Shown in pieces: positions 1-64,000 of a stretch of DNA of 64,000 bases (position 1 is the stretch's first letter; each line of letters begins with the position of its first letter). The stretch is from Aradus depressus (lineage: Eukaryota; Arthropoda; Insecta; Hemiptera; Aradidae), in the NCBI GenBank assembly GCA_963662175.1, contig OY759225.1, forward strand, positions 11,339,601-11,403,600, in the 5' to 3' direction. The notes below the pieces were generated by a model, which saw nothing but the letters and a program-made list of their open reading frames with translations, ran no database searches and was not told where the DNA came from. Made by a program: the position numbers and the translations under genes.

Positions 1-46
1 TTGACCATCTTCGTTTCTGGATGCTGCCTATCTACCAACATAGCTG

Positions 47-1805
47 TATTAATTTGCAACAGCGGACACCACAGCTAGTACGAAGTTAGGAACCCTGGGC
101 ACCACATCTAGTATGTGCCTTGCAACAGCGGACCCCACAGCTAGTACGAAGTTAGGAACCCTGGGCACCACATCTAGTATGTGCCTTGCAACAGCGGACC
201 CCACAGCTAGTACGAAGTTAGGAACGCTGAGCACCACATCTAGTTTGTGCCTTGCAACAGCGGACCCCACAGCTAGTATGAAGTTCGGAACGCTGAGCAC
301 CACATCTAGTATGTGCCTTGCAACAGCGGACCCCACAGCTAGTACGAAGTTAGGAACCCTGGGCACCACATCTAATATGTGCCTTGCAACAGCGGACACC
401 ACAGCTAGTACGAAGTAAGGAACCCTGGGCACCACATCTAGTATGTGCCTTGCAACAGCGGACCCCACAGCTAGTACGAAGTTAGGAACGCTGAGCACCA
501 CATCTAGTTTTTGCCTTGCAACAGCGGACCCCACAGCTAGTATGAAGTTCGGAACGCTGAGCACCACATCTAGTATGTGCCTTGCAACAGCGGACCCCAC
601 AGCTAGTACGAAGTTAGGAACCCTGGGCACCACATCTAGTTTGTGCCTTGCAACAGCGGACCCCACAGCTAGTACGAAGTTAGGAACCCTGGGCACCACA
701 TCTAGTATGTGCCTTGCAACAGCGGACCCCACAGCTAGTACGAAGTTAGGAACGCTGGGCACCACATCTAGTTTGTGCCTTGCAACAGCGGACCCCACAG
801 CTAGTATGAAGTTCGGAACGCTGAGCACCACATCTAGTTTGTGCCTTGCAACAGCGGACCCCACAGCTAGTATGAAGTTCGGAACGCTGAGCACCACATC
901 TAGTATGTGCCTTGCAACAGCGGACCCCACAGCTAGTACGAAGTTAGGAACCCTGGGCACCACATCTAGTTTGTGCCTTGCAACAGCGGACCCCACAGCT
1001 AGTACGAAGTTAGGAACCCTGGGCACCACATCTAGTATGTGCCTTGCAACAGCGGACCCCACAGCTAGTACGAAGTTAGGAACCCTGGGCACCACATCTA
1101 GTTTGTGCCTTGCAACAGCGGACCCCACAGCTAGTACGAAGTTAGGAACCCTGGGCACCACATCTAGTATGTGCCTTGCAACAGCGGACCCCACAGCTAG
1201 TACGAAGTTAGGAACGCTGAGCACCACATCTAGTTTGTGCCTTGCAACAGCGGACCCCACAGCTAGTATGAAGTTCGGAACGCTGAGCACCACATCTAGT
1301 TTGTGCCTTGCAACAGCGGACCCCACAGCTAGTATGAAGTTCGGAACGCTGAGCACCACATCTAGTTTGTGCCTTGCAACAGCGGACCCCACAGCTAGTA
1401 TGAAGTTCGGAACGCTGAGCACCACATCTAGTATGTGCCTTGTAACAGCGGACCCCACAGCTAGTACGAAGTTAGGAACCCTGGGCACCACATCTAGTAT
1501 GTGCCTTGCAACAGCGGACCCCACAGCTAGTACGAAGTTAGGAACGCTGAGCACCACATCTAGTTTGTGCCTTGCAACAGCGGACACCACAGCTAGTACG
1601 AAGTTAGGGACCCTGGGCACCACATCTAGTATGTGCCTTGCAACAGCGGACCCCACAGCTAGTACGAAGTTCGGAACGCTGGGCAACTTAGCTAGTAAGT
1701 GTTTTGTAACAGCGGACCCCATAGATACTACATAGTTAGGAACGCTGGGCATCACAGCTAGTAAATGTCTTGCAACAGTGAACCCCACAGCGAATACATA
1801 GTTAC
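47..1805. repeat. 66-bp minisatellite, about 26 copies
   Basis: The unit repeats every 66 bases (for example at 113, 179, 245, 443 and on to 1697), then decays by about 1805. Three main unit variants alternate. They differ at ACGAAGTTAGG versus ATGAAGTTCGG and at CCCTGGGC versus CGCTGAGC. Because 66 is divisible by 3 and most units lack stops, long frames open on both strands: 49-1827 minus, and 113-418 and 443-1735 plus. Each would be a 22-residue repeat. I read these frames as a by-product of the period, not as genes. The array could still be a real repeat protein, but nothing else supports that. Confidence 0.93.
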
Positions 1806-3748
1806 TACTACTACATGTGAAATTCATGACAATCCGATTGCCCTTTAATCATTCAGCATTATTTTTATGCTTAGCCCCCCCCCCCCCCCCTCCAAATTTT
1901 TAAGATGTCACATAGTGTATTTTTCTATTTGGCCTTTATGAATACTACATGTGAAATTTCGTGACAATCCGATCATCCGTTAATGACTTATCACTATACT
2001 TATACTTAGGCCCCCATCAATCCATCCTCCCGTTCAAAATTTTGTGACTTATACACCCTATATTGGCTTTTAAGAATACTACATGTGAAATTCCATGACA
2101 ATACGACCACCCGTTAATGAGCTACCACTATATTTATACTTAGCCCCCCCCCACAACCCCCCCTCCCGTTCAAAACTTTGGGTCGCCACACACCTTTTTT
2201 TTTTACTACATGTGAAACTTCGTGACAATGCGACCACCCGTTAATGAGCTAGCTCTATATTTATACTTAGGCCCCCCCACAACCCTCCCTCCCGTTCAAA
2301 ACTTTGGGACGCCACACACCTTATTTTTTTATTTGGCCTTCAGGAATACTACATGGGAAATTTCGTGACAATGCGACCACCCGTTAATGAGCTAGCTCTA
2401 TATGTATACTTAGGCCCCCCCACAACCCCCCCTCCCGTTCAAAACTTTGGGACGCCACACACCTTATTTTTTTATTTGGCCTTCAGGAATACTACATGGG
2501 AAATTTCGTGACAATGCGACCACCCGTTAATGAGCTAGCTCTATATGTATACTTAGGCCCCCCCACAACCCCCCCTCCCGTTCAAAACTTTGGGACGCCA
2601 CACACCTTATTTTTTTATTTGGCCTTCAGGAATACTACATGGGAAATTTCGTGACAATGCGACCACCCGTTAATGAGCTAGCTCTATATGTATACTTAGG
2701 CCCCCCCACAACCCCCCCTCCCGTTCAAAACTTTGGGACGCCACACACCTTATTTTTTTATTTGGCCTTCAGGAATACTACATGGGAAATTTCGTGACAA
2801 TGCGACCCCCCGGTAATGAACTAGCTCTATATTTATACTTAGGCCCCCCCACAACCCCCCCTCCCGTTCAAAACTTCGGGACGCCACACACCTTATTTTT
2901 TATTTGGCCTTCAGGAATACTACATGGGAAATTTCGTGACAATACGATCAACCGTTAATGAGCTAGCTCTATATTTATACTTAGCCCCCCCCCCCCCCTC
3001 AACCCCCCCACCCGTTCAAAACTTTGGGACACCACACATCTTATTTTTCTATTTGGCCTTCAGGAATACTACATGGGAAATTTCGTGACAATACGATCAA
3101 CCGTTAATGAGCTAGCTCTATATTTATATTTAGCCCCCCCCCCCCCCCAAACCCCCCACCCGTTCAAAACTTTGGGACGCCACACACCTTATTTTTCTAT
3201 TTGGCCTTCAGGAATACTACATGGGAAATTTCGTGACAATACGATCAACCGTTAATGAGCTAGCTCTATATTTATACTTAGCCCCCCCCCCCCTCAACCC
3301 CCCCTCCCATTTAAAATTTTGGGACGCCACACACAATATTTTTCAATTTGGCCTTTAAGAATACTACATGTGAAATTTCATGACAATCTGATCATCCGTA
3401 AAGATCTATCACTATATTTATATTTAGGCCTACGCCCACAACCCCCCCTTCCATTTAAAATTTTGGGACGCCACACACAATATTTTTCATATTGGCCTTT
3501 AAGAATACTACATGTGAAATTTCGTGACAATCCGACCAACCGTTAATGAGGTAGGACTATTTATATACTTAGGCCCCACTTACAACCCCCCCTACCGTTC
3601 AAAATTTTGGGACGCCACATAGCCTATTATTCAATCGGGCTCAAAGGAATGCTACATGTGAAGTTTCATGAAGATCCGTCCAGCCGTTTGGGCGTGATGC
3701 TGGAACAAACATACAAACAAACCCCGTTTCAGCTTTATTTATATAGAT
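1806..3748 (+). repeat. 143-bp tandem array ending in a mobile-element terminus
   Basis: CTACATG recurs at 1811, 1945, 2079, 2206, 2349, 2492, 2635, 2778, 2920, 3069, 3217, 3364, 3508 and 3652, spaced 127-149 bases, most often 143. Each unit has a C-run, 'CCCGTTCAAAACTTTGGGAC', and 'GTGACAATNCGACCACCCGT'. The last unit grades into a terminus, 'GATCCGTCCAGCCGTTTG', followed by a T/A-rich end near 3748. The same style of terminus occurs at 51900-51985. Such ends are common on insect non-autonomous elements (RTE- or Helitron-type), so the array looks like an internal expansion of one. Confidence 0.85.
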
Positions 3749-4161
3749 AAAGAAGGATCAAACCCTATACAAATATATTTTAACAATAAGAGGCTGAGAT
3801 TCTTAGTGGTGGCTGGATCGTAACCCAGCATGAGGTCCCCGAAATACAGGGGATACCACTCTGGCAACACACCATATTTCATGATCCTAGAGCGGCTACT
3901 TAACCACTTAACCTAACCTAACCTTAACCTCCAACCAGTGGTAACGTTTTTACTTTCTTATACGTTTAGTATAAGGAAATATTGTAATCGTTAGAAAATA
4001 TCGAGAAAATAGATCGATTATTCATATTGAATATTTTCGCGACGGGTCCTACAAACCTACCTTACCGTCGTTTCCCGAGAGAGTTCGGGACCAGGGCATC
4101 TATGTTTCATGATCGCAGGTGGGTCGTGTTTCAGCACCCAGCAGTCATCCCCGGAAATACG
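3749..4161. other. non-genic stretch with a CCTAA-type tail and LINE 3' flank
   Basis: 3903-3936 is a CCTAACCTAACCTTAACC-type run ending a short unrecognised segment (3780-3936). At 3950-4010 there is a Rep-1 head with the 'TTTCTTATAC' palindrome. 4040-4161 is probably the 3' untranslated part of the minus-strand LINE fragment that follows. I see no gene. Confidence 0.5.
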
Positions 4162-4356
4162 TTATACTGCCTTCTTTACCCTCCACCGGGAGGCGAAGAT
4201 TCGACTAAACTTTGGGTAATCAGCCTCACTCATCAGCTTCCGAGGGTTCAGTCTCAGGTACGATCCTGTCCGGCCTATCAATTCCATCCTAGGCCCGTGG
4301 TACATCGGGCATTCGAGAACTACTTGTTCTGCAGTCTCAACGCCGCCGTAGTTCGG
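4162..4356 (-). pseudogene. R1-type LINE, C-terminal fragment of ORF2
   Basis: Read on the minus strand, this gives 64 residues ending at a TAA (4164-4162). They include 'GVETAEQVVLECPMYHGPR' and end 'SRWRVKKAV'. The ET.EHV..ECP.Y pattern is the usual tail after the reverse transcriptase, around the last Cys/His residues, in R1- and I-like LINEs. The plus-strand frame at 4027-4428 is a shadow of this. Only the tail survives, so it is a 5'-truncated dead copy. Confidence 0.7.
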
Positions 4357-5751
4357 CCTGTAATTATATATAAAAAAGTCGAAGAATATAAAAAAAATAG
4401 TGGTTATTTTATTCTTTTTGAACAGTGAGAATAAAATTCCGTTTCCGTGTAAAGGGTTTCCTCCAATATAAACATTTTTAGTTGAAATTAAAATTTTTTT
4501 ATTGTATCTATTGACTTCAAGAAGTGGGGAAGGGCATTGAATAAATTAATTCCTTTATGAGTTATACTTTTTTCAAAAAGAAAAGAGCAATGTTTAGTTA
4601 TTCGAAAGTTTTTTTTCTTCCGTTGAACCTTGAATTGAGCCACCTCCCCTCAATCGATTTTGCTGAAATTTTATAGATCATGTCCTCATTGAGATTTGAC
4701 TTTAAATATAAAATTTCATGTCGTTACATACATTAAATAGACAGTTATTGGAGTTTTTGAGTTGAGCCCCTGAGTTTATAACTTCCCCTAAATATCGTAT
4801 AGCTGGGGAAATAATACCGACTTTATCGCAAAAATGTCAATAAGTGAAATTCGATTGAAAAACTTGATTTTGGATTTCTTAAAAAATTAAAAATGAATGC
4901 TTTAATATCTTGTAATGTAAGCACTGTTATATTGTAATAAATAAAAAATGTATACCTTTATTGAAGTGTGAAGAGTGTGAACTTTGCACAGTCTACCGAA
5001 CAGAGCTTCGGTCCAGTGAGCCACGGTAAAGGATGGCTTGCTTACACACGAACGGTTCGTCCCAAGTCGTCTGTTACACATTCTGCATCAAAATGTTACA
5101 AGTATATAAGTAAATAAAACTGTGGTGAATCATTGTATTTTCCCAAACACGAATTAATCAACTACGTTTTCGCTTTCCCGTGTTTATTCGGTTGTGAGTT
5201 ATCGTGTTCACAGAGACTCAGGCTAACATACATTTTAATACCTTCAGATATACAAAGTATAGAGAAGTTATATAATCTGACAATGATGAGGAGTTTTCAA
5301 CGGAATTTCGTGTTTATCGATCTTCTGATTCCAAAAATGAAATAAACAAAAATTCTGTTTGTATGGGTGTTTGTGTTTGTGAACACGATAACTACCGATA
5401 GATTGAATGTATCGGCACAAAATGTTACATGCGTATCCAGAACGCTCTAAAGACCACCTATTGATTTTAAGCCGAAGGAGAGAGGGGATTACGGAGAGGC
5501 TTAACACAAATACTCTGAAAACACCCGCTGTATGAATGTATTTGACACGAAATATCATATGTAAATTCGCTAATTATTCCGAATCGGGCCTCTAACCCCA
5601 GTTTTTCTTTATAAAGTCGAATTGACTGTAGAAGAAGTTTTATAATAATATTAGCGTGGGGAAGTCCTGTTTTTTGTGAAAAAAATAGTTTCTGATTTTT
5701 ACAAATTTTGGTCGCTTAAAATTTCTTCTTTCCTATTATAATATAATAGGA
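4357..5751. repeat. AT-rich stretch with Rep-2 copies
   Basis: Rep-2 fragments lie at about 4640-4810 and 5130-5580. Landmarks are the 'CGATTTTGCTGAAAATC' block and 'TCAACGGAATTTC', with a 'GTGAACACGATAACTNCCGAT' block read in either direction. Bases 4400-4442 are repeated nearly exactly at 32440-32475. The short frames at 5133-5345 and 5268-5558 lie inside Rep-2 and are not genes. Confidence 0.55.
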
Positions 5752-6009
5752 ACGGTGGCCATTGGGAAGAAGTGGCTAAGTCGTTAAGAGCAAATTTTAC
5801 AGGGGAGCGCTTTCAAGTTTTGCCCTTCTCCTATAAATCATATATGTAGGTGGAAAGCATGCCACTGGCGCCAAATGTTGTTATTTGTCATTAAAAATGT
5901 ATCTACTTGCTTCTTCCCAATGTGTCTGAGCCCTGTCCACATCATTTCATCGACTTAACTTATTTTTGGCAAAAAGTCGACATAGCCACTTCTTCCCAAT
6001 TGCCACCGT
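5752..6009. mobile_element. MITE, 258 bp, about 32-bp terminal inverted repeats
   Basis: The left end 'ACGGTGGCCATTGGGAAGAA' continues GTGGCTAAGTCG. The right end is its reverse complement with two or three mismatches (CGACATAGCCACTTC...GCCACCGT). There is no coding capacity. I could not fix the target duplication: the flanks are TA-rich, so a TA target is possible but unproven. The superfamily is unassigned. Confidence 0.75.
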
Positions 6010-6046
6010 ATATTAGAGTATATTATACTCTATAATTTTAAAAATA

Positions 6047-6241
6047 GTCCTTTTAGTGAAACAATCCAGCTTCTCCTGAAATAGAGAAACCCCATGGGGG
6101 AGCATAACAAAAATATCTAGTTTATAAAAAAAAAATATTTTTCAATATAAACGATATAATATGCCAATTAGATATTTTTGTTATGCTCCTCCATGGGGTT
6201 TCTATATCTCAGGAGAACCTGGACTGTTTCACTAAAATGAC
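6047..6241. mobile_element. hairpin MITE with about 73-bp arms
   Basis: Arms 6047-6119 and 6169-6241 are near-perfect inverted copies around a roughly 50-base A/T loop. They include 'TTTTAGTGAAACAATCCAG' and 'CCCCATGG', which is mirrored as CCATGGGG. A transcript would fold into a long hairpin. It sits directly after the preceding MITE. Sequence resembling the loop recurs at about 6370-6430. Confidence 0.75.
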
Positions 6242-8044
6242 CGACAGAGGGTCAACATTTTATTTCTTTGGATACATCAATGGATTTTTGAAATTCTACT
6301 GTGGTTTACAGTTTTATGCTCTAATCCTAGATTATTTCATTCAATATTAACTAAAATATGAAGAATAGTTGAGATTATATCGTTTATATTGAGAAATAAG
6401 TTTTTTTTTATGAACTAGATATTTTTTTTTAGATTTATTTATTTTTTCATTCCCCCGACTTAATATAAATGTTTTCATGTTGCCTTTCGTTATGCAAATT
6501 ACTTGAAAAAAAAAAAAAAAAAAAAAAATGACGCGATTTATGGTGGAAGGCCGATTCGGAATAATTACCGTAAATTCAAAGTCTTATAAGGACGAAACCA
6601 ATTTATTGACATTTATTCTCAGCAAAATCAGCAGAAGGAAATGGAGTTCAGAGGATCATAAAAATGAATTTATCGACAACATCCCCTATGTAAGTCAACT
6701 GTTGAATATTAGAGCAAATGGTCGACTATCTTTAAATGGGGAGCAAAAAGGTTATTTGATTAATTCTTTATGGGGAAGTACATTGTCGGTAATTCTCCAA
6801 CACCCTCATGCACCCCCAATCCCACCCCTAACACCCCAAAAATGTATATGCTATATAATTCTGTATATAATATACAGTGTGTACAATCAGTAACCCTGAA
6901 GTAACGTGGTGTGGTGGGAGACTCAACAGGTTCCCCTCCATTCTACCCCTCCGCCGACTCGTCTCCTCTAAACGATCAGTTTTCTTCGAAACTCCGGTTG
7001 TGTCGCGCGATCTCCGGATTTTTTTTTGATTTTTTTTTGTAATTTTTCGCACTCTTGGAATACGTTTCGTTTGTTTTGGTGTGTAGAGTATATATTGTAC
7101 ATCAGAGTGAATTGTGTTTATTGAAAATATGAAAATTTTATTTTAAAAGCTTACATATTTTAATATAATATGTATTTATTGGTAACTGTTAACAATTTTT
7201 GTTTATGGAACTATTTTCTTGTCGGTAGTCATACTCACTGGTTGCGAATCGGTTGGTTGGTTGGGTAATCACTTTGTGAAAACCTGGTAGTATTGTGTTA
7301 CTTACTTAAATATTTTATGGGGTAAATAATATTATTATTATTTAAATTATCATATTACTAAGTGGCGTCTTGCAACCTTCAAAACTATCGACTTTTACAT
7401 TTGCTTTTTCAACTGACAGAATGATTTTACTTTTCACCGTATATCCATTCACTTTTTACTGTTCTCCATAAAAAAGTTCATAAATTATGTAACATGGGGA
7501 GGGGAGAAATTTTTGACAATTTGTGACAAAGTGGGGGAGTCATGAAAAATATAAATTTTTATTATATTGTGTCAATACTTCTGAATGAAAATTGCCTTAT
7601 GTAATTTATGAACCGGCCCAAAAGACTTCACATATAAATATCTCAAAAACATAAAAAATAATATAGATAATTCACCAAAATTATGCTTAGAAACCCTTTT
7701 TTTTTTTTTTTAATTAAAATTATAGTTTTTTTACAGTTTTGCTCATAACTTAAATAATTTACATGAAACATGCTTTAGGTAGCAGCGCATTGGCATATAA
7801 ATATTTTATATTCATATTTCTTTAAGATAATTATTAAATAGTAGTATATATTTTATTGGACAGTCTTATTTAATTTATTCACTTTTTTAAACGATGCTTG
7901 CTTGGGCCCTCTGTCTGGGCTCCTCCCTCCAGTATGCCGTCTTTAGCAGAATTATCTTTTATAGTGTAGTTTTAAGAATAGCAATGGCTAGTGTGGTGTC
8001 TTCCGAGGCCAAAAAGGGAAAAAAAAAAAAAAAAAAATGATGTT
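6242..8044. other. AT-rich non-genic stretch with one Rep-2 copy
   Basis: 6520-6800 is Rep-2 ('GTAAGTCAACTGTTGAA', 'GGGGAAGTACATTG'). The 121-residue frame at 6528-6893 lies within it, so it is not a gene. 6905-7020 is a GC-richer patch without a supported frame. 7320-7960 is plain AT-rich DNA with A/T homopolymers. Confidence 0.5.
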
Positions 8045-9920
8045 TTTATCAGATAGCTTGATGATGAAGGCAACTTCGAAAGCCGAAAATAATAAAATCT
8101 ATACACTAGCTCTGACGTAGCGTGCTTGTCTTGAGTATAAAATCGCGTGGTTCGAAAAGGACGTTAAGCTTTGTTCCGAAGCCTGTCTGTTAGTCGTTAT
8201 TCCTAGATGGGTCGACCCCTGTAATTATTACGGTTACTGGGAATTGGCGCTCTCTAGCGGGCAAAGAGTGGATGGTTGAGAGATGCATTTCTAGCTATGC
8301 CTTGAGCAACGGCGAAGGCTTCTTTCACGATATTTCAGGGCAATTACACAGAAAAACATGAAGCTCAGGACATTTCGGCGCCCTGATTTTTTTTTTTCCA
8401 AAATAAGGATAATTTATTACATATATCGAAATTCCAATGTATTTTTTGGAGAAAGTAATAAGTCATTTTGGCGGATTGTTTTGAACCAGTTTGATTACAT
8501 TGTGATAATATTTATTACAATATTTTTTAAAATTTAAATTTCTCTTTTCTTATATTGATATAGCCGCCTGAGCTGATATTTTCTTGCGATCCGTATTTGT
8601 TAGCAAGGAGAGATGTTTATTTGCAGTTAATCAATTTGTTTTTGACCGACTCTCATAAAGGGTTTCATTTCCGGTCTGATGTGTCTTATTGTCTTCTTTA
8701 TATTCTATCGGTGGTGCAACATCGTATGTACCTTGATCGATAGTATAGAGTCGATAATATCTTTACAACGTTGAGAGCAGTCGAAGTTCTGTCCGGTAAA
8801 GGAAAACTCATTGTTGCCTTCCTTGTACTCTATCGATGATGCAACATCGTATGTACCTTGATCGATAGTATAGAGTCGATAGTATTTTTACAACGTTGAG
8901 AGCAGTCGAGGTTCTGTCCGGTAAAGGAAAACTCATTATTGCCAACGCTCCGGAAATTATTTATTTCCTTATTCCGGGGTTTATATGACTTCTGTGATTC
9001 GTTATTATGACTTATGCACGGCCTTTAACTACGAGGTAATACTAACAGAGCGCTTTTTCTGCTTACCCAGATTTAGTTAAGTACGGTAAGGGTCTTTAAC
9101 CCTAGATAAATGAAACTTAATTTTTTATGGAAAAAGAGGTCAAAATGAGTAAAAGGAATAATTATGAACATTTTATTTTGATTTTAAACATAATTTTTTT
9201 TTTTTTTATTATTTAGGAATACTTAATGCCAATGAGGGTAACGTATATTTTCAAATAGTTTTTTCAATTAGATTTTTTGATGATTGATGAAAACTAAGTA
9301 TTTTCAATTTTATTTTTGCTTAAACTAAGCAAAAATTACAAAATTATTGTTAACTGGTTATAAAATTATAGTGAGGATTAAAAAATCATATGTAAACCAC
9401 CGTAAAAAATACGGGTAAAATAATGCATATATAAATAATATTATTAATCGATTTATTTTAGAAGGACAAATGATCGAATTGATATGAACTATTATACCTA
9501 CAATAATTTTAATTTTGTTTTTAAAAATTTCCTGAGAGGCTCCCCAGTCATAATAACGAGAAAAAATAACATCAAAGAGTATACCACAGTAAAAATTATT
9601 AATGGCAGGAATTTAACCCATTACGGGGGTCTTACCCATCTAGGGTTAACGAGTAACTGACAGGCTTGGGAACAAAGCTTAACGTTTCTTCCGAACCCTC
9701 GATTTTGTACTCAGTAGAAAAGCACGGTACCTCTGAGCTACTGGCGCTCTCCCACATTTCCTCTAATGAACGATTAGTAAATGTGGATTTAAATATGGCT
9801 GATGTAGTAAGAAGTGATTATTTCATTGTTTTCAAAATACAAACGTATTGTGTCCTCTCACAGATTTTATTATTTTCGGCTTTCGAGGTCTCCCTCATCA
9901 TCACGCTATCTGATAAAAAG
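8045..9920. mobile_element. old IRE-A inverted-repeat element enclosing SINE-A remnants
   Basis: 8047-8108 (TTTTATCAGATAGC..., a TTGATGATGAAGG core, CTTCGAAAGCCG) is mirrored at 9855-9920. Inside the arms are inverted SINE-A remnants: plus strand about 8110-8210, minus strand about 9609-9757. A conserved IRE-A tail ('GGCTGATGTAGTAAGAAGTG') lies at 9797-9816. The middle is AT-rich and also holds a degraded minus-strand SINE-A piece at 8985-9115. Both arms are mutated, so this is an old copy. The frame at 9666-9998 crosses these repeats and is not a gene. Confidence 0.6.
8690..8944. repeat. 125-bp direct tandem duplication
   Basis: Two adjacent copies start near 8701 and 8826. Both contain 'GCAACATCGTATGTACCTTG', 'CGATAGTATAGAGTCGATA' and 'TTCTGTCCGGTAAAGG'. 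They differ at only a few bases, so the duplication is fairly recent. No gene is visible. Confidence 0.85.
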
Positions 9921-10056
9921 CAGGTTAGTCCTCGCCCACATAGACTCATGGTTGAAGTGAAACTTCTTTTGTATTCATTAACCATGCGAATTAAATAAAC
10001 AAATTAATAAATATATATATAAGATTTTAATATATATATATAAATAGAAAAAATTA

Positions 10057-10397
10057 GGGCGCCGGTAGCTCAGTGGTATGCGTGCTTGCCTTCTGAGCTC
10101 AAGGTCGTAGGTTCGAAACCCGGCCGAGGCCCTTAGTTTATTTTATCTGGGAGGGAAAATAAACTTAAGCACGCCGTCCTTCGGATGGGAGGTTAAGCGA
10201 TGGTCCCGAGCCTGTACGATGTCAGGTACTCGTTAAAGACCCCTGCCCTAGGTGAATAAAAATTTAGGGTAGGCAAAATTTAGGACTCCCATAGTAGAGT
10301 CGGGCTCATGTCCACCAGAGTGACGAAAGAGCGTTCTGGTGGTAGGCAATATGACCTCGTAGTTAAAGCTCGGGCATGAGTCATAATAACTAACTAA
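10057..10397 (+). mobile_element. SINE-A (tRNA-derived), full length
   Basis: The tRNA-like head has an A box (TAGCTCAGTGGTATGCG) and a B box (GGTTCGAAACC). Next come the unique body blocks 'TTATCTGGGAGG', 'GTTAAGCGATGGTCCCGAGC', 'TACTCGTTAAAGACCC' and 'GAGTCGGGCTCATGTCCACC', and the end GCATGAGTCATAATAACTAAC. Pol III transcription from the internal boxes is expected for this type. The body blocks resemble conserved central domains known from invertebrate SINEs, from memory and untested. This copy carries the TAACTAAC tail variant. Confidence 0.92.
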
Positions 10398-10431
10398 GTA
10401 TAAATATAAAACGATAATAATTAAAATTTTA

Positions 10432-10614
10432 CTAACGTTTATTTTGAATAAGACTTTCAGGATTTCCTTTAATATCTGCCCGATATTCTCTACAACGATC
10501 AGCTGTTGTTTTTGTCGAAGTTTTTGAAGTTTTTGGAATTTTTAAATATTTAACACTAACTAATAATAAAAATAAACGTATTAAATTAATAATCAAACGT
10601 ATTTTTTTACGCAT
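10432..10614 (-). CDS. small ORF with a KTTADRCREYR motif, unassigned
   Basis: The minus-strand frame from the ATG at 10614 gives about 60 residues: a basic, hydrophobic start, then 'KTSTKTTADRCREYRADIK', then a stop (TAG). Upstream on the minus strand, an 18-base T run plus CCGCAG (about 10650-10672) looks like a splice acceptor. The 'AERxRxYRxxxK' style of motif recalls short N-terminal segments seen in some insect transposon proteins. The Rep-3 ORFs at 25.2 and 60.1 kb have a related pattern. It is probably a fragment and its function is unknown. Confidence 0.3.
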   Translation of the reverse strand: MRKKIRLIINLIRLFLLLVSVKYLKIPKTSKTSTKTTADRCREYRADIKGNPESLIQNKR

Positions 10615-10824
10615 AAACCTTGAAAAACGTTGAAAGTATTTCCATCGCCCTGCGGAAAAAAAAAAAAAAAAACGCATTAACCGTATACAAACGCTCAGCA
10701 CACAACAGCTGATGCAGCGACACTGACGTATACTCGTAGTTGACTTGTACGCCTGAGCCTCTCATCCCCCTCTCCTTAGCGTTTCATGTTTGATTTTTTA
10801 TTTCGAGGTCATTCCGATTCACTA

Positions 10825-11045
10825 GTCTCGCTAAAGAAGTTTCACTTCAAAAACATAATTAAAAAAGATGAATAAATTAAATACAATAAAATATATAACT
10901 ACTAATTGACAATTAAACATTTCATGAATAGTAACAGATACGTTAATCCTGCTCCTCAACTGAGTAACAACATAGTGACTCAGGAACAACAGAAGTAACA
11001 GCATCTGTCCCCATCCATGAAATTTTAAATTGTTAATTCTCACCT
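10825..11045. mobile_element. degenerate IRE-A core palindrome
   Basis: 'CTGTCCCCATCCATGAAATT' followed by TTAAATTGTTAAT matches the IRE-A centre at 17637-17670. Bases 10905-11035 form an imperfect inverted repeat around about 10970. The arms are strongly diverged. The 70-residue minus-strand frame here is a by-product. Confidence 0.55.
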
Positions 11046-12031
11046 CTTCCTCTCAGATAAATGTCATTCCATTTGCCCAAATAGGATTCAATTTGTCTAT
11101 TTGTGAGTTGAAGTTGTAGACAATTTTTTTTTTCCATAATATATTTATTTTTTTCAAGCTTAAAAACAAACATAATATACTTTGGATTTTGTTCACTACG
11201 ATATAAACAGATTTTGTATCATTTTACTGTAAAAATTGAGTTAATTTAATTAAAATTATTGAAGTTATTACTGAAAAACATTTTTTTTCACTTTTAAAGT
11301 ATTTTAAATCAAGTGAAATTTTGATGTATCACACTGAAATTTTTGTAAAATTTTACAAAGTTGTCAGTCAATAGACAACTGCTGATAAAGCCCGAAATTA
11401 ATTTTAAGACAAGCATTTTCTCTTTTCCTTAGATATAGGTTTCTGTGATATCAGAAGTGTTATTTCTTATCATTAAACGGTACAAAATCCCAGTTTTTTA
11501 TCACTAGATGGTTCAGAATAATGTGGTTGGATATGTTTTGAAGATGCTTGATCTAGATGCCATTCAGTAACATGATTAGATGAAGTGGACTCGAGCGGTT
11601 GTCTCTCGCTAAATCCTCACAGTAAGATCATTCCTATTCATTTAAATTGGACAGAAATCCTTTAATTTTATATACCTTTCGGTCATATTTTATGCAACCC
11701 CTAAGTTAACTGCTCACAATTTTCGGTAAATAGCTTTATTTTCTCTGTTTAATAGGATGTGTACATTAAAAAAAAAAAAAAACACTTAGGAGTGAAATGG
11801 GAGTGCAATGCTACTAAAGTACAACCAACCGGCTTACCGACTACATGATTCACCGGTCTCACTATAGTCCAACATGGGCTTTCATAAGAAAAAAAACAAC
11901 AACTATGCACACATATGCTATGTTGCCAACTTCAAAATATTCGCAAACTGTAGGGTGTCCCCGGTCAGTATGTGTCGCCAGAATATTCCCAAATTATTCG
12001 TTATTCTTATCATACCTTCGTTGTATAAAAT
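11046..12031. other. AT-rich stretch, nothing recognised
   Basis: Long A/T-rich sequence with a T-rich run near 11130 and an A run near 11769. I see no convincing frame, repeat family or RNA gene. Confidence 0.4.
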
Positions 12032-12135
12032 GTAGGACTCCCACAGTAGAGTCGGGCTCATGTCCACCGAGCGATGGAAAGAGCGCTCTGGTAGTAGGCG
12101 ATATAACCTGGGCATGAGTCATAAAACCTAACCTA
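12032..12135 (+). mobile_element. SINE-A, 3' fragment
   Basis: Contains the last ~100 bases of SINE-A (AGGACTCCCACAGTAGAG, 'GAGTCGGGCTCATGTCCACC') with the CCTAA-type tail CATAAAACCTAACCTA. The short frames 11845-12117 (plus) and 11918-12115 (minus) come from it. Confidence 0.85.
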
Positions 12136-12288
12136 TATATATTTATGAGTAAAATATATATACATTGCTAATAATACAAAAAAATAAATAAATGTAATAA
12201 TAAAAATACAAATAAAAAATATAAATATAAATAAATTTAGCTCGATATCCCCTGATATGCCATCGGATGAGGTCATCCTCATTTCTCT

Positions 12289-12485
12289 TTAAGTAATAGC
12301 TATCAGTTCTCTCGGCCAGGACCGCCTCAGCCTTCGGGGAGGGTTGTCGAGTTGAGAATGGATTGACAAGTATTGGGCAAAAGGATTTTTACGATAGAGA
12401 ACTTTAGAAATGAAGTTTAGGGAATGGGACTTTATGAGTTCATTGACACAAGGAATTTAATGTCATGTGAGGATTTACTGGGAGA
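12289..12485 (-). pseudogene. jockey-type LINE, reverse transcriptase C-terminus
   Basis: The minus-strand translation includes 'VNELIKSHSLNFISKVLYRK', then 'NPFAQYLSIHSQLDNPPRRL', 'RRSWPRELIAIT', and a TAA at 12291-12289. This matches the end of the jockey-like protein at 19.7 kb (NPPRRLNRRWPRDLL). An indel breaks the frame near 12455. Only the last ~60 residues remain. Bases 12165-12285 are probably its A/T-rich 3' end. Confidence 0.75.
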
Positions 12486-12709
12486 CACTGACGATTGTTA
12501 TAATTTATATTAAATTCCTCTCAGAGATAATAATTATATATAATTTCATTCTTTATTATTATTATTATATATATATTTTTCCGTTCATTAGGTGAACAAA
12601 TGTTTTCTTCTCTTTCAAAAATGGAGAGAAAATTAGAATACAGGAGTACAGAGTGGGCTCTGCTTTTTCCCCTGAAGGCCGGGCTTCTCTCACTTAAGTC
12701 CTCCTGCAG

Positions 12710-12828
12710 TTTGGACCTCCGCTCCACTTGTCCGCGTCTCAAAATGCGACGCGGCTCCAGTCTCACCGATCTAAGCAGACAAGATCAACTTTCTGCTAGT
12801 TCTTCTGCCAGACTTACTCCTGTTCATG
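12710..12828 (+). CDS. candidate internal exon of an unassigned plus-strand gene
   Basis: A pyrimidine-rich acceptor (TCACTTAAGTCCTCCTGCAG, ending 12709) precedes an open, GC-richer 119-base segment. It encodes LDLRSTCPRLK, then 'MRRGSSLTDLSRQDQLSASS' and SARLTPVH. A possible donor, G|GTTAGG, follows at 12829. Incoming phase: two bases come from the previous exon. Outgoing phase: one base is left over. The peptide is Ser-rich with an RRGSS phosphorylation-like motif, typical of a cytoplasmic linker. I cannot name the protein. The donor is imperfect and the exon could start earlier. Confidence 0.45.
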
Positions 12829-13195
12829 GTTAGGATTTTTTTTCAATATTTATTTATATTGTGTATTTTTATATTAATACCCGTCGTCTATTGTGGTCCA
12901 GATCGAGTTGGATAACGCGTTTAGAAGTGTTTGTGAAGAAGTAATTTTTATAGGATAGATGGGTTAGCTTTTACTTGTGAATAAGTGATGTGTTGTTACT
13001 GATTCTTACTTTAAATGTTACTTAATTTGCTAAATTGCGAGAGATATTATAATTTAATATTAATCCTTGGGGCTAGAGAACATACAACTATATATAGGCA
13101 ATCATAGTTCTTTAATCATTCCAGTTACATACTAAACTACTTTGGCATTACATATAACATAATATATATATATATATATATATATATTTACGTAG

Positions 13196-13517
13196 TTATG
13201 AGAAGGCAGGCAAACAGATACAACGTCTTACTTGTCGAGGCGGAGGAGCAGCATGGCAGGGCATCTTGAGGTCCAGCACTGAGCATGGTGTCAGTGTTAC
13301 CAGATCTTTTAAAGGCCTCCAATTCTCTCCCCTTCTACAATATCTGCTCTGCTGTCTTGGGTTAGCGTTCTTCTTGTTTTGGTTCCAAAGTCAACATTTC
13401 TATTGTCTCTGATTTGTGACCTACTCCAAAGTGAACCCTTTTTGGCCCAACTCTTTGCTGATCCGAAAATTCCTCTCTTACTTTTACAGCATCGCAGGTA
13501 GGAAGATACATTTTCAT
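13196..13517 (-). pseudogene. coding-like minus-strand block, unassigned
   Basis: A 51-codon frame runs from the ATG at 13517 to the TAA at 13362. It reads MKMYLPTCDAVKVREEFSDQ, then 'QRVGPKRVHFGVGHKSETIE', then MLTLEPKQEER. A second open frame overlaps and continues to 13196 with 'ENWRPLKDLVTLTPCSVLDL'. Base composition is clearly richer in GC than the flanks. It could be a frameshifted gene or transposon fragment, or a small exon with a donor-like CGACAA|GTAAGA near 13230. No family recognised. Confidence 0.35.
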
Positions 13518-13539
13518 TTAAAGATTATAAATATGAACT

Positions 13540-13995
13540 TCAAATTTAGAATCAAGGGGTCACCCATGTTTTAACTTAGATTTGATTAGATTTTGGCTGA
13601 AATCCGCGGAAAATTGAGAGCACTTTACTGTACATTTTACAAGATACAGTTTGTGTTTATGATCTAATCAAAATTCCTTTCGAATAATAGTTGTAGAAAA
13701 AATTAAAATACATATTTTATGTAAAATATGATTTCTGCAGGTAGTCCGATTTTTGAGATACATGCCGAAAACCATCTTGAAATGTAGTTTTGAAACACAT
13801 ATTTTTAGACGTTTCCTTGATTTAACCGAAAACGGTTAGTCCTATCTCAAAATTAATTCTTACCAAATTGTTCCTTATAAAATTTTGAATCTCCATAAGT
13901 TCTTAAATTGGAGGTAGGATCAATACGACAAAAGTTATAGTGCCCCGAAGAATGTAAACAAAATATGGAATAAATGTCAAAAAGCAAATAACAAA
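13540..13995 (+). repeat. Rep-1 copy
   Basis: Shares with the fuller copy at 30280-30900 the blocks 'ACAAGATACAGTTTGTGTTT', 'CCGAAAACCATCTTGAAATG', 'CATATTTTTAGACGTTTCCT' and 'GATCAATACGACAAAAGTTA'. No coding capacity was found. The family is unclassified. Confidence 0.75.
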
Positions 13996-14139
13996 AGATA
14001 CACATTTTGTCAGAAAACAAATTTTCCAAAGGAGAAAATGGAGGGAGGGCACGGTGATAAACATTTCTATGCTATATAATGTTTTTCCTTCAATTTATAA
14101 ATACTTTTTTTTTTCTCGAAAATAAGACACATTTTGTTT

Positions 14140-14480
14140 ATAATACATTTTACAAGATACCGCATATGTTTCTGATCAAAAATCCTTTCAAGTAAAATAG
14201 TTGTAGGGAACATTAAATTATATATTTTATACGAAATACGATTTTTCGCAGATCGTCCGGTTTTTGAGATAAATGCCGAAAACCGTCTTGAAATGTAGGT
14301 TTGGAACTTATATTTTTTGACGTTTCCTTGATTTACCCGAAAACAGTTGGTCCTATCAAAAACATGATCCCCACCGAAATTGTTCCTTATAAAATTTTCA
14401 ATCGCTTAATTGTCCTTGGATTTGAGATAAGATCAATACAACGAAAGTTATATTGGTTTAAATCGTCACTCATAGCAACG
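14140..14480 (+). repeat. Rep-1 copy, 5' shortened
   Basis: A second Rep-1 copy in the same orientation, roughly 590 bases after the previous one. It has 'TTTTTGAGATAAATGCCGAA' and 'GTTTCCTTGATTTACCCGAA'. It is cut at 14480 by the poly(T) of the LINE tail that follows. Confidence 0.75.
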
Positions 14481-14483
14481 AAC

Positions 14484-14700
14484 TTTTTTTTTTTTTTTTT
14501 TTTATAATTATTGTAAACTTTATTATTTTATACATGAATATTATAGTTGGGCTGTCTATAACAATAATACCTAGGCCAATGGCCTAATTAGCATGAGCTA
14601 TGAACTCAGGTACAATTCATTAATTGCTCTAAACCAGTAACTTTAAAGTAGATATTTACACACTAATTAACTTCACTCCTAACAGCCGTGTTTATACGAA
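14484..14700 (-). mobile_element. jockey-type LINE 3' end with poly(A) tail
   Basis: A T run at 14485-14503 (poly(A) on the minus strand) is followed by sequence almost identical to 43248-43400 ('TATAGTTGGGCTGTCTATAA', CCTAGGCCAATGGCCTAATTA). In that other copy the same 3' UTR follows a jockey-like ORF end. This one is truncated to the UTR. Its short tail inside Rep-1 shows it inserted after Rep-1. Confidence 0.75.
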
Positions 14701-14854
14701 TAATAGGAATTGATTTTTATAATGTATTAATAATTTTTATATGTGTAAATTTATTACATCACAACCGTTGTCCAAATACATTTTTGCATTCTCTGTCGAT
14801 ATAGATGAAAACTATTAAAATAAAAAAAAAACAAAAAACTTGTTTAATTTTTAT

Positions 14855-15060
14855 ATTGTCTAATTTCATAAAAATATATACATAAAGTGTACCGGTTTCG
14901 GCTTACGCCATCTTCAGCACAAAGTTCAAAAGTGACATTTAAGTTTGTCATATTTATACAAATCTCAGATTATCTGAGTTAAACTGTGATTGTAACTGTG
15001 GGTAAGTCTCACCTTAACAAAACATTTACAAATATTTGAGTTGTCAATTACCTATCTAAT
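14855..15060 (-). mobile_element. solitary inverted-repeat-element arm with hammerhead-like core
   Basis: On the minus strand at 14917-14894: CTGAAGA, one extra T, stem GGC/GCC with loop GTAA, then GAAACCGG. This is the same layout as IRE-A to D but a different sequence family. No second arm was found nearby. The short frames are not coding. Confidence 0.5.
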
Positions 15061-15102
15061 AAAATAAAGGAAACACCAAAATAATAAAAATATAATAGTA
15101 AG

Positions 15103-15106
<4 letters not shown>

Positions 15107-15148
<42 letters not shown>

Positions 15149-15300
15149 ATTTACAGACAGACATCATCGTGAAAAAGGTCAAAACGTATTCAGGGGACCT
15201 TGAAACCTCGATCTCAGATTTTCGCACGATACTACAGATATAAGAAACTGTGTGTGCAGTTAGTACACACGTTTGAACTCTAACTTTCGTACCTAACTCT
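15107..15300 (-). repeat. poly(A) run and Rep-1 head fragment
   Basis: 15108-15147 is an A run of about 40. 15165-15240 is the minus-strand Rep-1 head ('AACGTATTCAGGGGACCTTG', GATCTCAGATTTTCGCACGAT). The same blocks occur at 30330-30390 and 35850-35920. Confidence 0.6.
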
Positions 15301-15432
15301 TCTAGTTTCTGTTTCTTTTTGTGCTAATAGACTATATTTTTATTTTTATAATTGGTATTAACATTGATACAGGATAGAAAATAATTAAATTCAGGAAATT
15401 TTTTTAATCATACAATATGTTGGTAACAATTT

Positions 15433-15660
15433 CTATTTACAGTTTATTTTTTTTTTTTTTGGTCTTATGTTCGATGCATATTAGCCATGTCACTGTGTTA
15501 TCTAATTATTTACGACATCCATGGTCCTGGGAGGGAGCTCTATTCACGAAATAAAACTCACTTCCAGATGGGATTCGAACCCGCAAACCAAGGTGAGACC
15601 ATGCGACCAAAGCCCTACGCTCTAGCCTGCACGGCCACCATGGCTCCCCTATTTACTGTT
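15433..15660 (-). mobile_element. SINE-B (tRNA-derived, poly(A) tailed)
   Basis: Read on the minus strand it starts GGGAGCCATGGTGGCCGTGC, has a B box (GGTTCGAATCCC), and ends in a poly(A) tail (T run at 15448-15460). Imperfect flanking repeats (TATTTACAGTTTA near 15434 and TATTTACTGTTAA near 15649) look like an aged target duplication. It is unrelated in body to SINE-A. The frame at 15487-15684 is a shadow. Confidence 0.8.
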
Positions 15661-15984
15661 AATAAGGTTATATTGATTTATTAACTTATAGATACGATAT
15701 GTATTGATTTTCAAACAAGCGAAAAGTTAGTTCAGAATGATAAATAAAATTGTGATTTTGACAGGTTTTTTTTTACAATTTTAACGAGACCCGAAATTTA
15801 TATGAACACTGAAATGGCTAACAGTCCTTTGTGATCTTAAAATGTTGGCTGTTCTTTTCAGTGTAATTTCAAACATTTAAGGTACCCTTAAACCTGTCTC
15901 GAAGTCACCTGTTGGCAAACTTACAAACTCGGAATATCCCTTTAGAAGTTATGCTCCTCATAAAGGTCAAACCAAATAAAACAA
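15661..15984. other. AT-rich stretch, nothing recognised
   Basis: A/T-rich DNA with a T run near 15767. No supported gene or repeat. Confidence 0.35.
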
Positions 15985-16032
15985 AACGAGAACTGATTCT
16001 TAACACAACTACGTCATCATCAGTAGTACATC
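15985..16032 (-). mobile_element. IRE-B arm fragment
   Basis: 'CACAACTACGTCATCATCAG' is the minus-strand IRE-B core (CTGATGA then TGACGTAGTTGTG). It matches the arms at 22.57, 23.81, 59.44 and 59.55 kb. It directly abuts the MITE-T copy at 16033. Confidence 0.55.
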
Positions 16033-16225
16033 TATGTGATGTGCCCATTACAGGATTTCCTTATACGAACCATGCTTACAGATCAGTCACTCTCCCCCCT
16101 TCTCAAAATTATTTCCTACTGGCATTACTGGGTATAAGAATGTCAATTCTCCAGATAATGCTGTACAAAGAGACAAAATGAAATGATTTTGAAAAGAGAA
16201 AGGGGAGAGAGAGTAATCTGCAAAT
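16033..16225. mobile_element. MITE-T copy
   Basis: The left end TGTGATGTGCCCATTACAGG continues ATTTCCTTATACGAACCATGC. The right arm carries the reverse complement of the inner block (GAAATGATTTTGAAAAGAGAAAGGGGAG). It matches copies at 30948-31171 and 59089-59337. The outer right end is lost. The frame at 15912-16181 is a shadow. Confidence 0.65.
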
Positions 16226-16271
16226 CGATTCAAGCGCCTCTAGTAGCATCTCTTTGAAGGTCAATAAAAAG

Positions 16272-16278
16272 AAAACCT

Positions 16279-16312
<34 letters not shown>

Positions 16313-16514
16313 GCCTTATGTACGATGCATATTAGCCATATCTCTTGTAAGGGAGTTATCTAATTATTTGACGACATCCATGGCCCCGGGAGGGAGTTCT
16401 ATCTACTAAATAAAACTCACTCCCGGACGGGATTCGAACCCGCAAACCATGGTGAGACCATGCGACCAAAGCCCTACGCTCTAGCCCGCACGGCCACCAT
16501 GGCTCCCAAAACCT
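16272..16514 (-). mobile_element. SINE-B copy with flanking duplication
   Basis: Same body as the copy at 15433-15660, with about 37 T (poly(A) on the minus strand) at 16280-16311. Flanks AAAACCTAA (left) and AAAACCTCA (right) differ by one base and fit a target duplication. B box: GGTTCGAATCCC. The frame at 16356-16574 on the minus strand is a shadow of the element. Confidence 0.82.
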
Positions 16515-17232
16515 CATTAAAAAAAGATGTCGGTGTATCACCATCGATGTACTTCCCCAACAGGAATTAATCAATCACTTTTCCTCCAAAACTAGAATAA
16601 CTACTGATGTAAAAAGACAATAACTCGAATAACTGCTGATGTAAAAAGATAATAACTCGAATAACTGCTGATGTAATGAATGTATCAATACAAAATTTAC
16701 CATCAAGATTTAGAAGTTTCTATGTAAGTCAACTATTGATTTTTCGCGCAAAAGGTCGATTGGTTTTTCAGGGAGAGCAAAAACTTAAACTATTTTTTTT
16801 TTATTACGCAATCAGGAGGCTGAAAAACATGAAATTCCGTTGAAAACTCAACATCGAATTTCTGACTAATTATAGTAAACGAAGAGCCGTCTGTGTAAAA
16901 TGATGGCTTCCGGGGCTTGAGGCTTAAAAGCCCTAGTAGATCCGCCATTTTCCTAAATTTAATACTATAGAAAGGATCAAGTGTATCATATTTAAGTCGT
17001 CATTTTACATAACTATACATGCATGGGTTCATGTTGGTATTACCATCGCAACAGTTAATTAAGCGGGTTTAATCTGAACTCTGATGTCATTTGGGTCACT
17101 TAAGTTGAAAATATTATACAGGTACCACATGAGTTCGTGTTGAGAGCTGTCGCACATAAAGGGACCACCCAATCGATACTCACAACACACGCTTACAAAA
17201 AAGATTTTATTGGTTCTTACAAAAAACGTTCT

Positions 17233-17233
<1 letters not shown>
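16515..17233. repeat. Rep-2 copy and unassigned flank
   Basis: 16545-16860 is Rep-2 ('GTACTTCCCCAACAGGAATT', 'GTAAGTCAACTATTGATTTT', a short repeated AATAACTGCTGATGTAA block). 16890-17200 shows no recognisable feature. Confidence 0.5.

Positions 17234-17271
<38 letters not shown>
17234..17271. repeat. (TAA)n microsatellite
   Basis: About 12-13 uninterrupted TAA units. It may be the tail of a LINE related to the TAA-tailed family at 20.5, 31.85 and 54.75 kb, but no body is attached. Confidence 0.85.
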
Positions 17272-17274
<3 letters not shown>

Positions 17275-17357
17275 CTTTTTTATTGGTTATCCTTACAGTG
17301 AGGTCCGATTGTTTATCTTCTTTAATAAATTTCCAATTACTGAAATTTGAGGTTGAC

Positions 17358-17877
17358 TCAAGAAAAATATCGCAGGATGTCAAATATAAGGTAGTCTGAC
17401 CTCTCACAGATTTTTATTAAAGTAATAGCTAGCCGGCTTTCGAGGTTTCCCTCATCATCAGGCAGTCTGATAAAAAAATTTTTGAATAAACTAAATAATA
17501 AAAATAAATAAATAAAAATCTACAACAAACATTAACAATTTAAAATATCATGGATGGGGACAGACGAGTTATTCCTGTCCACCATCTGAGTCACAACTGC
17601 AGTTGTGACTCAGATGGTGGACAGGAATAACTCGTCTGTCCCCATCCATGATATTTTAAATTGTTAATGTTTGTTGTAGATTTTTATTTATTTATTTTTA
17701 TTATTTAGTTTATTCAAAAATTTTTTTATCAGACTGCCTGATGATGAGGGAAACCTCGAAAGCCGGCTAGCTATTACTTTAATAAAAATCTGTGAGAGGT
17801 CAGACTACCTTATATTTGACATCCTGCGATATAATCACTTCTCACTACATCAGCCATCTTCATATCAAGAAAAATAT
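17358..17877. mobile_element. IRE-A element: 466-bp perfect palindrome with tail and 13-bp target duplication
   Basis: 17367-17832 is an essentially perfect palindrome centred between 17599 and 17600 (CTGCAG at the centre) with no spacer. It is followed on one side only by a 32-base tail (17833-17864). The flanks are identical 13-mers, TCAAGAAAAATAT, at 17358-17370 and 17865-17877. Each arm carries a hammerhead-like core: plus at 17738-17761, minus at 17438-17461 (CTGATGA, T, GAGG-GAAA-CCTC, GAAA), followed by GCCGGC. Inverted arms, a one-sided tail and 12-13 bp duplications resemble Penelope-like elements. No protein is encoded. Confidence 0.88.
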
Positions 17878-18007
17878 TGTATGTGTGTGTCTGTGAACAC
17901 GATAACTTTCGATAGAATGAATGTATCAATCTGAAATTGTAGGTATATGTGTATCCAGAATCCTAAAAGGAAGTCACCAATTCAGCCAAATCCGCCTAAA
18001 GGAAGGC

Positions 18008-18300
18008 GTGGGTTCGAAACCCGACCGAGGCCTTTAGTTTATTTTATCTGGGAGGTAAAATAAACTTAAGCACGCCGTCCTTCGGATATGACGTTAAGCG
18101 ATGATTCCGAGCCTGTACGATGTCAGATACTCGTTAAAGACCCCTGCCCTAGGTGAATACAAATTTAGGGTAGGCAAAATTTAGGACTCCCATAGTGGAG
18201 TCGGGCTCATGTCAACCAGAGTGACGAAAGAGCGCTCTGTTAGTAGTCGATATGACCTCGTAGTTAAAGCCCGGGCATGAGTCATAAAATCTAACCTAAC
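18008..18300 (+). mobile_element. SINE-A, 5'-truncated, inside Rep-2
   Basis: Starts within the B-box region (GTGGGTTCGAAACCCGACCG) and runs to CATAAAATCTAACCTAAC. It splits a Rep-2 copy (17870-18007 and 18301-18342: left 'AGCCAAATCCGCC', right 'AACACAAAATTTCATATGTG'), so it is younger than Rep-2. Confidence 0.88.
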
Positions 18301-18344
18301 GAAATCTCAACACAAAATTTCATATGTGAATTTAATTTTCTGCA

Positions 18345-18834
18345 TTGGCGTCGCTAGTATTATTCTGTGGAGGGGGCAGCCGGTCAACTACCGATATAAT
18401 AAAACAATACTTAACATTTCACAATCATATTTTTAGTTTAAGTTTAATTAAACTTAATAATTAACAATCAGGTACCATACACAAAATATTAGTATGCTGT
18501 AACAAAATAGTCAACACAAAATATCTATCATATATTTAGTTCAGTTTCGTGTGGAGTTTATGGAGAGATTTTTCAATTGCCGCGCGTTTTATTGTGACAC
18601 ACACGTCGATGCGTTCGCTAAACTCTCATACTTCGCCGATTGCCAGCATTCGTTGGAGCCCAAACTTTAAGAAAGCGTAATTTGAATCCTAATAACGTTC
18701 ACTGGGAACTGAAGCTTCCTATATCTTTGTCGTGACTGTAATGTTTGTCTGTGGTGGAGTTGTCGTTATATATTATAATTTTTTTTTAATTAGATACATT
18801 AGATCCACCCCTGCCCCCCTAAGCTACGCCAACG
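18345..18834. mobile_element. non-autonomous TIR element, GGCGTAGC type
   Basis: The left end TTGGCGTCGCTAG is mirrored by CTACGCCAA at the right end (18824-18832). C/G-rich subterminal blocks follow (GGAGGGGGCAG left, CTGCCCCCC right). Ends with GGCGTAGC plus a G-rich stretch are common on insect hAT-like non-autonomous elements. No transposase is seen. Confidence 0.5.
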
Positions 18835-18989
18835 ATTTTCAGTACCAATGAAAACGCAAGTTCTAGTTTCATCAACTCGTGTAAGAACTATGAATGAACG
18901 AAAGGCTGTGAGTTGCACGAGACGAGCCCAGATGATCTTGACCCACTTACGATATTTTCAAGTGCCTTCATGTTGGATACTGATACATA

Positions 18990-19560
18990 ACATTACCATT
19001 GACTATGACCTTACAACTTGTTACTTCCACAGTTATACAAAGTATAGGCAAAGTTATGACATCGGTTAGAAATTCGATGTTGAGTTTTCACCAAAATTTC
19101 ATATTTTTCGACAATCCAAATTTCAAAAAAAAAAATTTGTTGGTAAATCACCAATTACGTACTTCCCCAGAACGAATTAATTAATTGCGTTTTCGCTCTT
19201 CCTTTTAATTTGGTGTCAATACTTTAATTACATCACAGTTATTTGGGTATTCAAGATGAACCTTGCTTCTCCGGTCCCTGGTCCCTCTTCGACCGATATT
19301 GCGAAAAATGACCTCCTCTCGCCGATCGCACCCTTCCCTTTGGCTTATTTAGCTGAAAGTCAAGTTGTCCTTAGAGGGTTCTGGATTCACATATAAAGTT
19401 TCGTGTTGATACATCCATTATATCGGCAGTTATCATGTTCACAGACTGACAGTTTTTTTTGTTTTGTTTTTTTCATTTTTGGAATCATCAATACCGTAGA
19501 AAACTCCACATCAAATTTCTGACTGATTATATAACTTCTACTATACTTCGTGTAGCTATA
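18990..19560 (+). repeat. Rep-2 copies
   Basis: Two overlapping or adjacent Rep-2 stretches. They show AAAGTATAGGCAAAGTTATG, 'AATTCGATGTTGAGTTTTCA', 'GTACTTCCCCAGAACGAATT' and the 'GTTATCATGTTCACAGACTG' block. The frames 18848-19069 and 18999-19184 fall here and are not supported as genes. Confidence 0.6.
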
Positions 19561-19568
19561 CCATAATT

Positions 19569-20312
19569 TTTTTTTATTTATTTATTTGCAATCTATATAC
19601 ATTTTATATAATGAGCAAATATGTTAACTGTATGCATGCAGCCAGCGCTGACACTCCCTAGAAACTAGTGCAATGTTTAGATTTCCCTTAGAAGATCTCG
19701 AGGCCACCTCCTATTCAGACGGCGTGGAGGATTGTCAGGATGGGATTGAGAGGATAGGACTTGTGCAAATGGGTTAGGATGGGATGAAAGTTTATTGTGG
19801 AAATTTAAAAATCGGGATTGGACGAGTTCTTGGACGGTTGGGATGTTTAGGTCTTCATGGAGTAATTTATTGGTGACGTAGAAGGGAGCATTTACAATTC
19901 GACGAAGGACTTTGGACTGGAAAGCTTGGATGCGGTTTATATTGGATTGTTTGGCTGTACCCCATAGTTCGAGGCCGTATGTCCATATTGGGCGTATTAT
20001 AGTCTTGTAAATGGTCAATTTGTTGGCAGTAGAAAGTTTTGATTTTGGTCCAAGTAGTCTACGTAGTAGTCCGTAACGTCGATTCAACTCTTGTCGTTTA
20101 AGTCGTGTGTGTGGGTTCCACGTCAGTCTGCTGTCTAAGTAGAACCCGAGGTAACGCACCTGGTTAGAGGAAGGAATTAGAACGTTGTTGATGGTGACGG
20201 GAGGGCACGTTTGATGGCGAAGTGCGAATGTAACCTGTACACATTTCTCTTCATTTAATTTCATCCGCCAGAGGTTACACCATTTCTCGATTTCATCGAG
20301 ATGTTCCTGGAG
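19569..20312 (-). pseudogene. jockey-type LINE, C-terminal reverse transcriptase, 5'-truncated
   Basis: The minus-strand frame ends at 19677. It reads EIEKWCNLWRMKLNEEKCV, 'VRYLGFYLDSRLTWNPHTRL', 'IYKTIIRPIWTYGLELWGTA', and finishes NPPRRLNRRWPRDLLREI. These are the thumb and connection of a jockey-clade reverse transcriptase after the YADD active site, which is missing. About 210 of some 900 residues remain. The T-rich 3' end is at 19568. The odd N-terminus (a run of F) is translation of the A run at 20333-20354 and is not part of the protein. The surviving frame is intact, so the insertion is young. Confidence 0.9.
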
Positions 20313-20486
20313 AAGGAATACTATAATTAAAAGAAAAAAAAAAAAAAAAAAAAAACTAGCTGTGGTACCGGTGCTTAGCACATACGTATTAAATTAATAA
20401 AATTAAAACAAAAACTTATATTTTGTTTGTAAGATGCACACCAAATGGTTAAATTTTCGTTTTCTTCTAGTCCATTTCGCATACAA

Positions 20487-20645
20487 AAATAATAATAATA
20501 ATATTTACTTTCGATGAACAATAAATAACGTAGTAATAGGATATGTCATAAAAATGTATACATCAAAATAGTTATAAATTAGATTTATATACATTAATTT
20601 AACTTTAGAGTCGGAGACATTATTAGTAATAACAACAATAGTAAA
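20487..20645 (-). mobile_element. TAA-tailed LINE 3' end
   Basis: An AATAATAAT start (the tail, on the minus strand) is followed by 'GTAGTAATAGGATATGTCAT' and the TTATAAATTAGATTTATA block. These are shared with 31849-32085 and, inverted, 54540-54752. Only the 3' end remains. Confidence 0.6.
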
Positions 20646-20699
20646 ACATAAAATAAAATAGAACACAAACGAAGAATGATGGTTGAAAATTAATATAGA

Positions 20700-21560
20700 T
20701 CATTTTTGGTAACGACCAACATTTCAGGACTAACCTGAGTAAATGTCTAAAAAATTGGGCTTCAAAAAGTGATTTTAGGACGGTTTTCGGCATGTTTCTC
20801 CTAAACTGGAAAGTCTTCGAAAAAATGTTGTTATGTAAAACATAAATAAATTCGAAATCGATCTTTAGGCCATTTCTAATCCGGGTTTATATCCGCCTCT
20901 CCTCATATCTAAACGAATAGCCGATTGTGACCTAAACTGATACTCGGCTTTGTTGTGAGCCTCTAACAGCGAATTTCGAAAAAAATGCATGGAAGATATT
21001 TTTTGTAATAAATCCATTAATAAATATATAAGGTACTTCTTCAAATAATCATTTCATTGAAGTTTTTGCAAAGAATCAATTATAATATAATACTTTTTTT
21101 TAGCAATGTATATATATTTTTTTGGATTTGATGGTGTTTCGTATTTTTCATTCAAAAGAAAGGTTGGCCTAAAAAAAAAAATAATAATACTTAATTTTAC
21201 TTTAAAATATTTTTTGCCGAATTTTATTGTACATTGTTTGGGGCGTGATAATTTTGTTATTATTAGTTGTCTTTCAAATCTAAAGATTTGAGTTAATTGA
21301 AAATTTAATAAGGAACATTTTCAGTTGGAACCATTTTTTCGATGGGACTAACCGTTTTCGGGTAAATCAAGGAAACGTCTAAAAATATGTGTTTCAAAAC
21401 TACATTTCAAGATGGTATTTAACGTATAACTCATAAACCTGGCGACACTCAAAAACTTATATTTCATATGAAATGTGTATTATAGTTTTCTCTACATCTT
21501 TTATTAGTAAATATAATTGATTAAGTCATAAATATAAGCTGTATACGATAAAAAAGTACG
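20700..21560 (-). repeat. Rep-1 copies (minus strand)
   Basis: 20715-20880 and 21290-21545 carry minus-strand Rep-1 blocks (ACCGTTTTCGGGTAAATCAAGG, TAAAAATATGTGTTTCAAAA). Between them lies AT-rich DNA with an unsupported 61-residue frame (21106-21291). 21560-21900 shows no recognisable feature. Confidence 0.65.
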
Positions 21561-21954
21561 AAAGCGTACTGTCCACACTAGCCCATCCAGTTTATCTATT
21601 CGTATCTATACTGTCCTTCCTGCCTTAGAGAACATAAGGACATAAAGCCCGTATAACAACAACTCATGACCTCCAGACTTCCATAGTGATTTTCCTAGGA
21701 TTCCGTACATCGAAGAACTCTACGAGTGTTTGACGTCTGTTTCTCCCTCCACGTTGTTATAGAATCTTTTGATGCTATATTGTTGAAACTTTACAAATTT
21801 GCGTAAAAGGGTGATGTTCATAATTCGATGGGCAAAAATAATAAAGGAAACAGGAAATATTAATTAAAATAAATACAGCATATTCAGGTTATGGGTTAGC
21901 TATAATGGTGAGTTAGAAATCCGGTGTTGTGTGACTCCATACTGTACGGAAGGG

Positions 21955-22035
21955 ATGGGCCTCTGATGATGACACAGTTGTGTTGAAAACCATTGGATTG
22001 GAAATAAAACAGTGGGAAGACAACCTCTTTTATTA
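21955..22035 (+). mobile_element. IRE-B solitary arm
   Basis: CTGATGA at 21963, one extra T, stem GACACA/TGTGTT, GAAA at 21985. Then AACCATTGGATTGGAAATAA and AACAGTGGGAAGACAAC, the family's outer block. No opposing arm is nearby. Confidence 0.6.
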
Positions 22036-22139
22036 TTCCTTTGAGTTAGAAATCTCGAGGAGTTACCTAAAGTTATGCTCCAAATTACATTTATATTCAA
22101 TCATTTTTATGTATTCAAGATACATAAACCTTACTTTTT

Positions 22140-22393
22140 GGTACCTTTAGTGCAAGGAAGTGTTGTAACGTGCGAAAATCCGAGATCGAGTTTTGATAAT
22201 TTTTACGATGAAGTCTGTGTGTGGGATTGACTAAACTTCAGTACATCACTTCATTTTTGGCAGGTTTCCAATGATGGATTATGATGAAGCTCAGTAGAAC
22301 CAAAGACATTTATGGGGACTTTTTTTTTTTTTTAATTTAAAAAGTGAGCTTTAACTGAACTTGTGTAATATTATGGCGAAAACCGCCTGAATG
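22140..22393 (+). repeat. Rep-1 head fragment and unassigned flank
   Basis: 22165-22230 has the Rep-1 head (TGCGAAAATCCGAGATCGAG, then TTTTTACGATGAAGTCTGTG). The rest has a T run near 22320 and nothing else recognised. Confidence 0.5.
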
Positions 22394-22526
22394 GGACGTT
22401 AAGCGATGGTCTCGAGCCTGTGCGATGTCAAGTAGGTACTCGTTAAAGATCCCACCCTAGGTGAGTAAATCTAAATTCCCATAGTAGAGTCGGGCTCATA
22501 TCCACCAAAGTGACGAAAGAGCGATC
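22394..22526 (+). mobile_element. SINE-A internal fragment
   Basis: Contains GGGACGTTAAGCGATGGTCT, ACTCGTTAAAGATCCCACCC and AGTCGGGCTCATATCCACC. Both ends are missing. The 3' side is cut by the IRE-B element that starts at 22527. Confidence 0.75.
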
Positions 22527-23868
22527 TGTTGTCTTCCCACTGTTTTATTTACAACCAGAACCAGCTTTCAACGCAACTAAGTCATCATCAGTTGCACATC
22601 AGTGAATACAAATAAAATATGAGGACGCCTGTAGCTCATCGGTATGGTGCTTGCTTAATGAGATCGAGATCGTGGGTAAGAAACTCAGATGAGGCCCTTA
22701 GGTTTTTTATCTGGGAGGTGAAATGCCGTCCTTAGAACGGGACGTTAAGCGATGGTCCCGAGGCTATACGATGTCAGGTACTCGTGAAAGACCCTTGCCC
22801 TAGGTGAATAAAAATTTAGGCTAGGCAAAATTTAGGACTCCAACAGTAGAGTCGGGCTCATGTCCACCAGAATGACGAAAGAGCGCTCTGTTAGTAGGCG
22901 ATATAACCTAATTAAAGCCCGGGCATGAGTCATAATAACTAACTATATGTTATTTATGACGTTTAGAAAAATAAAATAATTTATTTTATTCTTGTCCAAT
23001 AACATATCTATTTGTTCTGAGACAAAATTGTTTCTGGAAACCATACAATTTGTCATAAGCAATTTACTTGACAACTACAATTATATTCAATTGAAAGATG
23101 GTTAAAAAAAAAAATTCGACGGTCAATCACTAACAATGTACTTCCCCAATTAAGTTTTCGCACTCCCTCTAAAACGAATCAACTTTTTTTTAGCTAAAAA
23201 TCAATAGTTGACTTACATTGATACTAAATTCCATATCGATACATTCAGATCCCTTAGGCCAACTTGACTGAAAATCATCAGTTGTTGTAAATGATATCAG
23301 ATACGTTATTGATGATTCCTAGTCTGTACGTTAAAGACCCCTAAACCCAGGTGAATAAAAATTTAGGGTAGGCAAAATTTAGGCGTTATGATCTCGTATT
23401 TAAAGCCCGGACGTGAGTCATAATAACTAACAATATTGATAATAAAAAATTTATAACCAAGAACCATTTACAATATATTTTTTTAATTGTTAAATTCATG
23501 TTTATAGTTAGTAATTATGACTCATGCCCTGGCATTAACTACATGTTCATATTGCCTACTACCAGAGCGCTCTTTCGTCACTCTGGTGGACATGAGCCCG
23601 ACTCTACTGTTGAAGTCCTAAATTTTGCCTACCCTAAATTTTTTGGGACCATCACTTAACGCCCCATTCTAAGGACGGCATTTCACCTCCAAGATAAAAA
23701 AACCTAAGGGCCTCGTCTGAGTTTCTTACCACGATCTTGATCTCATTAGGCAAGCACCATACCGCTGAGCTACAGGCGTCCTCATATTTTATTTGTATTC
23801 ACTGATGATGACTCAGTTGCGTTGAAAGCTGGTTCTGGTTGTAAATAAAATAGTGGGAAGACAACGTC
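22527..23868. mobile_element. IRE-B composite: inverted arms, each including a SINE-A
   Basis: The outer arms 22527-22620 and 23785-23868 are inverted copies (GTTGTCTTCCCACTGTTTTA, and on the other side TAGTGGGAAGACAAC). Each has a hammerhead-like CTGATGA core (minus at about 22600, plus at 23812). Directly inside, SINE-A plus (22623-22945) mirrors SINE-A minus (23503-23785). The spacer 22946-23502 holds a Rep-2 piece (about 23090-23290) and a further SINE-A fragment (23290-23434). Including the SINE, the arms are about 360-420 bp. Either the SINE was captured before arm duplication, or two SINEs inserted symmetrically. The former is simpler. Confidence 0.8.
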
Positions 23869-24254
23869 TTTCATTTTTATTAGAATTCTCGTCCCACATC
23901 ATATTACTGTCGCAAATGTAACTTTTTTGGTTTCTGCATTCGATAGTAGATATCTGGTTCATTTGAGACAGTTATGCCGAATAGAGGGCTCTGTACAGTA
24001 ATTGTGTTCACAGGGGTCTATTCAACGTGTCAGGGAAACATTCGCTATCAGTTCAGTGTTTGTCTGGCCCTCGGGTCGTGTGCATATTCTCTCTCCCACA
24101 ACAAGCCTATACTTCTCAGTATGTCTTGTTTTGGATTTTTACACTGTTATGCACCATATGCATTTCATCTTCCTCATTTCCCCAATGATGATGATGATGA
24201 TAATTTTGATAATAAAATAAATGATGATTATTCAAACTCCAAAGGAGATTGCAG

Positions 24255-24531
24255 TAGTACCGTTTCGGATACCGGTGAGAGTGCGGTTTCAGGAGGACGA
24301 CCATCCGGAAGTATTGGGGATCTGATGAATCTGAAGGGATACTATGGCTCCAGTGGGGATGTGACAGATAATTTGATCGCACGAACGGTTCCGTTGTCAA
24401 CGGTGAGTCGAAGTCCGAGTCGAGGTGAGCCGGAACTGCCAGTGAAGCCGAGCGCGGAGCAGCGAACGCAGCGTCTCAGCAGACTCATTTCACAGCAGCG
24501 CAACTCCGCCAAGAGAGCTCGACGTATTATT
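24255..24531 (+). CDS. candidate internal exon of an unassigned plus-strand gene
   Basis: The best host-coding candidate. The exon ends at ATT|GTAAGT, a strong donor (24532). An AG acceptor (GAGATTGCAG) ends at 24254, with a weak pyrimidine tract, so the 5' limit is uncertain. The frame stays open back to an ATG at 23974. The 92 codons include SGSIGDLMNLKGYYGSSGD, 'TVPLSTVSRSPSRGEPELPV' and 'KPSAEQRTQRLSRLISQQRN', then SAKRARRII: Ser/Pro-rich, then basic and probably helical. Incoming phase needs two bases; outgoing phase is zero. Composition is far more GC-rich than the flanks. No domain was recognised and I cannot name the gene. Confidence 0.62.
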
Positions 24532-25204
24532 GTAAGTCAATATTATCATATTTATATCCACTAATCTGCTATTCTAAGAATAAGTCGTATGTTTTTAAAA
24601 GTACACTGATTTCTTAACTCAGAAAAAAATGATTACCTATTTAAATGATTAATCTAATAATAATTATTTTTATTTATTATACATTTAGCGTAAGAAAGAA
24701 TCGTATGAGAAACCGAGATCGAGTTTTCAACGAATATTCACATTTCAGATGACATCTCTGATTCCAAAACTATTGTAGCAATAAACTCGATTTTATTTTA
24801 TTTTAATTTTTTATTATTATTTTTTCTTTATTTAGAATAAGAAGAAGAGATAATTAAAATACTTGATAATGTCTTAACAGGGCGAAACTAGTCGAATATT
24901 TAAGAATATAGTTAAGTTTGACGAACAATTTGTGTATTTAGGTAAATTATCTATTCCTAGAATGGAACTTCACAAAGTAATATTAAGATTAAGATTCACA
25001 ATTTTTGTACAAGTGGAAGTTAGTTTTTGTGACCCATGGGCAGGCTTTAACTGCAAGGTCATATCGCCTATTACCACTCTTCTATGGGAGTCCTAAATTT
25101 TTATTTTTATTCACCTAGAGGTAATAGGTCTTTAACGAGTATCTGACATTGTACAGGCTCGGAACCAACAACAGTCCATCCCAATGACGGATTTCTCAGG
25201 TTTT
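24532..25204. other. intron-like AT-rich stretch with repeat scraps
   Basis: 24683-24780 resembles a Rep-1/Rep-2 head (ACCGAGATCGAGTTTTCAAC). 25025-25205 is a degraded minus-strand SINE-A (GGGCAGGCTTTAACTGCAAGG, AACGAGTATCTGACATTGTACAGG). No gene. Confidence 0.5.
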
Positions 25205-25763
25205 TTCATCTCCTAGATAAAAAAAAAACATTGAAGCGTAGTCAAGGTCCACGCCGTAGATTTTCTGTTAAAATGTCTTTGCGCCGTTTTTTCATTTTCT
25301 TTTCGATGATGCCGTAGCTCTCGCATTTGCTCGGCACTAGACTTTTTAGGTTTTTTAAATTCCTTTTGATGCGAGCTTTCCTCTGATCTGCGTTTTTTAA
25401 TTTTCCGCGCATATTTAAGATTCATATAAGACGAAATCTTTAATTTTTTTTGCAATTTTCAATTTAATACCGATTTCTACATATATTTCGGCGAATATTT
25501 TTATTGTTTCACTTTGAGTCCTAGTAGTGCTCCTGAAGTTCTTTACAATGACACCCGAATCAACGTCCTATCTAAACACGTTATCACGTTAAACTAATTT
25601 CTAATTTTACACAACTCTAATTCGCAACAATCATCCGCCGGCGCTCACATTAGCCCGATAACGTCACAGGCAAAACAAACACTGCACAACAAACACGTAC
25701 AGACATGCTCTATCCATTGTGATCTCAACCGTTGTTATCGCATTATTAGTCTCGTAGTTATTA
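25205..25763 (-). repeat. Rep-3 copy 1 with a small basic ORF, split by a LINE
   Basis: On the minus strand this matches 59690-60240 at high identity. Shared blocks are CGATAACAACGGTTGAG, 'ATGTCTGTACGTGTTTGTTG' and 'AGGAAAGCTCGCATCAAAAG'. A minus-strand frame (25213-25455) encodes 'RRSEESSHQKEFKKPKKSSA' followed by EQMRELRHHRKENEK. The body resumes at 26664-26725 beyond the inserted LINE. The family is unclassified. The basic ORF could be the start of a transposon protein. Confidence 0.7.
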
Positions 25764-26663
25764 GCAATTGAATTTTTTTTTTTTTTTTTTTTTTTTTGTC
25801 TTTATAATGTTGATCGCAACTGTTACCATGACGCAACAACCAGCTACCAAGAGGACTTCATTGAATGTGGATAACATGATTGGCGTGAGAGAGGAAGGCC
25901 ACCCAGCGGTAGCTCCTCAGGGCGAAATTTAAAACAATGAATATTATGGTTATTATCAATGAATAGGGATATTATGATTTTGTTTCAAGAAGTAGGGGAT
26001 TGTAATTTGGAATTATATTAAGTCACGGTTCCACCTCCTCTTCAATCTCCTGGGAGGTTTGTGTGGCAAGTGTGGTGAAGAAAGTGAGTGGATGTATGGA
26101 TTTGGGTGTGAAAGCAATTTGCTGTGGAAACGTCTGTAAATGTCCTGAATTGTGTCTTGTACTGTGTTTATCATGAGGTCATTGTGAAGTGTTCTGTTAC
26201 TTACGTATGGCGGGCAATGCGTAATGAGTTCAGGTTAGATATTTTAGCCGAACCGTAGATTTGTGAGCCATACATCCAGAGTGGCTTTAGTAGAAATGTG
26301 TAGCAGTTACGCTTTTGTGTTAAGGGTAATTTTGAATGTCTGTGCAGAAGAGAATAAAGCATTTTAAATCGTTTGTTTAGTGTGTTGCGTGAGAGACTTC
26401 TTTGTGGGTTCCATGTCAGTCGTCTGTACAGAGTAAGTCCCAAATATCTTACTGTGTTAGTCTGAGGGAGGGGCTTGTTGTAGATAAAAACGGCGGGACA
26501 TGTATCTCGTCTTAATGTAAATGTTATATGTTGTGATTTGTTCGTGTTGAGTTTAATTTTCCAAATGTTGAACCAGTTCTCAATTTGAGTAACATGGTGT
26601 TGTAATGTGAACGAGGCATGTATGGAAGATTCAGCAGCAGCTAAGATGGCAGTTGCGATTGAA
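25764..26663 (-). mobile_element. jockey-type LINE inserted in Rep-3, with target duplication
   Basis: The poly(A) tail (T run from 25773) and the 5'-truncated end are flanked by GCAATTGAA (25764-25772) and GCGATTGAA (26655-26663). Rep-3 copy 2 at 59.69 kb shows the uninterrupted site. On the minus strand the ORF starts inside the region after the YADD motif (TAILAAAES). It continues 'VRYLGLTLYRRLTWNPQRSL' and 'CYTFLLKPLWMYGSQIYGSA', and ends HKPPRRLKRRWNRDLI with a TAA at 26015-26013. Frameshifts break it near 26200. Confidence 0.88.
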
Positions 26664-26732
26664 ATCTGACGGTATTTTGTAACACAAGAAAGTTTGACCG
26701 AATGAATGTTTTCACGTCAAAAAAAAAAATTA

Positions 26733-26787
26733 TCTTGAGTTCAGTAAGCAAGCACGCAAACCACTGAGCTACCAGCGCCCTCACACA
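26733..26787 (-). mobile_element. SINE-A head fragment
   Basis: The minus-strand copy of the first ~50 bases (GGGCGCTGGTAGCTCAGTGG on the minus strand) includes the A box. It lies just outside the resumed Rep-3 sequence. The body is absent. Confidence 0.75.
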
Positions 26788-27167
26788 ATTGGAAGAATGA
26801 GTTTGGTATATAGTGACAAATGGTCCCCTTGCCAAGGGTGTCATATATCTACTGTTGTTTGATAGAAGACATCGTTAAACCAAACCGAACCAGAAAGAAA
26901 AAAAGTCAGTGCATCACCGTCAATGTACTTTACCAGATCGAATATATGAATGTTTTTGCTCTCGTGAACCCGTGTTGGTCCATTCATTATGTTGACAGTT
27001 TATAGAGTTATTTAGTTAGGCCCTTTCCTCTGGTCACCCAATTCCCTTTCCTTTAAAAGACAACTGCCATAGCTCTAAGGGGGTGGGGATAGCCAGATTC
27101 ATTCACTCTCTCTACATTCTAATATGTAGGTATATACAAAAACTAAAACATAATAATAGTAACATAA
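26788..27167. other. non-genic stretch
   Basis: 26840-27060 has a weak Rep-2-like piece (CAATGTACTTTACCAGATCG). Nothing else was recognised. Confidence 0.35.
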
Positions 27168-27770
27168 TACAGTAGAACCTCTATAAGTCGAACATCAAGG
27201 GAGACGCCAAAAAATTCGAGTTATGGAGTTTTCGACTTATGGAGGATTTCCACTTAAGCGGATTTTGATTCGACTTGTAGAGGTTAAGATTCATTCTAAC
27301 TAATTTTGAGTTAGATAGGTGAAATAAATAAAAATTCAAGTTACAGAGGTAACAAACATATTTATATTTATTATAAATCAACATTATTTCAAAACATCCT
27401 TAAAATAAAAAATACGTAGTATATGTAGGTATTAAAAAAAGTCAGTAATTTTTTTTGCTTTAGATAATTGGTAATCCTATTTATTGTATACTCCTAAATT
27501 GTTTTCTAAGAAACAATGGTGTACATTGTCGGCAAATTCTTAAAGTTGGTAACTTATTTTTCTTCGAGCTATAGAGGTAATAAGTTTCAAATAATCGAGT
27601 TGTAAAGGTTGTACAATAAAACATTGCTATGTTCGAGATACAGAGGTCTAATTTATTTTTTCAATTTATAGAGGGAAAATATGTACCAAAATGGCTTGTA
27701 GGGACTCACTGATTATTTCGACTAATAGAGGGTTGAGATTTCGAGTAATGGAGGTTTTGGGGCTTGAAGG
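27168..27770 (+). mobile_element. pogo/Tigger-type MITE with internal array of end-like motifs
   Basis: Starts TA|CAGTAGAACCTCTATAAGTC, the CAGT...ACCTC...TA-target signature of the pogo/Tigger group. The right end keeps only the inner part of the inverted repeat (TTCGAGTAATGGAGGTTTTG). About twelve further copies of a TTCGAGTTATAGAGG-like motif are spaced along the element. A second, inverted copy lies at 57607-58137. No transposase frame; the 67-residue minus frame is a shadow. Confidence 0.8.
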
Positions 27771-27904
27771 GAAAGAAACAAAACTTTAATTATTAGGACA
27801 AGAACAGGAAGAAAAAAAAAATTAATAAATAAAAAGGAATTGAAAGACAATTTTGATGGGTGGGTGAGAGAGATGATAAAAGTAAAGAAGAATAATGTAA
27901 AAAA

Positions 27905-28355
27905 AAAAAAAAGTTAAAAACGAATAGGATTTAAGGTGGCAGTAAGTCGCGGTGCCATCTTCTCTTCAACCTTCGTGGGGGGTTTTGTGGTAAGTGTTGT
28001 GAAGATAAAGTACGTATTTCTGGGTTTGTATGGGTGTAAAGTTTTCTAAAAAAACGTATGTAAGTAGTTTGTATTGTGTCGGGTACTGTGTGTATCATAA
28101 GATCGTTATGAAGTGTTCTGTTGTTTATGTATGGGGGGCACTGTGTTATCAGTCTGAGGGTTTTTGACTGAAACGCCTGAATTCGTTTGATGTTGGATGT
28201 TTTTGTTGAACCGTATATCTGTGATCCGTATGTCCATAACGGTCTCAGTAAGTAAGTGTAACAGTTCCGTTTTTGTGTCATGTCTAATTTTGATCGTCTA
28301 TTTAGAAGTCCGTAGAGTATTTTGTGTCGACGGTTCAGCGTGTTTCGTATGAGAC
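27905..28355 (-). pseudogene. jockey-type LINE, reverse transcriptase C-terminus
   Basis: The minus-strand frame ends at 27931. It reads RNTLNRRHKILYGLLNRRSK, 'CYTYLLRPLWTYGSQIYGST', 'IQAFQSKTLRLITQCPPYIN', and ends NPPRRLKRRWHRDLLPP. The A run at 27897-27912 lies next to the 3' end, but on the plus strand, so it is not this element's tail. Truncated at 28355. The frame is intact over about 140 residues. Confidence 0.88.
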
Positions 28356-28619
28356 TTGAAAAATAATAAAATAAAATACACATAATAAATATCTTTATAA
28401 AAACCAGCCAAAAAACTTTTTACAATACATCTCTCACAGGACAGCTACTTCCCTTAGTTTTGGATCAATCTCTCACACCAGGTAGGTCAGGCAGCAGAAG
28501 GGAGTTCTTAACCTCTACATTTTTGTTAAGACTGTTCGTATCCTCATATAACGAAAGTCGGATCTCCAAGCCTTCTAGGATATCCGTACGTCTTCCCTTG
28601 GTATCCTCCAGTTTTCAAA

Positions 28620-28700
28620 CCCACGACGGGCCTTAGTATGCCCGTCTCTGGCCTTAGTATACCCGTCTCTGGCCTTAGTATGCCCGCCTCTGGTCTAAGG
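28620..28700. repeat. 21-bp short tandem repeat, three copies
   Basis: GGCCTTAGTATGCCCGTCTCT is repeated with one or two changes. The flanks (28430-28620) are GC-richer than average, with no convincing frame on either strand. Confidence 0.85.
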
Positions 28701-28863
28701 GTTTGATCAAGTGAAATGGGTTATAGGGGGTTAAAAATAAATTTAACTAGATCAAATATTTGCCTGATCAAATGAAGTTTGCATAAAGTCATTGGATAAT
28801 AAATAGTTTTATCTAAAGGTATCTCTTATACACACCAGGAAATAATTAAATGAAAACATAATG

Positions 28864-29165
28864 TAATAGAAGCCGGTAGCTACGTGGTACGTGTGCTTGC
28901 TTACTGAGCTCAAGATCGCGGGTTCAAAACCCGGCCGAGGCTCTTAGGCGAGTAAAATTAACTTGAGCAAGCCGTCCTTCGTCCGTTAAGCGGTGGTCCC
29001 GAGCCTGTACGATGTCAAGTACTCGTTCAAGATGAAAAAAAATTTTGGGTAGGAAAAATTTAGGATAATCCCGTATTAGAGTCGGGGACATCACCAGAGG
29101 GACGAAAGAGCTCTAGTAGTAGGCAATATGACCTTATTAATGCCCGGACATGAGGAAAACTATTT
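28864..29165 (+). mobile_element. SINE-A, diverged
   Basis: AGCCGGTAGCTACGTGGTAC head, B box GGTTCAAAACCC, then shortened body blocks to GCCCGGACATGAGG. It forms a tail-to-tail inverted pair with the next entry. Confidence 0.85.
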
Positions 29166-29189
29166 TTTTTTTAAATATTATTATATATT

Positions 29190-29395
29190 TATTATTCCTC
29201 TTAGATGTTCCGTGGGAGTCCTAAATTTCTGCCTATCCTGGTCAGGACCATCACTTAACGTCCCATCAGAACAACGGCATGCTCAAAGTTTTTATTTTCA
29301 ATAAGAAACCTAAAGGCCTCGGCCGGGTTTCGAACCCGTGATCTTGAACTCAGTAGGCTAGTCCGCTATCTCTGAACTACCACCGCTGTGAACTT
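29190..29395 (-). mobile_element. SINE-A, partial, inverted partner
   Basis: The minus-strand SINE-A from GTGGGAGTCCTAAATT to the head CGAACCCGTGATCTTGAACTC and TGAACTACC. It lacks the last ~90 bases. The inverted pair 28864-29395 could fold as a long hairpin. Confidence 0.82.
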
Positions 29396-29994
29396 ACCAC
29401 ACTAAGATATTTAGATGAGTTTTGGTTGCACTCATAATAGTTTTATAGTTCCTAATGGTTTCAACCATAGTTCTGCCAAAAAAAAAAAAAAAAAAATTAT
29501 ATAAATAAAGAAAAACTAATGTTTTTTAAACTGTCCCTTTTTCAGCCCCCACGGAGTTTTTTCCTGTCCTTCATGTACAGTTAGGTCTTAAAAATATGGA
29601 AAACTTTAAAATAAAATTTTGTCTCAAACTGAAGTTTTAATAATAACGGAAACATTTTGAAATAGTATGTACTAAATTAAAATACAAATATATATGCATA
29701 TATAAAATAAATCAAAGATGATAATTATAAATATAAGAATAAAAATTAAAATACACAGTTTTCTGAGAGAACAAGTAAATATACACAGAGACTGGAGGAT
29801 TATATTTTTGGCGATGAAAGGGATGAATATTTGAGATTGTTTTATATATTTTAAGATCAATATTTTTAAAACAACATTCGTTTTTCTTAAGATGTTAAGT
29901 ATCAATAGTTTCGCTCGTTAACCCAAAAAATCGCTATCTTTAAAAATGGAATGCTAACTTCTCGTAGCACCTCATATGTCATAGAACCTAGTCA
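29396..29994. other. AT-rich stretch
   Basis: Has an A run at 29479-29497 and long A/T-rich DNA. The 77-residue minus frame (29672-29905) is low complexity. No gene is supported. Confidence 0.4.
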
Positions 29995-30240
29995 GTTATT
30001 ATGACTCATGCGCGGGTTTTAACTATAAGGTCATATCGCCTACTACCAGAGCGGTCTTTCGTCACTGGTGGACATGACCTGACCCTACTTTGGTTTATTC
30101 ACGTTCTTTAACCAGTACCCGAAATCGCACAGGCTCGGAACCATTGCGTAACCTCCCATCTGAAGAACGGGTACTCAAGATTTTTACCTCCTACATAAAA
30201 AACCTGAAGGGCTCTGGAGGAGCTAACGGCGCCCTCATTA
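29995..30240 (-). mobile_element. SINE-A, diverged
   Basis: TTATGACTCATGCGCGGGTT, AGAGCGGTCTTTCGTCACTGG, AGGCTCGGAACCATTGCGTAA and TAACGGCGCCCTC mark a minus-strand copy. An internal deletion removes the B box. The frame 30090-30305 is a shadow. Confidence 0.8.
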
Positions 30241-30279
30241 TTGTATTATACACTAATATTCTCAGGTTCACCAATATAT

Positions 30280-30900
30280 TATACTTTCTTATACCTATAG
30301 TATAAGAAAGTATTGTAATCGTGCGAAAATCCAAGATCGACTGATTTTCACGTTTCAAGGTCCCTTGAATATGTTTTAATCATTTTCGCGATGATGTCTT
30401 TCTGTTCGTGTGTGTGTATTTGATTTAAAAGTTGTGAGACCTCTACCGCAATAACGATTGTAGCTATGAACTTGAAATTTGGAATGAAAAAGTCACATGT
30501 TCTGACTTAGGTGTGATTAGTTTTTGGCCGAAATCGAACGAAAATGTAGACCACTCTCCCTCGGGACCAAACTACATTTTACAAGATACAGTTTGTGTTT
30601 CGAATCAAAACTCTTTACAAATAATAGTTGTAGAAAAAATGAAAATAAATATTTTAAATGAAATATGATTTTTTTTTAGGTCGTCCAGTTTTTGAGATAA
30701 TGCCGAAAACCATCTTGAAATGTAGTTTAAAACACATATTTTTAGACGTTTCCTTGATTTAACCAAAAACGGTTAGTCCTATCTCAAAATTAATTCTTAC
30801 CAAATTGTTCCTTATAAAATTTTCAATCGCTTAAAGTCCTCAAATGTGAGGAGGGATCAATACGACAAACGTTATAGCGCCCCGAAGCAACAAACTTTAA
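30280..30900 (+). repeat. Rep-1, fullest copy (about 620 bp)
   Basis: Opens with the palindrome TTCTTATACCTATAGTATAA, then TGCGAAAATCCAAGATCGAC, 'GTTTCAAGGTCCCTTGAATA', 'CGATGATGTCTTTCTGTTCG', 'CATCTTGAAATGTAGTTTAA', 'AGACGTTTCCTTGATTTAAC', and ends near CGTTATAGCGCCCCGAAGC. No open frame of note. The type is unknown. The opening palindrome resembles that of Rep-2. Confidence 0.72.
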
Positions 30901-30947
30901 AATATGCTTTTGTATTGGTATTTTTTTTTTGAAAAATTAAGAAAATG

Positions 30948-31171
30948 TATGTGACTTGGCCATTACAGGACTTTCTTATACCAACAACGCTTACAGATCT
31001 CTCTCCCCTCCCCTTCTCAAAATCATTTCATTTTGATCTCTTTGTACAGCATTATCTTGAGGGTAGACATTCTTAAACCTGTAAAGTCAGTATGAAATAA
31101 TTTTGAGAAAGGGGAAGAGAGTGGATCTATAAGCGTGGTTGGTATAAGAATGTCCTCTAATGACCACATCA
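30948..31171. mobile_element. MITE-T, complete, about 70-bp inverted ends
   Basis: The left end TGTGACTTGGCCATTACAGG continues ACTTTCTTATACCAACAACGC. The right end TTGGTATAAGAATGTCCTCT continues AATGACCACATCACA. The inverted ends span most of the 224 bp. Related copies lie at 16033-16225 and 59089-59337, with a fragment near 44215-44280. Confidence 0.82.
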
Positions 31172-31848
31172 CAATTTTTTCTTGTTTAATAATAGGACAA
31201 TAGTTGTGATAACTATGTTAAATATAAGTACAGTCGGTGTCCATGATGAGGAAGCAAGGGTGGATGTGATAAGGGTATCTATATAGGTCTAGTTGAATCA
31301 CAAATGACACACTGACTAGAGCCCTGGTTCAAGGAACCAGTCGCCTTCACTAAATCATTTATTGTCAATGTTGAATGTTTGCTATTTTTAGGGTTCTCTA
31401 GGTTGAGGACCGACAAACAAAACTCTTATAACGAGTTCTGGAAAGGATGAATGAATTGACAACAAAATTTTATATGTTTATTCAGAACGCTTTAAAGAAC
31501 GACACCTATTGTTTTTCAGACAAATCGACCAAAGGGATGGGGGAGGCTTAACTCAAAAACCGTAATAACTGTCGTTGTTTTGAATATATCGTCACAAAAT
31601 TTAATATCTGAATTCAAAACCCAATAAGGATGACAATTTGACAATTGACGGGGTTAGAATCAAGGTCTAAGTGACATTTTTAAAACTTTGAATAAACTAT
31701 ACATTAAGTTCTTAACTGATTTAAAAAATCTATAATTTATCGAAACCGGAAATATTTTGTTTTCTGCTTTTATGGTGAAAGTTGCTGCAAACAAGCCATA
31801 AAATTGAATAAAAATCTTAATTTCAAGGTCACTGTTGATATGTTTAAG
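31172..31848. repeat. unassigned stretch plus Rep-2 copy
   Basis: 31400-31650 is Rep-2 (AATTTTATATGTTTATTCAG, CTATTGTTTTTCAGACAAAT). 31200-31400 and 31650-31848 show nothing recognisable. Confidence 0.5.
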
Positions 31849-32085
31849 TTAATAATAATAATAATAAATTTATTTCCGTTAAACCAATACATGGTAATAG
31901 GATACGTCAAAAGAATTTATATATTAAGATAGCTTATAAATAAGATTTATAACTACTTGAGTCTAACACTAACTCTTAAAAAAAGTAAATTAATAAAAAC
32001 TGAACAAATAAATACTTGAAAATATATGAGTACATAAACAAAATTAATACATGATACGTTTATAATAAGTAGACACATTTTTCAA
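31849..32085 (-). mobile_element. TAA-tailed LINE 3' end
   Basis: AATAATAATAATAAATTTAT, then TTCCGTTAAACCAATACATGG and 'GTAATAGGATACGTCAAAAG'. It is the inverted match of 54540-54752. Only the 3' end is present. Confidence 0.7.
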
Positions 32086-32119
32086 TTTAATTACAATTAA
32101 GATAACTATTTTTCAAAAA

Positions 32120-32225
32120 AAACTCTTCGGAAGTGTTTTTATCACAACGATGTTTCGGGACGTTCTTACGTCCCTCCATCAGGTCCCAATGTGCGAGATA
32201 TAGAAAAGAAAGAAAACAATGTAAC
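32120..32225 (-). mobile_element. hammerhead-like motif with 7-bp stem, solitary
   Basis: Minus strand, 32184-32152: CTGATGG, A, then GGGACGT-AAGA-ACGTCCC and GAAACATCG. The stem is perfect. Layout as in IRE-A to D, but the CTGATGA core has changed to CTGATGG or gained one base. No mirrored arm was found nearby. Confidence 0.5.
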
Positions 32226-34189
32226 TATAATAATATACGAAAATGTATATACCTATAGATTAATCAGTTATAAATTAGTGTATAAAAAATTCTAAATAAA
32301 TAAAAATTTATAAATGAATAAATAAAACAATAACGTACATTCAACTGACCTTTAAGGTGTGGAGGAACTTTGCCAAAAAAGAAAAATGAAAGCTTTGTAT
32401 CAAATAATGTTTTTGGATATGAAACACGATTCTTTATTGTGATTATATTATTCTTTTTGAACAGTGAGAATAAAATTCCGTTACTTGTTCATGTCACCAA
32501 AATGGTATAAACGATTTGCCACTAGATCTCAGCACTGGCAAGGATTTCACTTGTTCAACTTTTTTCTGAACACTATCATTTTTGTACCCGATTATGTACT
32601 TAACGAAAATTTTTCAGAAATGTCACTTGGACCATTTTGATTCTAACCCCGTCAATTATAAATTTTCTTTCTTTTTATCAATAATAATTTTAGAAATTTT
32701 TTGGTTAAACAAACTGCAAACAATGTACCAATACATTGCAAGATATTATCGCTAATCATCAATTTTTTTGCTTGCAATTTCAGAGCTTTAAGCAAAATTT
32801 GGTTTGAAGTATTTAATCAAAATTTTAGTACTTTTCATCATTTCAACCGCCAATGATTTTTTTTTTGTCTCACTCTTTCCTTTGGGCGATTTGGCTGAAA
32901 ATTAATAGGTGTCGTCTTTAGAGGATTGTAGTTCGAGCAGTAAAAATCAGTGGTGGGTAAATTGAAGAAAAATACCCAATTTTCAACATTTGCTATGATT
33001 TTTGAAACTATACTTAATAGTTTTATTTCTAAATGCTAATTCTGGAGCTTTATACGGCATTTAAAGCGAAAGGTGTGTTATTATTATGAACTTTCGTGAA
33101 CAGTTAGTTGTTACAAAAGCGTCCTAACAGAAATAAAGGAAATCCGCCTTAACGAAACTATTTTATACACCTAAATATAAAGAAAAACAAATATTTTCCA
33201 ATAATATTGTCAATTTCACAAGATATATCTTCGAACATTCGTTTTCCTTTTTATTTTATTATTTCACATTATCTCTGCGAAAATGTTTGTCATCGAACGC
33301 CGACAAATGAATCTATTCCACTTTTATATATTAGAATATAATTATATACCTATAATTTCTATATAATCTATAATTTTTAGTCAAATCACTTCTGCTAAAA
33401 TATTTACCTACATTTTTTTTTTTTTCTTAACAGTTGTGTTTCATTTTTGGAATCTAAAGGACGGAAAATATAAAATTTCGTTGAAAATTCTGAATCGAAC
33501 GTTTGATCGATTACGTAACTTTCCCTATACTTCGTTTAGTTGAGGAAGTAAGTAATAAATAAATAAGACAATGTTAAAAACATCAAATGTAATTTAGTTC
33601 TTCGATCTCCCGCTAGATAGCAACCAAGTTTCAGTACAGTGGCGCTGTGAGCCAGTGCCGGCGAGAAGTAAAACTTACATTCACTCCAATCCAAATTGAT
33701 TTATTATCATAGAAATTTCCTCTTATATTGTCTCTTGTTTTTTGTACAAACTCGCACAAATAGTAGACAATTGTTGTTTTATGTATATAAATTAATTTAA
33801 TGATAATAAATTATAAACTACTTTAAAATAGGAAGACTAATTGAGGAGTTTGGAGCCAGAGCGGACCAACCCACAATTTTTCGGAAAATGAGTTATTACC
33901 ATCCTGATGTTGGCATAGGTTCCCTTTTTCAAAACCAGTGTGGATCACTTATTTTCTTCACTTCAGTGATAGATAGCAGACTTTAAGTTTAGTCCACAAA
34001 CATTTTGTGCATATATTTTCAAAGTCACAATGGATCATACGGCCTTCAAAAACTTTATAGAACACAAAAAGGGATCACTCATCCAATACTATTCTAAAAT
34101 TTCAAATATAAATAAATATTTGGGGCCCATTTATGGAGATAAACAAAATGTACTCAATTTTCAATTGCCATTTTCTTGCTGTTCAGTTT
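32226..34189. other. AT-rich stretch with Rep-2 scraps
   Basis: Rep-2 pieces lie at about 32850-32930 and 33420-33560 (TGATCGATTACGTAACTTTC). 32440-32475 repeats 4407-4442. 33590-33700 is slightly GC-richer. No gene is supported. Confidence 0.45.
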
Positions 34190-35950
34190 AAACCAGTTGG
34201 TCCGCTCTGGCTCCAAATCAAAACCAAAAGATCCAATTTTTCAATAGGGACAATCGTTTTCGGGTAAATGAAGAAACGTCTAAAAATATGTGTTTCAAAA
34301 CATTCTCTGACTGTTTTCGGCATATATCCCAAACCGGGCGACCTGCAAAACATTGTATTGTATAGATGTTTGCTAGCGACTATAGAATTCAAAATTCTGG
34401 GGGTATTGAGGGTCAGTCAATGAAGAAAACACTATTCAAATGCCAACGTTTCGATATATTTCATATCATCATCAGGGCCTAACAAACATGGGGGTATCAA
34501 GATTAGAAAAATATAATGGGTGATCGATTAAAATTATATATAGGTACATAAATATACATTCACTCATACACCTCCACATAAATACATATATACATCCTAA
34601 TACATTCACATACATATACACATTGATGAACAACAAGGAAACTTACTATGAATATAGATGGTTGAGGAGAAGGCATGAAGACTGTGAGGTCTTACGTTCA
34701 ACTAAGGGTACAGAAGGGTCGAGGGTAACAGATAATAAATCCGGGGAAAACCCCAGTTAACGGCACTTAAATTTGAAGATAACTACTTACTGGCTAACAG
34801 ATATTTTACTATGTTGAGAAAAAATATAAAATAAAATAAAAACTCTATAATTATATAAATAGTAACATAATTTAACTTATTAATTAAATGAAGAATTTTA
34901 GACAGAAGTGACACTAACCAAAAATGAAATAATGCTGAATCCATAGTTCTGTCTCCAATTATATTTAATATTTAAAATTTAGATTAATTTCATTGTGTGT
35001 CTATTTATTCTTTATTATGTATTATTTCATTTTCGGTTAGTGTCACTTCTGTCGAAAATTCTTCATTTAATTAATAAGTTAAATTATGTTATTATTTATA
35101 TAATTATGAGTTTTTATTTTATTTTATTTTTTCTCAACATAGTAAAATATCTGTTAGCCAGTAAGTAGTTCTCTACAAATTTAAGTGCCGTTAACTGGGG
35201 TTTTCCCCGGATTTATTATCTGTTACCCTCGACCCTTCTGTACCCTTAGTTGAACGTAAGACCTCACAGTCTTCATGCCTTCTCCTCAACCATCTATATT
35301 CATAGTAAGTTTCCTTGTTGTTCATCAATGTGTATATGTATGTGAATGTATTAGGATGTATATATGTATTTATGTGGAGTTGTATGAGTGAATGTATATT
35401 TATGTACCTATATATAATTTTAATCGATCACCCATTATATTTTTCTAATCTTGATACCCCCATGTTTGTTAGGCCCTGATGATGATATGAAATATATCGA
35501 AACGTTGGCATTTGAATAGTGTTTTCTTCATTGACTGACCCTCAATACCCCCAGAATATTGTATTGTATATAAATTGTTTGTTATAGTTTTCTCTACAAC
35601 GTTTATTTGTAAAGATTTTTATAAGTATAAGCGGTATTTTGTAAATTGTACTTAGGCCCTGGAATAAAGTGGTCTCAATTTTCTTCTGATTTGTGCCAAA
35701 ATCTAATTACATCTAAGTTAGCACATGTCCCTCCTGCATTCCAAACTTCAAGTTCGTCGCATTAATTTCTGCTTTAGAGCACTCAGAAAGTTTCAATGAC
35801 ATACACAGATACGTGCCCACACTTACATCATCGGGAAAATGGTCAAAACGTATTCAGGGGACCTTGAAACGTGAAAATCCGTTGAAACATCTATCTCGGA
35901 TTTTCGCAAGATTACAATAGGTACTTGTTTATACTAAAGGTATAAGACAT
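34190..35950 (-). repeat. Rep-1 copy (minus strand), interrupted by IRE-D
   Basis: 34190-34351 and 35570-35950 together make one minus-strand Rep-1 copy: 'GGGACAATCGTTTTCGGGTA' on the left, and 'CTTCAAGTTCGTCGC', AACGTATTCAGGGGACCTTG and the head palindrome near 35915-35945 on the right. The IRE-D insertion separates them, which proves IRE-D is younger. Confidence 0.8.
34352..35569. mobile_element. IRE-D element with 12-bp target duplication and one-sided tail
   Basis: ATTGTATTGTAT flanks at 34352-34363 and 35558-35569. After a 30-base one-sided tail (34364-34393), inverted arms run from 34394 to about 34935 and from about 35020 to 35557, over 500 bp each and highly similar, around a ~85-base spacer. 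Hammerhead-like cores lie at 34475-34448 (minus) and 35476-35503 (plus): CTGATGA, T, GATAT-GAAAT-ATATC, GAAAC. No protein is encoded. This is the largest inverted-repeat element in the window. Confidence 0.88.
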
Positions 35951-36234
35951 TTAAAAAAAAGTACTTTGAGGGATATACTATTTCCTTCTTTGAGGCCAAA
36001 CAACTTATTTATTGTAATACAGACAATATAATAAAAAAAAGCACACATTGATTGAAAAAATAATAAAACATTGAAAATTCTTTAAATAAAAATTGAAATT
36101 ATACATGAATGAAAATATTACAGGTCTATACAACAAGAATTAAAGAAAAGGGTTAAACAATAAAGAAAAACGTATGTTTTAAAAAAAATATATAATATGG
36201 GAGCACTTTCGGTATTGCTACCTGTACTATATAG

Positions 36235-36474
36235 GTTAGGTTAGGTTAGGTTTTATGACCCATGCCCGGGCTTTAACTACGAGGTCATATCGCCTACTAC
36301 CAGAGCGCTCTTTCGTCACTCTGGTGGACATGAGCCCGACTCTACTGGGGGAGTCCTAAATTTTGCCTACTCTAAATTTTTATTCATCTAGGGTAGGGGT
36401 CTTTAACGAGTACCTGACATCGTACAGGCTCGGGACCATCGCTTAATGTTCCATCCGAAGGATGGCGTCCTGTA
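36235..36474 (-). mobile_element. SINE-A, 5'-truncated, with telomere-like tail
   Basis: Begins with TAGGTTAGGTTAGGTTTTAT (the tail read from the other strand), then a minus-strand body up to CCATCCGAAGGATGGCG. The head is missing. 35951-36234 before it is AT-rich with nothing recognised. Confidence 0.88.
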
Positions 36475-36947
36475 CTATATATGTATTTTGTGAAATAGAG
36501 AATATTTTTCATTTAAACATACGTTTTTCTTTATTTTTTAGTAAGTGTTTCACAATATCTCTGCAAAAAAATGTTAAGTAACATTATAATGACTAGATTG
36601 GATGCATGTGCTAAAATATTTATTTATATTTATTTCATATATATTTCGAGAAATATACAATATAAAAGAAAACATTAGTTTTTCCTTTATATTTATTGTT
36701 TTACAATATCTCCACAGAAAGTGTTAAATACACTGGACACTGGTTATAAAGTTTTCAAGTGTCATTTTTTTTTGTCAAGTTCAGGAGATGCTGCTATCTC
36801 ACGGATGTTAGTTAAACTAAATATAAAAGCATGGAGATCTCTTGGGATTGTTTAATATCATCTCGGTAAAATATTAAATGTTTATAATTATTACTATAAT
36901 TCAGAAGAGATTCAAATAAATATTTGTATACTATAGGTTAGAGGGCG

Positions 36948-37230
36948 CCGGTAGCTCAGTGGTATGCGTGCTTGCTTTCTGAACTCAAGATCGTGGATTC
37001 GAAAACCGACCGAGGCCCTTAGTTTATTTTATTTGGGAGGTAAAATAAACTTAAACATGCCGTCCTTTGGATGGGATGTTACGCGATGGTCCCGAGCCTG
37101 TACGATGTCAGGTACTCGTTAAAGACCCCTACTCTAGGTGAATAAAAATTTAGGGTAGGCAAAATTTAGGACTCCCACAGTAGAGTCGGGCTCATTTCGA
37201 CCAGAGTGACGAAAGAGCGCTACTAACCTA
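36948..37230 (+). mobile_element. SINE-A
   Basis: GAGGGCGCCGGTAGCTCAGT head and nearly full body to GACGAAAGAGCGCTAC, where it loses ~80 bases and joins ACCTACTATAGGT. It faces the next copy tail to tail. Confidence 0.88.
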
Positions 37231-37468
37231 CTATAGGTTAGGTTAGGTTTTATGACTCATGTCCGGGCTTTAACTATGAGGTTATATCGCCTACTACCAG
37301 AGCAATTTTACCTACCCTACATTTTTATTCATCTAGGGTAGGTGTTTTTAACGAGTATCTGAAATCGTACAGGCTCGGGACCATCGCTTAACGTCCCATC
37401 CGAAGGTCGGCGTGCTTAAGTTTATTTTACCTCCCAGATAAAATAAACTGATCTATTGGCGCCCTCTT
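37231..37468 (-). mobile_element. SINE-A, inverted partner with internal deletion
   Basis: TAGGTTAGGTTTTATGACTC tail, body to CTCCCAGATAAAATAAACT, then a jump to the head end GGCGCCCTC (the B-box part is deleted). With 36948-37230 it makes an inverted pair joined at telomere-like repeats. Confidence 0.86.
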
Positions 37469-37479
37469 TATGTACTATA

Positions 37480-38340
37480 CTATCTTTTCGGAGCAATGTA
37501 TATATATTTGGGAAATTTCGTGTGACAAAAACCTATTCTATCTACAATCTTATATCGCAGATCTGTTTTTTTACGTTCATTTTGCATGGGAGAGTAATTT
37601 TTTCCTTTTCCAAGTATAGGGGAAGTTATGTAATCGACCAACAATTCTAATTTGATCTTTTCCGATTTATTCATCCAAATATGATAAAATAATAGTTGGT
37701 AGAGAACCAAAGCGTTTATGAGTTGAGAACCTCACCTTCGTCTCTTTCTGTTGAAAATTGATAGGTGTTATCATTAAAGGATTTTAAATTTACTTATGAA
37801 ATTTCATGTCAATTCATTATAACGCCAGTTTAGTAACGAGGTGTTTATAAAGTTAATTATTGAGTTTTGGTGTAACTCCCTTCCGTTTAGTCGATTTGGC
37901 TGAAAATCAATACGTGTCATCCTTAGAGAGTTCTGAACACACATATACAATTTCGTGTTGATATATTAATTTTTTTAGGGAGTTATCGTGTTAACAGACA
38001 CATAGAAAGAAATTTTTTTAACACTTTTCATATCAGGAGAACGGAAAACATGAAATTTCCTTGAAAATTCGTTATCAAATTTCTGACCGATTAAGTAACT
38101 TAGTCTATGCTTTGTACAGCTGAGGAAGTAAGAGCGCTTCATCGATATGCGAGGCAGTAAAGCTGAAATCTTGACAAACTTCTTACAAGCCCCGACAGTC
38201 TATCAATCTTACTGCCATGTCAACTCAGCTCAGGCCTATATCCATATAACTATCACTGATTTTGACATATAATCCGTCTTTCAGACATCATACCTCAGTC
38301 AATTTCCACATTTAGTTCAATAAATAAATAAATAATGTCA
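37480..38340. repeat. Rep-2 copies
   Basis: Several Rep-2 blocks lie at 37600-38130 (GGGGAAGTTATGTAATCGAC, 'GAAAATCAATACGTGTCATC', TCAAATTTCTGACCGATTAA). 38140-38340 shows nothing recognisable. The frames at 37456-37710 are shadows of the repeat. Confidence 0.6.
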
Positions 38341-38524
38341 CTTTATTTATTTTGCACATTTTTCGGTCTCGCAAAACTCTCTAAGTTAACATAAAACTAT
38401 GATACGGGCCATAACAATACTTACAAAGTATTGTAAGGTAGTAACCTTATGGGACAGTGATATGTACAAAAGTGATTGGTGTGAGATAGTCCTATAATGA
38501 CCAGATATGTGATATATAATGATA

Positions 38525-40205
38525 TATATATATATATATATTTTTTTTTTGTCTTTAAAAATGTTGGTCGCAACTGTTGCCAGAGAGGACTTCCTCTTGG
38601 TAGCTGGTTGTGGTTCAATCAAGTGATTGAAAGTGGATGACTTGATTGGCATGAGAGAGGAAGGCCACCCAGCGGTAGCTCCGCTGAGCGAAATTTAAAA
38701 CATTGAATAATATGGTTATTATCAACGAATGGGGATATTATGATTTTAAATAAAATAAACTTATTTCTGAAATATTGTCTATTCCACTAAAGATATATAT
38801 ATATATAACTACCGGTTTCGGCCTTACACCATCGTCAGGTCTAGTTATGAACTAAGTTAGTTTGCAGAGAGCAACCCTTCAAATACATCTCAGGTGAAAG
38901 GGTGCTATTAAAACTTGGGAGTCCCCCGGCTGTACCGTTAGCTATCTCATGAAATATTTCCTAACAAAACTTAGTTCTAAATTTACATAAAACAATATCA
39001 TTAGACTAATACGTGGAAAAATAACCAATAAATAAGTAACAATACAAATAAATAATCAAAATATAAATAAAATTAATAATAATGTTAAGATTTAGATAAC
39101 ATTAAATATATATGTGGAACCAAATATTAATAACAGATAATACAAACATATATGTGGAAACAGAACTGGTTCAGGGTGTTAACAAAGGGGAATAGTTGAA
39201 ATAAATTTGGTCATTCATACAAATGTTCTTTTTGGTAGCTTTATTTATTTCTAATTGTTCTAAGCTATCAAGTAGCCTGCTTTTTGAGCAATAGTGGAGA
39301 TATTTGATGCCTGTAGATGGATCGAAAGTGTTGTATTGTCTATATAATTTTCACCTGAGATGTATTTCAAGGGTCGCTCTCTGCAAACTAACTTAGTTCA
39401 TAACTAGACCTGACGATGATGTAAGGCCGAAACCGGTAGTTATATATATTTATATCTTTAGTGGAATAGACAATATTTCAAAAATAAGTTTGTTTTATTT
39501 ATTTATTACAAGTTTCCACAATATGTCCGCGTTCTTCAACTTAGAAGTTATTATGATTTTGTTTCAAGTGGGTGGATGCAATTTGGAATTATATTAAGTC
39601 ACGGTTCCATCTCCTCATTCTGCTGGGAGGATTGTGTGGCAAGTGTAGTGAAGAAAGTGAGTGGGTGTATGGATTTGGGTGTGAATGCAATTTGCTAAGG
39701 AAACGTCTGTAAAGGTCCTGAATTGTGTCGTGTACTGTGTTCATCATGAGGTCATTGTGAAGTGTTCTGTTACTTACATATGGTGCGCATTGTGTAATGG
39801 GTCTGAGTATGGATCTGACTGGAAAACCTGGATACGTTTCAGGTTAGATATTTTAGCCGAACCGTAGATTTGTGAGCCATACATCCAGAGTGGCTTTAAT
39901 AGAAATGTGTAGCAGTTACGCTTTTGTGTGTTAATTTTGTATGTCTGTGCAGAAGAGAATAAAGAACTTTAAATCGTTTGTTTGGTGTGTAGCTGAGGCT
40001 TGTATGAGGGTTCCATGTCATTCGTCTGTCCAGAGTAAGTCCCAAATATCTTACGGTGTTAGTCTGAGGGAGGGGCTTGTTGTAAATAAAAACGGCGGGA
40101 CATGTATCTCATCTTAATGTAAATGTTATATGTTGTGATTTGTTCGTGTTGAGTTTAATTTTCCAAATGTTGCACCAGTTCTCAATTTGAGTAACATGGT
40201 GTTGT
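38525..40205 (-). pseudogene. jockey-type LINE, second copy, split by IRE-C
   Basis: 38545-38735 is the 3' UTR and 39561-40205 the ORF part of one element, matching 25795-26635. The poly(A) tail is the T run near 38545. Minus-strand coding resembles the 25.8-kb copy (GSQIYGSAKISNLKRIQ region, TNTVRYLGLTLD). Several frameshifts are present. The 12-base TATTATGATTTT at the split is duplicated around IRE-C. The 5' side is truncated at 40205. Confidence 0.82.
38736..39560. mobile_element. IRE-C element with 12-bp target duplication
   Basis: TATTATGATTTT occurs at 38736-38747 and 39549-39560. The arms are about 38760-38915 and 39340-39500. Cores lie at 38838-38814 (minus: CTGACGA, T, GGT-GTAAG-GCC, GAAAC) and 39410-39433 (plus). 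The host LINE copy at 25.98 kb has the site uninterrupted. A one-sided outer block (ATTACAAGTTTCCACAATAT up to 39548) plays the part of the tail. It is 801 bp without the duplication and encodes no protein. Confidence 0.9.
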
Positions 40206-40345
40206 AGTATGACCTCATAGTTAAAGCCCGGACATGAGACATAATAAATAACAAATTCAACTCTCTATTGTTGTTTATTTTGTTTTTTGTCCACGCTTTA
40301 ACTACAAGGTCATATCGCCTACTAACAGAGCGCTATTTTGTTGCT
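40206..40345. mobile_element. two SINE-A scraps, tail to tail
   Basis: 40206-40250 plus strand (TATGACCTCATAGTTAAAGC). 40280-40340 minus strand (GTCATATCGCCTACTAACAG). They are short and diverged. Confidence 0.65.
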
Positions 40346-41028
40346 TTGTTTCTTTCAGAAGCTTCTGTAACTCAACTATATAATAATTTTTCTCCTAATG
40401 GCCTTTTGGTTTTGGAGGGAGAGCAAAAACCTAATTGATTAATTCGGGATTAATATTTGCCGGTGATTCACTGACCTTTTTTTTTTTTTTTTAATTTGAT
40501 ACTGACCTTATTTGTCTAATAATAAACTTCGATTTTCTCGAAGAACGATACACTTTTGTATCTTATATATCAACCTCAATGGGTCTATTTATCAACATCG
40601 GCAGCGCTCTTTATCAACCTCGATAGCGATGCTCTTGTTAAACTCACGATAGATTTTCTTGTAAAAAATCTCATCTTGTGAGGAGGTCTTCTCTATTCAG
40701 GGCATGTAAAAAAATGTTTCTACCCTCTCCAAGGTCGCTTTAATTTAAAATCCTATCCAAGGTTCTGTCCTTATTAGTGGATTCATATATTGCAATATTA
40801 AATATTCAGTGAATCCATAGGCTGTGTACTTCCCCAGCAAGAATTATTCAATCTTACAAAATGGCTTCCGACTCCTCATACTAAATTGTGTCTCGACAAA
40901 TTCATTACATCGGCAGTTAATTGAACTCCCTCCCCTAAACATCCCCTTCCCTTCAGTCGATATCATTGAAATTGGATTTTAACATTAAATATAAAATTTC
41001 ATATCAATACATACATTAAGGGTAGTAA
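40346..41028. repeat. Rep-2 scraps and unassigned DNA
   Basis: 40380-40480 and 40825-41030 carry Rep-2 blocks (GTACTTCCCCAGCAAGAATT, AATATAAAATTTCATATCAA). 40500-40800 has nothing recognised. Confidence 0.5.
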
Positions 41029-41186
41029 ATTTGCGAGATATATATCCAGAGGGGTTTAGTAGGAATGTGTAGTAGTTACGCTTTTGTGTTAAGGGTAGTT
41101 TTGAATGCCTGAAGAAGAGAATAAAGCATTTTAAGTCGTTTGTTTAGTATATTATGTGTATAAGGTTTCAGTCAGTCTTCTGTGGT
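41029..41186 (-). pseudogene. jockey-type LINE fragment
   Basis: About 155 bases match 26235-26425 and 39855-40005 (TAGTAGTTACGCTTTTGTGT, AGAATAAAGCATTTTAAGTC). It is internal coding sequence only and abuts the R1-like fragment. Confidence 0.7.
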
Positions 41187-41705
41187 AGTAGTCTGTTTTG
41201 TAGATAAACTTATAACAAATAGAACAATTTTGGAGATCATATGGTCTAGAAGTGCATTTTTCAACCACCTTATATCCCGGACATCTGGAAAGTATGCGTT
41301 AGTCGTTCAGCCTTCCGAACTTCGTGACCAACGTTGTTGCCATTTTTCCACTATCCATTCCTGGATAATGTCCTTGCAACACTCTGGTCTGGACTGTCCG
41401 CTCACCTCCTGCTCCAGGGCTAGGCGTAATGTCTCATCAATATCTGCTCCTAAAGGCATATTGCGTCTACAGTAATACGAGGCAACAGCACCATTCAAAA
41501 TTAAGCCTATGGGCGAAGATCTGGCCAATACCTGTAGCGCAGCCATAGAGACAGTTCGATAAGCTCTTGTTACCCTTAAAAGGGCTGCTCTCTGGGCCTT
41601 TAACAGGATCATGCGCTGCCGCTTTGTGGGGCGATACCACCAACCAGCAGCAGCGTACCATGCTGCCTCGAATACTGCGGTGTTGATTGTCTTAGACGCA
41701 GAGTA
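41187..41705 (-). pseudogene. R1-type LINE, reverse transcriptase C-terminal part
   Basis: The minus-strand translation reads 'TINTAVFEAAWYAAAGWYRP', 'QRAALLRVTRAYRTVSMAAL', QVLARSSPIGLIL, then 'IIQEWIVEKWQQRWSRSSEG'. After a frameshift near 41310 it continues TNAYFPDVRDIRWLKN. R.ALLR.T.AYRTVS..AL.V.A...P and W...W..S..GR.T...FP are typical of R1-clade proteins after the reverse transcriptase. The clade assignment is from memory of the motif. Confidence 0.8.
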
Positions 41706-42208
41706 GCCTAGGTCCCACAGCTACATCAGCCATCTTCACATTAAAAATTTCGGTTGATATCCGAAATATATATTTTGTTCTATAGCCTGGGAAGTGGTTA
41801 AAACACAGTGAAAGTCTATTTCTCGGGGAAATTTCTTTATAAAAATTGATGGAAATTCTATTAGGTGCTTGTTTGAAGTTGTTTTTAGGTTGTGTACGTT
41901 ATCTGTCTTCCTCGTATTTTTCTCTTATTGTACTACCCTTTTCATCTGCTTAGGGCTGGGTGTCCTTTTCCCCAGTTGTGAGTGATTTGAAGAATAAAAG
42001 ATCAGTTGATAAAATTGGGGAGTGGTTGATCTTGTTTGGTTCCTCATTCAAAGGAATGGTTTCTTTTCTCTGGACTGGATTTAAGGTTGAGAAGGACGAA
42101 GGGCTGGTTTGATATCCCTTATCTCAGAGGGCGCTCGGCTGTACTTTGTGCCTCACCCCTTTTATTGAGAACCCTATCGAATCCGGGCTTCAAATATAGA
42201 ATTCCCTC
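41706..42208. other. IRE-A tail scrap and unassigned DNA
   Basis: 41712-41735 (GCTACATCAGCCATCTTCAC) matches the IRE-A tail. 41880-42208 is moderately GC-rich and open on the plus strand from 42036, but ends in a poly(A)-like A run at 42210-42224. It therefore looks like the 3' end of an unrecognised retroelement, not a gene. Confidence 0.4.
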
Positions 42209-42363
42209 AAAAAAAAAAAAAAAAAGGAAAGGACAGCTGGAATATTTCGGTCGGATTATTTTGTATTGAAAAATTCCAACCAACTGGACGATGGGTCTGT
42301 TCCATCTCCACTACTTTAGTATTCCTTTATACAGTCAATTAGATTTTTTAGAACAAATATAGA

Positions 42364-42624
42364 TATTTAGTTAGTTTAAACAGGTTTAGAGGTTGTAAAA
42401 AAATATATAGTCTGACCTCTCACTTCATTAATTTTTGCTACCCGGCTTTCGAGGATGCCCTCATCATCAGGCAGTCTGGTAAAATATGTTTCAAAATTAT
42501 TTTACCAGACTAAAAACCTCGAAAGTCGACTAGCAAAAATTTATAAAATCTATGAGGTCAGACTATATTTTATTTTACAATCATTTCTCACTACATCAGT
42601 CATTTTCTAATTATTTAGTTAGTT
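42364..42624. mobile_element. IRE-A short copy with 13-bp target duplication
   Basis: TATTTAGTTAGTT lies at 42364-42376 and 42612-42624. Inverted arms around about 42490 carry one intact hammerhead-like core (minus 42470-42446: CTGATGA, T, GAGG-GCAT-CCTC, GAAAG) and one shrunken core. The IRE-A tail (CTCACTACATCAGTCATTTT) is at the right. Arms are shortened, but it is the same family as 17358-17877. Confidence 0.82.
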
Positions 42625-42639
42625 CGTCTACTCTTTCAC

Positions 42640-42740
42640 TCTGGTGGCCCGATTCTACAGTGGGAGTCGCAATTGTGCCTACTTAGGTTTATTCACATAG
42701 GGTAGAGGTCATTAACGAGTACCTGACATGGTATAGGAAG
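42640..42740 (-). mobile_element. SINE-A fragment
   Basis: Minus-strand blocks CTACAGTGGGAGTC, TTATTCACATAGGGTAGAGG and AACGAGTACCTGACATGG. Diverged. Confidence 0.65.
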
Positions 42741-42744
42741 TACT

Positions 42745-42892
42745 ATCTTCAACTCTCCTCCTTCTTGGGCTGCCTCCACTGCTGGACAGTGATTGGCGGG
42801 GCGAGAAGGCAGGGGGGGGATCACTCGAGCCCCCGCGGCCTCCCCTGCCCCCATTAAGTTGGAGGGATGGGGATGACAGAGAACCGGGGGTC
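42745..42892. other. GC-rich island
   Basis: About 150 bases are sharply more GC-rich than anything else in the window (for example GAGCCCCCGCGGCCTCCCCT, then GCCCCCATTAAG). No frame, tRNA or rRNA was recognised on either strand. It ends at the IRE-C arm boundary near 42893. Confidence 0.6.
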
Positions 42893-43204
42893 TTTCTAGT
42901 GATATTGTTTTATGTAAATTTAGAACTAGGTTTTGTTAGGAAATATTTCATGAGATAGCTAACGGTACAGCCGGGGGACTCCCAAGTTTTAATAGCACCC
43001 TTTCACCTGAGATGTATTTGAAGGGTCGCTCTCTGCAAACTGACTTAGTTAATAACTAGACCTGACGATGGTATAAAGCCGAAACCGGTAGTTATATATG
43101 TATATATATCTTTAGTGGAATAGACAATATTTCAAAAAATAAGTTTGTTTTATTTATTTATTACAAGTTTCCACAATATGTCCGCGTTCCTCAACTTAGA
43201 AGTC
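42893..43204 (+). mobile_element. IRE-C single right arm
   Basis: Matches 39330-39548 and the spacer side of that element. Core at 43062-43085: CTGACGA, T, GGT-ATAAA-GCC, GAAAC. It ends with the same outer block, ACAAGTTTCCACAATATGTC. The left arm is absent, so this is a truncated insertion. Confidence 0.8.
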
Positions 43205-43229
43205 ATTTTATTTTATCTTTATTATTATT

Positions 43230-43802
43230 TTATTTTTTTTATTTATTTTTTTTATAATTATTGTAAACTTTATTATTTTATACATGAATATTATAGTTGG
43301 GCTGTCTATAACAATAATACCTAGGCCAATGGCCTAATTAACATGAGATATGAACTCAGGTACAATTCATTAATTGCCCTGAACAAGTAACTTTAGAGTA
43401 GATAAAATGAACATAATGTGAAAAAAAAAAAAAATGTATCGGATAACAAGGGAGTTTAGCTGTGAAACTCAGATAATGTCTTTTGATCAATTGATGAGAA
43501 AATCATGCGGTCGGTTCTTTTTAAGTCTGCGTTCCAGTGGTAAAGGTGGTGGGTGTTCAGCAATTTCCCGCACCAGTGGATTTGGGTGGTTGGCCATTGT
43601 TGTCTGCATTCGGATGTAGGATTCTTTGAGGACCTCCGCTACTTCCGGTATTTCAAGATCAGCATGTAGAACTGTGTTGCGAACATACCACGGTGCATCA
43701 GTGATGAGTCTCATGACGCGATTTTGAGTGGTTTGTATCCTGGTTATGTGGCTTTTAGCAGCTGAACCCCATAGGCCACAAGCGAACTTCCAGATCGGAC
43801 GT
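43230..43802 (-). pseudogene. jockey-type LINE, 5'-truncated
   Basis: The minus-strand ORF part runs 43802 to 43487: IRPIWKFACGLWGSAAKS, 'MRLITDAPWYVRNTVLHADL', ending RRLKKNRPHDFLIN. The 3' UTR 43250-43400 is shared with 14500-14650. The frame is open throughout. It lacks all catalytic parts. It belongs to a different jockey lineage from the 19.7, 25.8 and 27.9 kb copies. Confidence 0.85.
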
Positions 43803-44029
43803 ATTTTATTTTTATGTTTATGTTTATTATTATTTAAATTTAATATTTTCTCATATATATTTTAATAAAATATTTAATATTTTCTCATATATATTTTTCT
43901 CCTCTTTCTTTTAACGTATATTTGTATGTTTTCTCATTCATCAAATTTACTCATGGTTTATACCGATTGTAAACATATTAGAAATAAAGAATTAAAAAAA
44001 AAAAAAAAAAAAGATACAGTACAGCCAAC

Positions 44030-44192
44030 CCGAGTCCCAAATTTTGCCCACTGAGGTCACCTAAGTTAGGTTTACCGAATACTTGACATCGTTCCAGATA
44101 AAAAAAAACCTAAGGGCCTCAACCGGGTTGCGAACCCGCGATCTTGAGCTCAGTACTCTAACACGCTACCCATGAGCTACCGGCGCCCTTCT
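44030..44192 (-). mobile_element. SINE-A, with internal deletion
   Basis: Minus strand: CCAGATAAAAAAAAACCTAAGGGCC, the B box region CGGGTTGCGAACCCGCGATC, and GAGCTACCGGCGCCC. The central body is mostly deleted. Confidence 0.82.
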
Positions 44193-45065
44193 TTGTTATA
44201 CTGTGCCCTTATCCCTGCAGGAGAGGACAGTAAACAGAGTTGGTATAAGAAAGCCATCAAGTTAAACCATTGTGTTATAATTTACATTCCTGGCCTTAAA
44301 TAACTTCCTATTATTTTAACCAGCCATTCTTAAAAAATCCTTAAATTACTGTCAGCTATTAATATTTATAATTATGTTTCTTTTACTAATTATTAAAAAG
44401 AAGAGCTACATGTTTCTCATTTCCTCAGACAAGGAACAGCTTAAGGTAAATCCTGTCTTAGTCGGTAGACATTAATTAACAGAGAAATTTTATCTTCGTG
44501 AAAAACGGGTGTAGTTAATTGGTATAATTTTTATCTCAGAGTTTTAAAAAAACAAAAAAAGAAAAGTTCTATATCAATAACAATGTTATCAATTTTTTAA
44601 ATTGTGACGGCTTGACTTTGTCGTTATTATGAAAAATACTTTTTTCGTATTCGTTTTTGTAAGTAAATTGAATATTAAAATACACTTAATCTCAAACAAT
44701 TTGTTTAAATTTGATTCCTCTGATATTATATTAAAATAAAACTTAAAAAAATATTGTTGCGAGCACCATCAATATACTTCCCCATTATGAATTAATTAAT
44801 TAACCTCTCTTCCTAAAATAAATATTTGACTTTTATCCTTTTCAATCCTTATACTAAATTTTGTGTAGATACATTCATTATTTTGCCATTATCTCTTTAT
44901 TAGCACATTTGCTTGTTCTATTTATTTGTATACAGTTGTAAATAGCTATTTGTAAACAAAAAAAAAAAATTCCTGTAGTAATTATAGCTGGTCTTTTACT
45001 AAAAAAAAAAAAAAATATTTATGTGTGAACTAGTAAGGTCCTTGCTATGAGATTTGTATCTCTAT
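44193..45065. repeat. MITE-T scrap, Rep-2 scrap, AT-rich DNA
   Basis: 44230-44275 resembles a MITE-T end (GTTGGTATAAGAAAGCCATC). 44755-44930 is a diverged Rep-2. The rest is AT-rich with A runs. No gene. Confidence 0.45.
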
Positions 45066-45792
45066 TAGGGTGTCCGTTATTTTGTAAAAGTTAAAATGTC
45101 TTTGCTCTCACCCCAGAAACTGGCTCAGAATATCGAAAAAATATTGCCTGCATTTTTTCAGATTTTTTCCATTGTAATAAACCGTGCCGGTAAGGCGCTC
45201 AATTTTAACACGGGATTTTCGAACTTTTAACGATTTTTGAATATATTTTCAAGTCTTTTAGACCTAAAAATCACATATACCGTCAAAACCCCCCTTTTCA
45301 ATCTGAAAACAAAAAAAATAATCAACAACAAAAGACTAATGACAGTTTTTGACCGCTGCTACTGTCAAAAAGTAAATTTTGACAAAAAATTTACAATCAG
45401 CGACGTGAAAAAAAAATAAAATCGTACCAAACAATGGTATTTTTTACTTAAAATTGATAAATTGACATTTTTTGGTAATAAATGACAGTTTTTTGACGGT
45501 TGAAACAGTCACAAATTAAATTCTGACAGAGAATTCGAATTCAGCGACCCCAAAATATGTGATTTTTCAGATTTTTAGGTCTAAAAGACTTGAAAATATA
45601 TTCAATAATCGGTAAAAGTTCGAAAACCCCATTTAAATCCCGTGTTAAAATTGAGCGCCTTACCGGCACGGTTTATTACAATGGAAAAAATCTGAAAAAA
45701 TTCAGGCAATATTTTTTCGATATTCATGAACCAGTTTCTGGGGTGAGAGCAAAGACATTTTAACTTTTACAAAATAACGGACACCCTAATCT
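45066..45792. mobile_element. foldback-type element with about 205-bp inverted ends
   Basis: The left end AGGGTGTCCGTTATTTTGTA is mirrored at 45765-45789 (TACAAAATAACGGACACCCT). The arms extend inward to about 45275 and 45570, including the mirrored 'AAGTCTTTTAGACCTAAAAA'. The interior has a ~145-base direct repeat (AATGACAGTTTTTTGAC at about 45338 and 45481). No hammerhead-like core. The frame 45237-45419 is not coding. Confidence 0.85.
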
Positions 45793-46187
45793 CTATAAGC
45801 AATAAAGTTTCATTTCAATGGTATCTACAAAATTATTGATTGTATAAAACAATTTTTTCTCGGTATATAAATTCTGAAAAATATATTATTGTAAATTCAG
45901 AATATCCTTACAGAACTCAATTTTTTAACTCCGTAAACTAGAGGAAAATAGATAATCAGTGAATGTTCCCCAGCGCGAATTAACTTAGTTTTCGCTCTAA
46001 ATCGATCAACCGGTTGGGCTAATTTCAAAATTTCACTCAAATTTTGTGTCGATATATATTTTAGATCGGCAGTTATTAGAGTTTTGCGGTTAAGCCCTTC
46101 CCTTGTGATCTCTCTTTCCATTGGCCGATTTGACTGAAAATCAATGTGTTGATACTTTCATTCTATCATGAGCTACCATGTCTACAA
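45793..46187. repeat. Rep-2 copy
   Basis: 45890-46170 has Rep-2 blocks (AGTTATTAGAGTTTTGCGGT, GGCCGATTTGACTGAAAATC). The 74-residue minus frame is a shadow. Confidence 0.5.
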
Positions 46188-46442
46188 ATACAGTGAAACC
46201 TGTTTAACTGGGATCTCAAGGGACCTAGGATTTTTTATCACTTAAAGAGGCTTTTCATTTACCCAGTTTTCCAAATAGGCAGGTTTGAAATGACAGTTTT
46301 CTTTATAGAGGGTCCCGCTAAGAGAGGTCGAAATGTATCGTTTCTCATTTATAGAGGTGAAAATGTTAATGAAAAATGCATACTTTATGTTGTTATTATG
46401 TCCAATTATTATTTTTCAAAACAATACTACAAAACTTATGAC

Positions 46443-47264
46443 TTAAAAAAATCTAAATAAAACAAACTTATTTTTTGAAATATTGTCTATTCCACTAAAG
46501 ATATTTACAACTACCGGTTACACACACATTGCACACAACATTAACTACCGGTTTCGGCCTCACACCATCGTCAGGTCTAGTTATGAACTAAGTCAGTTTG
46601 CAATGTGCGACCCCTCCAATACATCTCTGGTGAAAGGTGCCACTTCAATTAGGGAATCCCCCGGCTTAACCGTTAGCTACATCATGAAATATTTGACAAA
46701 ACACTAATTTTTCTCAATTTACATAAAATAACATCCTTTGACTAATAAGTAAAAAATAAAAATAAAAAACGTAACAGATAATAACATATATATGGAAACC
46801 TATAATCATAACACTTTGCTAACACCCTGAACCGGTTCTATTTCCACATATACCTATGTTTGTTATTATCTGTTATGATTATAGGTTTCCATATATATGT
46901 TATTATCTGTTATGTTGTTTAGTTTTATTTTTTACTTATTAGTCAAAGGATGTTATTTTATGTAAATTGAAAAAAATTAGTGTTTTGTCAAATATTTAAT
47001 GATGTAGCTAACGGTTAAGCCGGGGGATTCCCTAATTGAAGTGGCACCTTTCTCCAGAGATGTATTGGAGGGGTCGCACTCTGCAAACTAACTTAGTTCA
47101 TAACTAGACCTGACGATGATGTGAGGCCGAAACCGATAGTTTTATTTTTGTAAATATCTTTAGTGGAATAGACAATATTTCAAAAAATAAGTTTGTTTTA
47201 TTTATTTATTACAAATTCCACAATATGTTCGCGTTCCTCAACTTAGAAGTTGTTAAAAAAATCT
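46443..47264. mobile_element. IRE-C element with 12-bp target duplication, inside pogo relic
   Basis: TTAAAAAAATCT lies at 46443-46454 and 47253-47264. Arms and outer block are as in 38736-39560, with a similar 798-bp body. Cores at 46574-46551 (minus) and 47110-47133 (plus), CTGACGA then GAAAC. The central part (46780-46930) is a near-palindrome around CTATTTCCACATATACC. The frame 46483-46707 is a shadow. Confidence 0.88.
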
Positions 47265-47274
47265 GTTATATTGG

Positions 47275-47412
47275 TTATATAATTCTGTAAAGGGTAGATT
47301 TTGGTACATTAAACTCCGTACACAGTTCGTCTCGCGACTTTCCACTATCATAATCCAATAAGAGCTTTAATTTATCAGTGGCTGTTAACGAATTACACTT
47401 TCGTTTCGACAT
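47275..47412 (-). CDS. pogo/CENP-B-like transposase N-terminus (45 residues, truncated)
   Basis: The minus-strand ATG at 47412 gives MSKRKCNSLTATDKLKLLLD, then YDSGKSRDELCTEFNVPKST and LYRII before a TAA at 47277. This matches the start of the CENP-B/pogo helix-turn-helix DNA-binding domain (basic start, SLT..K, hydrophobic helix, S..EL...F.V.KST). The DDE catalytic part is missing. The relic could at most make a DNA-binding stub. No promoter was identified. Confidence 0.75.
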   Translation of the reverse strand: MSKRKCNSLTATDKLKLLLDYDSGKSRDELCTEFNVPKSTLYRII

Positions 47413-48142
47413 TTTGTGCACTTTTATTCACTTGTTTATCGTACAAAACCTTAGATAGTACTGGAAAACAAAGCACGTGTGGAAGAAATTAGAATGTTTG
47501 TAAACAAACGTGTCGTAACCTGATGAAGTGTCTTACTTATACAAGTTATTGAGCTACAAAGTCTCAAATATAGAGGTAAACATCGAAAAAATCTTTTTTT
47601 TTTTTTTGTACAATGAGAGGGTTGAAATTCCGGTGAAAATTAAACATCGAATTTCTGTCTAATTACGTAATACTACCTGTAGCTAGCGGGAAGTAAAACC
47701 GTGATATTGGTCAGTACATTTCCAGACCAAACTGTGTTGGTTGATGGAAAACTCATCTTGAGTGGGACTAAAACCACATCTAATGTTTGTTCGGAAAACA
47801 TGAGCCGAGAACTAATTGTTGAACATCTACCTATTATGTGGGATGGGATTGTTTGAAACTGGACTGATATTGTTTGAACAGAACTTACTCTCTCACAGAG
47901 TCCAACCTCGTGTCTTCACTCTCTGTGTTTACTTAACTACACAAGGTTTGTTAAATTGTCAACATTTAATGATTTGTCGTATTCTCGAACATCCTTTTGA
48001 TTTTAGGAAGCAATTTGAATTAAATCGTCGTTAAATCCCCGGCAATAACGATATTACACCGGTAATAACAGAACGAATTAACTTTTTGTTATGTTTTGCG
48101 CTAATTTTTTTTTTTTCAATTGAAATATTTTATTATGCATAC

Positions 48143-48885
48143 CTATTTGAGGAGGTGGGATTCAAAAACAGGTTTCTCACTCAAGACAAAATTTTGGGAA
48201 ATCAGGAAAAACGTTTTTGCTTTTTTTCTTTCAGGTTGTGATCTTAATTTTTTTCCAGAGGTGTACTTTGGTATTGTCTTTCCAGTGCCAATAGTTTTCA
48301 AAAATGTTTTTAGTATTTTTTTAAATAAACAGAGAAATGTTTAGGAGAAACCTGGTTGTGATCCAAACACTCCATATTTGCATATAAAAATTCTCATTTG
48401 TCCTTTAAATTATTTTTTATGAACAGCAGATAGACAATTCAGTATGTCGACTGATATGGAATAGGAAATAAACAAAAACGTGCAAGTGAAAAATGTCTGT
48501 TATTGTTAAAAAAAAACGTAAAATCATTAAAATAAATCAACAAAAAAACAGCTAAACACGGACATCCACCTCATGCTCGAGGCAATCGCATTCTTCCTTC
48601 TGGTGCCCATCATCCATTGAGAGAACTCTTCGCTAATACTCCAGACTAGATTCTTCAACACGAGACACATCCTGCCTTTGATGCACAACTGTTGTTGGAG
48701 AAACCTACTTTTGAACCAAATCCATTTTTTGAAGTAGTTTTAAGATGAGAGAAAACTATTTTTGAATCATTACAGTTACACATACCGATAGCTCTCAATG
48801 AGACGAAAAAAACGCCATATCAAGATCAATTTTCTAAAAAAATGTGAGAAACCTGTTTTTTAATCTCACCTCCTCATTTACAATC
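48143..48885. mobile_element. TIR element of about 740 bp with repeated inner motif
   Basis: TTGAGGAGGTGGGATTCAAA continues AACAGGTTTCTCACTC on the left. The reverse complement, with few changes, is at 48846-48882. The motif GAGAAACC(T)...TTTTGA..C.AA recurs at 48339, 48698 and 48745. A plus-strand stretch at 48545-48740 reads KHGHPPHARGNRILPSGAHH, 'PLRELFANTPD', stop, then THPAFDAQLLLEKPTFEPNP. It looks like decayed transposase coding, but I do not recognise the family. 47611-48142 before it shows only a Rep-2 scrap. Confidence 0.6.
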
Positions 48886-48979
48886 GGTATAGACAGACCA
48901 TAAGTAAATTTGGTGACAATAGGGTATGGAAAAATTTATGTACAATAATAACTAACTAAGAGAGAACAAAAAATAAAAA

Positions 48980-49010
<31 letters not shown>

Positions 49011-49097
49011 AAAAAATGATTCATGAAGATTATATACAAAATAATAAATAACTATGTATACAATGAGAAAATAATTACAACGATAATAATAAAAAAA

Positions 49098-49432
49098 GGA
49101 GGGCGCCGGTAGCTCAGTGGTATCCGTGCTTGTCTTCTGAGCTCAAGATCGTGGGTTCGAAACCCGACCGAGGCCCTTAGTTTATTTTATCTGGGAGGTG
49201 AAATAAACTTAAGCACGCCGTCTTTCGGATGGAGTGTTAAGCGATGGTCTCAAGACTGTACGATTTCAGGTACTCTCTAAAAACTCCTACCCTAGGGTAG
49301 GCAAAATTTAGGACTCCCACAGTAGAGTCGGGCTCATGTCCACCAGAGTGACGAAAGAGCGATCTGGTAGTAGGCGATATGATCTCGTAGTTAAAGCCCG
49401 GTTATGAGTCATAAAAACCTAACCTATAAACC
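49098..49432 (+). mobile_element. SINE-A, near full length
   Basis: GAGGGCGCCGGTAGCTCAGT head, B box GGGTTCGAAACCC, body with a ~12-base deletion before GGTAGGCAAAATTTAGG, and tail CATAAAAACCTAACCTA. Copy 53002-53352 is its closest relative. Confidence 0.92.
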
Positions 49433-49775
49433 TAATAAAAATATTTAAAAAAAAATATAATAATAATTATAAATGCGCTAAAATTAAACAGTTGACCTAT
49501 ATAGGGGCTCCTAAATCCTCAAACGAAATTTTGTGTCCAGTAATTCATTACATCGGCAGTTATTAGGTTTTTTTTAATTGAGCCTATCCCCTGAACGCCC
49601 AACATTATTTAATGTTGGTATAATATAATTTAAAGAGAATATTTACCAGCCATAAATAAAAAAAAGAGACTAACATGAGGAAGAGAACAGCAAAATTGGA
49701 GTTGACTTTTTTCTGGAATAAACATTTCTTCAAAAATAATTTTGTTTTATTTATTTATTTATAATATAATTTATC
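49433..49775. repeat. Rep-2 scrap and IRE-like end
   Basis: 49505-49600 is a Rep-2 piece (CAGTAATTCATTACATCGGC). 49712-49760 resembles the outer part of IRE-C (TTTGTTTTATTTATTTATTT) without a core. Confidence 0.45.
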
Positions 49776-50803
49776 CTAGCTTCAGAATACATGGACACTA
49801 CCCAAGCCGAAAGTCATATCCCGCTTAGGCCGACTAAACAAAGCAGAAACCCCACCAAATGTCTACAAGATCATGTTCTCTAAAATAAGACGAACCTTCC
49901 ATGGGTACCAAAACATTTACACGGACGGATCGAAAAGCGAGGAACATGTAGGCTATGCTGTGGTAACCCAGTCTTCAGTGTATAAATGCAGGCTGCCAAG
50001 CTACTGCAGCAGTTACACTGCAGAACTGTGCGCCGTTGCTGAAGCAATGAGTTTTGTTACTTCCGATGTAGGTCGGAACTACATGATTTGTAGTGACTCC
50101 ATCTCCGCTCTTCAGAGTATCCAACAGTTTAACAGCCGCTGCCCCCTAGTATATAAAATACAAAAGCTTCTCGGGAATTGCATAAGGGATAGCAAGCAAG
50201 TGGTTTTTTGCTGGATTCCCTCACACGTGGGTATTGAAGGGAACCATGCTGCAGATAGAATGGCAAGGGAAGCAGCAGCGCTGCCTGGAGAAGGAAGAAC
50301 AATAACGACAATTTCGGACCTAAAGATCTGCATACATCACAAAATAAAAGAGAGCTGGACCTCTTTGTGGACCAACATGGACCCAACAAATAAACTTAGG
50401 TCCATCAAAGCTAATGTTGACAAATGGCAAAGCTCTGAAAGACAGAATAGACAGGAGGAGGTATGTTTGATGCGGCTCCGTGTAGGTCACACTCGCCTAA
50501 CCCATGGCCACCTCATAACCAGGGCGATGGCCCCGGGCTGTGGCGGGTGTGGGGCCTGGCCTCTCACAGTAAGTCACATCCTGGAGGAGTGCCCTGGATA
50601 TGAGGATATACTAAAGGCCATGGGTTTGCATAAAAGGGACCTACATGAGATGCTCGGAGACGACAACTCATCTATTGAAGCTGTCCTAAACACGATGAAA
50701 ACAACACACCTCATAGATCTAATTTAATCGAGTTAAAGGCGTCAAAAATCTTTGTCATTGGACGCCGATAAATAAAAACTATTCTATTCTATTTCTAGCT
50801 TCA
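49776..50803 (+). mobile_element. 5'-truncated LINE carrying RNase H, with 9-bp target duplication
   Basis: CTAGCTTCA flanks at 49776-49784 and 50795-50803. The 1,010-base insert ends GATAAATAAAAACTATTCTA then TTCTATTT, the 3' tail. It is the only long coding fragment on the plus strand and one of two plus-strand LINE pieces. The open frame and exact duplication mark a recent insertion. Confidence 0.88.
49873..50727 (+). CDS. RNase H domain and C-terminal Cys/His segment of an I-like LINE ORF2
   Basis: 284 residues from the first ATG; the frame is probably open upstream within the truncated element. All four RNase H acidic sites are recognisable: NIYTDGSK (Asp), YTAELCAVAEA (Glu), ICSDSISAL (Asp), and HVGIEGNHAADRMA (His/Asp). 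After a linker, RVGHTRLTHGHL and CGGCGAWPLTVSHILEECPG give the C..C.......H....C finger common at the end of I- and R1-like ORF2 proteins. Endonuclease and reverse transcriptase are missing, so the element cannot move by itself. Uninterrupted over 284 codons. Minus-strand frames here are shadows. Confidence 0.92.
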   Translation: MFSKIRRTFHGYQNIYTDGSKSEEHVGYAVVTQSSVYKCRLPSYCSSYTAELCAVAEAMSFVTSDVGRNYMICSDSISALQSIQQFNSRCPLVYKIQKLLGNCIRDSKQVVFCWIPSHVGIEGNHAADRMAREAAALPGEGRTITTISDLKICIHHKIKESWTSLWTNMDPTNKLRSIKANVDKWQSSERQNRQEEVCLMRLRVGHTRLTHGHLITRAMAPGCGGCGAWPLTVSHILEECPGYEDILKAMGLHKRDLHEMLGDDNSSIEAVLNTMKTTHLIDLI

Positions 50804-51279
50804 ACAATGATAGCAAAATAAGAATTCCACCTTATATATAGGTAATGTAAATTGGATATATTTTATACCAGAGCCATACATCCTTGACACCCTGTGTTAT
50901 TACAGAGATATTAGTTATTGATTCTATTGTGAAATATTACCATCCAAATATAATAAATAACCTTTATTATCAAAATGCATATGACATTTATTATCATCTC
51001 ACAATTTCAGTAAGGAAATTCTCAGTGTTATTGTTGTATCTTTTCTCTATTACTAGCAACTTCGCTGAAAAAAAATTGAAGAAAGCGAAATTTGTATATT
51101 AAATATATTTGTGTAGTGTAAACAAAACTTTATAAGGCCGACAACTAATTGATTTTCAGCCAAATCGACCATAGGAGTTTGAGGATGTAGGGAAGGGGCT
51201 TATCATAGAAATTCTAGTAATTGCCGGATATCATGCATGTATCGACATAAAATTATAATTAGTAAAGCTTAACTATGAG
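50804..51279. repeat. AT-rich DNA and Rep-2 piece
   Basis: 51125-51275 carries Rep-2 (AACTAATTGATTTTCAGCCA). The 72-residue frame 50884-51102 is low complexity and unsupported. Confidence 0.45.
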
Positions 51280-51470
51280 ATTCTTAAATTTTGTCTATAC
51301 CGAGTATCCGATATGTACAGGCTCGGTACCATTCGAAGGATGGTGTGCTCACGATTTTTTTTATCTGCCAGATAAAAATTTTAAGGGTCTCGTCGAGTTT
51401 TAAACCTGCGATCTTGAGTTCAATAAGCAAGCACGTTATCCTCTGAGACACCGGCGGAATCTCACAAATA
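51280..51470 (-). mobile_element. SINE-A, diverged
   Basis: GTACAGGCTCGGTACCATTC, AACCTGCGATCTTGAGTTCA and GAGACACCGGCGG mark a minus-strand copy lacking its 3' third. Confidence 0.75.
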
Positions 51471-51478
51471 TATAATAC

Positions 51479-51990
51479 TAGCAGTAATACCCGGCGTTGC
51501 CCGGGAAACTTTGACTTTTCTCCCAATATCTCCTATAAGGCTATTCAGTTCCTCGATGTTATAATTTTCAATTATTCATACGGAATAAGGCTTATAGTCC
51601 TTCAACTGTAGTAACGCTAGCTTTGGAGCTAAAACTAATTTATTCAAAAAGATTTCTCATTAATCGTTGCAATGGTTTTCGAGTTACAAAGATTGTGTGA
51701 GTGGATGCTGGGATGGACCAGGGGTTGATTAAAAAATAGACCTTAACCTTCCGGTAGATAAAACTTATCTATTCAAAAAGATTCCTCATTAATCATTGCA
51801 GTGGTTTTTGAGTTACTAAGATTGCGTGGGTGGATGCTGGGATGGACCAGATATTGAGGTACTAATACTCCTATAACCTTCCACAGACAATGACGAACGA
51901 ATTTTAAAAAAAATTAATCAAATCCATCAAGCCGTTCGTGAGTTATAGCGGTACAACGCACAGACATTTTCAGCTTTATATATATGATCA
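51479..51990 (+). mobile_element. non-autonomous element with CCCGG start and TTTATATATA end
   Basis: Opens ACTAGCAGTAATACCCGGCG and closes CATCAAGCCGTTCGTGAGTT ... TTCAGCTTTATATATATGATC. Start and end of this type are widespread on insect elements of disputed class (RTE-derived or Helitron-like). An internal ~115-base direct repeat (TTCAAAAAGATT.CTCATTAAT at 51643 and 51767) follows the same pattern as the 143-bp array at 1.8-3.7 kb. Confidence 0.65.
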
Positions 51991-52517
51991 TCGATTGCCA
52001 GTATATTGAATGTAGGACTCCAATGAAGGGTCAGGCTCATGTCCACCAGATTGACAAAACAGCTCTGGTATTAGGCGATATGACCTCATAGTTAAAGCTA
52101 GGGATAGTCGATAGTACTATCGATATATCGATATGAATTTTCCTTTATTAAAGGGGATACGTTTTGAACTGAAGTACATCGAAATTTTCATACATATTTT
52201 CAAAATAGTTGCGTAACTTTTCAACCCATGTTAATCATCTTTGATCGGAAACAGATTGTTTTCCTAGAAATCTTTGAATATTTTGAATGAACGCTTGCCG
52301 CCTGTGAACACAAACCCAATCCAATTCCTAGTATAGAGCCCTAAAGCAGAAAGCTACGTCTATTATGATTCTATGACGGCCCTTCTTCCAAGGAACTCCT
52401 TCTCCTTATTATTTTTCTTTTTTCCAGTTTCCTTTCTATTTAACTCTATTTCTCAGTTCCAGTTAGTTTGTTGGACTTGGAACTTGGAAATGTGAAGCGT
52501 AGCGTCTTCATTTCAGT

Positions 52518-52683
52518 ATGCCTCCAAAATCGGACGTACCTATTGTTTTTTATCAAACAGGATGAAGGGAAAAGTGCTAAATGTACGCTGTGCAAAATTT
52601 TATTCAAAACTAGTTTCAACACAACCAATTTAAGGGATCACTCTTTGAGACGCCACCAAGAAACTTATGAACCGGCACACTAG
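52518..52683 (+). pseudogene. BED zinc finger of a hAT transposase, frameshifted
   Basis: MPPKSDVPIVF begins at 52518. After a frameshift near 52545 it continues FFIKQDEGKSAKCTLCKILF and 'KTSFNTTNLRDHSLRRHQET', then a stop. C..C, NTTNLR.H and H form the BED finger pattern found at the N-terminus of hAT transposases. Only the DNA-binding domain is kept. The minus frame 52446-52628 is a shadow. Confidence 0.82.
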
Positions 52684-52989
52684 ACTAAACAACCCACTAC
52701 AGAAGCTCCATCACTGCCTACTGTTGCATATAGTTTTACAAAAAAAAAACTTTATATCTTAGGCCTAAACACCACTGTCCATCTACACTCAGACCGTCTC
52801 ACCATTTCTAGGCCTCGAGTCTACTCTACACACACAGCTGATGGCCGTTTTTTTTTTTTTTTTTCTGACATTTGTTTTGAAAGAAATGGTTTCTTATCAT
52901 TTATTTACTAATTCAGTTTCTTTTTATAAAAAAATAAATATAATTAATTTTTTTTTATTATTAATAATTTAATGTGTGTATTATTTGTA

Positions 52990-53364
52990 TACATCACAAT
53001 AGAGGGCGCCGGTAGCTCAGTGGTATGCGTGCTTGACTTCTGAGCTCAAGAACGTGGGTTCGTAACCCGACCGAGGCCCTTAGTTTATTTTATCTGGGAG
53101 GTAAAATAAACTTGAGCACGTCGTCCTTCGGATGGGACGTTAAGCGATGGTCCCGAGCCTGTACGATGTCAGGCACTCGTTAAAGACCCCTACCCTAGGT
53201 GAATAAAAATTTAGGGTAGGCAAAATTTAGGACTCCCACAGTAGAGTCGGGCTCATGTCCACCAGAGTGACGAAAGAGCGCTTTGGTAGTAGGCGATATG
53301 ACCTCGTAGTTAAAGCCCGGGCATGAGTCATAAAACCTAACCTAACCTAACCTACATCACAATA
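52990..53364 (+). mobile_element. SINE-A, youngest full copy, 12-bp target duplication
   Basis: TACATCACAATA flanks at 52990-53001 and 53353-53364. The element itself, 53002-53352 (351 bp), has GAGGGCGCCGGTAGCTCAGT (A box), a near B box (GGGTTCGTAACCC), all body blocks, and ends CATAAAACCTAACCTAACCT then AACC. The tail is therefore four CCTAA-type units. It sits inside the hAT. This copy is the best guide to the family's ends. Confidence 0.95.
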
Positions 53365-53525
53365 ATATTGGAATTGGAAAGTATTTTGATAAACGGCGAT
53401 CGATAAATTATCGATGCTATCGATAGTTGTTCACCGATAGTACCGGACTATCGATAGAGTCCAACTATCAACTATCGCCCATGCCTAGTTAAAGCCCGCG
53501 CATGAGTCACAATACATAACGTAAA

Positions 53526-54005
53526 TGTATCCATACAAAATATGGTATGAGGATACTGAACTCCCTATAGAAGTCAATCATTGATTTTTAGCGCAAAAAT
53601 CAATTGATTTTAAAAGGGGAGAGTAAAACTGAACATCGAATCACTGTTCGATGACATGACTTCCCCTATACCTGGTATGATGGGGAAGTACAAAGTTGTC
53701 GATTGAATGGTTTTTCTATCGATTTATTAAGTGGTACCTGACCTCAGATCAGATTCCCAATCAGTTTGACATTTCCACTCTTATTACAAATGTTCAAATC
53801 TACATTATTGATATATATTTTTTTTTGTATCAATCACTTAGTCCGTATTACTGTTAATCGAATTAGTTTTTGTTGTTATTCAAATTCTACTTCCCCATCT
53901 ATACGAAATGTAGGGGAAGTTATATTTTCGTTCAGAAATTCAATTCAAGTTTTCACTGTAATTTGATATTTTCCGTAATAAACATTAATTTAATTGTAAA
54001 TTAGT
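53526..54005. repeat. Rep-2 copies
   Basis: 53530-53700 and 53885-53960 show Rep-2 blocks (AGAAGTCAATCATTGATTTT, GGGGAAGTTATATTTTCG). The frame 53766-53966 is not supported. Confidence 0.55.
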
Positions 54006-54317
54006 TAGCTACTATGACTCATGTCCGGGCTTTAACTGCGAGGTCATATCGCGTACTACCAGAGCGCTCTTTCGTCACTCTGGTGGACATCTACAGTGGG
54101 AGTCTTAAATTAGCTACTATGACTCATGCCCGGGCTTTAACTTCGAGGTCATATCGCGTACTACTAGAGCGCTCTTTCGTCACTCTAGTGGAATTCTACA
54201 GTGGGTTCTAAATTAGCTACTATGACTCAAGCCCGGGCTTTAACTGCGAGGTCATATAGCCTACTACCAGAGCGCTCTTTCGTCACTTTGGTGGACTTCT
54301 ACACTGGGTCCTAAATT
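54006..54317 (-). repeat. three tandem copies of the SINE-A 3' end
   Basis: Units at about 54007-54112, 54113-54212 and 54213-54317 (106, 100 and 105 bases) each start TAGCTACTATGACTCA. They contain CGGGCTTTAACT, 'AGAGCGCTCTTTCGTCACT' and GGACNTCTACA, then AAAT. The unit is the last ~100 bases of SINE-A, minus strand, plus a short TAGCTA linker. The frame 54014-54211 is a by-product. Confidence 0.92.
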
Positions 54318-54540
54318 AGCTAGTTAGAAGAGTGTGAGGAGAAAGAAGAAAAAGAAAAATAGTCAAAATATAATAAGACAAGATAAAAAATAAATAAATG
54401 CATTATAAAAATATATAAATGTGTAAAATGAGCCAAAAAGGAATAATATTGATTATGATCGAATAATATTATTTATTTATTTTATTTTATTTTATTTTTT
54501 TATTTTATTTTATTTTATTTATTTATTTATTTTCTTTATA
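54318..54540. repeat. A/T-rich and TTTA-rich low-complexity DNA
   Basis: 54465-54535 is a TTTTA/TTTAT array. The rest is A-rich. No gene. Confidence 0.75.
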
Positions 54541-54756
54541 TACCTACTCATATATTTTTAAGTATTTATTTGTACAGTTTTTATTAATTTAATTTTACTT
54601 TTTTTAATGTTTTTTTTTGTTACTACTAATCATAGATGTGTTAGACTCAAGTAGTTATAAATCTAATTTATAAGCTATCATAATGTATAAATTCATTTGA
54701 CGTATCCTATTACCATGTATTGGTTTAACGGAAATAAATTATTATTATCACTTCAA
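54541..54756 (+). mobile_element. TAA-tailed LINE 3' end
   Basis: TACCTACTCATATATTTTTA through 'ACGTATCCTATTACCATGTA', then TTGGTTTAACGGAAATAAATTATTATTA at the end. Same family as 31849-32085 (inverted) and 20487-20645. It has no coding part. Confidence 0.75.
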
Positions 54757-54783
54757 ATATAGGAAATATGATAAAAGACATAC

Positions 54784-55020
54784 AAAGGGTATTCAATAGG
54801 ATATGTGACTGAGTGTGTATATAATGGGTATTCAATAGGATATGTGACTGAGTGAGTATATAATGGGTATTCAATAGGATATGTGACTGAGTGAGTATAT
54901 AATGGGTATTCAATAGGATATGTGACTGAGTGAGTAGGTATATAATGGGTATTCAATAGGATATGTGACTGAGTATAGAATGGGTATTCAATAGGATATG
55001 TGACTGAGTGAGTATATAAA
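54784..55020. repeat. 39-bp tandem repeat, six copies
   Basis: GGGTATTCAATAGGATATGT continues GACTGAGTGAGTATATAAT. Starts at 54787, 54826, 54865, 54904, 54947 and 54982, so spacing is 39, 39, 39, 43 and 35. The minus frames here are by-products. Confidence 0.93.
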
Positions 55021-55063
55021 CACAGATGATGTGATAATTACCAATCAGTTCGTGAATTAACAG

Positions 55064-55131
55064 TTGATGAAGATGACATGGGAGAGACTAATGGAACTGA
55101 CAAGTCCCGTAGCCATTGCTTTGTCGGACAG
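55064..55131 (+). CDS. candidate internal exon, unassigned plus-strand gene
   Basis: The acceptor TTCGTGAATTAACAG ends at 55063. A 68-base open segment encodes DEDDMGETNGTDKSRSHCFV then GQ, and the donor CAG|GTCAGT follows at 55132. Incoming phase needs one base, which would fit the 12.71-kb exon's outgoing phase; outgoing phase is zero. The frame stays open beyond the donor to about 55344 with VSLGSITDTIRERDSTPGLF, so the exon may be longer. The acidic start recalls a cytoplasmic linker. Protein not identified. Confidence 0.45.
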
Positions 55132-55329
55132 GTCAGTCTAGGATCAATAACGGACACGATTAGAGAGAGAGACTCAACCCCAGGTCTTTTCACTCCTCTC
55201 CGACTTCCGTTTCTCTCTCTTTCATTTGGCAACATCAAGAACAATATGATGTATCCAACAAGATGGAGATGTTTACTTATATACTTTCATTATCAAAAAG
55301 ATATTTTCATGAGTAGAATAAACCCTACA

Positions 55330-55640
55330 AGAGAGCGTAGCTCATAGCGTGTTTGGCCACTACGCTCAAGATGGCGGCTTCAAAATCCGGGGGAGATCTT
55401 TACTTTTTTTTTTATTTAAAAGGTAAAAAGAAACATTGAGCACGACGTCCGGGACGTTAAGCGATGGTACAGCCTGTACAATGTCACGTACTTGTTAAAG
55501 ACCCCTCCCGTAGGTGAATAATAAATTTAGAGAAACAAATTAAGAGAATCGGGCTCATGTCGACCAGAGGGACGAAAGAGCGCTCTGGTAGTAGGCGATA
55601 TAACCTTGCAGGAAAAGCACAGGCAAATAATAACTAGGTA
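55330..55640 (+). mobile_element. SINE-A, strongly diverged
   Basis: AGAGCGTAGCTCATAGCGTG head, GACGTCCGGGACGTTAAGCG, ACTTGTTAAAGACCCCTCCC and AAGAGCGCTCTGGTAGTAGG. The B box is mutated (CTTCAAAATCC). Confidence 0.8.
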
Positions 55641-55654
55641 ACTAATTAGAATAC

Positions 55655-55832
55655 TTTTTTAGTCCAAAAATGTTTTGAAACCCATTTTTTTTGCATGTTT
55701 GCTTGATTTACGCGAACAAGTTTCCTAACAAAAAATTGGTTCTTACAAAAAATATTTTCTAATATATTTCCAATCGCTTAGTATTGTCATATTTGAGAGA
55801 GAACCAACAAGTCCAAAGTTATAGAAAAGTAA
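55655..55832 (+). repeat. Rep-1 fragment
   Basis: AAAATGTTTTGAAACCCATT, GCTTGATTTACGCGAACAAG and CAATCGCTTAGTATTGTCAT match the 3' half of Rep-1. Confidence 0.6.
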
Positions 55833-55836
55833 TGTT

Positions 55837-56004
55837 AGTTATTATGACTTATGCCCGGGCTTTACATACGAGTTCAAATCGCCTACTACCAGAGTGCTCT
55901 TTCGTCGCTCTAATGAACATGAACCCGACTTTACAATGGGAGTCCTAAATTTTTATTCACCTGGAGAAATGGTCTTGAACGAGTACCTGACATCGTACAG
56001 GCTC
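55837..56004 (-). mobile_element. SINE-A fragment abutting a LINE tail
   Basis: TTATGACTTATGCCCGGGCT through CCTGACATCGTACAGGCTCG, minus strand. It ends abruptly where LINE coding begins. Confidence 0.82.
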
Positions 56005-56184
56005 GCTCGACGATGGGCTAAATTCTGCACGGAGTGGATTCCTAGAGACAGAAGAAGAGGAAAAGGAAGACCAGGACTGCGGTGGAGGGACGAGGTAGTG
56101 GAGAGAATAGGGGATGGATGGTGCACAGTGGCCAGCAACAGAGAAACATGGAACAAATGTGTAACAGTATTACTTAAGAAATAA
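56005..56184 (+). pseudogene. LINE C-terminal fragment (RTE-like)
   Basis: The plus-strand frame reads LARRWAKFCTEWIPRDRRRG, 'KGRPGLRWRDEVVERIGDGW', CTVASNRETWNKCV, and TAA at 56182. RG.GRP..RW.DE......W...A..R..W is the characteristic end of many RTE/BovB-like and related LINE proteins, from memory. Only about 55 residues remain. The start proposed at 55894 lies in the SINE and is spurious. Confidence 0.72.
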
Positions 56185-56359
56185 TTTAATTCAGGAACAA
56201 TCGTTAAAATTCAATATCAACTAGTTGTCATTTTCCTTTTTTTTCATTCATTAATTTAAAAATTCTTCTCTGATTTCTTCTGTTGAAATAGCAGTAGACT
56301 CAAAACCTCCAAAAGGAGAGGCTTTTGTTCTAAAAGAATGTCAATAAAGCTATTAATTT

Positions 56360-56685
56360 ATACAACACGTTTGTGAGATGACAGAAATTTTGTTTGGGAT
56401 AACGTTAACTCCCAATAAAATGAATATATCGACACGCGATTTTATAAGTATAACCAGAATCTAGAAATATCGGTCAAAGGAAAGAGGGGGATAAGAGTAC
56501 TAATAACTCTCGATGTAATGAATATATCGATACAAAAATTAGGATGAGGATTCAGAAGCTCTTTAAGTCAACTATTGATGTTTAGCCCGAACGATCGATT
56601 ATTTTTGAAGGGAGAGCAAATACTTAATTCGAGTTGAGGAAGTACATTGTCAGTGATTCAACGGCAACTTTTCTTTTTCTCTAAC
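56360..56685 (-). repeat. Rep-2 copy
   Basis: 'ATAAAATGAATATATCGACA', 'TAAGTCAACTATTGATGTTT', GGAAGTACATTGTCAGTGATTC. Same layout as other Rep-2 copies. Confidence 0.6.
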
Positions 56686-56691
56686 GTTGGG

Positions 56692-57020
56692 CTATCTACA
56701 GGTAGACCAATCCACTCTAAACATCCAAGGGTAGTCGGGAGGAATGAAAGCAATTGAATAGGACTGAAGACAGAGAGTGATCCAATTATCAATGTTGACT
56801 TGGATGTGAGAGTGGTGACTCCCATCTTGGAGAACATCAAACATGGACTCTGTTTGGAACTGTGCCCAGTCTTCTGGAGTCAGCACTCTCTCCAAACATT
56901 CAATTTGGATAGTACAAGAAGGACTTCTACCGTCTGGTCGTACTGACCCATCATCTCATCAACAGTCGTTCTGTAGAGGAACAATCCAAATATGTCATTG
57001 TGTTAGAAGAGTATCATCTC
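56692..57020 (-). pseudogene. coding-like minus-strand block, unassigned
   Basis: Two overlapping minus-strand frames look protein-like. One starts after an acceptor-like TTGGATTGTTCCTCTACAG (ending near 56973): 'TTVDEMMGQYDQTVEVLLVL' then SKLNVWREC and a stop. The other (to 56692): ECLERVLTPEDWAQFQTESM, 'FDVLQDGSHHSHIQVNIDNW', 'IPPDYPWMFRVDWSTCR'. A single frameshift would join them. It could be a gene or transposon fragment; family not recognised. The plus frame at 56843-57046 is probably a shadow. Confidence 0.35.
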
Positions 57021-57069
57021 ACATCTCCGTCAGACGCTGCTTGTGATCATATAAAAATGTGGTCATAAT

Positions 57070-57170
57070 GGGACTTTCATAACCTCCCATCCGAAGGATG
57101 GCATGCTCAAGGTTTTTACACCAACTAGATTGAGCTCATCCTCTGAGCTACCGGCATTCTCTCTCATACT
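57070..57170 (-). mobile_element. SINE-A scrap
   Basis: CTCCCATCCGAAGGATGGCA and CCTCTGAGCTACCGGC are the outer parts of a minus-strand copy with the middle lost. Confidence 0.65.
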
Positions 57171-57605
57171 GTAGGTATAAAAAAGTAAAAATATTATTTA
57201 CTACCAAGAAAAATTACATAATATAAAATTATTTTGGAGCAGAGCTCCTTAGTCTCTCTGTGAGTTGGTAAAATAGTTACGACACGGAAATGGCAACGAA
57301 AGTTTCACTCTCCCCACCCCGACTCCGCCGACTGGCATTAGGAAGGTTTGGGAGGGGATGAATGAATCTTGGCGGGCTTTGTATCGATATGACTCCTCAA
57401 TTTTTGAATATGACCTTTGAATGGATATTTCAATTTGTAATTTTGCAGAAGAGAGGGCTTAAACCATTGATTAAGTTTCTTTATGACACATTCAAACTGA
57501 GAATGGTTAATGATCGAAAGTTAACTATATACAACAAGAGATTATCTACATAAACGTGGCACAACTATAGTCACTGTTTTTGCGAAATTCGTAGAAAAGA
57601 TAAAG
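57171..57605. other. unassigned stretch
   Basis: 57295-57360 is briefly GC-rich (ATGGCAACGAAAGTTTCACT, a 22-codon open frame). Nothing else was recognised. The 63-residue frame 57362-57553 has no supporting evidence. Confidence 0.35.
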
Positions 57606-58137
57606 AAAAAACCTCCATTACTCGAAATCTCAACCCTCTATTAGTCGAAATAATCAGTGATATTTTCCCTCTATAACTCGAAAAAATAAATTGGACCTCT
57701 GTATCTCGAACATAGCAATGTTTTATTTTACAACCTTTACAACTCGATTATTTGAAACTTATTACCTCTATAGCTCGAAGAAAAATAAGTTACCGACTTT
57801 AAGAATTTGCCGACAGTGTACACCATTGTTTCTTAGAAAACAATTCAGGAGTACACAATAAATAGGATTACCAATTATCTAAAGCAAAAAAAAATTACTG
57901 ACTTTTTTTAATACCTACATATACTACGTATTTTTTATTTTAAGGATGTTTTGAAATAATGTTGATTTATAATAAATATAAATATGTTTGTTACCTCTGT
58001 AACTTGAATTTTTATTTATTTCACCTCTCTAACTCACAATTAGTTAGAATGAATCTTAACCTCTACAAGTCGAAAACTCTATAACTCGAATTTTTTTGCG
58101 TCTCCCTTGATGTTCGACTTATAGAGGTTCTACTGTA
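57606..58137 (-). mobile_element. pogo/Tigger-type MITE, second copy
   Basis: Inverted match of 27168-27770. The outer end reads TATAGAGGTTCTACTG|TA at 58123-58137. Repeated TATAACTCGAA-type motifs run along its length. The other end, near 57607, again lacks the terminal CAG. Confidence 0.8.
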
Positions 58138-59088
58138 TATGATTCCATGACAAATTGTACATTACACTATAAAATTGTATATTATACTATTTTAACATTA
58201 TAATATTATGTAAATAAAATTTTATTACAACTACTCCTTATAAATTTACATGAACAATTTTATAATTTGAAATAATTTCAATTTAAAATGACTTTTGGCC
58301 AAAAATTATTTTCAACCAAAAAACATCAGGGAGGAGCTCCGTTCCTGGCGCGCCTTCCGTGACGCACACCGGTTTTTGCAAATAATTTGTAACCGCATAA
58401 TCTCCTTCTTTCTTTTGTTCGATTTTGCTGAGAATCAATAGGTGTCGTCGTTCAAGGGTTCTGGATTCACATATAAAATTTTGTGGCGATACATTCTATC
58501 GGAAGTTATCGTATTCACAAGAAGACACACAGACAAAAATTTTATTTTTAATTTTTAGAATCTGGAGGTCGAAAAACATGAAATTCCTTTGAATACTCTG
58601 CATCAAATTTTCGACCGATTACATAACTTCTCCTATACTTCGTATTAGATAAGAATGTAATATGCGAAACTGGCGAATAACAAATTCGCGAATGTTGATC
58701 GACTTACTGTATATTAATGACATTTCTTTTCGAGTTGTATGAAAAGATTGTACATAAAACTGAAATGAATATATTTTTCCTCTTTTTTTTACAGAACTTC
58801 TTATTTTCTTTATTATTAGAATTTGGCCGACGCTATATTGTAGGGCCTTGTGCTAGAATTTCCCAGAGAAATAAGAGGAAAAAAATATCTGTTTACATTT
58901 GAGGAGTGGTTTTGTTGGCACTTTGAGAAGGCCCAAGCCTTCTCAACGACTTGTTTTCATGCCCCAACCCTAGAGTTTCTTATACTTCAAACTTTTTCAC
59001 ATAAAACAACTTCAAGATTCTAATTCCGTTTTTTTTTTTTCATCAGATACTTAAAAAAAAAAATGGAAATAAAGAAAAAAATGAAATA
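58138..59088. repeat. AT-rich DNA, Rep-2 copy, small perfect hairpin
   Basis: 58390-58660 is Rep-2 ('TTTTGCTGAGAATCAATAGG', ACATAACTTCTCCTATACTT). 58923-58946 is a perfect 10-bp hairpin, TTGAGAAGGC-CCAA-GCCTTCTCAA. Not a terminator in a eukaryote; no function known. The frame 58717-58902 is unsupported. Confidence 0.5.
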
Positions 59089-59337
59089 TATGTGATGTGG
59101 CCATAACAGAACTTTCTTATGCCAACCCCATTTTCACATATCACTCTCATAATGATTTCAAACTTGCGATACTGGCTATATGAAAATAATGTGTTGGCAT
59201 CAGCGGTCGTCCTTATTTCATTTTTATATATCGAGTAAACTAGTATGAAATGAACTTTAGCGAGTATGGGGGAGGGAAATTGATCTGTAAAAAAGGGATT
59301 GGTATAAGAAAATCCTTTAATAACCACATCAAATGTA
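59089..59337. mobile_element. MITE-T copy
   Basis: Left TATGTGATGTGGCCATAACA continues GAACTTTCTTATGCCAACC. Right GGGATTGGTATAAGAAAATC continues CTTTAATAACCACATCA. The arms are more diverged than in the 30.9-kb copy. The 122-residue minus frame (59043-59411) is a shadow. Confidence 0.75.
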
Positions 59338-59344
59338 TTTATGT

Positions 59345-59640
59345 GATAGTAAGATGTTGTGGGACGAGATTTCTCATAGAAATAAAAGAACTTGCCTTCC
59401 CACTGTTTCATTTTTGACCAGAACCGGTTCTCAATGCCACAGCGTCATCATCAGTGGTACACATATGATAAAAAATATATAATATACAAATAATGAAAGA
59501 TTTACACTTTTCATTATTTGTATATCAAATTTATTCTATCATAGATTTAACACTGATGATGATGCTGTTGAAAAACGGTTCTGGTCAAAAATAAAACAGT
59601 GAAAAGACAACGTCTTTTGACGTAAAAACGTCTATTCGCT
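59345..59640. mobile_element. IRE-B short copy
   Basis: Arms 59394-59490 and 59505-59612 are inverted (TTCCCACTGTTTCATTTTTG; AAAATAAAACAGTG). Hammerhead-like cores lie at about 59452 (minus) and 59552 (plus, CTGATGA). The outer block ATGTTGTGGGACGAGATTTC to the left matches the tail beyond 23870. There is no SINE inside, unlike the 22.5-23.9 kb copy. Confidence 0.75.
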
Positions 59641-59649
59641 CGTTAACAC

Positions 59650-60244
59650 AGTGATAGCCGGTCAAATTTTCTTGTGTTACAAAATACCGTCAGATTTCAT
59701 TCGATAATAACTACGAGACTAATAATGCGATAACAACGGTTGAGGTCACAGTGGATAGAGCATGTCTGTACGTGTTTGTTGTGCAGTGTTTGTTTTGCCT
59801 GTGACGTTATCGTGCTAGTATGGGCGCCGGCGGATGATTGCTGCGAATTAGCGTTTTGTAAAATTAGAAATTAGTGTAGCGTAATAACGCGTTTAGATAG
59901 GACATTGATTCGGGTGTCATTGTAAATAGCTTGAGAAGCACTATTAGGACTCAAAGTGAAACAATTAAAATATTAGCCGAAATATATGTAAAAATCGGTA
60001 TTAAATTGAAAATTATAAAAACATTAAAGATGTCTCATATGAAGCGTAAATATGCGCGGAATTATAGAAAACGCATATCAGAGGAAAGCTCGCATCAAAA
60101 GGAATTTAAAAAACATAAGAAGTCTAGTGCCGAGCAAATGCAAGAGCTATGGCAGCATCGAAAAGAAAATGAAAAATGATTTTATCCCGACGATTTTCAG
60201 TGGACCTTGACTACGCCTTAATGTTTTTTTCTTTCTATATCTGA
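59650..60244 (+). repeat. Rep-3 copy 2 with small basic ORF (intact site)
   Basis: Continuous match to 25205-25763 plus 26664-26725, without the LINE. The ORF 60030-60179 encodes MSHMKRKYARNYRKRISEES then SHQKEFKKHKKSSAEQMQEL. It differs from the other copy by a few residues, and both keep the frame. 59750-59880 is GC-richer, possibly a 5' leader. Element type unknown. Confidence 0.72.
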
Positions 60245-60412
60245 TATATTTAATTTCAAAAGTTTTTATTAATCAGACTGCCTGATGATGAAGGCAACCT
60301 CGAAAGCCTGCTAGCTAATACAAATAAAAAATCTTTGTGGGGTAAGATTACATCTTATTTGTCAACCTGTGAAATAACCACTTCTCACTATATCAGCCAT
60401 CTTCGTATTGTT
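60245..60412 (+). mobile_element. IRE-A single arm with tail
   Basis: CAGACTGCCTGATGATGAAG (core CTGATGA at 60282), CTCGAAAGCCTGCTAGC, then the family tail CACTTCTCACTATATCAGCC. The opposing arm is missing. Confidence 0.75.
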
Positions 60413-60664
60413 GAATATTAGGTTTTGTAGAGGGGGCGAAAAATTAATTGATTAATTCGTTCTGGGGAAGTACATTGCCGGAGATTCACCGACGACTTAT
60501 TTTTTAGACTTTCTTTGGGTTCTAGATCTTGTTCCATGTCTTGTCGTTTAATACACATTTCAGATTTTCTCTGAGGGAGTAATGAAACAGTTCAAAGACT
60601 GCATGTTTTATGTCTACCGTCTCTCACCTTCTGCATAAAATGTTTCTGCATCTTTATTTTATAG

Positions 60665-60759
60665 TTTTCTTAGAGTCATGTGGCCCATCTTGGCCCGTCT
60701 TTGAAATCTGTATGTTCCCAAGACTCCGGGACTATAAACCTGAAGCTAGAATTGGATAG
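60665..60759 (+). CDS. weak candidate exon or gene remnant
   Basis: An acceptor-like CATCTTTATTTTATAG ends at 60664, followed by FLESCGPSWPVFEICMFPRL and RDYKPEARIG, then TAG. Just upstream another protein-like frame, SEGVMKQFKDCMFYVYRLSP, stops at about 60629. Composition is richer than the surroundings. It could be a terminal exon or a decayed transposon ORF. Confidence 0.22.
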
Positions 60760-61917
60760 CAACCTGTAGGAGTCAGTTGCCACCCAAATTGTATTTTATG
60801 TAAAACTCTAGAAAATAAGCTCTATTAAAGTTGTTGGTGAATTGTACTTCCCCAGTGTGAATGAATTCACAAAGTTTCCACTCTCGCTCTGTAATCTTGC
60901 GATCAGAGGATCCCTCGAACATCGAATTTCTGACCAATTACATAACAAATTATAAAGAAAACAGGAATGTTTTTTAATATTGTCTATTTCACAAGATATA
61001 TAAAATCCATCAGCACTTCATTATTCATCTATTTTTATTTTACTTTTCTTCTATATTACGAGAATATTTCTTATTTTAGTCACTTTTTCTTTTTCTCATT
61101 CTTTTATTTTTATTATTATTATTGTATTGGAGGTAGCCTATTTATCTTGTAATGTTTATCTTCTATTTTGTGATAATCTAAAGGCAGTAAATAAAAAAAA
61201 AAAAAAAAAATCGGCAGTTATTGAGTTTTCTGAGTTAAGCTTCCCCCCTATCCTCCCCCCCCCCCCCTTCCTCTGGTCTATTTGGCTGAAAAACAATAGT
61301 TGTCACTAGACGGTACTGAATTTACATGAAAATTTCGTGTCGATAGATTCATTCTATCGAGAGTTATCATGTTCACAGACATACAGAGTTTTTTTTTTCA
61401 TATTTGGAATCTAGAATTTGGAAAACACGAAATTGCGTTGAAAACCGATTACATAACTTATCCTATATTTCGTATGGGGAAGTAAAATTAAGCTTGCAAG
61501 AAAGTTGTGAGGAATGAAGCTTTCTTCCGCAAGGTGACCTTGTAAGTAGGTACTACCGGAAGACTAAACGTACCTCTATTTCTATATGTTCGCAAGGAAA
61601 ATATTTAATAGGATTTTCTGTTCAATTGGACGGATTTCCCAGGGAAAACAGTTCCCAACTTCCTTCTGGTGGGTGCGTCCTTCATCCTGTTTTCCACCTA
61701 ATTTCCTCTTCTATATGGACCGACATCGTCCAACCACAGCATATTAATCCATGTGTCTCCTCCCAAAGTTAATTTAAAATCTTATATAACTTTCATCTTT
61801 TAAGCTTAGAGGTTAATTGAAGATTTGAACTCCAAAAGGGTCTAAACGCCAAAAATTAATTTTTTGAGTTTTAAATCTAAAGAAATTAAGTGACTAATGC
61901 CGGCTCCACACCATACA
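60760..61917. repeat. Rep-2 copies and unassigned DNA
   Basis: 60835-60950 and 61205-61490 are Rep-2 (TTTGGCTGAAAAACAATAGT, 'TGGAAAACACGAAATTGCGT'). A C run lies at 61257-61267. 61500-61917 shows no feature. Confidence 0.5.
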
Positions 61918-62075
61918 AGTATAGTTAGTTATTATAACTCATGCCCGGGCTTTAACTACGAGGTCATATTGCCTACTTCCAAAGCGCTATTTCATCCCTC
62001 TGTTGGACAATGGTCCTAAATTTAAATTAGGTGTCTTTAACGAATACCTGACATCCAATAGGCTCGGGAGAATAT
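61918..62075 (-). mobile_element. SINE-A 3' part
   Basis: GTTAGTTATTATAACTCATG, CCGGGCTTTAACTACGAGGTC and AACGAATACCTGACATCC, minus strand, with the internal region shortened. Confidence 0.8.
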
Positions 62076-62839
62076 TGTTAATCCTTTCTTGAATTTTCCC
62101 TTAGTTACCTAATCATTCCTCATCACTTACCTAATTATTAACCATACTTTTGAAATACTCGTGAATGATGCCTCTCTAAAGTTGATTTAACCGAAAACAC
62201 TCTCTTCACTTGGAATAGTCTGCCGTAGTGAATAAATGGTTAAATTGCAGTTATCTCGTGAATGATTCCTCAAAGAAGTAGATTAAGTTGATTTAACTGA
62301 GAACATACACAATTTTACGAGATACCAAGAAACCCACATCTTTATAATTCCGTAAGTATTAGAGTCCTGAGCTCCCAACGTCTTCACAGTGTGCAGATGG
62401 CTTGGGAGATGATCACAGTAAACTCATTTTGGCCATTTTACGACTTAACAACTTATTCCCTGTAACCATATATATATCTATATAATGAGACAGCTAATTA
62501 TTCATTGAATTGATTAGTTTCCTTCTTTGATTTATAAATCTAAAAAAAGGGTGGCATCCTTGTCCTTATTTAGGGTGCTTTGGTGAAAATAAAGGAAAAT
62601 GATAACTACATTTTTAAATCACAATGTTTTATAAGTTATATATTTGTAATTTCTTTTTTTGTAAATGATTAAAAAAAAAAAAAGGTTAATGGGTTAGTGA
62701 ACAAAATAATTTTTTTACAATAGATTAAATAAACCTCTTATAAGTTAACTTAGACAAAAAAATGTACTCTTGGCAAATGACAACAAACTATATGGTTATA
62801 AATATGGATTATAAAATTTCTGGCAACTCACGGCATCCT
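62076..62839. other. AT-rich stretch, nothing recognised
   Basis: Contains two similar blocks with GTTGATTTAACCGAAAACA-type and GTGAATGATTCCTC-type sequence (62160-62310), perhaps a decayed repeat. No gene. Confidence 0.35.
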
Positions 62840-63235
62840 ATATCACCCTCTTTTTTATCTTTCCTTCCTCGTCACTTTCTTCTCAGCCTTTTCTTCCTTC
62901 CATATATAAAATTTAACCTTCTCGGGATTTTTCTTTCTTCTTCTTCCACGACACTCCTTCATATAAATGTGCTATCTTCCATCTTCTCGGGGATACTCTC
63001 CGCAGGAACTTCTTCCTCGCTCTTCTTAAACATACACCCTCCTTCTACGCTCTTCCAAAACACACGACACCTCCTCCAAGTTCCTCCAAAAAACAGACTA
63101 GACCTCCTCCAAGATCCTCTAAATCACACCACACCTCCTCCACGATCCTACAAAACCCTACTACCACGAGTCGGCTTCTTCTGCCCTTCTCGCCATCTTT
63201 TCCCCCACCAAATGTCATCAGGTTTGTCTTTTCTT
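62840..63235. repeat. strand-asymmetric CT-rich tract
   Basis: About 400 bases are dominated by C and T on the plus strand (TTCTTCCTTCCATATATAAA; CACACCTCCTCCACGATCCT). 63055-63160 includes imperfect ~35-base repeats of CCTCCTCCAAG.TCCTC. The 214-residue frame 62762-63406 is a Ser/Pro/Leu-rich reading of this tract and is unlikely to be a protein. Confidence 0.6.
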
Positions 63236-63726
63236 TTACAGTTAATCAAATTTTTTTTTTTACTTTTAATATCTTTTGCCAAGATGTACCTTTTTATTTA
63301 TTTGTACTTACTATTTTTTTCTACTATTTTTATAAAGAATAACAATTTCTTTTATTCTTCTAGTGACCCCCCATTCTACACGTCACAATATATACCTATA
63401 CGCTAAACATGCAATTCCAGTGAAAACTGAACATCGAATTTCTGACCTATTACATAACTTTCTCCTATCATATAGCTGTAGAAGTAAAAGTGTTTGTTCT
63501 GATTTCACTGAAATTCAAAATTCAATTATTTTTTCGCTCTCTCTATATACGAAGAATCAACAATTAATTTTAAAGTTTCAAAATTAAATATTAAAACTGG
63601 AGAAAAATTGCTTCAGTTATACCCTTCCCACTTTTTCCAATATTGGTGGGACCTTCCCACACCCCTGGGATTTTTTGTACAATTTTTTCGCTTTTATAAA
63701 CTAAAATGGAATTTCATTATGCATTC
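63236..63726. repeat. AT-rich DNA with a Rep-2 scrap
   Basis: 63405-63500 carries Rep-2 (GAACATCGAATTTCTGACCT). The frames at 63363-63587 and 63608-63796 are not supported. Confidence 0.4.
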
Positions 63727-63800
63727 AGGCGCCGATCCAGGGCTAACTTTTGGGAGGGGGGGTAGAACTTTTACGGAGGGGTTGGGGAGGGGATAGAAAT
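63727..63800 (+). mobile_element. TIR-element end, CAGGCGCCGATCCAGG type
   Basis: CAGGCGCCGATCCAGGGCTA followed by G-rich stretches (GGGAGGGGGGG, GGAGGGGTTGGGGAGG). It resembles hAT-like non-autonomous ends. The other end would lie outside the window or is decayed. Confidence 0.4.
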
Positions 63801-63916
63801 AGTGTCAAAGAGACTAAATTTCGCTAGGTGCAGTTAGTAGTCATTTTAAATTAGTAATTAATTTATATAAAGACGAGTATACTTTATTTAATATACGCTT
63901 ATAAAGAATTATAGAA

Positions 63917-64000
63917 GTTAGTTATTGGGACGTGTGCCCGGCTTTAACTTACGAGCTTTAGTCTTCAAGGGTAAGGGATATTTAACGAATACCCATGATC
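63917..64000 (-). mobile_element. SINE-A fragment running off the window
   Basis: GCCCGGCTTTAACTTACGAG and AGGGTAAGGGATATTTAACG match minus-strand SINE-A with an internal deletion. Cut by the window end. Confidence 0.65.

Follow-up and report, generated by a model that had tools for sequence, protein, structure and literature searches.

Putative dimer-type hammerhead ribozyme sequences with one extra base beside the core in head-to-head, truncated copies of Penelope-like elements of Aradus depressus

The window analysed here, a whole stretch of 64,000 nucleotides of Aradus depressus DNA (contig OY759225.1, positions 11,339,601 to 11,403,600), holds seven inverted elements, as well as single-arm fragments and remnants, in which a short hammerhead-like motif recurs; BLAST grouping placed the motif sites in five families. 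Family A includes A1 (17371-17864), a perfect head-to-head palindrome of the 3' end of a Penelope-like element (PLE) with a tail on the right. Its arms (17367-17599 and 17600-17832) are 100% complementary and both hold the last 18 codons of an 859-aa ORF, and it is flanked by a 13-bp target-site duplication (left repeat TCAAGAAAAATAT, 17358-17370; right repeat, 17865-17877). The motifs of A1 lie at 17431-17461 (minus strand, left arm) and 17738-17768 (plus strand, right arm), the latter with the extra T at 17745, stem II at 17746-17757 and the palindrome AGCCGGCT at 17761-17768. In the head-to-head copy A2 (42377-42611; 13-bp repeats at 42364-42376 and 42612-42624), one arm is decayed, and the motif at 42440-42470 (minus) has a mutated palindrome box. 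The family also comprises a single-arm fragment at 60221-60408 (plus; motif at 60282-60312, BLAST and covariance model) and remnant motifs at 8058-8088 (plus) and 9874-9904 (minus), both from the covariance model. Family B consists of the head-to-head copy B1 (34365-35557), which has complementary arms, a left tail and 13-bp repeats, ATTGTATTGTATA, at 34352-34364 and 35558-35570 that were missed by the repeat script and read by eye; its motifs are at 34442-34475 (minus) and 35476-35509 (plus), the second with stem I GCC/GGC and the palindrome ACGT. All motifs of A1, A2 and B1 were found by both the structural scan and the covariance model.

Family C comprises the head-to-head copies C1 (38748-39548; 12-bp repeats at 38736-38747 and 39549-39560) and C2 (46455-47252; 12-bp repeats at 46443-46454 and 47253-47264), and C1 carries, at 39332-39174, a remnant corresponding to the final 53 codons of a 776-aa ORF type. 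In each copy the minus-strand motif (38809-38838 and 46545-46574) was found by scan and covariance model, while the plus-strand motif (39410-39439 and 47110-47139) has a weakened stem II and was found by the covariance model. A single-arm fragment at 42895-43214 (plus; motif at 43062-43091) was found by BLAST, scan and covariance model, as was motif F at 14889-14917 (minus), a distant relative of 73-74% identity with stem I GTG/CAC and the palindrome ACCGGT. Family D contains the head-to-head copies D1 (22528-23865; motifs at 22559-22591, minus, and 23802-23834, plus) and D2 (59384-59618; cores at 59454, minus, and 59553, plus); a search of their flanks found no target duplication for D1 and no credible one for D2. 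A family D motif decayed 3' of GAAA lies at 21963-21995 (plus; scan and covariance model), and a BLAST remnant at 15986-16036 (minus) has its core at 16023. Family E is the hammerhead-like motif at 32146-32182 (minus; covariance model), which has the altered core CTGATGG, an extra A, a 7-bp stem II and ACATCGT in place of a palindrome, and for which BLAST found no relative in the window.

The repeated motif with one extra base that the sequence-only reading had described is real, and all seven stems named there are present, with the core of one site shifted from 32184 to 32182. CTGANGA occurs 33 times in the window against 20.0 expected; several of these sites (e.g., 4236, 24322 and 47520) are without the hairpin and GAAA and appear to be coincidental. 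A structural scan for CTGANGA, 0-3 extra bases, a stem of at least 3 bp and GAAA, with 20 order-1 shuffles as control, gave 12 matches with exactly one extra base (shuffle mean 0.15), spread over the five families, and one match with zero extra bases (shuffle mean 0.3). In 200 kb from 20 other loci of the same genome, 3 of which adjoin the window, there were 8 matches with one extra base (shuffles 1.05), and 0, 2 and 2 matches with zero, two and three (shuffles 0.75, 0.6 and 0.9). In a covariance-model check, of the kind that the same reading had proposed, a model of the 31-nt motif recovered 19 places in the window at E<=1, including 13 at E<0.01. The decayed sites 16023 and 59454 were not recovered, and since 10 of the 15 training rows were window sites, those sites match by construction.

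In 5' to 3' order, the core C3UGANGA9 of the motif is followed by one extra base, stem II and GAAA; most families have a self-complementary box next, and then come H17 and a strand of stem I. This last strand pairs with the bases directly 5' of the CTGA core, and within families the matching of stem I reached a sum equalled by 24 of 40,320 permutations. The box after GAAA is ACGT, ACCGGT, AGCCGGCT or AACCGGTT, and in most families it spans A15.1 to U16.1; a 6-nt palindrome followed GAAA in 24 of 32 copies of one stem class, compared with 33 of 1,045 GAAA sites in the window. As the sequence-only reading had held, the stems covary between families around a fixed core: the first pair of stem II is G10.1-C11.1 in 15/15 rows, and the second is kept in 14/15 as GC, AU or CG. 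The core itself deviates in motifs E and J (TTGATGA), and stem I and the A15.1-U16.1/H17 part are present in the motif at large, being lost or mutated in several decayed copies. Since stem I and the self-complementary stem III box, both overlooked earlier, are present together, the motifs have the complete layout of a dimer-type hammerhead and not that of a different conserved RNA element, the other option raised from the letters alone. Both marks of the dimer type were found: stem III is self-complementary, and locus L030 has sense copies in tandem. When two copies were co-folded, only family A gave the expected palindromic helix together with both stem II hairpins; in family D this helix formed but stem II did not, whereas B, C and F favoured other duplexes and E paired within its own strand.

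The Rfam hammerhead models, whose use had been proposed earlier, gave no match in the window at gathering or permissive thresholds, nor on a 101-nt stretch. This failure is outweighed by the link of the motif to PLE coding copies. The permissive search also returned miRNA-like matches far under gathering scores, which are taken to reflect the inverted repeats.

This link to PLEs, in which, as in retrozymes, the sequence-only reading had described hammerhead motifs as established, is carried by several lines of evidence. The arms of families A and C carry the ends of ORFs (the 859-aa ORF and the 776-aa type), both ORFs tested in connection with these families have RVT_1 and GIY-YIG domains, and the motif lies in sense orientation downstream of the GIY-YIG domain at 14 of 20 coding loci sampled, the other 6 having no motif within about 0.9 kb. 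At locus L030, tandem sense motifs flank an ORF. A tblastn search with three ORFs, from families A and C only, found no PLE coding remnant upstream of the tested B, D, E, F, G and H copies. All six window pairs with two cores are head to head, as are 16/16 close pairs among the first 100 genome matches listed. A target duplication of 12-13 bp and a tail accompany five of the seven inverted window elements (one duplication read by eye); among the 16 sampled pairs, a duplication of at least 9 bp with a one-sided tail was found in 9, compared with 5 of 240 mismatched flank pairs, and one of at least 12 bp in 6, compared with 0 of 240. Duplication lengths in the sampled pairs vary from 9 to 15 bp, and 7 of the 16 show none of at least 9 bp in the expected geometry. 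The short inverted-repeat elements, formerly taken for separate element families, can thus be identified from their sequence as PLE copies that are truncated at the 5' end, stand head to head and bear tails and target duplications, which settles the identity of these families. Moreover, family A coding copies keep a 75-nt GT-AG stretch directly 5' of the motif that is missing, with exact GT-AG borders, from three aligned family A short copies; this stretch is probably an intron, and a literature search for a 75-bp Penelope intron found none stated.

Taken as a whole, the motifs are very probably hammerhead-type ribozyme sequences of PLEs lying in truncated head-to-head 3'-end copies, and RNA cleavage is predicted to require the pairing of two copies through the self-complementary stem III. 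Two sense motifs of a tandem PLE RNA would pair, and each core would cut the opposite strand after H17. Reverse transcription would initiate about 110-145 nt beyond the core, and the palindromes may arise by self-priming or inverted joining. The short copies of family A would derive from spliced RNA from which the 75-nt stretch had been removed as an intron. The window copies may be mostly passengers, because a head-to-head transcript has one sense and one antisense motif and offers no dimer in cis.

Two other kinds of element were weighed. Non-autonomous, MITE-like DNA transposons whose terminal inverted repeats carry a hammerhead-like fold by chance would also show long inverted arms flanked by short direct repeats. 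Here, though, the presence of a one-sided tail means that only one arm can extend to an outer end, the arms contain the final codons of an RT/GIY-YIG ORF and are without the 75-nt stretch of the coding copies, and the duplication is of variable length (9-15 bp) and not fixed. The MITE reading was rejected on the tails, the ORF codons in the arms and the loss of the 75-nt stretch, and its probability is very small; a literature search found no report of hammerhead ribozymes in insect MITEs. Retrozymes are small, non-autonomous elements that bear canonical type I hammerheads and propagate via circular RNAs. They would share the type I layout and the animal genome, and according to the sections of PMC7229834 used here retrozymes and PLEs co-occur in animals. 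Nevertheless, the paired copies are inverted instead of direct tandem repeats, no tandem array was detected over the motif sites, and PLE ORF ends accompany the motif, which makes a retrozyme origin highly improbable.

The extra base is genuine. It sits between A9 and the invariant G10.1-C11.1 pair, so that stem II does not follow A9 directly as in standard type I, and its consistency, asserted earlier from the window, extends to the genome: for one stem sequence, 2,556 copies have one extra base, 1 has none and 8 have two. One extra base is present in 10/10 family rows, and in 20 one-base matches of the structural scan it is T in 19 and A in 1; rows E and G have A in place of T. A genome search with canonical spacing gave 14 matches, and among the eight loci examined (L001-L008), L004-L008 seem to form a single minority family, in which stem I is made of strands such as AAGGG/CCCTT and the box is mostly ACGT. 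Within it, L005 and L006 show a standard stem II and no extra base; the extra base is therefore not universal.

Why the base is kept admits several explanations. PLE hammerheads might form a distinct subtype in which an obligatory unpaired base, U9a, separates A9 from G10.1 and is retained in about ten stem families. By preventing cleavage of the monomer, this base would make cutting dependent on two tandem copies and perhaps on the PLE protein, and, with the family A motif at a probable 3' splice site, splicing and cleavage of a tandem transcript could be coupled; this remains a doubtful proposal. It is likewise unlikely that the T is kept because A9-U-G10 forms an AUG start codon and not for the ribozyme: most family rows do read GATG, and family A shows the same 26 nt counted from A9 as the lizard PLE Poseidon, but rows E and G have A, and B, C and F reach a stop within few codons. 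As the start of the present large open frame, this ATG was rejected for family A: the frame that it opens there is closed after eight codons, and the large frame has its first ATG about 150 nt beyond the core. Somewhat more plausible, if still the lesser possibility, is a hammerhead relic kept by descent only, with neither cleavage nor the extra base functioning at present. The copies in the window are truncated, and decay has affected several of them. In the lizard PLE, as given in the portions of PMC11167929 consulted, insertion in vitro did not depend on hammerhead cleavage, a mutated hammerhead having no effect, and the cut site was not the start of any read. Against a relic, stem covariation around a fixed core, with the G10.1-C11.1 pair and the palindrome retained, points to selection in the coding lineages.

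Hammerhead-bearing PLE copies belong to a kind of element that is already known, and in the present ones the extra base is almost invariable; hammerheads, inverted repeats and tails of PLEs have been published (parts of PMC7761336, PMC3846280 and PMC11167929). The minimal dimer-type hammerhead was reported for PLEs by Cervera and De la Pena (2014) and Lunse, Weinberg and Breaker (2017), as represented in papers that cite them (PMC7761336, PMC6155905, PMC6466107), and by these accounts it shares with the present motifs the type I layout, a weak or palindromic stem III, action as a dimer and location in PLE pseudo-LTRs, whereas the near-constant base between A9 and stem II may be a difference. 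According to the review among them (PMC7761336, in part), PLE hammerheads are usually without non-conserved helix III nucleotides, whereas 2-6 such bases occur here. In the literature excerpts on PLE hammerheads and core insertions, with the 2014 and 2017 primary papers represented by citations, the extra base was not found stated. The passages used from Perreault et al. (2011; PMC3088659) describe natural core insertions, some of them active, after A6, within GAAA and beside C3, with none between A9 and stem II, as well as a palindromic stem III and a dimer conformation as here. The present genome, with thousands of PLE hammerhead motifs where Rfam reports none in the window, offers natural variants (the near-constant extra base, the stem III palindrome and the probable intron next to the motif) with which to ask why a ribozyme is retained by PLEs.

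Poseidon of Anolis carolinensis, as portrayed in the sections drawn on (PMC11167929), likewise has an RT and GIY-YIG ORF and tandem copies; its hammerhead stands at the start of the unit, and its tail is explained by two RT start sites. The Poseidon cut falls 26 nt after the A following G8, matching the distance in family A, while its ORF starts at stem II, in contrast to the later first ATG of family A, which in addition has the 75-nt stretch 5' of the motif. In the available text on the Adineta vaga Penelope elements (PMC3846280), hammerheads are unmentioned (0 occurrences); these elements also have head-to-head inverted pLTRs, palindromic junctions and a one-sided tail (31 bp there), and their target duplications are of 8-10 bp, compared with up to 12-15 bp here.

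The core, hairpin and GAAA that the sequence-only reading described stood up, while stems I and III of the hammerhead, which it had overlooked, are both present. A self-complementary box, whose first base is A15.1 and last base U16.1 in hammerhead numbering, lies directly after GAAA and reads ACGT in motif family B, ACCGGT in families C and F, AGCCGGCT in family A, AACCGGTT in family D and ACTAGT in a family found outside the window. H17 (A, T or C) is the single base between this box and the 3' strand of stem I, and the strand after H17 is complementary to the bases immediately 5' of CTGA, pairing GGC with GCC in family B, TGGT with ACCA in family D, CAC with GTG in family F and GTGGT with ACCAC in the ACTAGT-box family. 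A 6-nt palindrome follows GAAA in 24 of 32 copies (16 elements elsewhere), compared with 33 of 1,045 GAAA sites in the window. Stem I pairing was summed over eight family rows, typed from sequence displays and including one decayed copy that scores 0 pairs, and 24 of 40,320 permutations gave a total at least as high. In all 15 rows stem II opens with a G-C pair directly after the extra base, and 14 of them also preserve its second pair, as GC, AU or CG.

All stems named earlier are present in the window, and the extra base reported after CTGANGA is real. A structural scan (CTGANGA, 0-3 extra bases, stem of at least 3 bp, GAAA) returned 12 window sites with exactly one extra base versus 0.15 per shuffle. 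Elsewhere in the genome (698 Mb in 74 contigs), 8 such sites occurred in 200 kb versus 1.05 after shuffling, this sample being 20 loci of which three adjoin the window. The extra base was T in 19 of these 20 sites and A in one, and sites with zero extra bases numbered 1 in the window and 0 in the 200 kb. The scan overlooks weaker stems and altered cores, such as those at 39410, 47110, 32182, 59454, 59553, 60282 and 16023. Searching with a covariance model built for the 31-nt motif from 15 rows, 10 of them taken from the window itself, gave 19 window sites at E<=1 and, among 17 of the 20 loci sampled outside it, 12 sites.

Genome-wide, copies of the GGC/GCC stem class have one extra base in 2,556 cases, none in 1 and two in 8; a control pattern for the one-extra-base search gave 1 match. 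Since copies of one class share descent, agreement among different stem families is the better argument for the extra base. Among ten family rows, in which C and F are distant relatives, it is T in A, B, C, D, F, H, J and K, and A in E and G. A minority hammerhead family (comparison loci L004-L008) has a strong stem I and mostly the box ACGT, and at least two of its copies (L005 and L006) are spaced canonically. In a lizard Penelope-like retroelement (PLE), the ORF begins at stem II, after G8, with the cut 26 bp further on (PMC11167929); in family A here, the distance from A9 to the predicted cut position is an equal 26 nt. By analogy, the lizard ribozyme would have the same extra U, within an AUG, and the extra base may be old in PLEs. 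The AUG made by the extra base is not the opening codon of the family A large frame in this genome.

That the hammerhead-bearing PLE copies are ordinary in kind is well supported. The genome holds 1,852 GIY-YIG (PF01541) candidates, of which 150 were scored, and RVT_1 is found alongside GIY-YIG in both open frames read (859 and 776 aa). Each arm of the family A palindrome at 17371-17864 includes the 3'-terminal 18 codons of the 859-aa frame (100%), and a family C element includes the C-terminal 53 residues of the 776-aa type (89%). Among 20 of the scored places, each taken with about 0.9 kb downstream, a sense motif follows GIY-YIG at 14 (10 family A, 2 family C and 2 new families) and is missing within that distance at 6. 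The two new families, at L059:602 and L061:442, have a GCC/GGC stem with a TTGATGA core and the palindrome ACTATAGT, and a GGTA/TACC stem with the palindrome AGTACT. At locus L030, one frame lies between two sense motifs in tandem arrangement.

Loci L029 and L030 carry a 75-nt stretch with the ends GTATGT and TTTTGTAG immediately 5' of ACTGC-CTGATGATG. This stretch is missing from the copies at 17738, 60282 and 42470 in the window, where the outer sequences are joined. All 10 family A motifs that follow a GIY-YIG domain retain the 3' end of the stretch, which in one of them has a changed base. The stretch is probably an intron, and its loss from the short family A copies but retention in coding copies indicates spliced RNA as the putative source of the short copies. 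Drosophila Penelope reportedly has a 75-bp intron; none of the papers listed by a literature search describes it.

Seven inverted elements occur in the window, counting that at 42377, whose second core is decayed. In all six pairs with two recognisable cores, the left copy is on the minus strand and the right on the plus strand, so that the motifs face outward, and the close pairs among the first 100 listed of the 2,556 genome matches are likewise head to head (16/16). Repeats of 12-13 bp flank five of the seven window elements (four by script, one, of family B, by eye), and no credible flanking repeat was found for either family D element in the window. The one-sided tails measure about 29-48 nt (script or eye); at 42377 the script leaves 16 nt on the opposite side too. 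In this one-sided-tail geometry, repeats of at least 9 bp were found in 9 of these 16 genome pairs versus 5 of 240 mismatched flank pairs, being absent from the other 7, and repeats of at least 12 bp in 6 of 16 versus 0 of 240. From outer end to core, distances taken by hand from coordinates are about 80-120 nt on the short side and 111-143 nt on the tail side.

Most likely, judging from sequence, the palindromes of two sense motifs in a tandem PLE RNA would pair with each other, and each core of the paired dimer would then cut the partner strand after H17. Lunse and colleagues (2017) reportedly described dimer cleavage of such PLE hammerhead variants. According to a paper citing that work, dimer cleavage requires both a stem III palindrome and tandemly arranged copies (PMC6466107). 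When two copies were co-folded, those of family A formed the palindromic helix together with both stem II hairpins, and those of family D formed this helix but no stem II; other duplexes were favoured for families B, C and F, and motif E (32182) folds within its own strand. As the expected form appears for A and not for other families, modelled thermodynamic support for the palindrome-paired dimer is partial. In the lizard PLE, reverse transcription begins 111-118 nt into the ORF and two start sites account for the tail (PMC11167929), distances resembling the core-to-end distances here. For rotifer Penelope, self-priming has been proposed as the origin of head-to-head palindromes (PMC3846280).

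The window also contains a MITE-like inverted-repeat element without the hammerhead motif at 45064-45790, with ends TTAGGGTGTCCG and the 8-bp repeat ATCTCTAT at each end. Two large minisatellites occupy 54-1791 and 1943-3619 (66-bp and 143-bp units), and in the former each strand has long, repetitive open frames. Open frames like pieces of non-LTR reverse transcriptase or RNase H, read by eye, lie at 19677-20381 (-), 27931-28383 (-) and 49873-50727 (+). Moreover, an interspersed repeat about 280 bp long and present in high copy number (seen at L031:1209-1492) recurs at more than 10 places in the window, and at 36230-36259 and 37232-37256 it adjoins TAGGTTAGGTTAGGTT runs resembling telomere repeats.
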